NCBI GenBank assembly: GCA_017506865.1
Contig: JAFCMP010000334.1
Coordinates: forward strand, 1,116,001 to 1,180,000
Length of the DNA stretch: 64,000 nt
Reading direction: 5' to 3'
Origin: Tribonema minus
Lineage: Eukaryota > Sar > Xanthophyceae > Tribonematales > Tribonemataceae
How positions within the stretch are numbered: the first letter of the stretch is position 1; every line of letters begins with the position of its first letter. A model generated the notes under the pieces. It saw only the letters and a list, made by a program, of their open reading frames with translations, ran no database searches and had not been told where the DNA came from. Position numbers and translations under genes: made by a program. This document shows, in pieces, positions 1-64,000 of the stretch.

Positions 1-823
1 GGAAGGCCATGATCATTCATGGAGAACTGCGCTGCCGTCACACGAAGAGAGTGAATCTCGTGTGTGCGTTGGTAAAGCGCCCTCGTGTGGTGGAATGACG
101 GGTACATGCCAAGCTGAGGGTTGATTGGCGGATGGCCTAGGGAGCATGATCAGCACATCAACTGAGGTCACCAAAATGTGCATCTTGCGCCAACTCGTCA
201 TGCGTGGCCATACGTGTAGATGCTGTTGTGTACACTCATAGATCACCCGCCGATTCTTGTAGCAACCATGTCCGATCACCACTGCATTCCTCTGCGATTG
301 CAGCTGCTCTGTCTGAGCGACGTTCCATGGCCTTAACGTGCATCACAAATGTTGGTGCTCGGCCTGCACACACAGATTTCAGCTGGCTCTGCACAACTTG
401 CTCGTGAATGGATTCATTGACAAAAACTGCTCGACCATTGCGTGTGGATCTCGTTGGCAAGTGCGGGGAATGGTACAGATCATGATGGCAGCAGCGCTCA
501 AACTCTGATCCACGTGCGTGTGCACACGCCATGCATGCGCACGTACACCCGCAGCTGCATGAAGCAACAGCCACAGCGAGCAGCACAAGAAGAAACACGG
601 GACCGCACGCTCTGCAGACTGACGTGCAGACATCCAACATTACTACGCATACACTTCTATACACCCCTTCCCCCCCCCGCCCTTCCTAGCCCTACACACA
701 CACACGCGCGCGCGTGTGCCCAAACACACGTACGACAACGCCATGGCCAAGTGCATCCAGACCGGTGCGCGTGGGCCCATCGAGCCCCCCCCCTGCCGAA
801 CCCTGAAGGAAGGGGGAGGCGCG
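1..823. other. Intergenic, no supported gene
   Basis: I see no convincing gene. Open frames on both strands have no recognisable domain and no exon-like codon pattern. Around 661-720 there is a pyrimidine-rich patch followed by a CA/CG dinucleotide stretch. The right-hand part is downstream sequence of the minus-strand gene ending at 982. Confidence 0.5.
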
Positions 824-905
824 CCCTACTTGCGCGCCTCCTTTTCCGCCGCCGCGCTCTCCGTGTAGGTGTAGAACCCTCCGAGGTAGCGCCGCGCGAA
901 GTCCG
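824..905 (-). repeat. Degenerate second copy of the terminal exon at 982-1206
   Basis: Read on the minus strand, this stretch repeats the last ~28 codons of the neighbouring exon, including FARRYLGG, YTYTESAAAEKEARK and the stop codon, with a few substitutions. It lies just beyond the intact exon and is preceded on the minus strand by a C-rich stretch (911-945) that looks like a polypyrimidine tract. It could be an alternative terminal exon or a decayed duplicate in the 3' flank. The coding part is well preserved, so the duplication is recent or selected. Confidence 0.75.
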
Positions 906-981
906 CCGAGCGCCCCCCCCCCCACCTCCCCTGCCCCCCCCCCCCCTGCCCTACCTAGCCCTACAAACGGCCCCACACGCC

Positions 982-1206
982 CTACTTGCGCGCCTCCTTC
1001 TCCGCTGCGGCGCTCTCCGTGTACGTGTAGCCGCCGCCGAGGTAGCGCCGCGCAAAGTCGGCGGCGTCGCTAGGCGGGTGCTTGAGCGCCTTGCCCGGGT
1101 GCTCGCCCAGCTCCTCGAAGATCGCACGCACGTCGCCGCCGTGGCGCTCGTACAGCGCGACTATGGGCTTGAGCTCGTCCGCGCTGGGCCCGCCGGCCGC
1201 GTGCTC
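982..1206 (-). CDS. C-terminal exon of an unrecognised protein
   Basis: A 75-codon terminal exon (74 residues plus stop). Its 5' edge is a canonical acceptor: the minus strand reads a long C run (about 1213-1259) and then GTGTGCAG just before position 1206. The product is charged and helical looking, with the segments DELKPIVALYERHGGD and FARRYLGGGYTYTE and a basic end KEARK. I do not recognise the family and assign no function. The open frame continues upstream of 1206, but that part is proline-rich translated pyrimidine tract and not credible coding sequence. No upstream exon could be identified between 1260 and 4300. The duplicated copy at 824-905 supports this as a genuine exon. Confidence 0.55.
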   Translation of the reverse strand, partial: EHAAGGPSADELKPIVALYERHGGDVRAIFEELGEHPGKALKHPPSDAADFARRYLGGGYTYTESAAAEKEARK

Positions 1207-1259
1207 CTGCACACGTACGGGGGGGGGGGCGCGGCGCCGGGGGGGGGGGGGGGGGGGGG

Positions 1260-4200
1260 AGGCGGTCGATGAGCGAAACGCGTTCAAGGAGTGGACAAAG
1301 TATTGATCTCTGAGGAGGATAAAGGGGCTGCAAGGGCCTTGAGTACAGAGGGTTGCGCGCAGGCGCACGGCGTCCAGTGGAGCGGCACAGCGGGGTGGAG
1401 AGATGGGGCGGGTACCAGCCCCGGCCTGCCATCTGCTGCGAACATGCGCGTGAGGGGGCTTGTGACTGTGATCTCTGCCGCTCATGCTACAACTGCCTCA
1501 TAAGTGCTTTTCGATATACTTGTTGGGCCAGCTCGGCTTGGATGCACCTGCCCTCCTACTACTTGAGATGTTCCATTTTCTAGTTTCTGAATATCACAAA
1601 GGGTTGCACTAAATGAAGGATGACATCATGGTCCTGCAGGATAGCAAAACAAGAATTAGCTGTTGCCTTTCATCACATTCCTGTACGATGATGTCGGCTG
1701 CTGCACCGTATCGCCATGGATGCGACTTCAGGCACCGACGTTTTGGGCTAGGTTGAAGTCATTAGGCGAGCTGTGTCCTTTTACTTCTACCCTTTCTAGT
1801 CGGGACAGCTCCGCTTCAGTAAGTACCCTCGACAGGTGCAGGGCGGCGATCAGTTCGAAGCTCCAACAGTGTGCAGCCCGCGCTGTAATCACTGCAAGCA
1901 CAACGTCAACCATTCTTGCTTGAAGTACAGCAATTGCGAACAAACACGCTCTTACCTTGACTTCTGTATGTTTCAGATCCGCGTGCTTAAGCTCAGCGGC
2001 ACTTATTGCTGCTGCTCCACGGCCTTCATGTTTTGCCTCCATGGTGTGGGGGATTTGTTGTATCTTTAGCTGTTCTTCTTCAAAAGATTCTTTTATTTCC
2101 GTTTTCGGGGCGCGTCACCAGTTCACTTCACAGAGATGCCTTGCGCCTGCCACGTGCGCGTAGCAACCCTATGGCACACGCGCCGCTGGCGCGTCCATGG
2201 CGCTTGTGGCATTTTTGAAGCCTTTGATGCAACACTGGCTTGGCGTACCACGCAGTACATGGCAGGGTAGTCTGAGGCGCCGCGCCACCCCGAAGAGATT
2301 GAGATTTATCGAAGTATGAACTGCAAATACTAGGATTCACCAGGCACGGGGCAGGGGGCCTCCGGGTGTAAGTTGAACTTTCGCGCGCGATGCTGTAGCG
2401 CAAGGGAGCAGCGCTTGCAGTATCTGCCTTAGCCTGCTAAAGGTCATGAAGGGAGAGGCGATTGCACAGTAAAACAGGTGGGCCCCCCTCCTCTCCCCCT
2501 TCAGGCTCCCGCTGAGCGTCATCAGCAGAGTGATCCAACAAGTGACACTGTGCACCCCATGCAAAATAGCGCACGCAGCTGGTTAATGTGCAGCTCAAAG
2601 CAACGCACAAAGGCAGAGGAAAGCCACCACCTTGTCAATTTGCAATGTACACATTTTGACTGGTGGATACGGTGGTACTGTTTGACTCGTGGCCAATTGC
2701 TGCAGCAGCGGCGACCACGGTTATTGGTGGAAGGCACTTGCGGCTAACCATCCCTTGTCACCTAGAGCTCTACGACCTTTGATTCGTTCTCATTTGCGGT
2801 GTCGCCGCTGTGCTCCTGTGTGGTGTTCCCATCGTTGGCACATGACGCTGCTGTTGTGGCGACTGGGCTGCCTGCCTGCAGACAAGGGACAGCAGATGTG
2901 CACATTTGCTGAAGTTGAACGTAGTCGACCCATTGGCCATGGTCACTGTGCAAACTGCCTGCGAACAAAGTACTCTGAACTGCTTGCAGGCGAAAAACAC
3001 GCAAGTAAATCTCATCAGATTTCAACGGACAGACAGACAGACACAAACAGACAGGTAGACAATGAAGCTCTGGGGGAGAGAAACACACCTGCTGAAGTTT
3101 GGTTGCTACTAACATACAATTCGCGAATCGCTTGGGGCGCGAACGAACCCACTAATAACAGGTACTGGTTGTATCTCAATCAACACCTGGGTTTAGATGC
3201 GTTCGCTCATGACAAAGGTCATGCGCTTTGGATAACTGTTCACTGATTCTTGCTGAGATGCCCAAAGCAGCCGAGGTCATGCAGATACCTGCACAGCGTA
3301 TGCACTGAAGAAATACAAGGAAACGACACAAATCGTCTCCTGAAGGCGCTAAGAATGGGTTGTCGCAATGACGACATCACACTCACTGAGTTAACCAGGC
3401 AGCAGCAGAGCTATACACAACAAAGCGTTTTCAAACATAGCTGAGCCTTGTGAAAAACAACACACCAGGCTACAACTTGCCGCCAATGGTCATGTATGCG
3501 CGACACTCGAGCCAGCTGATGGTCACATCGGTCGAAGCACACACAGGGAACCTTGCCTACGGTGATGATGATGGAGGATTTGTGCTGTCGTTCGAACTTA
3601 CTTGGAAGTATCATAGGAGCTCTGAATCCCTGTACTGAAGTTTCATCAACAGCATACAAGCATCAAGTGTGACCAGGTACGGTATCATGCTCGTAGTACC
3701 TGTTGCTTGGCCGTTTTGACGTTGCCACTCCAGCGCACTACAGTTGCCACTCCAGCTCACTACATGCCGCTGCCTCCCCCCTGAGACATCGAGCCCCTTG
3801 TGACCACAAACCCTGTCACGCCAGCACCGGGCGCCCTGCCGTTTGCTCCCTGGCCTCCTTAAAGTTTGCATAGCAACTGGTTCAGCACGGGACACGAGGT
3901 AGGACAGAGAATCACACAGTGCGTGTGGAGCGGGAAAAGTGGCGCACGTGTGGAACACATCACGCAGCAGCATCATGGCGAACATAAATGCCAGCAGTGA
4001 GCGATACCATGCATCATTATTAGTAGTACCAACCAGACAAGATGGCCACGAGCCACTGCCAGAGATGGGGGCAGGACGGGCATTGGGGTTACGGATTCGG
4101 TTTCGATCAGAGCCCACTGTATCAATGCTGCACCGTGATCAAAAGCACAGCCAAGGGCTTCCACGGTACATTTGTTATGCGAGTGCTCAGCCACTCGATA

Positions 4201-4300
4201 TGGTTTGTCGCTTTTCTAAACAACACGCACTGCATTGACAACGGGCAAGAAACGGGTGGCTTCGGCTTGCATGGTTCTCAACTGGCAGTGCGTCGGTGCC
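1260..4300. other. Intergenic or intronic stretch, no supported exon
   Basis: No exon with recognisable protein similarity was found. The stretch is less GC-rich than the coding regions and all open frames are short. It contains one copy of the dispersed repeat at 2655-2797. Unfound upstream exons of the minus-strand gene at 982-1206 could be hidden here. Confidence 0.45.
2655..2797 (+). repeat. Dispersed repeat, copy 1
   Basis: Shares a long near-identical core with 8236-8397, 39141-39345 and 49777-49977. Landmarks are TTTGACTCGTGGCCAATTGC, then GGCGACCACGGTTATTGGTGG, then CACCTAGAGCTCTACGA, then TTTGATTCGTTCTCAT. This copy lacks the left ~50 bp seen in copies 3 and 4. No open frame is shared between copies, so it looks like a non-autonomous mobile element or other non-coding repeat. 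Confidence 0.85.
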
Positions 4301-5200
4301 TCATGCAGCATGAGGCGGGCACCCGTTGGCCAACGACCAGTGCAGCACCTCAACGTGCCCATGGTCCGCAGCTGCCTTGCAGGTCTCCGAGTCCCAAGGG
4401 CACCCATGTGCACGGGCCCACTGAAGGACCTCCAAATGGCCCCCCTGCGCAGCCCAGCCGCCTCGCAGGTCTTTGAGTCCCACAGGCACCCGTTTGCGCG
4501 GGCCCACTGAAGGATCTCCAAATGGCCGCCCTCAGCAGCCGAGGTGCATGTCCACGAATTCCATGGGCAGGCGTTGGCTCGAGCCCACTGCAGCACCTCG
4601 AGACGTCCCTGACTCGCAGCCGAGCTGCATACAAGCTCGTTCATTAAGCATCCATTAGCTCTGGCCCACTGCAGCACCTGAAGGTGGCCGTTATATGCGG
4701 CGTACACGCATATGTTCTCGGAGGAAGGGCAGCCGTTGGCACGAAGCCACTTCAGCACCTCCAAATTCCCGGCAGTTGCAGCTAAACACCATGTTGAGTC
4801 GTCCCAAGGGCAGCCCTCGGCACGAAGCCACTGCAGCATCTCAAGTTGCCTGCAATATGCTGCGAAACTGCAGAGATCCTCTCTGAATTGCAAGCCGAAC
4901 TGAGAACGAAGCCGACGCAGGCCGTCGAGATTGCCGGAGCATATGCATGCTTCCTGCGCCGCTTGAGGCTGCATACCGCAGTGTACGGCCCATTCCATGA
5001 GCTTGACGCTTGCACCAACATCTGCAGGCAGGGTGAGGTGCTGGTCGGTCTCCGAAGTCTTTGGCGCTTCTGAAAAGGCGACATGTGCTCCGGATCATGA
5101 GTGATGGGCGAAGGAACGACAGGATGTGCTGGACTAGAGATGGATCCGTTATCGGATGCGCAGCTGCTGCCACCGTCCGCATTGCCTTGGGCTGCTGCAT
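4301..5200 (-). pseudogene. Ankyrin-type repeat protein with frame breaks
   Basis: The minus strand encodes an N-terminal F-box-like stretch (DPSLVQHILSFLRP followed by RSTCRLF, about 5080-5150) and then at least eight repeats of about 26-33 residues of the type LEVLQWARANGCPW, as in ankyrin-like arrays common in stramenopiles and giant viruses. The start is taken at 5200; an in-frame Met at 5182 is an alternative. The frame breaks twice. Between the F-box-like part and the repeats (about 5040-5090) the frame shifts. Near 4450-4459 a 5-bp direct duplication (CAGCC CAGCC on the plus strand) puts the last two repeats into another frame, which then runs to a natural stop at 4301. No introns were needed to read the repeats. 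It may be a recent pseudogene, or the breaks may be sequencing errors; codon use and repeat integrity are otherwise good. Confidence 0.7.
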
Positions 5201-5209
5201 CTGCTGCTG

Positions 5210-6663
5210 CACTTCTTGCTCAACGTTAAAACACCAAGGTGGACGTGAGTTGAAGTTTGAGAATTGAAGTGTAGGTGTTTTTTGTTTTTCGGTGCGCGTT
5301 ATAACCAGCCAACAGAAACTGTGTGTGTGTGTGTGGTGGGATCTGTCACTTCTGCAACGCGCATAGTAGCCCATGTTCTCCCTGGTCCCGTGCGCTTGGC
5401 AGGCGCCATGTCGGCTCCACCGGAGGCAGGCCCGGCTGAAGGTGTGCTCGTGCTGTTTCATGGGACTTGCAGGCTGATCATCCCACTTAGGCATTTCATG
5501 GAACTAGCTCTTCAATTTTGTGTAGCTGCGAAGCCAGCGAATCGCTATACATTCCGCCCCGTTCCACCTACTACACAAGTCAGGCATGCTTTCGAGACGC
5601 GACCAAGAGTGCTGACGCTGGTATTCTAGTTTCGGGTTCAAACCCCCACGCCAGGTAGCAAAAATGAATAGAACAGCTAGTGCTAAATGGTGATGAGCTG
5701 TATCAGTTAACCAAAGACCTTTCGGGACTTGCGAGATCCACTTGCGACAACACCGCTAGTGCCGAATCGAGTGCTTGCCTTGACCATTGCAAATTTGACG
5801 CCTACAATCACGGTGTGTGTGTAATGTTATCTGCCGTCGTCCGAGGTCATTGATTTGCAGCTGAACGAACATCACGCTTGGCACAACACCAATAGCGGTG
5901 CGCACAAGCGTATTTTCAAGCGTCCTTTAACGAAGCTCTGGATTGATGATTAATTTGGCACTAGCGGTCATGCGCCAGCTGCCCCTGTGTGTGTGGCGCG
6001 AGTGCCAGGGCTTCAACGAGAGGTGTTTGATCAACAAATGTCGAAAGTCATGAGCTAGTGCCCTTAAGCGCAGGATTTGGTTGTGTGTGCGCCGACCTGC
6101 CTTCCTCGCACGCTGTTTTCTTCGCAGGTCCCGAAAACCTGGCGTGGTCCCGAAAACCTGGCGTGGGGGTTTTGAACTCGAAACTAGAATGTATAGTAGT
6201 AGTATCCAAAAGCCCTCATGTAGTCTCATACAGAATGCCAAGTCCCGCACTGGCGCAAATGCAAGTGGTAATGTGCTCTGAATGTGCACAGGGTGCGGCA
6301 GCTAATCTCTCCACGCAAGCAAGGCAGCGTTTTTGCGCCGCTGCCGCATTGCAGACTTTCACCACGAGCGCCGGCCTTACATGCAACTTGTAGTTCTGAC
6401 ACAGCAACAGCACAACAAGTGAAATTACGGCGCGCCACAGCAACAGCACAACAAGTGACATCAAGGCAGGCGACGGCGGCGAGCACGCGACGCGCAAGCC
6501 GCACGCAGACGAGCGACGTGCACATGGCCCATCATGACACACCACCGCAACACCAACCGTCAAATCTCAAGGCACGTCGCCATTTCACTCGTACTTTTGA
6601 TTGATTCTCGCTCAGGGCGTGAAAAGCCCAGATGGCGGATGTCCACGGACCTGTAACCAGAAT
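5210..6663. other. Intergenic, no supported gene
   Basis: Contains a short GT microsatellite near 5321-5336 and a small direct repeat of the word CCCGAAAACCTGGCGTGG at about 6130-6168. A 121-codon plus-strand frame at 5264-5629 has no recognisable domain. Two near-identical copies of an ACAGCAACAGCACAACAAGTGA word lie at about 6400-6420 and 6437-6460. Confidence 0.45.
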
Positions 6664-8819
6664 TCACTCGTACACATCCGCCGGCGGCAGGTACGTTCCG
6701 TGCAGCCTGTCGAACCACGCGAACGGGAACCCGAAGTTCACGTTCACGTGCGAGTGGTGCAGGTCGTGCTCCGCGCTGTCGTACGGGCCTAGCGCGATGC
6801 GCACGCCGGAGTGGTCAGCCAGGCCGCACATGCCCATGAGCGTCATGTAGGCGCCGAAGGCGGCGCGGCGCAGCGGCAGCGCCGCCGCCGGCGCGAAGAG
6901 GATGCAGTAGTACAGGAAGCCCTCCACGGGGTGGATGAAGAGGTCGTCGAAGGGGCTGCGCAAGGGCGGGGGGGGGGGGGGGGGGGGGTACGGGGCGCAC
7001 GGAAGAGCGTGAGGCATTGCCGTGCATTGGTTGGGGGGGGGAGGGGGGGGGGGGAGGCGGGGGGGGCTCTACCTGTTTGCAACAGAAGCCTACATGCCTC
7101 AATCAAGTGGCCGCAAGAAGGGGCTGTGGGAAGGCTAATGCAAGGCTCACCGAGAGTGTGAGAGATCAGTGTGTGCATCAAGAGATCAGTCCTGCACGTA
7201 ACCGAGACCTGACTCCATGGAAGCGCCTGCTGGTGTAACCACTGCTGCACTCATGATGCCAAGGCTACAGCAAACCTTGAGCTCCGTCAAGAATCTGCAC
7301 TGTAACCATGCTCAAGCGGTGTGTGCATTGCCATGCGATGGAGAGCGGGCTGCAACGAGGCAGGTGCTGGGACGCTTCCGGAGGGCGCATGAGGACAGTT
7401 GAAACGCGTGCACGCACAACAGAGCTGCGGTCTGTCAGTTCACAGGCGTGTCCACTGCTTGCGAGAAGGCCCTGCCGCCACTAGCATCAGGGGGAGAGGA
7501 GCACTGGAGCCCGCTTTCAGAGCATCTGCACCTGCGTGTTGGCGGCAGACCGCGCGCCGATGCACGTGGCAGCACAGCCAGTGCACACAGTTACAAAAGT
7601 CAGAGGCTGCAGGTCTGGCCTGCCAGACTTGCCTGTCTGGCCTGCCAGACTTGCGGGGTTCGGCGCATACTTCAACATGGTGTGATGCGCGCCAGCTGTA
7701 ATTGGCGCAGCAACCATGTGCATCAACACACGCAGCGTTGAATTCACCTTGGGCTCTTGTAGTAGTGGTGGTACTTGTGAAAGCGCCGGTAGAAGAACGG
7801 CGTGTGGTTCATGACGTGCCAGTAGTACTCCGCCGTCAGCTGCCACGCCACGGCCGCCAGCGCCCACGCCGCCTGCGCTGCCGCCGCTGCTGCAAACCCC
7901 GCTGCTTCCCCCGTGCCTGAGCGCTCTGGGGTAGGCCACGCAACAGCGCGTATGCGCATCATCAGTTCTGCGCACTTTGCGACAACTGCAGCCTTTGCAC
8001 GTGCTGATGCAGTGCCATCGAGGGGTTCACGACGGCAATGTGACAACGCTGCTGCAGTAGCACTCGAAGTATCGCAGGCTGTTGCAGGCGTGCATTTGAG
8101 CTCTGTGTTCCTCAATCACACGTGCTGGCTCCCGCATCCCTCGCGCTACGCAGCTACAGCCAACGCATCCTCTCGACGTAGAAGATTTAGGACTTGGGCC
8201 CTGTTCTCATAATAAATTACCGCTATGATGCTAAAAGCTTGCACACAGAAGTCTTTTTGACTAATGGATACGGTGGTACTGTTTGACTCGTGGCCAATTG
8301 CTGCAGCAGCGGCGACCACGGTCTTTGGTGGTAGGCACTTGCGGCTAACCATGCCTTCACACCTAGAGCTCTACGATCTTTTGATTCGTTTTTCATAACC
8401 CGTTGCATTCGTCGTGGGCGATGCTTGCCTGCCCGGTGTTCCCGCGCCGTGACGTGCGCCCACGCCGCGCCCATGAACGTGGACGCCGTCAGCAAATTCG
8501 TCGTCGAGAAGAGCGCGTGCAGCTCATGCCGTCGCGCCTTGCCCCGAGCCCGTGCTCCGAAAAGCAGCTCCAGCGCCGGAAACCAAGTCAGGCTGTTCCA
8601 CGACCGCGCCTCGTCATCGTCAGGAATGGTGCTTTGGCTGGCGCTCGAGCTGAGTGAAGAGGGGCGCTGTTGAATGCGGCGGGCGTGCTGTAACCGCGTG
8701 TAGAACAGTGCACACAGCACAAGATTTGCCACGGTGTGGCCCACTGCGATGATCAGCCACCCTTGCACGAAGGGAGCTGACAGCATCGACGACTGCGCTT
8801 GTGTGCAGCCAACGCGCAA
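6664..8819 (-). CDS. Fatty-acid hydroxylase / sterol-desaturase-like membrane enzyme
   Basis: Three exons on the minus strand: 8429-8819, 7748-7916 and 6664-6955, giving about 283 residues. The first exon carries hydrophobic helices (MLSAPFVQGWLIIAVGHTV onward). The second holds the histidine boxes HVMNH and HKYHH in the context EYYWHVMNHTPFF and RRFHKYHHYY. The third holds DDLFIHPVEG, GLADHSG and HDLHHSHVNVNFGFPF, ending in ADVYE. These eight-histidine motifs define the di-iron fatty-acid hydroxylase superfamily, which includes sterol C4 and C5 oxidases and sphingoid-base hydroxylases, acting in the ER membrane. I cannot name the substrate. Intron 2 (6956-7747) is GT-AG and has a long C tract next to its acceptor. 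Intron 1 (7917-8428) is in phase only if a GC donor (CAG|GCAAGC) is used; it carries a dispersed repeat. Met at 8786 is an alternative start. Confidence 0.85.
8236..8397 (+). repeat. Dispersed repeat, copy 2, inside an intron
   Basis: Near-identical core to copies 1, 3 and 4, beginning at GCTTGCACACAGAAGTC and ending TTTGATTCGTTTTTCAT. It sits inside intron 1 of the desaturase-like gene, antisense to it, and its right end lies about 30 bp from the donor. That position supports insertion after the intron formed. Confidence 0.85.
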
Positions 8820-9376
8820 TGTCTAGCCTGGTGGCAATGACACGTAGCGATTACTGATACAGCGCGGGAAGGAAGCTCCACGCATCCCTAGAAGCAAGTG
8901 GCAGCAGCAGCACAACACGGACAAGACAACAACAGCAAATCAGTGCAAATGACCAAAAGAGACAGGTGGTGCGGCAATTACGGTCTGATTGCCTGGCTCT
9001 GCTGAGTGCTGAACTCAACCCGATGCCACTCACCTAACTGCTTGATTGCGCCATTCCCACACACAGCTTTTTTTCGTTTTCCAAGATCAGAAGTTCAACT
9101 CTATCTTCATCTTCAACTGAAGCAGAAACACACACCAGCACAACGCACAGAAAAAAATACAGCACAGGCGTGAATGACACCAAAAGTGCACGCGGACATG
9201 CTCCCCAGAACCTCATACGCACACACATACACACATGTACACGTGCAGAGACCGGGCCCCACATGCAAACAGGGAAAAACCAAGAAACCACCAGAAGGTA
9301 CGAGCACCAGCTGCTTTCATGCTGACACGTGAGCAGCATATACCCGCACTTGCTACTCCTTCCACGCATGACGGTT
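8820..9376. other. Intergenic between two minus-strand genes
   Basis: No gene seen. The stretch contains CACA-rich sequence at about 9218-9242 and a run of A residues near 9149-9158. It should hold the promoter of the desaturase-like gene (right of 8819) and the 3' end of the LRR gene. Confidence 0.4.
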
Positions 9377-12300
9377 CTACTGCAGCAGCAGCGCCTCCGC
9401 ATGCGGCGACCGGTACGTGATGCTGCCGCCTCCGCTGCTGCGGCCGCTGTCGCGCTCGCTGCCGCCACGACTGCTTTCAAACGCCCCACCCCCCGCATCC
9501 CCCGCCGCTGCGCCCCTGCCCGCGGCGCGCAGCTCCAGCAGCTCCCTCACGGACGGCAGCGGCGGCGCCGCGCCTGCGCCTGCGGCTGCGGCAGCGACGC
9601 GCTCCAGCGGCAGCCGCGGCACGCTCACGACGCCGCACGCTGTCGCCGGCCGCCGCTGAGTGCTGCTGCGTGCGCCCTCCAGCGTGCTCGGCCGCGTCGC
9701 GCCAGCAGCGGCGGCGGCCGCGACGTCAGCGCACGCGCGCGCGGCGCCACCGCCGCCAGCTGCAGCGTTGGTGCATGCGGCGCTGGCGGCGGCGGCAGCG
9801 GCGGCGGCGGCGGCTGCAGCGAGCGGCTTGGCGCGCACGGCGGCTGCCGCGGCACTCGCGGCCGTTTCTGCAGCGGCGGCGGCTGCGGCAACGCCGGGCC
9901 TACTGGCATACGCAGTGGTGGCGTCGCTGCCGTCCTCGCCGTCGGAGTCGAAGTCCGTGCGCGTCGTCAGCAGGTCGCCGCCGCTGCCGCCGTCGCCGGG
10001 GTCCGCAGCGAGCTGAGCGCTGCTGCCGCTGCTGCTGCTGCCGGTGCTGCGCTTGGCGAGCTCCACGTCGCGGCGCAGCTCGGATATGACCTGCGGTGTT
10101 GCAGGCAGGATCGTGCGCTCTGAGGCCGCGGATCTTACTCGTGTGGCACGTTCGTGTGGTCATACCTGAGGTACTGTTGCCTGCTTCAACTGCATGAGCG
10201 CATGCTGCTGCTGCTGCGGCTGCAGCATTCAACCTCTGTGCCACAACACATAACAGCAAGCAGCTACTCGCGGCGGTGCCTGCGGAGACTGCCAGGCTTC
10301 GACCGTCGCTGCTGACCCTGTGCATGCTCGGCATCGACAATACTGTGGACAACACATGCCACGCAAAACAAACCGCAAACTGCTGCTGCAGCCGCTGCTA
10401 GTGGCAAGCTCTGCGCGACGGCGCGACTCCTGTCTCACCGCCTTACGTCAGCAGGTTTATTTGTGCACTCATGGGACTGCTTAGCGGGGGGCTACGAAGG
10501 CCTCCAGAAAGGCTTGCAGAATCAACGTGGATATCTCAGCTTGGACCTAACCAGCAGTCTTCATCAGGCAATCATGGGACCGCGTTTGCGGGGGGGTCAT
10601 GAAGTCCATGTTCTCAAAGCCGTTTTGGGAAGGAGGGAAGAGGCCCTTTTTCACGCGAATATTGTGGGGGGGGTGCAGGCCTAACCTGTGAGGATATCTG
10701 GAGGGCAGGACCCCCCCCCCCTTGCAGTCAATCGAAGGCGCTCACCTGCTCGTTGCGCCGGAATAGATCTGCCAGCTCCTCATCCACCTCCTCGCACGCG
10801 CTCAGCACCTGGTGATGCAGCGATGATCAGCGAACGCATCGGCAAGTGACATTGGTGACTTGCCTACTGAAAACTTGCTGATCGTTGAACTCGTAGGCGG
10901 CAGTGTTCCGCGGATTCGCAGCAGCGGTCGAAAAGCGCTGCACATTCGAGCGCTGGTCACTTGACGCAATGGCTCGGGTTGAATTGGTGACTGTTGGGTG
11001 TCAGAGGCGAGCAGCAGCGCCGATAGCACAAGTGTAGGCAGCGGAGCGGCAGACCTGTAGCTGAGAGATGCCTTGAAGTTCTTGTGACCAGGGGGCGCGT
11101 GTTGGTGAGGCGCCGCTGAGGAGCGCCATCGGCACACACGCGGCCCACGCACGGTGGCTGCCGTCCTCGTCTTGTGACAGGGGTACCGGCATGACAGAAG
11201 CTGGCATGTGAAGTTGACGAGGTGACGCTCCCACATGCAATGCACTTCTCTTTTGTTGCGACTGGAGGGCATGCTGTATAGGCCGTCTACGGCCCATCGC
11301 ACCGCCTGCTGTTCCAGATCTGATGCCGTGTCTACAATGACCTGTCTACAAGTATGAACCTTGAAGTGCATGCTCACATCGCAAACGTCTGCCTACCTGG
11401 AACTCGTTGTACATACTGCACCCACATAACCAGCATACTTGCCTATTTAAGCCCAGATACTTCAAAGTTCATACCCACATCACCACCATACCTGCCCACC
11501 CACCCCCACCTCCCATCCGCGCCCTGTCCACGCCCCACAGATGCACCACACTCCCCCCTACCAAGTACCGACCTCCGTCACCAACATCACCAACCCGCGC
11601 TCCCTCCCCCCCCCTCCCCCCCAGCACCAAGCAGCGTCACCCACCTCACCACTCCCCCCCCCCCAATCCCCCCCCTTCATCCAACACCAGCCCATGTTAC
11701 AACCCCCCCCCCCCCCCGACACCAGCCAGCGTCACCCACCTCAGTTGCCAGCTCCGGCCGCGACACGTCCGAGGCGCATCCGCGTGACCCCCACGATCGC
11801 GCCGTGTCCGTGGCAGTCCCCTCCTGACTCGCCGCCGCCGCACCCGCCGCCGCTGCCGCTGCTGCCGCCGCCGCCGTCGCCGCTGCTGCTGCCTCCATCT
11901 GCCGCCTCATCGCGGCGCAGCGCGCGTCCGCCGCCGCCAGCGCCGCGCGCAGCGCGCGGTTCTCCTCGAGCAGGATGCCCATGTTCTGGTTCTCGAGGCG
12001 CAGCATCGACAGCTCGCGCAGCGCGCCGGCGCCGTCCGCGCACGCTGCCGCCCCCCCCCGCCGCCGCCGCCGCAGCAGCGCTCAGCTCGCTCTGCAGCGC
12101 CTCCACGAGCGCCACCAGGCGCCGGATGGTGGACTGCGGGTCCGACGGGTCCGTGGCCACTGCGGCGCGGTGATGCACGGAGCTGGTGGGGTACGCGTCG
12201 GCAGCGGCGACGCGCGGCGATGCATGCTGGAGTGTGGTGTCGCTGGCGGCGGCGGCAGCAGCGGCACTTGAGGCCTGCGGCGGCGGCTGCGGTTGTGAGC

Positions 12301-13474
12301 TTGCGCAGTTGTCGCTGACATCCGCATTGTCGCTCACTGCAGGTACTACTGCTGCTGCACTGCCACGGAGCCGTGCCACGAACGATCGCTGCTCCAGCGC
12401 GGCGGCCAAAGCGTCGCTTGCCACGCTGCCGCTGTCGCCACCGCCGCCGCCGCTGCCAGCTTCACCGCCGCCGTCGCCGCCGCAGCCTCTGACAGAGCTA
12501 GCGCCGCTGCAACTGCCAGCAACGAGAGGGCTCTGCGTGCCGTCATCGCTCGCAGCAGCAGCAGCCGCAGCGTCGCCGCTCGTTACAGTGAGGTTAGCGG
12601 ACCCTTCCAGGCCACCGTCCAACGCCGCCTGCGCGAGATAGTCCAGCACGACAGGGTTCTCATCCAGCTGCTCGCACTGCAGCAGGCGCGCCGCCGCGCC
12701 GCGCTGCGGGCCGCCGCCGGCGCTTCCGCCGCCGGGGCGAAACGCCGCCGCCGGCGCCGTGCTGGGCCGCTGCTGCGGGTACCCGCCGCCTTCCACCACA
12801 CTGGCCCCCCTCTCCGCAAAGTACAGCGCCGACAGGTCGAGGTCCAGGGGGGTGACCGGCTCGCCGTCCAGGAGCGTCAGGCGCGGCAGCGCGCGCACGG
12901 CGTGGTGGCGGTACGACGCCGCGGCGCAGCAGGGGTTGCCGTCGAGGTCGAGCTCGCGCAGGCGCGGCAGCTGGCGCAGCGGCGCGAGCGCGGCGGCGCG
13001 GTCCGCCAGGTAGTTGCTGTAGAGGCAGAGCGTGGTGAGGCGCGGGAGGGCGGCGGCGACGCCCGCGACGGACGTGAGGCGGTTGTTGGAGAGGTACAGG
13101 CGGCGCAGGCCCGGGCACGCGAGGCCCTGCAGGGAGAAGACGGAGTTGAAGTTAAGGTTCAGGTCCAGCAGCGCCACCAGCGGCGACAGCGCCGTCAGGG
13201 ACCTGATGGAGTTGTTGGAGAGGGAGAGGGTGGTGAGGGTGGTGGCCATGCGCGCGGCGCATGCTCCGTCCAGCCCCGTGATGCCCCTGCTGCGCAGGAT
13301 CAGCTGTGAGATGGTTTCCAGGCAGTCGTCTCCTGTGGCCTCCAGAGCCAGCGCTTCGGTAAGCATCTGCTGCTGCTGAGGCGTCTGCTCGTGTTGTTCA
13401 TCCAGTTGTTGGTGCTGATGCTGCCTCTGCTTACGCAGAGCTGCCGATGGCTTGGATACCGTGGATACCGCCAT
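9377..13474 (-). CDS. Leucine-rich-repeat / coiled-coil protein
   Basis: The first exon starts at Met 13474. After a Gln-rich N-terminus come five leucine-rich repeats of the SDS22 type (LSLSNNSIRSLTAL, LNLNFNSVFSLQGL, LYLSNNRLTSVAGV, LCLYSNYLADRAAAL, LDLDGNP) and an LRR cap (YRHHAVRALPRLTLLDGE). A long low-complexity region follows, then a coiled coil (STIRRLVALVEALQSEL, then LRLENQNMGILLEENRALR). The second coil is in a different frame from the LRRs; the switch falls at a C9 run at about 12050-12058, so an indel or a tiny intron must intervene. Further exons are 10746-10808 (VLSACEEVDEELADLFRRNEQ, exact splice sites) and 9377-10090 (VISELRRDVELAKR, then Ser/Ala-rich to the stop). Exons between 10809 and about 11830 may be missing. 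The architecture resembles centrosomal or ciliary LRR-coil proteins (CEP72/LRRC36 type); this is only an analogy. Confidence 0.7.
10809..11740. other. Presumed intron sequence of the LRR/coiled-coil gene
   Basis: No exon could be placed with confidence. On the plus strand 11480-11740 is dominated by C and CCA, which on the gene's strand is purine-rich. A further small exon may be hidden between 10810 and 11400. Confidence 0.4.
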
Positions 13475-15062
13475 GTTGCCGCTAGTGAAATTGGCCCGAG
13501 AAAGGCTACAACCGCAAGCTTATAGCTTTTTCGCAGGCGCTGAGCAATTTACGTACCTCCATTTGGCAAGCACGTGCATTTCTAGCCCAAAATGCAACGC
13601 AGTGGCCAAAAAAAAATTCCGTTACCGCCGAACTTCACCTTTGAAGTTCCAATCAATCTTGCGGCATGGCATGGCACCCGTCATGGCCATGTTTGCAAAA
13701 ATCGAAGCTATGTAGCCGCTCTCCCCCTTTTTGAATTGAGTTAGCAATGAGCCCACCCCCGCCTGGTGAGCCCGTGGTCGACGGCTTCACTACTGCGCAG
13801 GTTGCAGCATAATCTGTGCCATCTTGGGGATATCTTGGGGCCCTTTTCCATGGATCCATGTCGAGATAAACCAATGTGAGCAGACAATCTAGGTACTTGT
13901 GACTGTAGGAATGCTGGGCATGGTATATCCTACCTGTTAAAACAGTGTTTCAAAAACAGGTAGAATATAGGGCAGCAGGCAATAGAACATCCATCTGTAG
14001 TTTTCTCTAGGATGATCCAAGGGGTCTGCGCAGACAGAGCAGTGGACTGGACTCATGAAGCAGGTTAGGTTGGCTGTCCGAGCCTCCTGACCACGCCAGC
14101 TGCCACTGCTTACTCGAGGACACAACTCTGCTTGCCATTCGAGAAGGACACTCATGACAAGTTCCACGCATATGAAAAAGCTGCGCAAACACTCATCCAA
14201 AGCCGCGTGCAACATTTACACAGATACGTGACAACGCACCGGTGCACCCTACACTGCAGTGCTGCATGACAGGTGACGATGACGTCAAGCAGAACGAGGC
14301 TCTGCACGATTTGAGCTGTCATTTTGTGTAGCCAGCCACATTTGGTGCACCTCACATGTGAAACCAAAAGTTGAGATCTGCACAAGCTGCGTAAATGCGC
14401 ATCACATCGTACCAAGTCTTGGCGCAAGCCGCCCCCCCACCCCCCCGCAGTATGCACTTCAAGTCATGCTGCGACTACAGCGTCTACGTCGCCGCACAAA
14501 CGACACACTCATGCTACGACTACATAACAGAGTCATGCGTCGCCACACACAGCAAACTCCACAACAAACTGGCCAAGAATGCACGATGCGTGAACACAGG
14601 CACACAGCTGAAACGGGTTCGAGTAATGAATGTGCCATCTCCGCACTACCAGCTGTGCTCACAATGGCCAAAGCGATCGCGGCCCAAGAGTGCGCGCAAC
14701 GAGAGCAAGCAGGGGGCCGGCGAGCGACACACACAACGGGTCTCCGCGTACTTCAAGTGGGCAGGCACGTCGCTCTTGCACTTTTATTTGGAACAAGCAA
14801 CCACCACCACGTAGGGCCCTGTAATCATGCGACTCCACTCCCCCGCACGCGCCCCCGCGCCCCCCAATTTTGTGCGCCTACACAGGGTCACAGAAAGAGA
14901 CAGGGGGCGACGAGCGTATCGCGCGCGGCGGCAGCGGCAGCCGCGCCGCCGGCCGGGGCGGAGAATAATGTAATGGTCTGATGTGAAATTTATAGGTTCA
15001 TGAGAGAGACTGTAGACTTTGGACACACACAGCTACAGACAGGGTACAATCCCCGCCCCCCC
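13475..15062. other. Intergenic between LRR gene promoter side and LHC 3' end
   Basis: No gene supported. Two overlapping plus-strand frames at 14358-14981 and 14395-14814 lack any recognisable motif or splice context and are treated as chance. The right part is the 3' flank of the light-harvesting gene. Confidence 0.4.
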
Positions 15063-17633
15063 TTACAGGCCCGGCGGGAAGAAGTACCCTGCCTTGCCGA
15101 CTGCGTCGGGGAAGGTGAACGCGCCAGACAGCTCCGAGATGAGGCCCTGCTGGTTGATGGCCGCCTGCAGGAACATGCCGATGATCGCCACCATCGCGAG
15201 GCGGCCGTTCTTGATCTCCTGCAGCTGCTTCTCCCTGGTGGATGCAAGCGGTGGAGGGGAGGGGGGGGGGATTGAGATACTGCCAGAACAGGATCAGGTG
15301 ATGAGCCTTTGGGAGCTCAGTCCTGCTGCGCAGACTTCAGCCATGGGCGCGTGCGTGGTGATCACAAACCGCAGTGCTCAAAGGCTCCAACGCTGATCTC
15401 CCGTCTGTCACGCCGCGCTGCTTGGAGCCCCTTTAAAGCCGGCCTGTGATACGTCGATGATGGCATTTGCGGCTCGTGTGCTGTTCGGGTGAGTAGCGTC
15501 AGTGCTGTGCTTCAGCATCAACACGTGATTGCTGGTAATTGTGGGGTACACCTGCTGGTGATCTCGCTTGCTTCGCATCATGTCCTGGCCTCAAACCAAA
15601 TTGCAGTTTGCACGATCCTAGGGGTCACTTCAACCCAGCAGCCTGCTCAACATCTACCATGCACCTACTCCAAGCACAAGACTCCTTGGTCAACAATTTC
15701 AAGTGCACCTAGAGGCTCTATAAACATTGCCAAAGACCGGAACACAACGCATCGCAACTTCACTTTGTCGAGAGCAGAGTCCGCACTTCTGCTGACAGGC
15801 ACAGTGTGGAACGCAGCCATGCACATGAGCATGTACGTAGACCTCTGCATCCCAACGTTAGCTTCAAAGCCTGTTTGCCTGCCCCAACTCATTGCTAGAC
15901 AATTCTCTCTGGAAGCGTAGTGTAAACTGAGAACGATCCGAAAGGCTGCCCAAATATCATTCTTGTTGTACGTAGAATGACACTGTCGCCACTCATGTGG
16001 CAGGCGATACTTGAGATGCCATCACGCACTGCTGCGCAAGTGCTACGGGGGCTTCCACCTGGGCAAGACTCGGCTTGCACAATCACATCGCTCAGCAAAA
16101 GACCGCACTTGTGAAGTACACTGTTTCTCCTGCGAAGCGCAGCAGTGAAATGGCAGGCGACTGTGCCCCACGCTGCATGATGTCAGTGCTCACAACGGTC
16201 ACAGTGCTCAGCACTGCGTGGTGTTGCAGTCAACGCCGCCGAGGGTGATCCCCTGCCCGCGTGCGTGTAAAAATTCATGAATCTGCGGCGTGTACTAATT
16301 CATGAATACACGGCGGGCGGGACGCACCTGTACTGCTCCTCGCTGTAGTCAAAGCCGAAGGGGTTCAGGCCGCCCTGGCCGAGGCCCAGGTCCCCCGGCT
16401 CCTTGTCGCCGCGGACGACGCGGTTGATGCGGTAGACCTCCACCGCGAAGATGGTGGCGGCGATCTGCCACAGGCCAGCGTCGGGGACCGAGTACAGCGC
16501 CTCCCAGGGGTTGGTCTTGGCAAAGGCGTCCACGCCGACCGCCTCGTTACCGGGGAAGTGGACGAACTCGGGGACCACCCACCCCAGCGCGGCGAGCATG
16601 GCCGTGCGGCCGTGCACGATCTCCGCTTCGCGGTACCACTTGAGGGAGCGGCCCTCGCCGCCGATGAGCCATGCGCGGGGGGGGTTGTTGGAGAAGCCCG
16701 CGGGGTCGAAGCCCACGTCGCCTGAGGGGGGTGGCAGAGAGGGGGGACGTTCGGTGAGCAGGGGCGCTCGGTCGGCGGTGTAGATGGTGAAGGGTGTGAC
16801 AGCCGCATCGTGGTGTGTCAGCGAGCGCGTATCGCATGCTGACATCTGCAAGTGTGAGCCGCGGCAGCGAGGAAAGCTGCAGTCGCGGATCTGCACTGCA
16901 GCACGTGGGACGTACTTGATGCGCGTAGCGATAGCAACTCGACAGAACTCTGCTGCCGACAGTGCATTGTGCTGCAGTCAGCTGCACTCTGCCGCACTCC
17001 CGAACGCACAGGAACCGAAAGCGCCAAGTTCCTGCAGGTTGTCTCCTCTGGCAACGAACCGCGCGTGTCCGCAGCACCCGTTCATAAGAGTAGACGTTGA
17101 GTGCATTCAATCCAATCATGTGCACGCACCGACGAGAGTGCCGTCCAGGTTCTCCGGCCGCTTGTCGAAGGGGATAGCGGTGCTCCTCTCTGCCTGGAGC
17201 ACGACCTTAGAGGGGGTCGCCACGGGGGTGACGGGCACGAAGGCGGCGGCGGGTGCCGCGAGGAGGGCGAGCGCAGCAACGGCCTGCAGGACAGACAAGT
17301 GCAAGCGGCGCCATCAGCAGCAGCATCACTGGTGTATACCTCTGCTACAGTCATCCCTTGACGCACCCCACGATAGGCCAATCGCCTAGCACAACGCAGG
17401 AACCGCGCTGCGATAGTCTGTAAAAGAAAGACAGCGTGTTGCAACGCTATAAAACGCGCAAGTGCGCTCTCCTGGCGCGTAGTGCGCTCCCACGCCACTC
17501 TACCATCCCATGTAAATGCGCAAATACGCAGGCCCCATGCACAGAAGCTACCACTCCCCGCCGCGCATGTACGCCTTCGCTAGCAGCTTGGCATTGCGCC
17601 AAGAGCACACCGTCATCCGGCTCGTACCTTCAT
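15063..17633 (-). CDS. Light-harvesting chlorophyll-binding protein, red-plastid lineage
   Basis: Four exons on the minus strand: 17628-17633, 17130-17283, 16328-16721 and 15063-15234, in phase, 241 residues. Exon 1 codes only Met-Lys. Exon 2 continues with a hydrophobic stretch ([17 protein letters not shown]), a signal peptide whose cleavage would leave Phe as the first residue of a short transit peptide; this is the classical motif for entry into secondary plastids of red origin. Exon 3 carries [11 protein letters not shown] and the first chlorophyll-binding helix ([16 protein letters not shown], about residues 85-100). Exon 4 carries the third helix ([15 protein letters not shown], about 191-205) and ends in FFPPGL. 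The glutamate-arginine ligand pairs of helices 1 and 3 are present. The protein would bind pigment in thylakoid membranes. The subfamily (LHCF, LHCR or LHCX) is not assigned. Its introns show no exon-edge copies, unlike neighbouring genes. Confidence 0.93.
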
Positions 17634-18156
17634 CTTCTCGAGGTGGGCGTAGAAGCTGGACTGGCGACTGCACTAAAAGGACACCATGTTGCAGTCCAGG
17701 ATCAAGGGGGAAACAAGGGGGTTTAAAGTTCAGATGTTGAAGCTAGTTTTTAGAAGTTCGTTGTCTGGTCGCGCCAAAGACCCCTGGTGTGTGGTCCTGG
17801 TCACTGCAAAAGAAGCCTTGGCCTGTGACCCAGAGTTACTTCTGATCATCGTTTGTTTGAGGCCCCCCCACAGACCTACAGAACCCCCACCTCAATAGGC
17901 GAGTCTCTCGGCTCCCGAGCTTTTCTGTGCTGATTGCTGTCTACTCAACAATGGCAGCAGTCAAGATGAAATGAGCTGCTCCTAAGGTGTATTAAGGACG
18001 ACTTGCGCGTCGCTAAACACCTGCTGCAGTTGAAACGCAGCCCGAAAGGCCTCACAGTCGTGCTAACTAATCTTTTGCTTGCTATGTCTTTGTTGCAAAC
18101 CACCAGAGGCACGAAACAGAATGATCTGACAGAACCAGCACATATAGTGCGCCGCC
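17634..18156. promoter_or_regulatory. Divergent promoter region, LHC gene and helicase gene
   Basis: The light-harvesting gene starts leftward at 17633 and the helicase starts rightward at 18157, leaving 523 bp between start codons. This must hold both 5' UTRs and promoters. I see no clear TATA box or repeated operator. Sharing of control elements is inference from geometry only. Confidence 0.5.
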
Positions 18157-21100
18157 ATGACGCCACCGCAAGTTCCAACGGCCGCCGTGGCAATGTCCCC
18201 AGACGACGACTTGTTCACGGAAGAAATGTGGCAGGACAGGGGGTGCAGGACCCTGCTGGAGACGTACGCCTTCCGCACAGCGCGCCTGGAGGGAGCAGCG
18301 GAGGAGCAGGAGCTGTGCGACTTTCTGGAGCGCTTCCTCAGAGCCAGGAGCGTCAAACAGCAGCAGCAGCAGCAGCGGCGGCAGCAGGGAGCCGCTGCGC
18401 TGCCGCCCCTGCCGCCGCCGCAGGCCCCCGAGCAGCAGCAGCAGCGGCGGCAGCAGCAGCAGCGCCCGCTGATCGACGCCGCGGCCGTGGAGCGCTCGCG
18501 CCACGCGCACCTGCTGCAGCACGCGCTCGTGCGCGCGCTGCTGCGGGCGGGCCCGCAGCGCGACCTTGAGCGCGCGCTGGCGCTGTTTGCGGCGTTCCGC
18601 GCACGGCAGCAGCGCGCGGCGGCGGCGCAGGTGGCGACGGACCGCGCGGCGCTGCCGATCGCCGACTACGAGGCGGCGATCGTGGACGCCGTCGGGCGCA
18701 ACCGGGTGACCATCGTCGCGGGGGAGACGGGCTGCGGGAAGAGCACGCAGGTGCGGCAGCGCTCGCCCGGCCTGGTTTAGTACAATTAGTACTTCTATGT
18801 ATGGAAACGAGTCAAACTATCGTAGAGCTCTATGTATGTTCACATGTGTAATACATCATATATGACCTAGTTCGCAGTACACGTAGAAAGTTATGTGTAT
18901 ACATTTATGAGTGGCTGCGCTAAGGTGTGCTGCTGTCATTGCGCATTGCCCGGTTGGCAACTTGCAGGGTGGTCAAGGCCGTTGTTGCACTGCGCAGTGC
19001 CATGTGGTGGGAGAAGCGGCTGTACCCCAGCAGCAGCAGCGCGCTGCCTGAAGGCGGGCCTGCCGCTCGCGGTTCATCATCATGTAGCGGCCTCGGGCGA
19101 ATGTTCAGCATCCCTTGTTGGTGTGCATGTGTAAGCTTTGAATCACTTGCCCATGTGAGCCATCCCCGCATCCGGACGCCAGCAGCAGTAACTTCAAGTG
19201 TGCACATCCGCGCCGCCGCCGCAGGTGCCACAGTTCCTGCTGCAGGCCGGCCACCGGCGCGTGGCGTGCACGCAGCCGCGCCGCCTGTCCGCGGTCAGCC
19301 TGTGCCGGCGCGTCTCGCAGGAGACGCAGGACAGGTACCACTTCAAGTTGAACTTGCAGTTTGTGACCTGCGAACCAGCGCGCTATCATGTGTGCCTGCG
19401 CAATTTGCTTGGCACGTAGTGCTGGGGCACGGCAGTGACGCGTAGTGACAGTGCGCATCGCCAGACGTGCAGGAGCTATTGGTGCTACGACGCTGTCGTG
19501 GGGTGTTGAGCGCTGCTGTCAGCGGCGCGCAGCAGAGCTCAGGCAGTCCGTGTGCACCGTCTGCCGCAGCGCACGCAGGCGACGCGCAGGCATGTGCCTG
19601 CATGCAGTTCCGTGTGCGCCTCTGTAGCACGCCTCTGTGAACACGCCACCCCTGCATAGGTCCGGTGCGCGCGCGCTGCGCACCGTTCATCTTCCCCTCG
19701 ACACCAGTCCAGTCGGCGGTTTCGTGCCGCCCGCCGCGGCCCTAGAGCTGAGCTGAGCCGCGCTGCCAATCAATTGAAACTTTCCCATCACAGTCGATGA
19801 ATTGAATGAGGCACGGGGTGACCCGTGCATGTCCGTGAGGGAACATGCCAGCGCATGACACATGCGCACGGCAGGCGTCAGCTGAGCGTTGCAGCGCACT
19901 TGCGCGCAGGCGCGGGCTCTACCGCACACACCATCACGTCACCGCTGGGACGCGGCGCGCGCGCGCGCGCGCGCGACCTCGCCGCGTCGATCCGACTTCA
20001 AGGCTGGCGAGCACAGCGCTCAGCCAACTCTATCTAACCCAGCGTGGCGATGCGAGTCGTCGCACCGCATCCACATGCTTCATGCATGTACTATACTTCA
20101 ACTTGAGCATGTTTAGACTACGCACACGCATTGTGCTGTACGTGTACGCACATCTAGTGCAGGTGCGGTCGCACCGCATCCACATGCCTCATGCACATGC
20201 TATACTTCACATTCTGCGTGTTTAGACTACGCACGCGCATTTTTACTGTACCTGCATGAACATTTCGGTGCAGGTACGGCGCCGGCGTGGGCTACAAGAT
20301 CCGCTTCGACGCGTCCGCGACGGCGGCGACGCGCATCGTCTTCCTCACAGAGGGCGTGCTGCTGCGCGAGCTGTCCGGGGACCCCGACCTGTCAGCTTAC
20401 GACATTGTCATCTGCGACGAGGTGCGCTGGCCACATGTACTGTAGGTATGAAGACGAATCCAAAGACGGTAGAGCTCTAGGTGGCAAGGGAGGGTGAGCC
20501 GCAAGTGCCTGCCAATGATGACCGTGGTGTGCAGCGTGTGCCCTGGCGCGACGCGGTCATCTCACATGCCACGCATGCGGTCCACGGCGGCGGGGCGCGG
20601 TTGACGCGGCGTGTACCCGTATGATGTGATAATTCGCGACGAGGTGCGGTTGCCATATGGAGTGTAGGCCGATTGCCGCAGCAGCGGCGACAACGGTTTC
20701 ATTGGCGGAAGGCATTCAGTTTGACGGCTGACCACGCGTTGTCACGTAGAGCTCTGCGGTCTTTTGTTTCGTTTCCTTGTAGTGTAGGTATGCAGCGTGT
20801 GCCCTGGCGCGACGCGGTCATCTCACATATCGAGCATGCGGGCCACGGCGGCGGGGGCGCAATGGCACGGTGTACCTGTATGTGTGGGGTATGTAGGTAT
20901 GGGCATGTAGCGCCTGCCTGCGGTGTACGTGCATCATGTATGCGTCATGGAATCGCGTGAGTACGGGTTACCGATGGTGTATGCATGCACAGGCGTGCAG
21001 CGGCTTGAACCTCAACTCTTCTCCCAACTGCTCTTGCCGCCCGCCACACTGCTCCGCGTTGCATGCCAAACTCTAACCCTAGTTTGTGTCAGCGGCCACA

Positions 21101-21803
21101 CCCTAACCCCACTTGCTGTCAACCGCGCAGGTCCACGAGCGCCACCTCACGTGCGACTTCATGCTGGGGCTGCTACGCGCGGCGCTGGCGCGGAGCGCTG
21201 ACCTCAAGCTGGTGCTCATGTCAGCCACCATCGACGCTCAGCTATTCAGGTCGCCAGAGTCTCATTGATAGTGCTAGTGCTGTACATATATACATATACT
21301 CAAGAATTCACAACTAGTGCTGGCCGTAAGCTGATTCTCATGTCCGCCAAATTTGATGCGCGGCTTTTCAGGTCGCCGCATTCGCCTTGATGCTACTTCT
21401 CCGTGTATGCTGTCAAAGCGTCACGCGCAGTGCCGAGCTCAAGCTGGTGCCCGTGTTTGCCATCATTGATACTCAGCCGTACAGGTCACCAAAACCTCAT
21501 TGTTAGTGTGAAGGAGTCGCATGCTCAGCTGTTCGGTCACTGCACCTGCCTTTTCTTTCAAACACTGTTGAGGAATGGATCCTCGAGATGGTGCTAGCCT
21601 TGTCTGCCACCATCGACGCTCAGCTACTCAGGTCACCACGCTTGCCTTGTTAGTGTGGAGGGATCGTGACGCGGCCCTGCTGAGAGTCCGTCTCCCACAG
21701 TCCCAACGGCGGAACCGGCCGTGCACGCATGGCGCGGCTGCGTCGATAACGCTGCGGAGCGCTGAGTCACCCCCCCCCCCCCCCCCCCTCGGCGGAAGCA
21801 CGC

Positions 21804-21835
<32 letters not shown>

Positions 21836-22283
21836 GCCTGCAGCGACTATTTCGGCGGCGCGCCAACGGTGCGCGTCCCGGGCCGCACGTACCAGGTCGA
21901 CGTCGAGTACTTCGGCGGCGCGCTCGCGCGGCACGTGGCGCCGCCGCCGCCGCCGCCGCTGCTGCCGCCGCCGCCGCCTGGCGCCGCCGCCGCCGCGCTC
22001 GTGGCGCCACCGCAGCAGCAGCAGCGGCAGCGGCGGCGCGCACCATTCGACGCGCGGCCGTTCGCGCGCCTGCTGGCGCACATCGACGCGACCGTCGCCG
22101 CGGAGGAGCGCGGCGACCTCCTCGTCTTCCTCAGCGGCATGAGCGACATGCTCGCGGTGCGCGACGCCGCGCGTGCGTACGCGGAGCAGACGCAGCAGGA
22201 CGGCGGCGGCGGCGGCGGCGGCACTGGACCTCGCAGCAGCGGCGCCGCCGCCGCTACTGGCGGGGCGCGAGACGGCGGCGGCA

Positions 22284-22338
<55 letters not shown>

Positions 22339-25300
22339 GCGCTGGATCGTCCTGCTGCTGCACGGCAGCCTGGAGGCGGAGGAGCAGGACCGCGCGTTCG
22401 CGCGCGCGCCGCCGGGCGCGCGCAAGTGCATCCTCGCCACCAATGTCGCCGAGTCGGCGGTGACAATAGAGGGCGTGCGCTTCGTGGCGGACTCGGGGCG
22501 CGCCAAGGAGATGACGTGGGACGCGCGCGGCGGCGGCGTGCGGCGCCTGCGCGAGGGGTGGATCAGCCGCGCGAGCGCAGAGCAGCGGCGCGGTGCGTCG
22601 CCGCCTGGTGCTTGAAGTATTCCATGTTGAAGTTGATGTGTAAGCTACCGAGTCACGTGCGTGAAGCGCGTGGCGGCGGCGGCGTGCGGCGCCTGCGCGA
22701 GGGGTGGATCAGCCGCGCGAGCGCGGAGCAGCGGCGCGGTGCGTCGCCGCCGCCAGTTGACAATTTCAAGGTGTTGTAGGAGTCACCGGCTCCGCAAAGG
22801 AACTGTTGGGGCGTGCACACCTGTCCGCGCGGTGTAGGTAGGTAGCTGCGGCTGTCTAAGATGTACGCGAGACACACCACCTCGGGCAGCGGCGGAGGCG
22901 GCCTTGCGCGCCTCTCCTGCTGGCCAATCATACGTCCTGAACCGGCACGCGACAGTGTACTTCACTGCGTGATGGGCGGCTTGGTGCCGCCACGGTCAGT
23001 TAGCACGGCTGCTGTGTCATGACCAAGTCCCCGGTGCCAAAGTGCCCGGGGAGGACCACGCTTTGCCGACGAGCAATGCGATTGCTGATTGCTCGACCCA
23101 TTGTGCAGAGCGCCAGTGCGCCTGCCTCTGCTGCTGGTGCCCCTGCTGCCGCCGCCGCTGGCGCTGGTGCCACTGCTGCTGCCGCTGCGGTTTCGCCGCC
23201 TCTGGCACTTCTTGTTGGCCTAGCGCTGCGTCGAGTTGAGTCAATTCGCGCCAGTCTGCCCAAGAAGTACTGACTGTGGCTTACTCTTACATATGTGCGT
23301 GTGCTGTTGCCGAGCGCTGCCGCAGGGCGCGCGGGGCGCACCGGCCCCGGCATCTGCTACCGCATGTACCCGGAGGCGGTGCTGGACGCGCTCGCGCCGC
23401 ATGCCGCGCCGGAGGTCACGCGCGTGCCGCTGGAGGGCGTGCTGCTGCAGGTGAGGGGTAGGTATAGGGCCTGTAGGGTAAGGGTACGCGCTGGCCGCGC
23501 TCGCGCCGCACGCCGCGCCGGAGGTCACGCGCGTGCCGCTGGAGGGCGTGCTGCTGCAGGTGAGGGGTATAAAGTTTAAACGCAGTGTAATACATCAACC
23601 TTCAGTGCACTTGAGGTACACCACGTATAAGGCATGCGCGGGAGGTGCGGCGCCACGCGCCGTGACGGAGGGCGTGCTGCTGCAGGGCGTGCTGCGTTTG
23701 TATAGCCTTCGAAGACGCATGTATAGACTTTGAAGTACGCTGCCGTACACGCGAATGAGGACAGGCATGTGCCCAAGGCGCTGGCTGGAGGTGACGCGCG
23801 TGTCGCTGGAAGGCGCGTGCTGCTGCAAGCGAAGGGGTGGGTTTTGCTGAAGCTATGCGTGCGGTATGCAATGCATCATGCAGGTACAGGGGGCTGCTGC
23901 AGGTGAGGGGTAGGTATGAGGGTACACCTGTAGGGTACGCTTATGCATCTTGTGTGTACCTTATGCTGGCGTTGGCGTGGCGCATGGGGTGACACTGCGC
24001 AAGGCGTGCCGCAGCGGGACGCGCATGTATGCTTCCACGCACCATTCCCCAACTGCAGTCGACGCCGTGCTTCAAACGCCGAGAGTGTAACCCTAACCCT
24101 AACCCAATATTTGGTGTGCATATGGGTAAGGCCGGGCGTATGCGAACGCAGGCATATGTGTATGGCCAGTGGCAGGCTCGAGGCGGGGACTGTGAAGGAG
24201 GGGTAGCGTTAGGCTTAGGGTTAGGGTTGGAGTTAGGGCTAGGGCTAGGATTAGGGTTTGGTCAGGATTAGGGTTAGGGCTAGGGTTAGATGGAAACTCG
24301 CGCAGCCGTTGACGCACACCGCACCCCTGCGGCGCGCTGCAACACGGGGTTACAATTAGCACCAGCGCCATGGTTAGGGGTAGGGTTAGGGGTCGCCGGA
24401 AGGCGCGTGCTGCTGCAAGCGAAGGGGTGGGTTTTGCTGAAGCTATGCGTGCGGTATGCAATGCATCATGCAGGTACAGGGGGCTGCTGCAGGTGAGGGG
24501 TAGGTATGAGGGTACACCTGTAGGGTACGCTTATGCATCTTGTGTGTACCTTATGCTGGCGTTGGCGTGGCGCATGGGGTGACACTACGCAAGGCGTGCC
24601 GCAGCGGGACGCGCATGTATGCTTCCACGCACCATTCCCCAACTGCAGTCGACGCCGTGCTTCAAACGCCGAGAGTGTAACCCTAACCCTAACCCAATAT
24701 TTGGTGTGCATATGGGTAAGGCCGGGCGTATGCGAACGCAGGCATATGTGTATGGCCAGTGGCAGGCTCGAGGCGGGGACTGTGAAGGAGGGGTAGCGTT
24801 AGGCTTAGGGTTAGGGTTGGAGTTAGGGCTAGGGCTAGGATTAGGGTTTGGTCAGGATTAAGGTTAGGGCTAGGGTTAGATGGAAACTCGCGCAGCCGTT
24901 GACGCACACCGCACCCCTGCGGCGCGCTGCAACACGGGGTTACGATTAGCACCAGCGCCATGGTTAGGGGTAGGGTTAGAGGTAGCGCAGGAACGGACAT
25001 CACGCTGCTGCTGCCGTGTGCGATCGTCCATTGCAGAGGCCCATTTGGGCTGCCAGTGAGCAGCGCTGACAGTGCTCAGAGGTCGCGTGTGGATCGGACT
25101 CTGACCCTAACCCCACTTGAAGTATAACCTACTGATTTTGGGCATGGCTGCACAGCCTACGACCAGTTTAAGGGTCTCAAAAACAGGCACTAAATAGCTG
25201 TCGAGAGCTGTCGAGAGAGTCAATCAGTTTGATCTCTCGCAGACTCCGATGACACCCACAAGACTAGTACAGCAGCAATAGCTGCGCTCTAACCTCCAGT

Positions 25301-26866
25301 CCGTCCTATGCTCATAGCCTCCAGCGTTCAGCCGTGCACCGTGCCGCTGCTGCGCTGCGCCGCAGGCCAAGTCGCTGGGGCTGCGCGACGCGCGCGCCTT
25401 CCCCTTCCTCACCGCCCCCCCCACCGCCCACGTCGCCGCCGCCATCGGCGCGCTGCACGACCTGGGCGCCCTCAGCGCCGATGCTGCCGCCAGCGCTGCT
25501 GCCGCCGGTGCCGCCGCTGCCGCTGCTGCTGCTGCTGCCAGCACCGCTGCTGCCGCCGCAGCTGCCAGCCCAAGCGGGGCGACGGACGGCGCCAGCCCAG
25601 CCACCGCCGCGCCTGACGCCGCTGCTGCCGCCGCCGCCGCCGCTGCTACCGCGGCAGCAGCGGCGGCGGCAGCGGCAGCAGCGCAGGCGCCGCTGACGCC
25701 GCTCGGCCGCGCCCTTGCGCGCCTCCCCGTGGAGCCGACCGTCGGCAAGGTTCTGGTGCTGGGCGAGGCGCTCGGCGTCGCGGACGGCGCGCGGCTGCTC
25801 GCGGCAGCGCTCGCCGTGGCGTCGCCCTTCGAGGGGAAGGACAGGGGGGGGGCGGGGGGAGGGGGGGGAGGGGGGGGCGGCGGGGAGTTTGTGAGCGCGC
25901 ACGGCGACCCTTTCGCTATCGCCGATGCGTACCGAGCGTGGCTGGCGGTGAAGGCGGCGCGCCGCGAGAGCAGCCGGCGCTGGTGCCAGCGGCGCGGCAT
26001 CAAGGAGCAGCGCCTGTACGAGATCAGCAAGCAGGTGTCCACGCGTTCGCGGGGTCGAGTACTCGGGGCAGACGCACACATGCCAGGGTCTGTGTGTGTG
26101 TGCGCATGCAGGCTTTTGGTGGGGGGGGGGGCGGCCGGTCGTCGCGCGAGCCGCGCAGCTGCTCGAGCGCGCCGCTGGTGCTGGCGATTCGGGGCTTGCG
26201 CGCAGGACGAATTCGCGCCGGCCCTCAGCACAATGAAGTTTGTGAAGAGCCGACTGCAGCGCTGATGCTCGCGTCCGCCAGCAGCAGGAGAAGTAGTGGT
26301 GGTGCCGCCTGTGGCGCTGGCGCAGGCGCAGACGGCGCGCCGCCGCCGCCGCCCGCGTGCCCGCGCCTGCCGCCAGCCATGGCCCACGACGCCAGCTTCC
26401 ACCACCGCGCCGTGTCACGCGTGCGATAAACGCATGCGCGCCTTCCCTCCCCCCCCCCTACGCACTATGTAGCAATGGCCACGAGGCCCTCAGTCCTCCT
26501 CTGCGTGTCGACCTCCCACACCGCAGGTGCAGCAGTTCACGCACCTGCTGCGCGACCTGGCGGCGGTGCACAGCGGTGGCGGCGCGGCGGCGGCAGCGCA
26601 TGACGCGGAGGCGCCGCCGCCGCTGCTGGGCGACGACGCGCGGCCGCAGCAGCAGCAGCTGTCGCGGCGGCGGCTGCGGCAGCTGCGCGCGGCGCAGGAG
26701 CTCGCCGTCGCGACGCTCACCCTGGATGAGGACGGCTCGGGCGGCGATGCCTCCGGTGAGCATCAAACGCAGGACTGTGGTTGTGAAGGGGGGGTGCTGT
26801 GCAGGGGCATGGGGGGCGGGGGGGGCGCTGTGGTGATGTGCGGTTTTCCACGAGGCGGAGTTGGGG

Positions 26867-26903
<37 letters not shown>

Positions 26904-28461
26904 GGGGGGGGGGGTTAAAAGCAAAAACCTGTACAGCTGATGTCATTTGAGAGATATCGTAGCAGCATGGGCGTGTCAATGCTGTCGCAGGCTGTGACGT
27001 TCCACACTTGGCGCGCACAGTGCTCCCACCCACAGGCATCGCGACGGTCAATGCCGGTGGTGCACGGGAGCTGAGGTCGGGGCCGCTGTTGGAGTGCATA
27101 CCAGCATACCCTCTGGACAGGTCACAGGGCAGTGAGCGGGGTCGGTCAGCAGTTGAGGAGAAGGGAGCTGAGTCAGGGCAGTGATTGGGGCTGCACGCTG
27201 CTACGCTGCCGCAGCTGAGCACTGATGCTGAACACACGGTCAGGGCTGGGGCAACGGCTCTGCTGAGCGCGGCGAGTCCTTCTACCATAGGGCTACGGTT
27301 GGGTTAGGGATTAGGGAGTTTCAGCAAAGACGTGCTGTACTCCACGCAGCATGCCCTTGCGCCCTCTGCTTGCTCGTGCCGCACGGGGAATCCTTGCAGT
27401 CGCCACCTTGCTCCGTGGGGGCACGCAGCGGGGGCTGCAGCTCCCGGCGCTAGGGTTGCCGTCAGGGTTCGTCAGGATCCGGGCCTGTCCCTCAGTGGTG
27501 GGGTCGGGATATTTGGCGGCGACTGGCCGGTTTCCATACGCAGCGGCCTCAGCACGTACGGCCTTAGGACGTACGGCCTTGAGCTTGCCGCCGCCCAGCG
27601 CCCGCCTCCGCGCAGCGCGTGCGCTCAGCGACGATGACCGCGCTCGTCATCGCCGCCGCCGCCGCCGCCGCTGCAATGCGAGCCCGCCGTGGCAGCGTCG
27701 CCGCCCGAACGCTCCCCTACAGGCGCGCACGCGTGCTCGACGACAATCAAATTGCTCCTTGCTGCCGCCGCCGCCGCTGCCTCGACATGCATGCAGACGG
27801 CGAAGGCGCGGCGGCCGCGCTGCAGTTGCGGCGCGAGCTCACAGCGGACGCGCGCCGCGGCGGCGGCGGCGGCGGCGGCAGCGGCAGCGGCGGTCGCCAC
27901 CGCGTCGACGTCAACAGCCTCGAGTTCTATGCGCGGCAGGGCGGCGGGGCGCTGCATGCGGCGGCGGCGCGCGCCGCGCCGGGCGCCGCAGAAGTCGCGC
28001 TGCTGCAGGCGGTGCTGGCGGCGGGCCTGTACCCGAACGTTGCGCTGCCGGCGGTGGACGGCGGTAGTGGCGGCGGCGCGCTCTCTGACCAGCAGTACGT
28101 CACGCGCGGCATGTCGTCGGAGCTGTACCTGTCTGCGGACTCCGTGCTCGGCGCCATTGACAACAGGCGAGCGCGCTGAGCGCTGCTGCTGCTGCCGCCG
28201 CTGCCGCCGCCGCCGCTGCTGCTGCTGCTGCTGCCGTGCACGAGTCCTTGAAGTGTCACACTCGAGGCACGTGATGCGAAGCGCGCCAGATGCACAGCGG
28301 CGGTTCCTCGGGGCACTCACTGCTTGCAGCGCACTAGCCTCAAACTGAGAACTGCCTGGTACTTTTCACACTGGTATGTGAGATTATCGTAGCGGTGGTT
28401 GTAGAATGGTTCCTTGTGCATTGCCGTCCAGACGAGCACTGCATACGCACCCCCCCCCCTC

Positions 28462-28495
<34 letters not shown>

Positions 28496-29562
28496 CATAC
28501 ACACGTTACAGCCCTGCTCAAGCCCTCTCGTGAACCAGCCAGGCGTGCCCCTCCCTTGCGGCACGCAGGATCACCGCCAGCAGCGGCGGCGGCGGCGGCG
28601 GCGGCGGCGGAAGCGCGGCGCTGCTCTGCTACGGCGCCCTCATGGAGACGCACCGGCAGTTCATCGCGGCGGTCGCGCCGCTGCCGCCGCTGCCGTCGCT
28701 GCTGCTGTTCAGCGCGCGCGTGGACTGCGGCGGCGGTGCGCGCACCTTCCTCTTTGACAACTGGCTGCTCGCGGAGCTGTCCAGCAGCAGCGGCGGCAGC
28801 GGCGGTGGCAGCAGCGGCAGCAGCGCTCGTCACGGCAATGCGGCGGACGGCGGCACCGCCGACGACGACGTTGGCGGCGCGTCGTCATTTGGCGTCGACC
28901 TGCTTGCGCGCGCCTGCGACCTCAGGGGGCGCCTGGCGGCGCTGGTGGACGGCTCACTGCGTGCCGCCGGCTTCGCCGCCGCCGCCGCCAGCAGCAGCGA
29001 CGAGGCGCCGGAGGCCAGCACGGCTGCGGCAGATGGCGGCGGCGACGGGGGCGACGGCAGCGCCGCTGAGCTGCCGCGGAGGCTCGCGCGCGCGCGGCTG
29101 CGCTGGCAGCGGCGGCAGCAGGGCGACGGCGGCAGCGGCGGCAGCGCGGAGCACTGGCGGCGCGAGGGGCGTGAGCTGGCGGCAGATCTATCCGACTTCA
29201 TGCGTGTGCGCGCGCGCTGCGCGCTGCGGCGCGTCGCCGCGCCGGAGGCGGCCGCGCGCCTGGGCCTGCAGCAGGGCGCCGCCGCCGCCGCAGCCGCCGT
29301 GCCCTGGGCGGCGACGGAGCCGCTGCCGCTGCCGCTGCCGCCGCCGCTGGAGGCGCGCAGAGGCGGCGTGGAGGTCGTGCCGCGCGTGCGCTGGGACAGC
29401 CTGCGGCCGGTGCCGCAGGGGGCGAAGGTGGGCGCGGCGGCGGCGGCGGCAGCAGGGGGTGCGCGCTGGTGGCGGTGCCCGATCTGCAGCGCCGAGATGG
29501 TGGTGGACCAGGCGCAGCTGGAGGCGCACAGGGACGCGTGCGCGCCGGGCGCGACGGCAGCA

Positions 29563-29593
<31 letters not shown>

Positions 29594-29697
29594 GGGGGGG
29601 GGAGAAGAGGGCCGCGCCCGCGGCACAGGGCAGCGGGAAGAGCGCCAAGAAGAGGGCGTTTGTCGGCACCAGAGTGGCCCTTGGCCATGACCGATAG
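18157..29697 (+). CDS. DHX34: DHX34-like DExH-box RNA helicase
   Basis: Ten exons, all in phase: 18157-18750, 19225-19334, 20274-20421, 21131-21249, 21844-22592, 23326-23450, 25366-26034, 26527-26755, 27797-28166, 28569-29697; about 1413 residues. Motif I GETGCGKST (189-197), motif Ia TQPRR (214-218), motif II DEVH (283-286, split by intron 3), motif III SAT (315-317) and motif VI QRRGRAGR (571-578) are all present. A winged-helix/HA2 region (LTPLGRALARLPVEP) and an OB-fold-like part follow. LLQAVLAAGLYPNVALP and LPSLLLFSARVDCGGG match the DHX34 C-terminal region as I know it; a CPIC...H...C zinc-finger-like motif lies at 1341-1362. Animal DHX34 acts in nonsense-mediated mRNA decay with UPF1 and SMG1. 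Length exceeds the ~1140 residues of animal DHX34 because of Gln, Ala and Gly runs. The 5' end of exon 9 is the least certain junction; intron 9 needs a GC donor. Confidence 0.9.
18797..18832 (-). repeat. Dispersed repeat fragment, helicase intron 1
   Basis: The segment ATGGAAACGAGTCAAA...CGTAGAGCTCTA matches the right end of the dispersed repeat read in reverse orientation. Only about 35 bp are recognisable. Confidence 0.5.
20449..20533 (-). repeat. Dispersed repeat fragment, helicase intron 3
   Basis: Contains GACGAATCCAAAGACGGTAG and AGCTCTAGGTGGCAAGG, then GCCGCAAGTGCCTGCCAATG, all matching the right half of the dispersed repeat in reverse orientation. It is diverged. An opposite-orientation copy lies at 20669-20783 in the same intron. 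Confidence 0.6.
20614..20666 (+). repeat. Echo of helicase exon 3 end plus donor
   Basis: The segment GATGTGATAATTCGCGACGAGGTGCG repeats, with substitutions, the end of exon 3 (codons for YDIVICDE, 20400-20421) and its GTGCG donor, followed by the similar intron start TTGCCATATGGAGTGTAGG. It lies about 210 bp downstream of the true junction. Confidence 0.75.
20669..20783 (+). repeat. Dispersed repeat fragment, forward, helicase intron 3
   Basis: Carries GCAGCAGCGGCGACAACGGTTTCATTGGCGGAAGGCA, GTCACGTAGAGCTCTGCGGTCTTTTG and a TTCGTTTCCTT end, a diverged copy of the right two thirds of the dispersed repeat. It directly abuts the exon-3 echo at 20614-20666. Confidence 0.7.
21310..21655 (+). repeat. 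Three echoes of helicase exon 4 end plus donor
   Basis: Degenerate copies of the exon 4 end (codons KLVLMSATIDAQLF at about 21205-21249, donor CAG|GTCGCC) occur at about 21310-21385, 21425-21510 and 21575-21655. Each keeps the TCAGGTC exon/intron boundary and part of the downstream intron sequence (CTCATTG or GCCTTG). The third copy is the best preserved, although it is farthest from the exon. Motif III (Ser-Ala-Thr) is thus copied in all but altered in the first two. Confidence 0.85.
22655..22760 (+). repeat. Echo of helicase exon 5 end plus donor
   Basis: About 90 bp nearly identical to 22515-22608: the exon 5 end encoding GGGVRRLREGWISRASAEQRR, the donor GCGCG|GTGCGTCGCC and the first intron bases. 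It lies about 150 bp downstream of the true junction and keeps an intact donor. Confidence 0.92.
23480..23830 (+). repeat. Echoes of helicase exon 6 end plus donor
   Basis: Near-identical copy at 23488-23572 (codons AALAPHAAPEVTRVPLEG and donor CTGCAG|GTGAGGGG), then shorter decayed copies at about 23632-23690 and 23775-23835. The source is 23380-23460. The GTGAGGGGTAGGTAT donor context is copied again at 23895-23910 inside the 590-bp repeat. Confidence 0.9.
23805..24984 (+). repeat. 590-bp tandem duplication with telomere-like tracts
   Basis: Two head-to-tail units, 23805-24394 and 24395-24984, differ at only a few positions. Each unit contains an exon-6-end echo with a GTGAGG donor, a CCCTAACCCTAACCC tract, and two TTAGGG-rich tracts. 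The whole array lies in helicase intron 6 (23451-25365). The near identity implies a recent duplication; a collapsed or inflated copy number in assembly is possible. Confidence 0.95.
26869..26916 (+). repeat. GT microsatellite and G run in helicase intron 8
   Basis: About fourteen GT units followed by a run of G. A complementary-type CA tract lies in intron 9 at about 28462-28490. Confidence 0.95.
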
Positions 29698-31894
29698 AGT
29701 GTGTGGTGTGTGACTTCAGCGCAACGATGCATCGCTGGTTTTATACTGATGGCAGGCCCAGGCAGGTACCGCTGCTGCCGCAGATGCCGCTGCCGCCGCC
29801 GCAACAGCTGCCGTCACCGCAGCAGCTGCCGCTGCTGCTGCAGCGGCGGCAAGAGCAGGATGGTGCCGGCGCCTGCGGCATGTGCCGAGCGTGCTGCAGG
29901 CGCGCCGCAGAGCATTTCGTGTGGCTCAGATTGAGCCACTTTGCGCGCAGCAGGCCGGCTGCTGCCACTGAACATAGCATCTGTAAAACACGCCAGAAGC
30001 GGGGTGGCCGCAACTGCGTTGACCCGCCCTCATTACACAGTACAAGCCGGCAGGGTAGAAGCGTGCTCGTTATACACAGCATGCTGTGTGCACTCGATGC
30101 ATTGCTCTGTTGAGCCGTGCTGCATTCCGCAGCAAATGATTTTATGTTGTGCCCATGTTGTCGTACCTCGATGTGCTTTAAAAACGGGTCAGAGCAGAGG
30201 CGGCGCGCGCCCCTTTGCAGCCATCCTTTGCGATCGTCTGTGTGGCGCTCTTCTTGAGTTTTCAGGCATATACTTGGCTCGTGGCTGCCCGATGCCATCA
30301 ATTGCATCGGGCATCTGCAGCGCGGCACCGCACGAGCAATGCTCACGCACAATGAACACGCATGGATCCCTGCGCATTGGCCGCAGTTGTCGGCGCGTAA
30401 TCATGCATTGCGCGCAGTTCACCGGGCTGCAGCGCTTCAAAAAGCATGTAATTGCACACACATATATATATATATTGTGAGGGCCAAGCAGGTGCACATG
30501 CATGTACAACAGTGATCGACCAGGTGCAGATTTGACCAGCTCGATGCTCGTGGGGGGGGCATCCCCATACATGAACACAGATGGCGCCCCTGGGGGGCTG
30601 TAGTGAAGTGCAGAATTGTAGTTGTTGCAGCTTTGGTCGGCACGCACTTGCGACAACAGCATGTCACCAAGTCTTGGGGTTCATGCCATAGGTGCATACA
30701 CGTCAACAACGCTCCTTGAATGCGCAGGCAGCAGTCAAACACGGAATGGCAGGAGTGAAACGAGGAATGGCAATGCCCGCCATTGTCCGCAGTTACCCTG
30801 GTATGGTGGCTGAAGATCGCCACAGTATGGAAACGGTCAAAGTATGCTGTGTCACATGATGCCGTGTCCATGATGCATCCCGAGCTTCTTTACATGAACG
30901 ACCTGGAACTGACGACATGAAGTGCTGCGAGCCATGGTCAGAAATTTGCATTGCCTAGCATCAGGACATAGAGTGAGAACTTTCATGTCCAGTGGCTGCA
31001 GCGCGGTGCCAGAGGCTAGTGCCTGCGGGCACCGCCATCACAGAGGTGTGACCGTCCGTATGCTTGCGCCAATGCCGCTGCGACTGCGACCTGAGGAGCG
31101 CTGCTGCCGTCTGTGGGCTTTGCTGCGTCAAATGCGGCCCCCTGCCCCTACTGCCAGGGCTGCTGCAAAGGTCAATTATGGGCAGATCCTGCCACTGGGA
31201 GAGCAGCATGTCTCCAAACCAATTTGCTGTCAGCCGGTGCCTTGGTGCTGCCGTTGTTGCCACCGCCGCCGCCACTACTGGCGACACGTGCGCTGCACCA
31301 CCGGCGCAGGCTTTGCCCACAGCGCACAACTGACAACTACTCTTGACGAAATGGGCGCACTGCGCAGCAATACGTGCCACCTAGAGCTCTCTCCCTAGTG
31401 CACATTTTGCGTGGCTGGGCTCAGCGCTGTTTCAGCTGCTGCCACCGTCCTTGCCACGCAGGCCTGTGCGCGAGTGCAGCACTTCAGAAGCCGTGGCAGC
31501 GCGAGTGCGCTCCGATCGACGCCGACGCGCTGCCGCAGTGCCAGTGCCTCTTTTGCGCTGCTGCTGCTGCAGCCGTCGACGCTGCTGCCGTTGCAGGCGT
31601 CGCCGCCAGCACATGTGCGCGGTGCTGCGCAGCACTGGCTGCCTGATGGCGCGCTGTCGCCTCCGCACCACAGCACACAGAGTTGCTCAGTCTCGCCATG
31701 CTGGCCACGTTGCGGAACCCATGTCAGCGCGCGCTCTACTCCTCTTGCGTGCGCAGCGCCGCCGGCGTCAGTCGCAGGAGCCGCGTTGCTCAACGTTGGC
31801 GCGCCTGATGTAGGCGTGCCGCGGGCGAAGCGACACAAGTCGGTGTGTCACCGCTCGTCAAGCGTATTCTCATGAAGCGCGCGCCTCCGCGCCG
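29698..31894. other. Intergenic between convergent helicase and TPR/coiled-coil genes
   Basis: No supported gene. The region has Ala/Gln-codon-like CTG/CAG runs just after the helicase stop (29770-29860), a short AT dinucleotide run at 30465-30476, and several open frames without motifs. The two flanking genes converge here, so both 3' UTRs lie in it. Confidence 0.45.
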
Positions 31895-31965
31895 CTACAC
31901 GCGGCTGTCGCTCCTGCTTATGGCGGCGGCGGCAGTGGCGCGCCACCACTCGCCGTCGCTGCCGC

Positions 31966-31996
<31 letters not shown>

Positions 31997-34900
31997 GCTG
32001 CCGCGCGCGCTGCCGACGCTCTCGCCGCCGCTGCCCGCCCAGCCGAACGTCTTACTCAGCGCGCGTATGTCGCCCGCGCGCTCGACCTTGCCGCAGTCCG
32101 TCACGCGCACGCTGCGGAAGAGCGCGGGCTCCGCCGCCGCCGCCGCCGCGTCCGCGTCCTCCGCCTCCGCCGCCGCCGCCTCCGCGTCCGCCTCCGCCGC
32201 CGCCGCCTCCGCGAGGCCGCCGGTGCGGAACTGACGCGCGTGCGCGCGCGCGACGTCGCGGTGCGTCACGCGCTCCACGCGCCCTATGGTGGTGGCGCGG
32301 TGCACGAGGCTCGCCGGGAACGCCGCCGCCGCCGCCGCGGACGAGGAGCCGGCGGCGGCGGGGGCGGTGGCGACGAACAGCGTGTGCTGCGGGCGCGGCG
32401 CTGCCGCCGCCGCAGGTGCCGCCAGCGCGTCGCCCAGCGACACGGAGAACTCCGCGGAGCCGGAGCCGCTCGCGTAGCCGCTCCTGTGCGTCTCCATCCC
32501 AGCCTCCGACCCCTCGTAGACAGACGACTCCTGCTGCGTGTCTAGGGGCGGCGCGGCGGCGGCGGCGGAGGCGGCGGCGGGCGCCGCGTGCAGGCCGCGC
32601 GCGAGCGCGACCGCCGCGGCGCCGCTCGTGAGCTGCAGCGGCGGCGGCGGCGACGGCGACGGCGACGCGATGGCGACGGCGTTGGCGTCGCGCAGGCGCG
32701 TCGTGAAGCGCAGGTCCTCGAGCTGCGCCTCAAGCCGGTGCAGCTGGCCGTCCTTGGCCGTCGCGACGGACCACGCATGCTGCGCCGCGGCCTCCGCCTC
32801 GCTGAGCGCTGCCTCCTTTGCCTGCGGCGGCCGCCGCGGGGGGGGGGAGGGCAGGGGGGAGAGCAGGGGGGGGGGGGGAGATTTGTCGACGCGCGTGCTC
32901 AGTCATGGGAGGATGTGGGCTGTGTTGCAGCACAACGCTTGCTGGAGCCACGGCGGTGTGGCTGCACATAGTTGTGTGACGTGAAAGCATAACCTGCTCC
33001 AGAGTCAATGTGACTCTCCGTAGCATGCATAGATGTGCGGGTGTCTGTGATTTGCCCGCAGCGGGCTGACGCGCCCGCGGCGCCGCAGCGCAGCGCCGCA
33101 ACGCGTGCGCAGACTGCCCCTGCCCGTGTGAGCAGCATAGCCGCGTCAATGCCACGCTCTCACTGGCTGCGCGAACACACGTCTCACCAAGCCTCCAACT
33201 GCCTTCGCTCTCGACGCCAGCACTCGAGCAGAGATTGCACCAGCACAAAACAAAGCCAGCACGGAGCTCCGCGTACACACACCTGCAGCGCGTACTCCAC
33301 CTCCTCCAACCTCAACTCCAGCGCTTCGCGGAGGCGACGCCCCTCGTCATCATCGCTCAGCGGGCTGTCCGGCCCGTCGCGCCACCCCTCGCCCACCCCC
33401 TCAGTGCCCCCACGTGCAACCTGAGGACCCACTTCGCCGCCGTCCCCTCCGCCGCTGCCGCTGCCCCCCTTGGCGCTGCTGCTGCCGCGGCCGCTGCCGC
33501 TGCCGCGGTCGCCGGTGCTGCCGCCGTGAACGCCGCCGTCACCGCCGCTGGGGCGTCTGGATGCATCACCGGCACCGCTTCTGCGGTCGCCGCCTACGGC
33601 ACTTGCATCAGCCACGCCGCTGCCTGCAACGCTTTGCCCATTACCACAAACAGCAGCAGCAGCAGCAGCAGCAACGGCAGTGCTGTGGTGTGCGCAGAAG
33701 CCACGGCAACCGCCGCCGCTGCCGCCGCCAGCGCTGTCACCGCCGCAGCCACCGCCGCCGCAGCCACCGCAGCATTGCTTGCTACTGCTGCTGCCGCAGC
33801 CTTGCCCGCCGCTGCCGCCGCCGCTGCCGCCGCCGCTGCTCTTCCTCCTGAGCGCTGCCAGCGCTAGACTGCGCCGCAGCTCGTCCCACTGCGCCGCCTG
33901 CACCTCGCGCAGCGCCGCCACCTGCCCTTCCAGCGCCGCCATGCGCAGCGCTGCCGCCTCTGCCGCCGCCGCGGCGCGCTTCGCGTCGCGCCGCGCCGCC
34001 GCCGCCGCCAGCGCCGCGTCCGGCAGGCTGCTGGCCGCTGCTGCTGCCGCTACCGGCGTCGGCGCTGCAATGCTGGCAGCAGGCGCCGTCATTGCCAGAG
34101 CCCTGCAATGGTGATGAAGGATGTGTCATGAATAGGTTCGTGGTGGCAATACAGCGTTGACAGACAAGGGCGGCAATGCACATGCTTCGGGTAACGTGAC
34201 AACAGCGAAGGACGGGTTTAAAATCAGGGGTAGGGTTTGCTGGCCATCATGTGGGCTAGGGTTAGGGTCGGCGTCGAGGTTCGGGTTAGGGTTGGTGCCT
34301 CGCTTGCCCTCACCTCGGCTGCTGCTCCTGCTGCTGCTGCGGCGCGGGCGCCACGGCGGCTGCTGCCCTGGCCTCTCTCAGCTCCTTCTCGAGCTCCCGT
34401 ATGCGCTGCGCCTTGCTGGTTATGACCCTGGCACTCTTGGTGACTGACACAGTCGGACAGGCAGCGATGAAAAGCACGGGGTGAGAGGACATCTGCTGCT
34501 GATTGCCAGCACCGAATGCAGTTCTTTCGCGCTTCAGCACCTTCCTGAACAGTATCGGAACTACCCGCAAGCATCAGTATCGTGGCACTGTGCAGGCCAG
34601 CACATATATACACATGTATCAAGGCGATATATATACGCCAGTAGGCACTTGGATATGTCAAGGTGCAGAAGTATTAACAAGTACTTGTTTTGGGGGGTAC
34701 ACATATCAAGGCAATGCCCCTTGTCGCTCTGTCTCGTGCTCGCACAGCCCGACCCCCCGCTCACCAGACGTCTTGAGCCCCTTGACTGCCTCCTCCAGCT
34801 CCGCGGCGCGCGCCGCCTCGCGCGCGACGCGCGCCTGCTGCGCCGCCGCCGCCGCCGCCGCCGCCTCCGCCGCCGCCGCCGCCGCCGCGGCGCGCTCCGC

Positions 34901-36878
34901 CTGCAGCGCGCCCTGCGCCGCTGCGCGCTCCGCGTGCAGCGCGTTTTGCAGCTGCACGTGCTGCGCGCGTAGCGTGCGCACTTCGCGCGCCGCCGCGCCT
35001 TCCTGGTGCTCGCGCCACTGGTGCTGGATGGCCGCCGCCGCCGCCGCCTCTGCCTCTGCCTGGCCTGTTGCCGGTGCTGCTGCCGCAGCGGAGGCGGCTG
35101 TGGCGGGTAGCGCAGCGCCTGCACAGCCCTGGTGCCGATGGGCGTTGTCCGCGGGCGCGCTCTGCGGCCGCGCCGCGACGGGCTGCTGCTGCTGCTGCTG
35201 CTGCTGCCGCCGCCGCCGCTGCTGCTGCTGCTGCTGCTGCAGCTGCTGCGCTCGGCGCTCCTCCTGCTCCTGCTGCTGCAGCGCTAGTGATTCCGCAGCG
35301 TCATCGTCACGCGGGGCACCGGCGCTGCGCGGCGCGCGCTGCCGCGGCGCACGTTCCGCCGCCGCCGCCTGGGGCCGCGCGTCAAGCATGTCGAGCGGTG
35401 CTGCATGGGTGCTGAGCGCTGCTGCATGCGCGCCGCGCAGCGCCCGCGCCGGCGCGCGGTCGCCCTGTGGCACGGCGCGTGCAGCGGTCACGCCGCACGA
35501 CAGGGTTAGGGTAGCCGTTGGGGGCTAAGGTTAGGATTCAGGGTTAGGGTTCGGGTTAGGCAGGGAGGCGTAGCAAGGCTCAGGTTCCCGCTGCGGCGCA
35601 CATGGCAGCGTGCTGCGCATGGCGGTTTGAGTAGTGGAGCGCGGCGCGCCGTGCAACGGCTCAGTCGCCCGGCTGAGCGTGGTGGGAAGGACGGCAGAGG
35701 TTCATTATTAAACTTGAAAACCCGGCCGCACATGGGCACGCACTGTCATGCCCCCTGCACGCAGCAGCATTTGAGCGAGCGCTGGAGTCTGCACGCTGCG
35801 CCGGAAAGCCGCGGTGCAAGGCCTGTCAGGGCACCGCGCGAGTAGCGTGCGCGAGCGTGGGATCTGGTGGCTGAGCACTGGTTGCCGCTGGAGCGCTGCT
35901 GCTGCAACATGGTTCGGGTTAGGGTTATGATTAGGGTTAAAGCTAGGGTTTAGTGCCGCCGGGGCGCGCCGTGCACTGATGTCACAAATCCCACTGTAAT
36001 AGCCGTGCTCACGCCCACCCAGCACTCCCATTCACACCATTTGCTGTGTACACAGCCTACCTGCCAGCTGCGCACTCCACCAGCCCCCCCTCCCCCCCCC
36101 TCCCCCTCGCCCTCCTCCCCGCTCCCCTCGCAACTGCCGAGTGACCCCCGCCGCCACCCCCCCGCAGAATGTGTCAGCGCGCGGCGCTCCGCCCCCCCCC
36201 CCGCCTCGTGCCGCCGCCGCTGCCGCCGGCCGGGCGACGGCGGCAGCGGCACGCGCGCCAGCGCGGCGGCGTCGCGGTGCGCGCGCCTCTCGAAGCGGCG
36301 CCCCGCTGACGCGAGCGCGCCCTCCACCTGCGTGACAGGTAGCGTGCAGCAGCTGGCAGCGCTCAGCAAGGTCAAGAGGCACCGACTTCATCATGGTCCT
36401 AGCCCTAGTTAGGGAGTGTGACGGAAGTGTCAGGAGAGGCGGCGCTCCGCAGAGGCACCGCAGACGCTGTCACTGTTGTGTGCGTCTCAGGGGGAGGTCT
36501 AGTGCAAGCCTCCGGCGCACTGGCGCGTGCTGCCAATAACCTCAGCTCAGGTCACAAGCGACACTCGACGGGACTCAGTAGGCGCTGCCGCAGCGCTTGC
36601 GCGGCACTGTGCATAGACGCACCAAGGACGACAATCCAACTGGGGTACACTGCGGTGCACCGCGAGTACAGCCTCACGAGTCCGCAGTCCACCCAGCCGC
36701 CAACACCGCCCAACCTGGTCACCTTGCAGAGCACGGCGTCGGCGGCGTCGGCGCTGCGCGCGAGCGTGCGCGCGCGCTCGTACCAGCGCAGGCAGCGCGC
36801 GCTGCGCACGTGCTCCAGCTCCACGCCGAGGTTGAAGCACGCCACCGCGAGCGCGGCGCGCATCTGCTTCGCCTCTCT

Positions 36879-36910
<32 letters not shown>

Positions 36911-38332
36911 TGCTCCCGCCGCCGCCGCCGTCGTCGCCAGTGTGTTCTGCGCAGCGCAGCGCCTCAACAAAGCTGTCGTCGTCAGAGTCGCTGCCGCCGC
37001 CGCCGCCGCCGCCGCCACCGCCGCCGCTGCCGCCCAGGCGGCGCGGCGCCAGGAGCGGCGGCAGCGGGGCGCTGCTGCCGGCGGCGGCGGCGGCGGCGGC
37101 GAGTCCGTGCTTGCAGAAGGCGACGGCGTTGCGCGCGTGGCGCAGCGCCTCGTCGTGCCTGCCGAGGTCGCTCAGTATGGCACAGATGTTGCTGGGGGGG
37201 CGCCACGCAGGGGGGGGCAGGGGGGGGGGGGGGGGGGGGGGCAAGATGTGGAGGTGGGTGTGCGGACTGTTTACGACCGGAGCGCGGCCGGGGCAGGGGT
37301 AGTGGTGAAATTGAGGCAGCTACATCGGTACGTGTGCATGTTGGGGATGCACGCCCCAAGGATTTCAGAGCGCAGACGCATGTGATGCAGTGTTAACGTG
37401 GGCGCAAGAACAATCTGCGCAGCAGGGATATTTGCAGCACGGCGATGTGTCACGCAGAGGCGGCAGCGGCGCACTCTCTGCGCTACTGCGAGCTCCCACG
37501 ACAACGCTCTCAATTTGCACAACACGCTTGCGGTATGGACTCATGTAAGACACGATAGTTGATGCCTCACACAAGCACACAGGTGAATGGTACGCAGACA
37601 TCACTGCACACTCCATGCATCCACAGCAATGAGATTTTATGCATGCAATCACCTGTGTGTGACAGCCAGCTGCTGCATGAGATCCATGGGCAATGCCTGA
37701 GCCGCGCTGTCACACAGCTGCCTGAAGCACTGGGACGCCCTCTGCAGCACCTTGAGTGCAGCATCACAGTCATCATTTTGCCTGTGCCAGCATGCAAGGT
37801 TATTGCATGTTAAGATCCACAGATTGAGCACGTTCAGTCGGCTGCAGCCGTCCGCTGCGTGCGGCCTGGCCTGATCCTGCCCTGGATGGTGCTGCAGCTG
37901 GGACTGCAGCATTTCCTTGAGCTTCCACAGCAGCTTGCGGGACTCGACATGCTTGCCCTCGCTCAAAAGCTGCAGCGCACGCTTGTTCCCGGTTTTCACT
38001 GAGTGCTCCATTACTGTAGCACGAAATGGTTGCAGTTCTTGCTGTGCGCTGCTGCAGCTGCTGTCGCTTGTGACCTCGAGTCCCCGGTGACGATTTATCG
38101 GCGCCATGATCCTGCGCGGCTGCGATTGCCATCTGCGACTGCGATCATGATGCTGCTTCGGAGGCTGGTGTTGCCGGTCTGCTGCAGCGACGTGGTCTTC
38201 TTCTTCGCTCAAACGTGCCTGCCAGCCCCTGCGATCGAAGTCGAAATCCTGCTGAAGCACATTGTGGCGCCTCAGCTCAGGGCTAAGCGGTCTTAGAATG
38301 TGAGGCGGTGGCGTCGCCAGCGGATAGTTCAT
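31895..38332 (-). CDS. TPR and coiled-coil protein (one gene or two)
   Basis: 5' part: exon 37653-38332 (Met at 38332 or, less upstream, 38107) joins in phase to 36723-37191, giving TPR helices NNLACWHRQNDDCDAALKVL and HSNICAILSDLGRHDEALRH; then exon from 36327 (VEGALASAGRRFERRAHRD). 3' part: exons 34765-35464, 34314-34443, 33283-34102 and 31895-32821, all in phase with each other. These encode a Gln-rich segment and long coiled coils (REVRTLRAQHVQLQNALHAE, RIRELEKELREARA, GQVAALREVQAAQWDELR, LHRLEAQLEDLRF), then a Ser/Ala-rich tail. I could not place the end of the exon at 36327, so the link across 35465-36200 is inference; a gene boundary there is possible. A TPR plus coil layout suggests a scaffold, perhaps cytoskeletal; no family is named. 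Confidence 0.65.
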
Positions 38333-38624
38333 AGCTGATCGTTCTGCTAAGCACAGCGTGCGCTATCCACCACCATGGGCATGGACATATTTGGCAGTTA
38401 CAAACCGTTGAGGTTGAGAAAATGTTCAGAAATTGCTTCTCGGCTTCACTTTCGATTTCGCCGCTGACGAGCGCGCGGTGCCGTGTTTGCAGCAATCCCA
38501 TCACTCCACCGCAGCCATCAGCTGTGTGCAGCTGCCTGCTGTCAAGCACCGGCTACAGTAACAGCGGCGCAGAAAACAAACTGCGAGTTCAGGATATATC
38601 ACCGAAGGGAAGCTTTGCCACAAC
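38333..38624. promoter_or_regulatory. Divergent promoter region, TPR gene and lipoxygenase
   Basis: Only 292 bp separate the leftward Met at 38332 and the rightward lipoxygenase Met at 38625, so both promoters and 5' UTRs must be compact or overlap (more room exists if the TPR gene starts at 38107). No specific element is recognised. Confidence 0.45.
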
Positions 38625-41600
38625 ATGATGAGGATGCTGACGGCGACCATCATGGCCCTTTCCGTCGCCTGGGCAAGCGGTCTTCACGCGGCGGCGCCCC
38701 CTCCAATGTCGGTGGTTACTGCAATTCGAGGAGCCTGTGTGAATTTGGTTGCAATCCGGAATGGCCCCAAGCTTTCGCTGCCCATGGTGAGTGAGTGTTT
38801 AGTTAGTGGTGTGTGTGTTCATAATGAATCTTTGCCTTTGCATTGCAATATGACACGCACTCCGTGCGCAGAGATGGCGCAGTCCTCCTCCTCTCACGCC
38901 CAGCACATCGACGGCAATTGCAAGTCGCACAAATCTTCATGTTCCCGCTGCGAGGGTTCATGCCACATGATACATACGAAAGTTCGTGAGCAAGGTGATG
39001 CAAGGCGAGGTCGCATCTGGCTTTCTTGAGCTTCAGTCGGAGCATGGTGTGTCCACAATGTATTCTGATGGGGACAGCAGACTTTGAGAATTGCGAAAAC
39101 ATGCCATGTTGATCATGATGTGTGCTCCCTTGGGTGCTCCATGGAAACGAATCAAGAGATCGTAGAGCTCTAGGTGTCAAGGAGTGGTTGCCGCAAGTGG
39201 CTTCCACCAATAACCGTGGTCGCCGTTGTTGCAGTCCTTGGCCACGAGTCAAACAGTGCCATCATATCCACAGTAGTCGAAAGACTTCTGTGTGCAAGCC
39301 TTTTTAGCATTCGAGGCATGGGCGTTCAGCATGGAAAGGTCTCACGCGTTCGGTAGGCCAGCTCCAGCTGGTAGCCCAACGCAGGAGGTGCAGCAGCTGC
39401 TGACAGCGCTCCTGAATGCGCGCAGTGTAGAAGGTGGTGAGCGGGTTCTGAACCAACGTGCGGCGACACGAAGGCTCCAGGTCGTTTAGCACGAACTTCG
39501 ATTGTCCACCACACCGGCGGCCCGGGGATGCTATTTGCACACGATGGCGCAATACTCCACCTTGGCAAACGTGCCACCTGCCCCAATGTGCGCCTGCGAG
39601 GCCAGTGCTTCATGCCAATCCAACAATATGCCACTCAGTCCTGTGAAATTCAAGGTACGAGGCTAACGTCATCGCTGTGTAAAGAAGCGTATGCCCTCAC
39701 GATCCAGTGCTGTCGGGCGCGGGTAGGTATGCGGTCATGGCATGCAGCACCATGGCTACCCAACAAGACGGTATCCCAGGCGACCTTGTTGGCACCACAC
39801 GATCCCGGGTGGTGCACAGGAATCACCGTTTGGGTGTGTGCCCGCCATTCGCCTGAATCTCGGGGTCATGGCGATCGCATCCGCACATAGGACTACGCAC
39901 ACCTGACTGACACACATGCTGCGACCCTCGTCGTACATTCAACGAAAATTCGATGGGGCTGAACTGTGCTTGCTGCAAATACGTCCGCTGACGCTCAGCT
40001 CCGATTGTTGATCAGGGTCACGGTGATCGCATCCCTCGACATCTTGCTGTACGCCTGCTTGACGTACACGAAAGCGACTGGAAGAGTCTGTTCTCGCTGA
40101 GAACGTGTCCGCTGGTGCCGTCCACGCCCCCCCGGTGAGAATGCGTGCAGCCGATGTAGTCCTCACCCCGTCGAGTGCCGCGGTGACGCCCCGCACATGC
40201 GCAGCTCCGAGAGCGCATGCCTTGTACATTAGCATGATCACTGTGCAAAACTGCAGGCTCATGCGTAGAGCGCTGACACCACTCAAGTCACAGCAGTGCT
40301 CAGCAATACTGAAGTATCAATGGCATTGGCTGCGCCTATTCTCTTCCGGCGGGGCAACAAACACCGGTTGCCGGACGCTCTCGGCGACACGCTCCAGCGC
40401 AGCGCGCGGCGCCACGCGACACCCGACGCGCAACGCTGCTCCATACGCGCAGCGCCGCGATGGCACGTCTCAACGGCGTTGCCGCCACGCTCGCATGCAG
40501 AGGACGGGTCGCTCGCCTCAGGGATCCCAGTTTAGTGGCGGCGCGGCCCAACCCTAACCCTAACCCTGCTCCAGTGCACCACTCCGCTTCAAGCCTTGTC
40601 TCAAGATTACCCACCTGCCTGATGCCTGCTTCTCCGTGTTTCAAAGCACAGTCGCACATGAGAGACGTGAGTGTGACACGCCCCCCTCGTTGTGTGCCCC
40701 CCCCCACCACCACCCCGCGTGGCATGCCTCAGGACGACGCAGGCCTCGTCGCCGGCGCCAAGGGGCTCGTCAAGAAGCCTAACCCTAACCCTAATCCTAG
40801 CCCTACTCCTAACCCTAACCCCTGATCTTACCCTTGTGGCACGCCTCAGCATAACGCGAACCTCGTCGCGCGCGCCAAGGGGCTTGTCAAGAAGCCTAAC
40901 CCAAACCCTAATCCTGGCCCTACTCCTAACCCTAACCCCTGATCTTACCCTTGTGGCACGCCTCAGCATGACGCGAACCTCGTCGCGCGCGCCAAGGGGC
41001 TTGTCAAGAAGCCTAACCCAAACCCTAATCCTGGCCCTACTCCTAACCCTAACCCCTGATCTTACCCTTGTGGCGCGCCTCAGCACGATGCGGACCTCGT
41101 CGCGCGTGCGAAAGGGCTCGTCAAGAAGCGCAGCGCGTACAAGTTCACGCGCGAGAACCTGCCGCAGGGCACGCCCATGCTGCGCTGCCTGCCTGCGGTG
41201 GAGGCCGTCATGAGCGTCAAGGCCCTGCAGGCAGCGTTCTTCTTCAAGGTGATTGTTGGTTGATCTCGAAGTGCATGTGCTTAAGTTTAGGGGCATTGCA
41301 GAGACGCAGTGCACAAAAGTGAAGGCGCTGCGGGCGGCGCTCTTCTTGAAGCTGATTGTTGAAGTTGCTCACGAGTACTGTACATGCATTGAAAGTCAGG
41401 AGCACTTTGAAGACGCAATGAACAAAGCAAAGGCGCTGCAGGCGCCGTTATTCTTCAAGGTGATTGTTGGAGTTGCCTGCACAGTACGCGTATTGAAGTT
41501 GAGGTCCAGTTTGAAGCAGCGATGTATTTCAGGTAATCTGTGAGGTGCGTTTTTTTCTCAGCGTCACACTCTTTCATGCGAGCCAGAGAGTATCGACTGG

Positions 41601-44600
41601 CACCGTGCATGCGGGACTAATCGACGATTGTACGATGCATCTGGTCGTATTCCGAAATGAGTGCGGTGTCAGCTCCAGGATCTAAAAATTCTCTGTGCGC
41701 ACCTGCTCATCATTGAAGTTGTTCGCAACGCACTGGCATTTCAGGTGCACTCAGAAAATGCATTCACTGCGAGGGATTGAGCTTCAGATGCGTGTGGCCT
41801 TTGAAGTGCGCTTGGCAAAGTGCCGCGGGGGCCGTCGTAAGCGTCAAGACGTCTGCAGGCGGTGTTCTTGTTCAAGACCACTACTGAAGTTGTGTGCAAG
41901 GCAGTGTTCTTGTACTTCAGACTCACTATGTGGATACTTGCACTTACAATCCGATCCGGGATCACGATAACACCGGGCCCCCTTTCTTTTGCCATGGTTC
42001 TTTGTGCATGACCGGACTGCTAGACAACCTACTTGAGACACACACACCCACTCCCCGCATCCATCCATCAGATCGGCTGGCTCTTCTCCCCCCCCCCCCC
42101 CCCCCCCCCTTCCTTCGCCCATCAGATCGGCTGGCTCTTCAAGGTCCTCGGCACCGTCGGCCTCATCGCCCTCGACTCCATCTTTGCGCCCTTCCGCGGC
42201 ACCTCCTCCGATGGCTTTGCCAACCTCGCCGCCGTCGTCAGAAACGCCGCCGCCGGCGAGGACTTTGCGTCGCCCGTCGCGGAGGAGCTCACGGCGCCGC
42301 TCGACGCGCCGCGCGCGCGGAGCGCTGCTGCGAGTGATGCGCCGAGCACTGCTGCGGCGGCGCCGCGGAGCGCTGCCGCAGCGGACGAGGCGGATGTCAT
42401 CGTGAGCGGCCACGGCGTCGACGCGGACGAGCGGCAGACGCGCCCGAGCTGCCTCGGCGACTACGCGGCGCTGTTCGGGACGCTCAAGCGGCCCGATGCG
42501 GTGAGCGACCGCAACAAACAAATTGAATCATGCATTCGAAGTGTAGTCGATGGCAACCTCGCCAGCCGTTGCGCGACGCAGTCATCAATCAATATTGCGC
42601 GATGCGACGCAGTTGTATTGTTGCGCGGCGCGGCTACGCGGCGCTGTTCGGGACGCTCAAGCGGCCCGACGCGGTGAGCATTCGCCATCGATCAGACTTC
42701 AATGTGTATTTACTGAAGTATGGTCGATGCAAGGGCTGCCCCCGGTGACCACGCGGCGCTGTTCGGGACGCCCGAAAGGCCTGACGCGGCGAGGTCGCCC
42801 TAAAAACTTCAACCTGTATTTGTTGAAGTATGGTCATGCGTCGCAGCGTGTTTTGTGAGGTGTGGGGATGATCTGAGGGCGTGCGCGGCGAACGCACCGT
42901 GTATATCGATGTGGACTTCCTAAAAGAAGTATATGTTGAATATTGGCGTACACACGCATCATGTATAGTTTTCAAAGGCCGGACGCCGAAGACGCTTCGA
43001 AACGCTCGAACACAGTTCTGCAGCAGGTTATGCTGCAGCTGAGGGTGGTCATGTAAAGCGTCCCGGAGCGCCATCTTCAACCGCTTGCGGCGCCGGTTCT
43101 TCGATAATTTCACACTTCATACATGCATACCTCAAACATGCATGTCATCCGAGGGGATTGGCGCGATGAGTGCGTACGGCAAATCTCTTATGCATCGCGT
43201 GTGCAGTCGATCAACAAGTAACGCAACAATCTGATTAAATCATTCATTGCGGTCGTGATGTCCCTAGCCTACTCGCACTGCACCGCAAGTGTCCGTGGTC
43301 TAGAGGGGAGGCACATACAGTGATGAGACGTTTTGCGTGTGCCTATGAACATTGTACTTTTATTTATTTCGCTTCGCTAGGGGCGCGAAGAGCCCTCTCT
43401 TGGACGTGCACTCAATGCACCATTCCTTCTCTCAAACGCAGACAGGCTTCTTGTACATTCGTTGCGACGTAGGAGGTCGCAAGTGGTAGCATGGTATTAG
43501 GTACACACCTGTCGTTGCTGCTTTGCGTGCGGGGCACGCTCCAGAGACGGCGGTGGAGGTCGAGCGATGACGAGTTTGTGGGCGCATGCGTGGATGAATT
43601 CACATGCGTGGATGAATTCACAGGTAGTAGCAAAAGTTTCGAAAGACTACCGACGCCTTGATACACGCCGCCCCGCAGACGTCGATGGAGGGGTCGAGTA
43701 ATGACGCATTCGCCTGTGCATGCATGAACTGGCAATACTCCCCGAACTATATCACTACTGCAAAGCACCACGTTATCTATGATCAAGCCCATGGGGCGAG
43801 TATTTTATGAGAGCAAAACAAGGGGGGTGGGGCGTTAGTAGTATATGGAGAGAAAAAAGGCTAAGATGCATTGACGTTGGAGCCGTTCTTGCTCATCTAT
43901 CAACATCATGAGGTGCCAGCATGCTTCAACTTTCTGGAAAGGCAGCTGCTGCTTCTGGAAGCCTTTTTGTGAGTTTGGCTACATTGTCAACTGTCTTTCT
44001 GTCTGCTCTGCACGTTGCTGGCAGTGCATGCATGCGCACACACAGTGCGGCTATGTAGCATGAGTCACTGAGTGTGCAGCGTACACGTACACAGAGGGTA
44101 CATGCTGTGTATGCATGTGAGAAAAAGGGGGGGGGGTGGCACATTTTTATGAGCCAAGAAAAAGGGTGGGGCGTCATTTTGTGAGGGCTCGAAAACTCAT
44201 ACAAAAAACTCGCCCCATGGGCTTAATTGAAGATAATACGGTATAACATAAACTCTGAGTGGTACAATATCTGCAGGGCTCATCGAATCTTTGCAAAATC
44301 TGATCGCTCCGCAGATGTCAATTGAGGGGTTGAGCGATGACACATTTGCCTTTACATATATGAACTGGCAACATACTCCCAGAACTATATGTGATAACAG
44401 TGGTATGATGTCTGATGGGCTCATCAAAATTATGCAAAATCTTATCGCTCCGCAGATGTCAATTGAGGGGTTGAGCGATGACACATTTGCCTGTACATGT
44501 ATGCACTGGCAACATACTCCCAGAACTATATGTGATAACAGTGGTATGATGTCTGATGGGCTCATCAAAATTATGCAAAATCTTATCGCTCCGCAGATGT

Positions 44601-47600
44601 TGATTGAGGGGTTGAGCGATGACACATTTGCCTGCACATACATGATCTGATCATGCTCCACAACTATACTTTTATACTATACAAGTATTTATACTGAAGT
44701 ACTATATATATATATATATTAATACTATATAAGTATTATACGTGATGAAGTCACAGGTAGTAGCAGTAAGTAAAGAAGACTCACAATGCCTTGCCACACA
44801 CCGCTGCGCAGATGTCAATTGAGGGGTTGAGCGATGACGCGTTTGCCTGGTACCGCCTCGCGGGCCCCAACCCCAACGCCATCTGCAAGTGCACCCCGGA
44901 GGTGCTGAGCAAGGTGGGCGCGCTGGGGCAGGCCAAGTACACAGCGCTCAGGTGAGCCCGCGATGCTGGACTGTGTACCGTACTGCTGAACTACGTACTG
45001 TACTACTGAACTGTACTGGGGCAGGCCAAGTATTACACAGCGCTGAGGTGAGCTCGCAATTCTGGACTGTGTACTGTACTGCTGAACTGCCTACTGCACT
45101 GTACTGAACTGTGTACTGGGGCAGGCCAATACGCTCAGGTGAGCTCGCACCCCTGAACTGTGTGTATTGCTGAACTGTGCTGTTCAGGGTGCACTGAGTG
45201 AAAACCGTGTGCTGATCAGGTTGCACTCGGGGGTGCTCCCGGGTTGACACCATGTAGGATGCGAAGGACGCCTTTTGTTATGAGGTACACTCAGGGGCTC
45301 ATAATTCTCGCGTAATGTCACGTAGGCATGGCAGACGCCTTTGAGGAGCCAAGTACCAATGACCTGAGTGCAGACAACCCCTTGGGGGGAAGCAACAGTG
45401 CGCGAACTAACTGATGCCACAACTTGTGTGGCGCAGTTGCACAACGGCGACTCACGGCCCGCGCACGTACGTATGGCCATCTGCGGCGGCACGCAGACTG
45501 ATGTAGCGCTGCAGTCAAACCTGATCCTCGATTTATTTGCCTCTTCGCAGGGCCGAGCTGGAGCAAATCCAGGTCACGGGCGAGCCCTTTGCAGGGGACG
45601 ACATGGTTCTCAGCGTCGTTGTCCTTGTCTGTTTGAGCGCTGCGCCCAATCCTGGCCCTAGCCACGCGCATGCCTACGCCTCCGCAACGCCGCCACTGAT
45701 GCAGAGCGCTGCTGCTAACCCTGACCCTACTTCCGCATTTTCACGCCTCCGCGCAGTGCCTTCAGGCCGCGGGCGAGCTGGTCGCGGTGGACTACACAGT
45801 GCTCAGAGGCGTTGTCCTTCTGCTGTTGAGCACTGACGCGAACCCTAACCTTGCTAACCGTAACCCTGATCACGCACAAGCCCACGCCTCTGCAGCACCG
45901 CCGCTTGCGCTGGAGAGCTGCTGCTAAACCCTAACCCTAATTCCACATGTGCCTGCCTGCGCTCAGGGCAGAGCTCGAGCGCCTCCAGGCCGCGGGCGAG
46001 CTCTTCGCGGTGGACTACACAGTGCTCAGCGGCGTCATCCCCGGCGACCCCAAGGAGATACCGCAGTTCCTGCCGTCGCCGATCGCGCTGTTCCGGCTCA
46101 ACGCGGACGCCGCCGCGCGCGCGCGCATGCCGATCACGCCCGTGCTCGTTCAGGTGCGTGCGTATGTACGTGCGCCTCAGATAGAAGGGCCCGATCGCGC
46201 TGTTTCTTGCTCGCCACGGCCGCCGCCGCGGCGCGCGCGCGCGTGTGCCACTGCCATCTGTGCTTGTTCGGGTGCGTGCCGCATGTACGTACCCCCGAGA
46301 TGGCAGGTTGGGCTGTCAATTTTCCAGAGGCCTGCCCCCCAGGGTCAGGCTCCGCACAAAGTGGAGACGGCGATCGGGCGCGCGCGCTGTTGACGTCTGC
46401 CGTGAACGGTACGCACGTTGCAGAGGCCAGGGCGCCAACGCGCTCCCCCCTTCACAAAACCCAGATGGCCATCAGAGCAATGCACACCTCACCCTACTTC
46501 GCGGAATCTGGTGCTACTGATCATTGTACACACCCCGGATGTCGCACTTGGGGCTAACCCAACCCTAACCCTAGACCTATCCCTATGATGAGCATCGCCT
46601 GCGGTTGTGTAGCGCAGATGCCAAATGCACACGAGTGCGCAGCAGGTCTGCGTGCACGTGCTGCAGCGGACACAGCCGCCTGGCTCGCTCCATGAGATGA
46701 ACAGCAGTGGGCCTCCCCTGCTTCGCGCCGTCGGCAGTACAGCGTGTTGACGTGCGTGGCTCAGATCAGCATGCATCCGCGGGCTGCGCACGTCGTGCCC
46801 CCCGCGCGCGTCTGCATCTCCCAAGCGCAGTTGACGCCGTTGTCAGTACGGCGAATCCAAGGGTGCAGCGCATGCGTCTCAACACGCGTCCGCGCGCGCC
46901 TGCGCCTCGCAGGTGAAGGCGGACGCGCAGGACCTGGTGCTGCAGCCAGATGTGAAGAAGCAGTACTTGGGTGACGCCTTTACTTCCGCCGACGGGGCGC
47001 CCGACTTCTCCTGGCTCATCGCCAAGACGTGCCTGCAGGTGAGGGGCTGGGGCATGTATGTATGCATGTGCATGCACGTGTACATACATGCACGCCAAGA
47101 CGTGCTTGCAGGTGGGGGCCGGGGGCATCGCTTGTGCGCTTCATTCACTTTTGCTCGAGGGGCGAATAAGCCTGTACGATGCAGAGTGTGTTGCGTACGT
47201 GCGCGCGGTACACGCCGCACCGGCAGCGAGCGGGCTCGCCTGTCATGCGTAGTAGGAGCATCGTCGCGCGTCCAAGTGGCGTCAGCACGAGTGCGGCGCA
47301 TATATTTCTGACTCTGCACGGCATTGCACTTGCTGACGATACCTGGGCGCACGTGTCGAAGCGGTCCCTTAAGAGTGGCTTGACGGTACGGCGGTTCGCC
47401 GGGAATGAGCGCCGCGGAGCGCTGCCCCAGTGTGCGGGCAGCAGTGGTCGTCGCTGCTCCAAGTACAAAGCTTGTGTGTGTTCCACACGCGAGTCGCGGA
47501 GAGGAAGTGCGCAGCCGACCTTCGTGCGGCAGGCCGCGCGTGAACATTTGCGATGCGCGCGCTGAGAAGCTCGTCTTGACCGAGGCAAGCCGCCCGGAAA

Positions 47601-50600
47601 GGCACAGCAGCTGCGGAGGCGGACGGAAGAGCTGCAGCGCTCTCTCCCTCTCTCGCGGCGCGTGTTTCATGTCTGTGAGAGTGCGAGCGGCCAACAAGGG
47701 GCGCGACATCTGCAGAACCAGGGCGCACGACCTGTACACACACGTTTGAGGCCAGAGTTCAAGTGGAAGTTGATTTGGTTGCGCATCCGCGAACCGCAGT
47801 GGTGACGCTTGAGGGCGCGATGCGTGACGTGTGCGCCCAGGGTAGGGTTAGGGTTAGGGTGACAGGTGTGCTGAGGCATGCTGCAGCTGTGCGCTGTCAT
47901 TTGAGATGAGGCTAGGAGACTTGCCGTAGAGCGCAACGCGACGCCCACGGCAGGGGCTGGCGCGTCAGCGCGGCGCAGGCAGCACTTCCCAGTCATCTAG
48001 TCTGTGCGCGGTCAGTTATGTGTCTGGCAAAAGGTGTTTGAGTTAGGCTGGGGGCGCTCAACGTCATGCATCGGGGCCCGCCCCCCCCCACATGCGACCA
48101 ACTTTGGCGTTGGGCGACGCTCTTCGCGCACCTGACACTGTGACTGAGTTGTGAAGCGCGTGGGTGATCGCTGCGGCCCGCCCCCCTACCCCAAAATCGC
48201 CCCCCGTCCCCGCTCCTCAGGCCGCTTGTCACAAACTTCAACAGCACGCCACCCTCTCTTGAGGCCTGTCGTTGTGAGGGGCGGGGGCATCGCTTATGCG
48301 CTTTGTTTGCTTTCGCTCGAGGGGCGAAGAAGCCTGTATGATGTGGAGTATGTTGCGTAGGTGCGCGCGATACACGCCGCACCGGCAGCGAGCGGGCTCG
48401 CCTGTCTTGCGTAGTATGGGTACCTATCATTGCGCGCATCCAAGTGGCGTCAGCACGAGTGCGGCGCACGCGTCTCTGCACCTGTACGGCATTGCTTTTG
48501 CTGACAACACCTGGGCACACACTGCGAGGCGATCCCTCGAGAGGGCGGTGTGCCTCTTGAGGCGAGTGCTACTCACCGCCCCTCCCCGTCCCCCCCATGG
48601 ACCCCCCCCCCCCCTTTCCCCCCATTTTACCCCCCCCCCCACCACACCCCCCCAGGTCGCCGACAGCGTGTACCACCAGGGCTTCACGCACCTCGGGCGC
48701 ACGCACCTCGTGGCGGAGGCGTTCGCGACGGCGGCGCACCGCCAGCTGTCGGAGCGTCACCCGCTGCACCGCCTCCTCATGCCGCACTTCCAGGGGACGC
48801 TCCTCATCAACTCCCTCGCGAGCCGCACGCTCATCGACGAGAACAAGCCCGTGGACATCCTGCTCGCGCCCAACCTGCCGCAGCTGTACGAGCTCGTCAC
48901 CGCGGACGTCAGCGCGGTGCGTGCAGCGCGTTGAATTGGTAGAATTCGTGTGCTCACAGGAGTAGGTGATATGTCAGCACGTGCGCTAAGTAGCTGCAAT
49001 TCATGTGCTCGCGGGAGATGGTGACACTTGTGAAATGCCCGTCGACGTCCTGCTCGCGCCAAACCTGCCGCAGCCGTACGAGCTCGTCACCGCGGACGTC
49101 AGCGCGGTGCGTGCGGATGCTAGAAGTATCATTCATGTGCTCACGGGAGTAGGTGATACTTCAGAAATGCCTGCCGCAGCTGTGCGAGCTCGTCACCGCG
49201 GACGTCATCGCGGTGCGTGCAGTCAGAAGAAGCGGGAAGCAAGCACGCACCCGTATCGACTTTCTTCAAACTCGCATGAAGCCATCTATGAGTTGGACAG
49301 TTCTAAATCCATCCCCCTGTTCTTTGCGAGATTTGCACCAGGGTAGTGGAAGCCTGAGCCGTGCTGCCATGTCACTGTACGCTGCATTCGGCATGCATGT
49401 GCGTGGGCACGTCTGCACGACTGTTATGCACCCTGAACGGTTCCGCCACTACAATTCTGTGAATATGCGTGCATGACAATATAATGATAGGCTGAGCCAC
49501 ATGCAGTGCCACGACACTGCAGGCGAGCAATGCACGCGCGAGATTGATGGGCTGAGAGCTGTGCTGCCATAGCACCGTAAGCCTGTGTGTGGCGATGAGT
49601 ATGGAAGCGTGGACTGACGCTCTGCGCTCACATGCGTGCACGCCGTGCCGTGCTGCCGCCAACACTTTGTCACTTGAAGTACACGTTGAAGTTTGTGGCG
49701 TACAGGCGTGATGACAGCAGGGCAGATCTTGTTTCCTGTAGCAACGTTAGGCTGAGCTGTGCTGCCGCAACTGAGACCTTTCCAACTTGGACACCCATGC
49801 TCTCGAACGCTACAGAGCTCGCACACAGAAGTCTTTTGACCTGTGGATATGATGGCACTGTTTGACTCGTGGCCAATGACTGCAACAGCGGCGACCATGG
49901 TTATTGGTGGAAGGCACTTGCGCCTAACCATCCTTTGTCACCTAGAGCTCTACGATATTGTAATTCGTTCTCATAAAATTGTCCTTGCCCGCTGCGGCAA
50001 AGCCGGGACTGGTTGCCAGTTATATATGCATATCGATGATAGCCTCGTTGACAGGGCCAAATTGTCACGCATGTACTATGCATGTAGTGGTGCAGAGCCG
50101 TGCCGCAACACCATGGAACTGTCTGCCGCCCGCAGTGGAAGAGCCGCGACTGGTCGCCAGTTACACATGCATATGAATGATAGGGCCAAATCGACACGTA
50201 AGTGCGCATGCTGGTGCCCAGTGATCACTTTGCCTAGAGGCGTGATTCATACGTGTCAGCATGGTCCTCAGTTCTGGGCGCTGTCAAAGGCGACCCAGGC
50301 CTGCATAAATCTTTTCCAAGACGGGACAAGTGTGCCTCACGGCTGGGCAACCCTCAGTAGGGTTTGGTTGTGGGGTGTTGGTGGTAGTGTGAAGAGGGGG
50401 AAGCCTGTTTGCGTTTGAGTCTCTCTTCGGAGAAGGAATGGTGCATTAAGTGCACACCCAAAGAGAGAGCTTTTCGCGCCCCTTGCGAAGCGAAACTGAT
50501 AAAAGTACGCATGCGTGTGGTAACGCTGAGCCATGCTGCCACGCCGCGAAACTGTCCGCCGCCCGCAGTGGAAGAGCCGCGACTGGTGACCAGTTGTACA

Positions 50601-53600
50601 TGCGTATCAATGACAGGGCCAGATCGACATGCATGCGCGTTTGCATGTAGTAGTGCTGAACTGTGCTGCCATGCCGTGAAACTGTCCGCCGCCCGCAGTG
50701 GAAGAGCCGCGACTGGTCTCCCGACGCGGTGCTGGCGCGGCAGGGCATGACCGCGAGCGAGTTTCCCCACATGTTCCCCTACAGGGACGACGCCATGAAG
50801 GTGAAGTTGGTATCAAAATGAGTTGAAGTTGAAAGAAACAAGCGGTGTGCTACCCTGGAGGAACAATGAATGGTAGAGCGAGTTCCCGCACATGTTGCCC
50901 CACAGAGACGCCAGGAAGGTGAAGCTTCAACTGAATAAGTTGAAGTTCAAAGGAAACAAGCGGTGTGCTGCCAGTAATAGAGCGAGTTCCCGCACCTGTT
51001 CCCCTACGGGGACGACGCCATTGAGGTGAAGTTTTGTTTTCCAATGAGACAAAAGTAGTAGGAACAAGTGGTGCGCTACCTGCGATGACTAGCTGAGGTT
51101 TCATGAAACAAGTAGTGTGTGTGCTATTAGTGACGGCGAATGGTGCAGCGAGTTCCCCCACATGTTTGGACGGTGCCGTCAAGGTGAAGACTTTCTTCAC
51201 AACAAATGAAGACTCAGCAAACAAGGTGTGCTACCAGTAACGAGGATACAGTGGAGCGAGTTCCCTTACATATTTCCCTACAGAGACGATGTCATGAAAA
51301 TGAAAATGCTTTTTTTGGTCAGCTTTGTGATCAAGTCAACTTTATACTAGAAGTAGGACTCAGTGCGCGCCCAGGTTACTTGATCGCTCTCACAAGGCAA
51401 GCATAAGCATGCGCTTATTTGAAGTGGGTTGAATTTCCAGAAACCAGCGTTTGACTGTTTGTGTGTATGTGTGTGTGTGGCGTGACAGTGGACGAATGTT
51501 TGAAGTGGGAACCTCCCACCTCTGCAGTACGAAGGTGTTTGACGTATTTTTAGGGTTAGGGTTAGGGTTAGGTTAACCCTAACCCTAACCTTAAGGTTAA
51601 CCCTAACCCTAACCCTGCCCCTAACCCTAACCCTAGGTATTTGACGGACCGCACCCAGTCCTGCAGAAATCTGCCTGGCTGCTATGCTACACGCCGATGC
51701 ATGATTCAGCGCGTGCACGTGAGCTGTCCGCTCGAAGTATGTGAGATTGATGCTGAACGTGAGAGTCCTGCTATCGTCACACTTAGGGTTAGGTTAGGGT
51801 TAGGGTCAGGAAAGACTGACTCTTCGAGGATTTGCCGCGTTTTGCCAGTGCTGTTAGCAATGGCGGCTGAGGAGGCTGAGAGGCACCGCCACTCTGATGG
51901 TTCTGGGCTTGCATAAGTGATAGGCTACAGCTGGTGAACACACGGAGCAGGATAGTCGAAAGTAACCGACAATAACGCACATCCCCTGAGAACACGCCCG
52001 ACACGTGCCATAAAAAGTCTGCCTCCCCCCTTCCCCCCCCCCCCCCCCCCCCCAACATGAAGCAGGAACCGTCAATATATGAGCTTTTGACAACCCTAAC
52101 CTCGATCTGATCCCTAACCCCCCAACCCCCTGACCCTAGGTCTGGGAGGCCATCAAGACGTGGGTCGCCGCGTACATGCACATCTCTTACAGGGATGACC
52201 ACGTGCTGCTGGAGCGCGATGTTGAAGTTCAGGCGTGGATCGCGGAGTTGAAGACGACGGGCGACGTCAAGTGGCTCGCCGAGGCGTGGGGGCCCAAGGG
52301 GCACAACAAGTGAGTCGCTCAGTCAGAGTGAGTCAGAGTGATTGAGGTGTCTGTGCACTTGTCTGTGCGTCAAGTGGCTCGCCGAGGCGTGGGGGCTCAA
52401 GGGGCACAACAAGTGAGTCGCTCGGCCAGAGTGAGTTAGAGTGAGTGAGTCGTCAGTGTGCATCGAATGGAAGGCTCGAAGGAGGCGCTGTGCGCTCGTG
52501 GAATTTCTTTTTCCCCGTGATGCGGCATGGTTTGAAGTTTGGTACTGAGCGCGCTGCTGCTGCATGGCACGACGCTTCAGAACTCAATAGTGTCTTCACG
52601 GCCTTCGCGCAGCGCAGCGCCGTGAAGTATCAGGTCGCGTACCATCTGATCCCCTGGCCTAACTCTAACCTTAGCACCTTCCTACCCTGTCTTTAACCCC
52701 CGCTCCGCCCCCCCTCGCCCCCAGCCTTGCACTTCTGACGCACCTCGTGTCGACCGTCATCTTCACGGCGTCCGCGCAGCACGGCGCCGTCAACTTCCCA
52801 TTTGTGTTTATACATGCCTACTCAACCTTACACCTGATCCCAACCTATCCCTAACTCATGACTCTACCCCCCCTGCCCCCCCCGCTTTCTCCTGCAGCCT
52901 CCCGCTGCTGACGCACCTCGTGTCGACCGTCATCTTCACGGCGTCCGCGCAGCACGGCGCCGTCAACTTCCCGCAGCTGTCTGTCGCGTACACGCCGGCG
53001 TTCCCCTACGCGCTGTACTCGGAGATCCCCACGGACGGCGAGCCCAAGACGGAGACGCAGTACCTGGACCTGCTGGCGCCGATGGAGATTGCCAAACTGC
53101 AGGTACATACCGTACGTTGAACTTACTTAGATTATGAGAGCAGTGGGTGGTGATGTGAGGGACCGAGGAGGCGCCGTGCGTGGATGCGCTGGCGCTCGAT
53201 GGACGTGCAGGTACGGCGTGTGTGGTACAGCTGGAGTACAAGATACAGACGCGCAGCATCTGGACGTGCTGGCGCTAATGGAGATCGCCAAACTGCAGGT
53301 ACGTACGTGTCCTTGCAAGGTATGCGCGTGTCACTGCTGCTGCAGGTATGGTTGCTGCTCGTACAGCGGCTGCATGTGCCGCGTGTGCTCGAGAGGCCCT
53401 GCAGGAATAGCAGGTTTCAGTGCTACCGTAGGTATGGCATGCGCAGCAGCAGCTTGTGGCAATGTCTTCCCGCAGTGCGAGAACGACGCGCCGCGTCCGT
53501 CTACAATCACCTTGTTTGCTGACAATGGACGCGGTGGTGCCCGGGGGCGCAGGCACGAGGCGGACCCTCCTGCCGCTGCTGAAAATCTGCCGTGAATTGC

Positions 53601-56295
53601 AATGGTGCACACGTTGATGCTCAGCAATCTGTGTGCCCGGATGTTGTAGATGCAACGCATCTCGGCACCTGCACCCTGCGTTTATCGACAACACCTCACC
53701 GCACAAATGCGCCAATGACGATGCTCACCGACGACAGCCGTGAGCTGCTGCAATGCTCAGCGTGGTGCTCAATGGCGCCCTCGCCCCGTCTGTCACCCAG
53801 CCCCCACACACCATTCTCATGCACGTCTCAGCTTCTGCTTCGCTGCTGCATTGACTTTGTTCGGTGTACATCGCACCCTGCCGACTAGTCTGAACGCTTG
53901 CTGGTTCACCCAGGCTCAGTGTCTAAACGCGGAGCCTGACCTTGACCTGCACACGAGTGACCGGCGTTGCTGCCCCTCGGTGCACTGCGTAGCCGCAGAC
54001 AGATCAACAAGCCCCGCGGCTGCTGCGCAGTTGGCGCTCTGCGCGAGGGCAGCTGGGACGTCACACTTGAAGTTCCCGTTTTGAACCTGCGGTGCCTTTT
54101 CAGCACCACTCAAAGCGCAGAAGAACCGAGGCGCCGCTACGCAGCTGCACTCACGCGTGCACACTCTTGTCAGCAGCTGAAGAGCTAACGGCGGCCGCAC
54201 CCTCCCCCCCGCCCGCGCTCCGTGTTGCTTGCAGAGGGTCGTCTTCCTGCTCCTCAGCTCCGTGTACCACACCAGGTGAGCTGCGCGCCGCAGTGCCCTC
54301 AGAGGGCCGCCATCTTGGGGGTTTGGAGCAGGGTTAGGCAGATCAGCGTAGGGTTAGGGGCACTGCTGTGTGTCCAACGATGACGTCCACGGCCACTTGT
54401 GCTGTGCTGCTGCATCAGTGCATGACTTAGGGTCACTTGCTGCTCCTCAGCTCCGTGCACCACACCAGGCGAGCAAGCTGCGCGCCGGGCTGCAGTGCTT
54501 AGACGGCCGCTATCTTGGGGGGGTTAGGGGTAGGGTCAGGGTTGGACGCATCAGGGTCAGGGTTAGGGTTAGGGGTATCTTCTGCTCCTCAGCTTTGTGT
54601 ACCTCACCAGGTGAACTGCTTAGACGGCCACCGCCTTGGGCGGTTAGGGTCAGGGTTCAGGTCAGGCATGTCAGGGTTAGGGTGAGTGTTGCTGCCGTTC
54701 CTCAGTGTGCCACACCAGGTGAGCAATGCCCTGCGCACGACCCTAACCCAAAGCTAACCCAAAGCTAACCCTAAGCTGCTCGGGGCCGGCTGGGCGCGTC
54801 GGGCTGCAGTACTCACGTGGCCGCCAATCTCACGGGTACAGCCAATGTGCGGGTGAGGCACATCAGGAAACGGGTTATGGTTATGGTAACCCTAACCCTA
54901 GCCCGCAGCGTCCCACCCCGGTGTGCATGACGCTTCTGCCAGGGGCGCACGTATGCCCGCTGAGCACTGTGCAGCGCGTCAGTGCTCCCTCCGCACACCG
55001 CGCAAGTGCGACCGCGCGCTGCGCGCACTCCCGCCGCGCACACGGTGCACGAATCCATCCCCACGCAGTCACTGCATTCGATGTGCAAGGGCGCTCTGCA
55101 GTCGGCGTCGCGGACTCAGGACTCGCCGACGCTGGACGCGTTTCCCGCGCGCCGCTGCGCACAGCCGTCCGCGCTGTGACGCATGCGCGCACGAGTGCCC
55201 GTCGCGTTGTGCGCCGATTGACATCGCGCGTGCCGGCCGCGCGTGTGGTTGCGCGCGCCAACGCTGGACGACCGAGTCGTACGTCGAGTCGAGTCGAGTC
55301 GCAGTCGCAGAGCCGTGACGCTGCTGAGGACTCGCGCGCGGACTCTCTGCCGGAGCGCCGACTGCGGTGCCCGGTGAGGATTACGGTCAGGGTCGAGGTT
55401 AGGGTTGCGAACGTCGTGATCGCGCCCGCATTGATGACCGCGCAACGAGCGAGGCGCCGCTCGTGCAGCTGCCCCTCGGCAAGGCTACCAGGCGGCACAC
55501 GTCTCGTGATCAGAGGGTGCGCAAGTTCACTCCCCCGCCATCGTCCCGGCCGATATCATCTGCCGGCTGCAGCTGTCCCGCTGCAGTTGCAGGAGCCGCC
55601 GCCGCTAACGCGCAATCCACGCAGAGGCGCGGGCACCATGGGGGACCGTGCAATTGCTGTGACAGCGCTCAACACACAGTCGCAACAGCGTTGAACGCGG
55701 TCCGTTGCGGTAGCACCGCCCATGTGCGCCGCGCCCCGCTGTTGAATCTGAGCCACCACCCGCAGACACCATCACTGAGACTCACGGCTCTTGATTCAAT
55801 GCCCCTGTGGCGAGTGCTGCGACGCGGTTCTCTGCGCTCTGATGCCGCAGGCGTGAGGAGCACTGCCCCGTCCCTCTTTCATTTTGCTGGTACGCTCACT
55901 GCGCCGCGCCAGCACCCTAATTGGACTCTCCATCGACTCACACGCCGTCCACCGCAGAATACTCCATGACTCACCACTCACCTCACACGAGTCACAGCAA
56001 ACAGGCCGCTGAACATCACCGTTGACAGACACATATCACCCCCCCCCCCCCCACGCGCAGGCTCGGCCACTACAGCCACCCCCTGTCCTTCCGGCGCTAC
56101 TTCGAGAGCCGCGCGGCGCGGCGCGCGGCGGCGCAGTTTCGCGCCGACCTCGCGCGCATCGGTCGCGACATCGACGCGCGCAACGCCGCGCTCGTGGACG
56201 CGTGGGTAGAAGCGGGAAAGCCGCGCAAGGAGGCAGCGCTCTGGCGCTACCTGCACCTGCACCCCGACAAGATCCCGCAGAGCATCAACATCTAG
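38625..56295 (+). CDS. LOX: Lipoxygenase with N-terminal signal peptide
   Basis: Twelve exons in phase: 38625-38786, 41084-41248, 42126-42500, 44812-44951, 45967-46153, 46913-47038, 48656-48916, 50699-50800, 52140-52309, 52898-53102, 54235-54275, 56061-56295; about 722 residues. Lipoxygenases insert dioxygen into polyunsaturated fatty acids. Iron ligands are all present: His392 and His397 in YHQGFTHLGRTH, His582 and Asn586 in AQHGAVNFPQ, and the C-terminal Ile722 (PQSINI). Family landmarks include FAWYRLAGPNPN, HPLHRLLMPH and FPYRDDAMKVWEAIKTWV. There is no PLAT domain, as in cyanobacterial-type enzymes. Exon 1 encodes a hydrophobic signal (MLTATIMALSVAWASG), pointing to the secretory route or, less likely, the plastid. 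Exon 3 holds an Ala-rich insertion (about 42220-42420). Coding is ~2.2 kb in 17.7 kb; introns are full of exon-edge copies. Positional specificity is not assignable. Confidence 0.93.
39141..39345 (-). repeat. Dispersed repeat, copy 3, lipoxygenase intron 1
   Basis: Full-length copy in reverse orientation, about 205 bp. Read on the minus strand it starts GAGACCTTTCCA, passes GCTTGCACACAGAAGTC and GTTTGACTCGTGGCCA, and ends CTTGATTCGTTTCCAT. The left ~50 bp are shared only with copy 4. Confidence 0.88.
40733..41083 (+). repeat. 117-bp tandem array: exon 2 start echoes plus CCCTAA tracts
   Basis: Three 117-bp units precede lipoxygenase exon 2. Each has a CCTCAG acceptor, a copy of the exon start (NANLVARAKGLVKK or a variant) and then a CCCTAA-rich tract ending CTGATCTTACCCTTGTGG. 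The AAGAAGCCT landmark recurs at exactly 117-bp spacing (40771, 40888, 41005, then the real exon). Because 117 is 39 codons the reading frame stays open through the array. The second and third units are almost identical; the first is more diverged. Confidence 0.95.
41310..41890 (+). repeat. Three echoes of lipoxygenase exon 2 end
   Basis: Copies of the exon 2 end (VKALQAAFFFK, donor AAG|GTGATTGTTG at 41249) lie at about 41315-41360, 41425-41475 and 41845-41895. The second keeps an exact AAG|GTGATTGTTGG boundary; the first reads AAGCTGATTGTTG, losing the GT. Confidence 0.85.
42055..42120 (+). repeat. Echo of lipoxygenase exon 3 start, then C run
   Basis: CATCAGATCGGCTGGCTCTTC at 42065-42084 is an exact copy of the acceptor and first codons of exon 3 (42120-42140). 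The two copies are separated by a C run (about 42085-42108) that doubles as the polypyrimidine tract of the true acceptor. Confidence 0.93.
42630..42800 (+). repeat. Two echoes of lipoxygenase exon 3 end plus donor
   Basis: The exon 3 end (YAALFGTLKRPDA, donor GCG|GTGAGC at 42501) recurs at about 42634-42683 with an intact GTGAGC donor, and at about 42748-42795 in more decayed form (GCGAGGTCGCCC). Both are followed by ACTTCAA...GAAGTATGGTC sequence. Confidence 0.9.
43550..44690 (+). repeat. Echoes of lipoxygenase exon 4 start, including a 141-bp array
   Basis: Five copies of the acceptor plus exon start (GCAG|ATGTCAATTGAGGGG, codons MSIEGLSDDAFA) precede exon 4 at 44812. Two are decayed (about 43555 and 43680). 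Three, with GCAG at 44311, 44452 and 44593, form an array with an exact 141-bp period (47 codons) and near-identical sequence, leaving a 119-codon open frame 44291-44650. All three keep the CTCCGCAG acceptor. Confidence 0.93.
44698..44740. repeat. TA-rich microsatellite
   Basis: A TATATATATATA run with flanking ACTATATAAGTAT words in lipoxygenase intron 3, just upstream of the exon 4 acceptor. Confidence 0.9.
45010..45170 (+). repeat. Two echoes of lipoxygenase exon 4 end plus donor
   Basis: GGGGCAGGCCAAGTA...ACAGCGCTCAG|GTGAGC (44925-44957) is repeated at about 45017-45055 and, shortened, at 45117-45145. Both keep a GTGAGC donor and the following intron sequence, which is itself repetitive (CTGTGTACTGTACTGCTGAACT). 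Confidence 0.88.
45548..45825 (+). repeat. Two echoes of lipoxygenase exon 5 start
   Basis: Copies of the acceptor and exon 5 start (RAELERLQAAGELFAVDYTVLSG, from 45967) occur at about 45548-45625 and 45758-45822. The second retains GCGGTGGACTACACAGTGCTCAG. CCCTAA-like tracts separate the copies. Confidence 0.9.
46170..46300 (+). repeat. Echo of lipoxygenase exon 5 end plus donor
   Basis: GATCGCGCTGTTTCTTGC, the GC-rich middle and GTGCTTGTTCGGGTGCGTG repeat 46081-46165, the exon 5 end with donor CAG|GTGCGTG. The AG at the boundary is now GG, so the copied donor is weakened. Confidence 0.8.
47085..47560 (+). repeat. Exon 6 end echo and left copy of an intron 6 duplication
   Basis: 47090-47120 repeats the exon 6 end (GCCAAGACGTGCCTGCAG|GTG). 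From about 47119 to 47400 the sequence (GGGGGCATCGCTTGTGCGCTT, GCTCGAGGGGCGAA, CACGCCGCACCGGCAGCGAG) is repeated at 48286-48550 with moderate divergence. Confidence 0.85.
48286..48560 (+). repeat. Right copy of the intron 6 duplication
   Basis: Matches 47119-47400 over about 260 bp, including GCTCGAGGGGCGAAGAAGCCTG and CACGCCGCACCGGCAGCGAG, offset about 1.17 kb. It ends shortly before the C-rich tract (48580-48655) that precedes exon 7. Confidence 0.88.
49030..49225 (+). repeat. Two echoes of lipoxygenase exon 7 end plus donor
   Basis: 49037-49118 repeats GTGGACATCCTGCTCGCGCC through GACGTCAGCGCG|GTGCGTGC (source 48850-48925) almost exactly, and 49166-49222 repeats the last ~55 bp with a GACGTCATCGCG|GTGCGTGC boundary. 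Both keep intact donors. Confidence 0.93.
49777..49977 (+). repeat. Dispersed repeat, copy 4, lipoxygenase intron 7
   Basis: About 200 bp, forward orientation, GAGACCTTTCC to TAATTCGTTCTCAT, with the same internal landmarks as copies 1-3. It sits between exon 7 echoes and exon 8 echoes. Confidence 0.88.
49985..50600 (+). repeat. Echoes of lipoxygenase exon 8 start
   Basis: CTGTCYGCCGCCCGCAG|TGGAAGAGCCGCGACTGG, the acceptor and first codons of exon 8 (50680-50720), recurs at 50117-50158 and 50553-50592 almost exactly and at about 49990-50012 in decayed form. Each is followed by a similar CAGTTATACATGC...GACAGGGCC tail. Confidence 0.92.
50875..51310 (+). repeat. Four echoes of lipoxygenase exon 8 end plus donor
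   Basis: Copies of GAGTTCCCNCACATGTTCCCCTACAG...GACGCCATGAAG|GTGAAG (source 50755-50806) lie at about 50879-50925, 50985-51033, 51148-51190 and 51255-51305. Three keep a GTGAAG donor; the last reads ATGAAAATGAAAATG and has lost it. Confidence 0.92.
51551..51636. repeat. Head-to-head TTAGGG/CCCTAA array
   Basis: TTAGGG repeats run into CCCTAA repeats at about 51573, with a second small inversion (CTTAAGGTTAA) before further CCCTAA repeats. It lies inside lipoxygenase intron 8. A head-to-head arrangement is the signature expected of telomere-sequence fusion or palindromic insertion. Confidence 0.95.
52360..52430 (+). repeat. Echo of lipoxygenase exon 9 end plus donor
   Basis: CGTCAAGTGGCTCGCCGAGGCGTGGGGG, then CAAGGGGCACAACAAGTGAGTCGCTC, repeats 52264-52320 nearly exactly, about 100 bp downstream of the real donor and with the donor intact. 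Confidence 0.95.
52585..52805 (+). repeat. Two echoes of lipoxygenase exon 10 start
   Basis: 52724-52800 repeats CACCTCGTGTCGACCGTCATCTTCACGGCG through GTCAACTTCCC exactly over about 65 bp (source 52912-52973), including the catalytic His and Asn codons. A more decayed copy is at 52590-52650 (TCTTCACGGCCTTCGCGCAGCGCAGCGCCGT). Confidence 0.93.
53175..53310 (+). repeat. Echoes of lipoxygenase exon 10 end plus donor
   Basis: 53258-53310 repeats CTGGACGTGCTGGCGCTAATGGAGAT...AACTGCAG|GTACGTACGT (source 53067-53112). A more decayed copy is at about 53185-53215 (GCTGGCGCTCGATGGACGTGCAGGTACGGC). Both keep a GTACG donor. Confidence 0.88.
54310..54905 (+). repeat. Echoes of lipoxygenase exon 11 and telomere-like tracts
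   Basis: The 41-bp exon 11 end (CTGCTCCTCAGCTCCGTGTACCACACCAG|GTGAGC) recurs at about 54440-54475, 54584-54615 and 54690-54725. The copies alternate with degenerate TTAGGG/GGTCAGGGT tracts and a repeated AGACGGCCGC...CTTGGG motif, making an array with a period of roughly 110-190 bp. CCCTAA-type sequence follows at 54740-54775. Confidence 0.88.
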
Positions 56296-58066
56296 GGAGG
56301 GGCGGCGTTTGAGGCGTTTGCGGCGGCGGCGGCGGCGGCAGTGTTATGAGCGCTGCTGCGGAGCGTCGACATGCGGGAGAAGCGCCCGTGGCGGCAGTGG
56401 CGGCGGCGGCGGCAGCAGCGGCGGCGGCATCAGTGGCTGCTGCGGTGGTGGCGGCGGAGGCAGCGACTGCAGCAGCAGAAGCGCGCTGCCCGGCGGCGAC
56501 ACTCTTCTTGTAGACAAGGATGGCGGGAGGTGCAGAGCGCACTGTTTGCTTGGGTTTCAGCAAGCCCAGGGGTATTTGTGTTCTCGACGAAGAGAAACCT
56601 GGACGAAGATACACCGACTTATGCGACTACAGAGTCTGCGGCACGGGGGCCTGATGAGAGGGGGGAGGGGGGCTTTGCCGCAGCAGTCACAATTCTCAGC
56701 TGCACCACCTGCACGCCCCCCCCCCCCCCCCCGCCCCCATGCCTTTTCAGTACATCACCAGGTGCCAAGGGCACTCGACACGCGGGAGGCGGCGGTTCGC
56801 GCCTCACTGTAAGCTTTTATGCATAGTTGTAGGGCGAGGTTCCAGATTTACACCAGAGAGCGCAGAGCCCTGCATGTGGCAGCGCTCCGCTCCTGGATGC
56901 CGCAGCGGTACAGCCCTTTTCTCCACGTGCCCCCTTCCCCGCCCCCCCCCCCCACGCGCAGCAAAAGCTGCTGCCCCCCCCACCTTTTTGAAGCAGCCCA
57001 GTGACAGCGAGGCTGGCCACACTGCTCATCCCATAGGTAAGTATGTATCTAGAGCCATGTTCAGGTATGCCACATCAGGGTCTACAGCTCAGCACAAATA
57101 CGCACACTTTCGCCGGAGCTCCACTTCTCATTTCACCAACCAGTGTTTGCTGCTGTTAATCATGACACTGCAGCAACTTGCACGTGATTGTGTTTGACAG
57201 TGTGATCGGTCTATGCCGTGTGCAGTCATCAGAACGCATCACCAAATGCCAGGCTCGAATGACAATGTGAGTGTAGATGGCGACAGGCAAAGCTTTAGGG
57301 TTAGGGTTACCCAGGGTTTAGGGTTGCCCTAACCCTAATCCTAAAGGCCATTGCACACTGAGCAGCGCTGCGACGCAACGCCAGCTGGCGGGTGCAACTC
57401 CGCATGATGCCCTTACCAGCAGCGTCTGAGTTGCTACCTAGTAGGTGCTGCAGGTGTGTCTCTTGTGCGAGACTGGTCGGGGTGACGTGCCTGCTCTGTG
57501 CCGGTGGAGGCGTCCACCACAGCCGTTTCTTGATCCCTGCTGCTCGAGGCCACATGCTCAGTGCGCACCTGCTCAGTGCGCGATCACGTGGCGCCTCTTG
57601 CGCTCGTCTCGGACCGGCTGGGTACGCTTTTGAGGTGTGCTTCAAGCCGCCTGCGGAAGCTGGGCGAGCCTCCCTGTGCTGGCCACAGTCGTTTTGTTGA
57701 GCACTGAGGGCTTTCGCATACATATATACCTACGCATTATGAAGTGCGCCATGTCGCAATGGCCCGCGCAAGCTCACGGCGCGCGGACGGCGGGCGGTGC
57801 GTGCGGCGCGTTTGACGTCGCGCGTGCACAGCAGAAGCGGAGGCGCGCATGGACAGCGCAGAGGTATGGCATGCGGGCGCATTACGAGCTATCAGTGCTC
57901 AGCGAACGCAGCAGGCAGAGAGGACAGCGCACGCGACGCGACGGCACACTCACGCATCCGCACATTTTATTTGGGGGACGGACAGCAGGGGGGGGGGGAC
58001 AAAAAAACTACATGCACACAGAGAGGCGCACGGCACGCCCGGGGAGGGGGCGCGCACGCGCGCGCG
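56296..58066. other. Intergenic between convergent lipoxygenase and syntaxin genes
   Basis: No supported gene. GGC/GCA codon-like runs (56320-56480), a C run at 56711-56732, another at 56940-56953, and a head-to-head TTAGGG/CCCTAA cluster at 57295-57345. Both flanking genes end here. Confidence 0.45.
57295..57345. repeat. Second head-to-head TTAGGG/CCCTAA cluster
   Basis: TTAGGGTTAGGGTTAC...TTTAGGGTTGCCCTAACCCTAATCCTAA: telomere-like repeats in both orientations within 50 bp, outside any gene. Confidence 0.9.
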
Positions 58067-61000
58067 CTACTTGCCCGCCTTGAAAACGATGATAATGATG
58101 ATGATGACGGCGATGACGGCCATGATGATGCCTATCATGCAGCACTGCCGCTTGCGCACTTGCTTGGCCTTGGCGATGGCGTCCTGGGAAGGGGGGGGGG
58201 GGGGGGCACAGGGGCGGAGAGGATGAGAAATTGCAACTGCCACACACGCCATTCGATCATGCGCCCACCAGGGCACGAGCCAAATGCATAAACGATTAGA
58301 GCAGTGCGCACTGCTGAAAGAGTTCTGAATCACGGCGAGCATTGCTGCCGGCTGCACAAGCAGCGGGCGATGGAACGCGCCTGGTCCAACCCTAACCCTA
58401 ACCCTAACCCTAACCCCTACCCCGATTGGCGGAGCGCCCCTGGCAGCGACGCTGAGCCAGCTGTGACAATATACTTGAAGTACGACATGTGCGGACGCTG
58501 TGCGTGGCAGGAACTGCAAGAGCGTTGCATGGACGCGCGCTTGCTGAGGGACATGCTCTAACGGGGGCAGGTATGCATCCTCAGGAATGGGTTTGGATTA
58601 GGATCAGGGCAGAACGCAGCGCGCGTAGCTCCCATGTACGTCGTGCGTGGCCAGCTACAATGGACTCCGGAGCGCGTGCAAATCGTACGAGGTCCCTTCG
58701 CACGCACGCGCGCATGCACGCACGCACGCAGGCACGCACGCACGCACACGCAACTTGCGCGACCGCGCAACGCACGCCGCATGGCGCAACACCCGCGCCG
58801 CGACGGGCCCCCATAGCCATTGCCATCGACGCTGCAGTGGTCCACATTGAGCAGCAGCACTCAGCAGCAGCGCTCAGCACTGAATCGAGCAACGCCTCGC
58901 ACGCTGCGACCGAATGCGGCTTCACGGCCCACATGGCGCTCGCAGGCAAACTTCCTCGTCATCTGTGCAGATCCACTTGAAGTCACGGCGTACCTCCAGG
59001 CTGACGTTCCCTTGCCGCACGTAGTCCCCGGCTTGTTTGACCTGCCGCGTCGCGACAGCAGCGGACACGCGGCGTAGCAGTGCAGGACGAGCGAATAAGC
59101 AGAGGCGAGGGGGTTATGGCTCAACCCCGACCATAGCTGGGACCGCAAGACTAGCTGTAAGCCTAGCTATTGGAGCACATGGCATGGCAGCTACGCGCTG
59201 ATTGCCGGTGGCACACTGGACGGTTACGGCAGTTAAACCTCCGCTGGACAGACTACAGATACATTCACCTCTAGCAGCACATGACTGGCGTCGGTTCTTC
59301 TGTTGCGTTGGTCACCTCGACGTCTGCCTCTGGTGGTAGGCTATCGTCGCTACATTGCCTGCCCTGGGGGATGTGAGCGCCACAGAACATGCCAATCTTC
59401 AACTTCAAGTTATCACAGCAGCAGCAGGCCCAGAGCGTTGACGCTACACATGTAGCTGATATAAAAACTTCATGCGACCACGTGGCAGACAGGCGGCGCC
59501 CGCGATGTGAAGTAGTGTAATGAAGTGTACGGCGTTGAAGCCGCGCATGCATACAAGGCCAGACACCCAGGCACGTCAAGCGCCCCGCCCCCTGCGGCTC
59601 CCGTAAGCCTCAGCATATATATATATATATATATATAACATGTACACGCAAAACTCAATGCCAACGAGCATCTCCCCCTGCTGCTCCACCGGAAGCGTCA
59701 GGTCCATCAGCACGCGGTGACGTCCCTAATCCTGAGGTCAGGGTGGTTCCCCCCCAACCGCAGCGCGCCAGATACGCAGTAGCATTACGCCTCTCTTTAC
59801 AGAATACTAAAACTCAATTGGCGTCAAGTTGAAGTTCACCTGGAACTCGATGACGTCGAGCGTCTCGCCCTGCTGCTCCACCAGCAGCGCGAGGTCCATG
59901 AACATGCGGTGCAGCTCCAGGATGCTCGCCTCGAGGCGCCGCACGTCTTCGTACTGGTCCTGGACCTCCGCCAGCACTGCGCGCGCGGACGGAGGAAGGG
60001 GGCGCGTGCATCGCCGTCAGTCGCGCGCTTCAAATCGCGGGCAGATCACGCGCTTTACCAGTGAACAGTGCTGGCAGACTTGTCCCTGACGTGTGTTAGG
60101 GACGCCTGTACAACATTATCTATTGGGCCCGTCCATGCCAGCACTGCGTGCGCAGGGGGACAGGGGGCGCGCATTGCCGTCAGTCTTGAGACCAGAGCAG
60201 GTCCTAACCCTAACCCTAAGCCTAACCCTAATCCTAAGATCGTGCAACCCTAGTCCTAACCAGTATACATACCGTTGGCCTCCTCCATCGGGTCGCCGCC
60301 CTGCTGCATGATGGCCGTCGTGATGACGCGCCAGCTAACGCTAACCCTAACCGTGACCGTGACTTTGACCGCAACCTAGACTCTAGCCCTAGTCCTAACT
60401 CTGAATGCAATGCATACCGTTGGCCGCCCTAACCCTAACCTTACTTCTCTAACACACAGTATACATACCGTTGGCCACCTCGGCTGGAACGCCGCTCTGC
60501 TGCATGACGGCCGCCTCGAGCACGCGGCACCTGACCCTAACCCTGATCGTGGCCGTAACCCTAATCCTACCCTAGCCCAAACCCTGAATCTAACCCTAAC
60601 GACAACACATACCATTGGCCACCTCCACGGGGTCGCTGCTCTGCTGCATGACGGCCGCCTCGAGCACGCGCTTGACGCCCTCGTCCTGCTGTCGCCTCGC
60701 CGTAACCCTTACCTCACTTCTCTAACCCAACTTCTAATTGAAGCCCAAATTGTTACCCCCAAGCAGGATACATACCGTTGGCCACCTCGACCGGATCGCC
60801 GCTCTGCTGCATGACGGCCGCCTCGAGCACGCGCTTGACGCCGTCGTCCTGCTGGAAGACTGCCGCCATCTCGTCCTCCGTGACGGTCGGCTTGACGGCC
60901 TTGACGGCGCGCTCCGCCTTGCCCTTCACCTGCGACTTGTACCGGTTTTGCTTGTTCTGCGGTGGGGAGGCGGGGGGGGGGAGAAGCCCGGGGAAGGGGG

Positions 61001-62253
61001 GGGGGGGGGGGGGTGTCATCAGCGGGGGGGTTGGTCAGAGCCGGGGTGTCAGGCGTGATGTTGATTGGGGCGCGCGCGCACGCACGTGCGCTTCTGATGT
61101 CGTTCATTTACTGCCGTTGACCGTGTACCGCCTCTGCTCGCGCTGCAAGAGAGCACGTCCATGGGCGCGGGACAGAGAGCTGCATAGGACATGCCACCCG
61201 TGCTGTTGATTGCACTCTGGCCAAGGGTACAGAATGGTCTCGGCGCAGTCACCCCAACCCTGATTCTTACCCTAGCCCTAACCCACCTCACGCTCCTAAG
61301 CCACCTAACCTTGACTCCAACTCCCACCCTTGCCCTAACCCACACCTCAACCGTTCACCCCTGCGGAGGTGAGTAGTGGGAAGATGAGCAAATATGAACC
61401 CCCTTGCCTGTGCATAACCTCCCCCCCCTCCCTTCCCTCTCCAAGCGTTGTTCCAAGCGAGAGGCGCAGTGTGCGCACTCGAAACTGAAAGGCGCTCGCG
61501 AACTTGAAAGAGGACGCCTTGTACACCCTGGTTTCAGCCGTCGTCGCTTGCAGAACGCGTGACATCGCAGCGGGTGCGGAGCGCGCTGATTAACTGGGCG
61601 GACACTAGCCGCAATAGCCGACATCAGCGCGCGCATATGCATACCTCCATACCTGGCACTCCTTGGCGACATTGACGAACTTGCGCGTGAACGTCGTCTC
61701 AAGGTTTGCGCGCACGCGGATGTTGCCGTTGGTGCTGCGCTTCGGTTCGCACATGCATACCTACATACCTGATACTCCTTGGCGACGTCGACGAACTTGC
61801 GCGCGAACGTCGTCTCGAGGTTCGCGCGCACGCGGATGTTGGCGTTGGTGCTGCGCTTGGGGTCGCATATGCATACCTACATACCTGGTACTCCTTGGCA
61901 CACACCTGATACTCCTTGGCGACGTTGACGAACTTGCGTGAACGTCGTCTCAAGGTTCGCGCGCACGCGTATGTTGGCGTTGGTGCTGCGCCTGGCGTCG
62001 CATACGCATACCTACATACCCGTTACTCCTTGGCACGCACCTGATACTCCTTGGCGACGTCGACGAACTTGCGCGTGAAGGTCGTCTCGAGGTTGGCGCG
62101 CACGCGGATGTTGGCGTTGGTGCTGCGCTTGGGGTCGCGCTTGAGCGCCGCCGTCTCCGTGCGCAGGTCGTGCAGCAGCGTCTTGGCGTGCGAGACGTGC
62201 TTGTTCGTCTTGGCCAGGACCTCGGTGATCTTGTCCTTGGCGGTCTCGCCGCC
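58067..62253 (-). CDS. Qa-SNARE (syntaxin-like), 5' end not found
   Basis: Five exons on the minus strand, in phase: 62041-62253, 60776-60956, 59840-59976, 58994-59041, 58067-58183. The first recognised exon (GGETAKDKITEVLAKTNK...RKFVDVAKEYQ) covers the end of the Habc bundle, so at least one upstream exon is missing. The SNARE motif spans exons 3-5: LEASILELHRMFMDLALLVE, then QQGETLDVIEFQ with the zero-layer Gln, then VKQAGDYVRQGNVSLE. The last exon gives a dibasic/Cys juxtamembrane segment (RKRQCC) and an Ile-rich tail anchor (MIGIIMAVIAVIIIIIIVF) ending KAGK. Such t-SNAREs drive membrane fusion, typically at the plasma membrane for this sequence type. Introns are GT-AG; those after the first and second exons are packed with exon-edge copies. 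The 48-bp fourth exon is very small but fits the heptad phase exactly. Confidence 0.92.
58387..58418 (+). repeat. CCCTAA tract in syntaxin intron
   Basis: About five perfect CCCTAA units in the last intron of the syntaxin gene; on the gene's own strand this reads TTAGGG. Confidence 0.95.
58690..58752. repeat. CGCACGCA-type microsatellite
   Basis: Imperfect ACGC/GCAC repeats in the last syntaxin intron. Confidence 0.85.
59605..59745 (-). repeat. AT microsatellite and echo of syntaxin SNARE exon
   Basis: An AT run at 59611-59637 precedes a decayed minus-strand copy of the exon at 59840-59976: VLMDLTLPVEQQGEMLVGIE at about 59660-59720, matching FMDLALLVEQQGETLDVIE. It lies downstream of the true exon on the gene's strand. 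Confidence 0.8.
60120..60190 (-). repeat. Echo of acceptor region of syntaxin SNARE exon
   Basis: CCAGCACTGCGTGCGCAGGGGG...GGGGGCGCGCATTGCCGTCAGTC resembles 59971-60020, the acceptor and adjoining intron of the exon at 59840-59976. It lies upstream of that acceptor on the gene's strand. Confidence 0.65.
60190..60720 (-). repeat. Echoes of syntaxin exon 60776-60956 end, with CCCTAA tracts
   Basis: The exon end plus donor (plus strand CATACCGTTGGCCACCTCGACCGG...CTGCATGACGGCCGCCTCGAGCACGCGC, 60771-60840) is repeated at about 60263-60335, 60465-60526 and 60608-60680, with a short fragment at 60413-60427. The third keeps nearly 80 bp including TTGACGCC. Copies alternate with CCCTAA-type sequence, giving a period of 140-200 bp. 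All copies keep the GTATG donor on the gene's strand. Confidence 0.93.
61240..61365. repeat. Degenerate CCCTAA-like tract
   Basis: Loose CCCTAACCC and CTAACCCACCTCA-type repeats in a syntaxin intron, more decayed than those at 60190-60720. Confidence 0.75.
61645..62040 (-). repeat. Three echoes of syntaxin exon 62041-62253 end plus donor
   Basis: The plus-strand block CATACCTGATACTCCTTGGCGACGTCGACGAACTTGCGCG...CGCGCACGCGGATGTTGGCGTTGGTGCTGCGC occurs at about 61641-61745, 61757-61867 and 61875-61997 before the true exon edge at 62041. The copies encode VRANLETTFTRKFVDVAKEYQ with few changes. The spacing is about 113-170 bp. Confidence 0.95.
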
Positions 62254-64000
62254 CTGCGCGCGCGCGCCGTACGGTAGGTAGGTGTGTGCGTGGGTGAAAT
62301 TGCGTGTGCGTGTGGGTAGCGGAGGGTGTTAAGGCTGCATTACACGCTGCGTGATTTGCACGAGAAATGGCCTAGGATGACGAAACTCAAAAGCGTTGGA
62401 GCGACGTGCACGCATAGCAGACGGTGTTGAGGCTGTATTCGCACAGGAAGCAGTCCAGTACAGGAGAAGAAAAACGCTTTTAAAGCAAAGAAGTGTTACT
62501 TGAAGTAATTGCAGAAATAACCACCCTTTGATCTTGTCCCCAGTGACGGAAGCCGCGAGCAACATGGCATTGTGTCAGTTTCAACACGTCGGCACAGTAA
62601 ACATGCGTGATAAAGTAACGCGACGTACGCTGGCCAACACTGCAACTTCAAGTTATAACAGTGACGCGTGGCGTTTCTGCAAGCTCTCGCACCACCCCAT
62701 TCACGACACTTCAGCAGACTTCAAGTTCAAGGTACATAAGGCGGACTTAGGCACATTGCGCTCCGGCCTTTTCAAGACTTGAAGACGAGAAGTGAGGTAG
62801 GGCGATCCCACTCGACGCGCCTGCTTCACTTCAAGATCAACTCCGTCCGCGCCGTATCACCGCAACTCATCACTGGTCTCTTGCCGCGCGAGTGCTGATG
62901 CTGCTGCGCACGCAGCTGGCGCGCGCAGCAACAGAGGCGGCAGGCGGTCGCAGCTGCTAACTTTAACAGGGACGCAGCAACACGAGACAGTTGAAGTAGT
63001 CTGTCGGTCTCGTGTGCGCGCGGGGGCTGCGCGACCGCTGGACAGCGAGCGCGACATCAGCACCGCGTTGAGCGCTGGTGCCTATTGAAGAAGCAACTTC
63101 CAGCGTGGAGCGTCACAGGAAGCAACGCCGGCATGGAGCGTCACAGGCCAGGCAGCTGCGACTCTCGCTAGGGCGGCCCGTAGTGTACGTAAATTCAAGT
63201 GTCAACTTCAAGTCTGCTGTTGCGGGCTTCAGAAGCCTAAAGTACTTCAAGCGTTCACAGTGTGCCACGAGGCATAGCAAACCATGAAAGCGTCCGACCC
63301 GCTGCCCAACGCCACCAGCGGCCGGGGGCGGTGGTACTTCTCCCACAGAGACATGCGGTGCTATGGATGAGTAGTACTGCAGTACTATTGTGTTTGTCAG
63401 CAGCACTGTGTGAAGGCAAAACATGCGCGGTCTTACGAAGTGAAAATCTTGCGCGCATCCGCAGCGCCGAACGCTCACGGTAGGGTATGTAGGCACAACC
63501 CTCTGCTGGGACTGCGCGCGCCGCTGCGCTCTTGCCGCCATGCGTTGTTACAACAAACTTCTCGAGGGCATACGCTGGCGTGTGGGACCGCGCAGAGATA
63601 CTGAATCAATCGCGCAGTGCTCAGCTGCTAGACACCAACCTGCGGTCGCAGGCTCGCGGCCCGCCCCACCAATGAGAACGTCAACTGTTGAAGTCGAGAA
63701 CTTGACGTTGTGCAAAAAGGCTCGTCCTGGCTGCTGCTCGCGGCTGCCAGCCACAACTTCAACTTCATCATCTAGTCCTGACTTTGTGCTGTAGTTGGTT
63801 CGTTTTGCAGTCTCTTATACCTCTACACGGACAGATCTACCCTGGCGATGCAACGAGCTTGTACATCTGTGCCACACTGTTGTGTAATGAACGTTCATCG
63901 TCACGACCTTCTTTTTTAATTTAAAAAAGACGCTCATAAAGCATCTGCCCCACCGCCGGACGGCACTGATTACACTGCAATTGACTGCACTCACTGCCAG
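62254..64000. other. No supported gene; upstream side of syntaxin
   Basis: The missing first exon or exons of the syntaxin should lie here or beyond the window edge, but none could be recognised. ACTTCAA/TTGAAGT words are notably dense (for example 62497, 62645, 62716, 62827, 63203, 63210, 63243 and 63755). No long open frame has a recognisable domain. Confidence 0.4.

Follow-up and report, generated by a model that had tools for sequence, protein, structure and literature searches.

Introns of Tribonema minus carry decaying copies of their own exon edges, possible relics of local tandem duplication across splice junctions

Genes and exon-edge copies at the locus

The window (the whole stretch of 64,000 nucleotides analysed here) harbours a DEAH/DEAD-type helicase gene (18158..29696, forward strand; Pfam DEAD, 1.8e-7, first 355 amino acids), a lipoxygenase gene (41084..56295, forward strand; Pfam Lipoxygenase, 1.6e-48), a syntaxin gene (58067..62253, reverse strand; Pfam Syntaxin, 4.7e-7) and a gene for a light-harvesting protein (LHC; 15067..17633, reverse strand) that matches fucoxanthin chlorophyll proteins. 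The exon models of the helicase, lipoxygenase and syntaxin genes were rebuilt by hand and are each open in a single frame, which in the latter two runs as far as the stop. A scan for echoes, that is, intronic copies of an exon end with its donor or of an acceptor with its exon start, covered both edges of 26 introns (23 in the three genes, 3 in the LHC gene).

The helicase gene consists of 10 exons (exons 1-5: 18158-18750, 19225-19334, 20274-20421, 21131-21249, 21844-22592; exons 6-10: 23326-23450, 25366-26034, 26527-26755, 27797-28166, 28569-29696). The end of exon 4 and its donor recur in three echoes (21316-21391, 21425-21508, 21581-21638; identity 0.74, 0.76 and 0.84, respectively), those of exon 5 in a near-identical echo behind a 67-bp spacer (22679-22751; identity 0.99), and those of exon 6 in five echoes (23500-23569, 23654-23686, 23784-23842, 23893-23937, 24483-24527; identity 0.83-0.99), the last of which lies within the second copy of a 590-bp tandem duplication. 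A weak match to an exon end and donor in intron 3 (20636-20668; score 41; 8 exon and 25 intron bases) adjoins a dispersed repeat and is doubtful; it is lost under later settings, which count three helicase donors, not four. An adjacent tandem pair with a 109-bp period spans the acceptor of exon 3 (20059..20279, forward strand) and includes about 6 exon bases; it falls below the echo score threshold and is uncounted.

Eleven exons were found for the lipoxygenase gene (exons 1-6: 41084-41248, 42126-42500, 44812-44951, 45967-46153, 46913-47038, 48656-48916; exons 7-11: 50699-50800, 52140-52309, 52898-53102, 54235-54275, 56061-56295). A 117-bp tandem array of 3.5 copies (40719..41129, forward strand) includes the beginning of the first exon found together with its acceptor; the array has telomere-type repeats inside its units and was kept out of the echo counts. 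Intron 1 holds donor echoes at 41319-41374, 41430-41470 and 41821-41876 and an acceptor echo at 42047-42086; intron 2 (identity 0.79-0.96) donor echoes at 42630-42679 and 42735-42793 and acceptor echoes at 43655-43716, 44305-44351, 44446-44493 and 44587-44634; intron 3 donor echoes at 45016-45077 and 45116-45163 and acceptor echoes at 45548-45603 and 45755-45803. Introns 4, 5 and 9 contain donor echoes at 46224..46301, 47093..47128 and 53252..53306, respectively. Intron 6 (identity 0.92-0.97) has donor echoes at 49048-49114 and 49170-49222 and acceptor echoes at 50111-50158 and 50539-50587. The donor echoes of intron 7 (50876-50947, 50980-51033, 51254-51304) share a common exon start base; intron 8 has a donor echo at 52368-52442 and an acceptor echo at 52697-52784; and in intron 10 telomere-like repeats lie between the donor echoes 54429-54487 and 54578-54619.

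The syntaxin gene, identified by its open frame, the gene finder and Pfam, comprises five exons with approximate positions (62253-62041, 60956-60776, 59976-59840, 59041-58994, 58183-58067). Donor echoes occur in intron 1 (61876-61963, 61767-61828, 61651-61712; identity 0.89-0.95), intron 2 (60607-60672, 60457-60526, 60255-60331; identity 0.82-0.94) and intron 3 (59652..59707). The LHC gene is the negative case: as the sequence-only reading had claimed, no echo is found at either edge of its 3 introns.

In total, 45 copies (35 of exon end plus donor, 10 of acceptor plus exon start) occur at 22 of 46 edges of the helicase, lipoxygenase and syntaxin genes, or 22 of 52 edges including LHC; the earlier estimate was more than 35 copies at about 20 junctions. 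At least one copy is present in 17 of the 23 introns (helicase 4/9, lipoxygenase 10/10, syntaxin 3/4). Among the window genes, shuffled probes yield 0/1040 matches, the reverse-complement control 1/52, and probes from other introns 3 in 1300 comparisons, two of them from a 41-bp exon with overlapping edges; the three fall in two probe-intron pairs, each confined to a single gene. Interior tiles of window introns show a repeat outside echoes in 25 of 246 cases, which by eye comprise about three families plus the intron parts of echo units. The presence of exon-edge echoes in introns is confirmed. The wording that introns are built from such copies is too strong: of 160 kb of intron, 8.1% consists of copies that can be recognised and 19.8% of echo territory. 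Identity is graded from 0.70 to 1.00, and as a further correction, near-identical copies may have spacers between them.

Enrichment at exon edges in the wider sample

The wider sample consists of the window and 27 stretches of the same genome (20 centred on DEAD-helicase matches, 2 on chaperonin matches and 5 systematic), 24 of which gave usable models; of the systematic stretches, 3 of 5 yielded models with at least 3 exons. Training of the gene finder used the helicase, lipoxygenase and syntaxin genes of the window and then, in a second round, its own output, so that its agreement with the exons of these training genes is not an independent check. It recovered the LHC exons, which lie outside the training set; in its retrained form it failed to find one syntaxin exon and cut one helicase exon short. 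Counting was restricted to models with at least 3 exons and 400 coding bases, introns of at least 100 bp and exon edges of at least 40 bp, once low-complexity matches and predicted short exons similar to a neighbour had been removed. One model of the sample (L020) contains frame errors.

Echoes are found at 96 of 305 edges (donors 60/149, acceptors 36/156); the systematic stretches lie under the overall rate (4/17 donors, 2/17 acceptors). About two in five introns carry an echo (78/178), in a sample that is not random. As to the possible refutation that edges are no richer in copies than other sequence, local repeats reach 35.1% and 16.5% at exon edges, compared with 2-2.5% for tiles from intron interiors or intergenic DNA. 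The size of the resulting excess, about 7- to 14-fold, varies with how it is measured: score 40 gives 14- and 7-fold, the 99% null level about 7- and 4-fold, and a cruder comparison over whole introns 3-fold (58/230 edges, 94/1118 tiles). This pile-up relative to intron interiors is the part that needs explanation. Intron-only sequence beside echo-less donors is only slightly enriched (5/100), and therefore crossing the junction counts more than nearness to it. Exon sequence lying 90-160 bp away from an edge reaches 4.1% (n = 49). Among families whose best pair has at least 90% identity, junction families outnumber interior ones by 17 (J) to 3 (I), against a uniform share of 15.5%; at least 3 copies occur in 48 of 97 junction or exon-edge families versus 6 of 46 interior families. 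The echo rate varies strongly among genes (chi-square 86.3, 30 d.f.).

GC-rich exons were considered as duplication-prone sequence and rejected, as neither non-coding tiles nor edges show a clear GC trend (highest bins: introns at GC 0.70 or more, 3/43; edges, 0/7). Telomerase-linked break repair was likewise discarded as a source. Introns often contain telomere-type repeats, and those in donor-echo territory favour the G-strand sense by 24 to 4 (blocks not independent). A count by intron shows no association of these repeats with echoes in the first 500 bp (11/57 vs 9/62, Fisher p = 0.62), in the last 500 bp (5/32 vs 17/86, p = 0.79) or in 300-bp windows (p = 0.16 and 0.35).

Direction, duplicated units and decay

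Donor copies lie downstream of their exon and acceptor copies upstream. This rule of direction is real: the wrong-side control gives 0/53 and 0/53, and nested Pfam matches, found independently of any gene model, obey it in 7 of 7 cases. It calls for no new mechanism: when a tandem duplication spans a donor, the extra copy ends up inside the intron and the outer junction is preserved by selection, so that geometry and selection together account for the direction.

The proposed source of the copies, local tandem duplication over exon/intron boundaries, is upheld by the excess over uniform placement, by orientation (307 direct and 6 inverted local repeat pairs in 31 gene regions) and by the donor-side spacers between successive copies, with homology in 74 of 110 pairs (null 5%) and none above null in the other 36. 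The typical duplicated unit measures 100-300 bp, with a broad overlap in size between junction and interior families. The exon-like part is more alike than the spacer, both from exon to echo (0.865 vs 0.711, 79 pairs) and from echo to echo (0.82 vs 0.688, 74 pairs; null 0.59-0.61). A neutral simulation without refreshing, with guessed indel rates and donors alone modelled, gives a spacer identity of 0.872 at exon identity of at least 0.95, with 2% at or below 0.65; the 23 observed first pairs in that class, five of them acceptor pairs, average 0.725, and 6 of the 23 do not exceed 0.65. Simple adjacent tandem duplication is rejected as a full account, since spacers can be unrelated or strongly diverged where the copies are 97-99% identical, and since this simulation, with its guessed indel rates, does not reproduce the first pairs.

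Exon and echo differ at 233/2915, 208/2933 and 450/2923 of codon positions 1, 2 and 3 (8.0/7.1/15.4%; hand-annotated genes alone, 8.5/7.6/16.9%). The ratio of 1:1:2 fits a copy that drifts freely next to an exon in which third positions alone are free; coding constraint is not kept, as it would be in mutually exclusive or alternative duplicated exons. The donor GT is retained in 104 of 116 fully aligned echoes, compared with 85.5% expected at 7.5% drift per site (P = 0.12); a further 4 donor echoes are partly aligned and 10 unaligned at the GT. The acceptor AG is retained in 52 of 55 echoes, slightly above expectation (P = 0.03), a hint for which wrongly chosen copies could also be responsible. 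Echo donors score near real ones (mean 5.19 vs 5.89, n = 93).

Origin of the echoes

We propose, with an even chance of being right, that echoes are decaying relics of local tandem duplications spanning the junction, multiplied through feedback from the fixed exon edge. An exon end, its donor and the intron start (at acceptors, the mirror image) would be duplicated in direct orientation, a step seen for most, not all, copies. The duplication would be tolerated because splicing still uses the outer junction of the intact exon and removes the spare copy; a duplication within the exon would be purged. Geometry and selection suggest such tolerance, and the wrong-side control is consistent with it. 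Thereafter the spare copy and its splice site decay without constraint, a step that the data show. The exon edge, fixed by selection, would be the one unchanging member of the array; its homology to the spares could allow unequal exchange and gene conversion to re-duplicate or refresh them, and wholly intronic repeats would diverge and disappear. This feedback, we infer, may be why arrays multiply at edges and why their exon-like part is more alike than the spacer.

Several observations count against this proposal or parts of it: the 36 non-homologous spacer pairs fit copying of the edge only, the AG surplus is a further point against it, the strong difference in echo rate between genes is not predicted by feedback, and the size of the edge excess varies with the measure. 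The fast change of spacers could reflect sequence-dependent mutability instead of conversion. Dating first-copy duplications by their spacers leaves a several-fold donor surplus (16 of 149 donors at a spacer score of at least 40 versus 2-2.5% of interior tiles), so that birth rate may be higher at edges, against feedback.

Such a higher birth rate is the core of a less probable alternative, in which a process tied to transcription or splicing makes duplications favour exon/intron junctions and no feedback is involved; R-loops, paused polymerase, splicing-coupled breaks and RNA-templated repair are candidate causes. The edge excess, its persistence at 90% identity and above, the greater weight of crossing than of nearness, and the failure of base composition to explain the excess all favour it. 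Against it, the overlap of junction and interior unit sizes suggests one kind of event, an unsystematic look found no breakpoint signature, and the LHC gene, presumably highly transcribed, has no echoes. With the same rather low probability, a process coupled to splicing or transcription may create small tandem duplications specifically at junctions and so make exon edges a genome-wide engine of intron lengthening in this lineage. Between a junction-specific mutational hotspot and a fixed exon edge serving as a permanent homology seed, we favour the latter.

Improbable, in our judgement, is the repair of intron breaks by copying a nearby exon edge, with non-homologous spacer. Copies that are nearly identical although their spacers are unrelated or strongly diverged (e.g. 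22527-22605 copied to 22673-22751, 23381-23460 to 23490-23569) and the 36 spacer pairs mentioned above would fit it; the 74 homologous pairs, the single exon-side boundary common to the copies of some arrays, e.g. in lipoxygenase intron 7, and the low rate of stretches 90-160 bp into the exon, which random templates should include, argue against it.

It is more doubtful still that echoes persist for a function, be it as decoys, as alternative exon edges or as a reserve of splice sites. Frequent GT retention, near-native donor scores and the AG surplus could point that way, but GT retention matches neutral expectation and the codon positions lack coding constraint; we see no sign of selection on echo donors in either measure. 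The roles of decoy, spare exon edge or buffer suggested earlier are unsupported, as copies decay like unconstrained DNA.

An artefact of assembly or gene finder, conceivable as the gene finder learned from the window's own genes and its own output and as cleaning drops short neighbour-like exons later counted as echoes, is very improbable given the echoes in hand-annotated genes alone (22/52 edges), graded and codon-position-dependent divergence unlike duplicated reads, and the seven model-free Pfam matches that obey the side rule.

Relation to known systems

In Chlamydomonas and Volvox, tandem repeats in introns are likewise concentrated near intron-exon junctions, being significantly commoner near intron ends (PMC3887541). 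The abundant algal intron motif in that study is the dinucleotide GT/AC, for which regulatory roles are suggested; its available text describes no units of exon edge plus splice site. Tribonema minus belongs to another lineage, as the match of its LHC to fucoxanthin chlorophyll proteins shows. Introns can also be born by tandem duplication touching exon and splice signal, and in a potato case an upstream intron-exon structure was duplicated (PMC4974935, PMC3443670 and PMC2891723; Hellsten 2011 and Gao & Lynch 2009 as cited there). Birth of this Rogers type creates a new intron, whereas here an existing intron lengthens. Comparing the intron end with the upstream exon end and the intron start with the downstream exon start, we find far-end similarity at 0/119 and 1/122 at score 40, compared with 44/119 and 21/122 on the near side, and reject such births as the source.

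Human genes in segmental duplications contain internal tandem repeats at exon-intron boundaries, similarly variable and boundary-overlapping, with copies kept or spliced out; the available part of that study covers 27 intron modifications among recent paralogues and describes no genome-wide pile-up at edges (PMC2812944). Introners, according to the available text, change intron content en masse and copy themselves into many genes (PMC9860276); echoes, unlike introners, match their own exon edge, with the above 3 of 1300 matches to other introns of the window genes. All three being intra-gene, no sequence common to introns of unrelated genes was found among the window genes.

The gene finder used here called echo copies as extra exons, and false exons may therefore sit in the annotation of Tribonema minus and related genomes. 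Intron growth is hard to observe directly; here its events can be read, since every echo records a duplication and carries its own clock, a constrained exon edge beside a free copy. This makes it testable in this genome whether splice junctions are where duplications preferentially arise or only where the fixed exon copy lets them survive.

Gene models and genome sample

The genome that holds the window is eukaryotic (158 Mb, 554 contigs). Three genes of the window were rebuilt by hand, namely a helicase (10 exons, 18158..29696, plus strand) and a lipoxygenase (11 exons, 41084..56295, plus strand), each with a single frame open across all joins, and a syntaxin (5 exons, 58067..62253, minus strand). 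All three names are backed by Pfam. Helicase exon 9 apparently uses a GC donor (28166). The light-harvesting protein gene (LHC; 15067..17633, minus strand), used as a negative case, has fucoxanthin chlorophyll a/c-binding proteins as its best matches among solved relatives (1.3e-55), which points to a red-type plastid alga. The GC content of the window (61%) and its CCCTAA telomere-type repeats seem similar to those of the haptophyte Phaeocystis globosa (64.6% GC; PMC11347835).

The wider sample consists of the window and 27 more stretches of the same genome, to which a small gene finder trained on the window genes was applied; predicted exons that copied a neighbour's edge were taken out. The three hand-made genes are its training set, hence their agreement is no independent check; the LHC exons were recovered though outside that set. 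Four of the 27 fetched gene models were given to Pfam and all were confirmed (two DEAD helicases, two chaperonins).

Echoes in the window and beyond

We define an echo as an intronic copy of the neighbouring exon edge with its splice site. Probes that join at most 60 exon bases to 30 intron bases, aligned to the rest of their own intron (local score 40), yield 45 echoes at 22 of the 52 exon edges of the hand-annotated genes and LHC introns: 35 of exon end plus donor and 10 of acceptor plus exon start. There are 0 matches among 1040 shuffled probes, 3 among 1300 comparisons with probes of other introns, and 1 among 52 reverse-complement probes. The 17 echo-bearing introns all belong to helicase, lipoxygenase or syntaxin, and the same edge probes find none in the three LHC introns, so that the sequence-only reading, which had reported such copies in the former genes and their lack in LHC, holds on both counts. 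The copy at 20636-20668 is doubtful as an echo. Echoes at 22667-22738, 23524-23559 and 49074-49212 are mistaken for short additional exons by a simple gene finder.

Echoes extend beyond the window. Across 31 gene models they occur at 96 of 305 edges (donors 60/149, acceptors 36/156), with a between-gene spread beyond chance (chi-square 86.3, 30 d.f.); rates are lower in a systematic subset of stretches (donors 4/17, acceptors 2/17). A model-free check used 226 exon matches from three Pfam tables, looking for short matches nested in the neighbouring exon's profile range. Seven were found (C5, C51 twice, C135, C246, C511 and C479), besides an eighth nested pair whose members are both echoes of a single C51 exon. 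Each of the seven falls on the side proposed earlier, with the intact exon outermost, and this placement is further borne out by wrong-side edge tiles, which match in 0/53 and 0/53 cases under the tile measure described below.

Other repeats

In helicase intron 6 a 590-bp segment is duplicated in tandem at 98.7% identity (23802-24401 and 24392-24993), and an older echo was carried along. Lipoxygenase intron 5 holds a 270-bp repeat, 82% identical, with copies 1162 bp apart (47112-47375 and 48274-48543) and apparently no tie to an exon edge. A minus-strand open frame with ankyrin repeats carries an 86-bp tandem duplication (4369-4540), which may be a further exon-edge case. A dispersed, mobile-element-like family has copies of about 80-220 bp in both orientations (2654-2793, 8228-8398, 20447-20528, 20667-20782, 39145-39364, 49754-49976).

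Telomere-type (TTAGGG) repeats are found at 51549-51590 and 57294-57338, as well as in two further stretches (L024 7643-7672; L030 2421-2461). Their 9-mers cluster into 88 blocks within introns (156 kb; one shuffle gave 2), compared with 12 within intergenic sequence (75 kb) and none within exons (52 kb). In five of six opposite-strand neighbours a G-strand block precedes a C-strand block, which resembles fused chromosome ends.

Excess at exon edges

On a common measure (70-bp tile, best match within the adjoining 260 bp, score 40), 35.1% of exon ends match the following intron (n=114) and 16.5% of exon starts the preceding one (n=121), versus 2.5% of interior tiles from introns that lack echoes (n=643), 2.0% of a further set of intron interior tiles (n=350) and 2.0% of intergenic tiles (n=540). 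Copies are therefore commoner at exon edges than elsewhere, as the earlier reading had required. Exon tiles 90-160 bp from the donor match in 4.1% of cases (n=49). At a looser 99% null level the edges reach 46.5% and 26.4% versus 6.8%, 9.1% and 5.7%, and the excess thus drops to roughly 7-fold and 4-fold. A previous comparison of tiles with whole introns gave a 3-fold excess (58/230 edges versus 94/1118 tiles), many of the matching tiles probably representing missed exons or the intronic portions of echo units. Repeat families comprise 84 that cross a junction, 14 that touch an exon without crossing and 46 interior ones, the last an upper bound since such parts are probably included; uniform placement predicts a junction share of 15.5%. 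With a best pair of at least 90% identity, the numbers are 17, 7 and 3. GC content does not account for the excess. Slower divergence of pairs with one constrained member could, on a rough estimate, explain about 1.5-fold.

Origin and persistence

Local repeat pairs are direct in 307 cases and inverted in 6. The donor copy-to-copy step has a median of 127 bp (74-268 bp, 5th-95th percentile), and donor-side spacers between copies are alike in 74 of 110 cases, hence the duplicated unit usually takes in intron sequence. These sequence patterns support the proposed growth by local duplication across exon/intron boundaries, and echoes appear to have begun as tandem duplications across the junction. 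Such a duplication necessarily places the spare copy within the intron, and survival is limited to arrangements with the exon intact, which gives the direction rule. Acceptor echoes are presumably fewer because an upstream spare acceptor is more easily mis-used.

Exon-like parts are better preserved than spacers, both between echoes (0.82 versus 0.688; higher in 59/74 pairs) and between exon and echo (0.865 versus 0.711; 66/79 pairs), a comparison biased by detection of echoes via the exon part. A neutral simulation, searched in a similar manner, predicts a spacer identity of 0.872 when the exon part is at least 0.95; the 23 first pairs at that level average 0.725. The helicase echoes at 22679 and 23500 are near-perfect, their spacers are not. 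The gap misfits plain decay. Conversion could produce it: a fixed exon edge would repeatedly refresh its echoes, and arrays with a constrained member would outlast others. The main rival is a true birth hotspot at junctions, for which speaks that donors still look several-fold enriched by spacers alone (16/149). Three or more copies occur in 48 of 97 junction families versus 6 of 46 interior ones, and conversion from the exon edge is favoured because it would also explain these multi-copy arrays and why arrays with a constrained member would survive longer. The gap itself might alternatively arise if some copies arrived without their spacer, or if spacers mutated faster.

The echoes decay freely. 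Exon-echo differences at codon positions 1, 2 and 3 are 8.0, 7.1 and 15.4% (233/2915, 208/2933, 450/2923), fitting, also in the hand-annotated genes alone, the 1:1:2 ratio expected when the exon is free at third positions only and the echo everywhere. Of the 116 echoes with full alignment at the donor, 104 keep the GT (83/92 under a stricter rule; expectation 85.5%, P 0.12 for both counts). The acceptor AG is kept in 52/55 (strict 47/49), somewhat more than expected (P 0.03 and 0.02), an excess that would be inflated if the wrong copy were taken for the real acceptor. The suggestion that echoes act as decoys or buffers thus finds little support in codon-position ratio and neutral GT level, and a role as functional spare sites is unsupported.

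Relation to known phenomena

Intron creation by tandem duplication is well documented (PMC4974935, PMC3443670, PMC2891723). The far intron end resembling the near exon, as in the Rogers model of intron birth by tandem duplication, is absent (0/119 and 1/122). In Chlamydomonas and Volvox, tandem repeats accumulate towards intron ends (PMC3887541), and human genes carry variable repeats at exon-intron boundaries (PMC2812944). Among the matches listed, titles and abstract openings of the literature searched contain no description of boundary-spanning echo arrays. The interesting part of the finding is the excess at exon edges, and in annotations of this genome echoes are likely to give rise to false exons.
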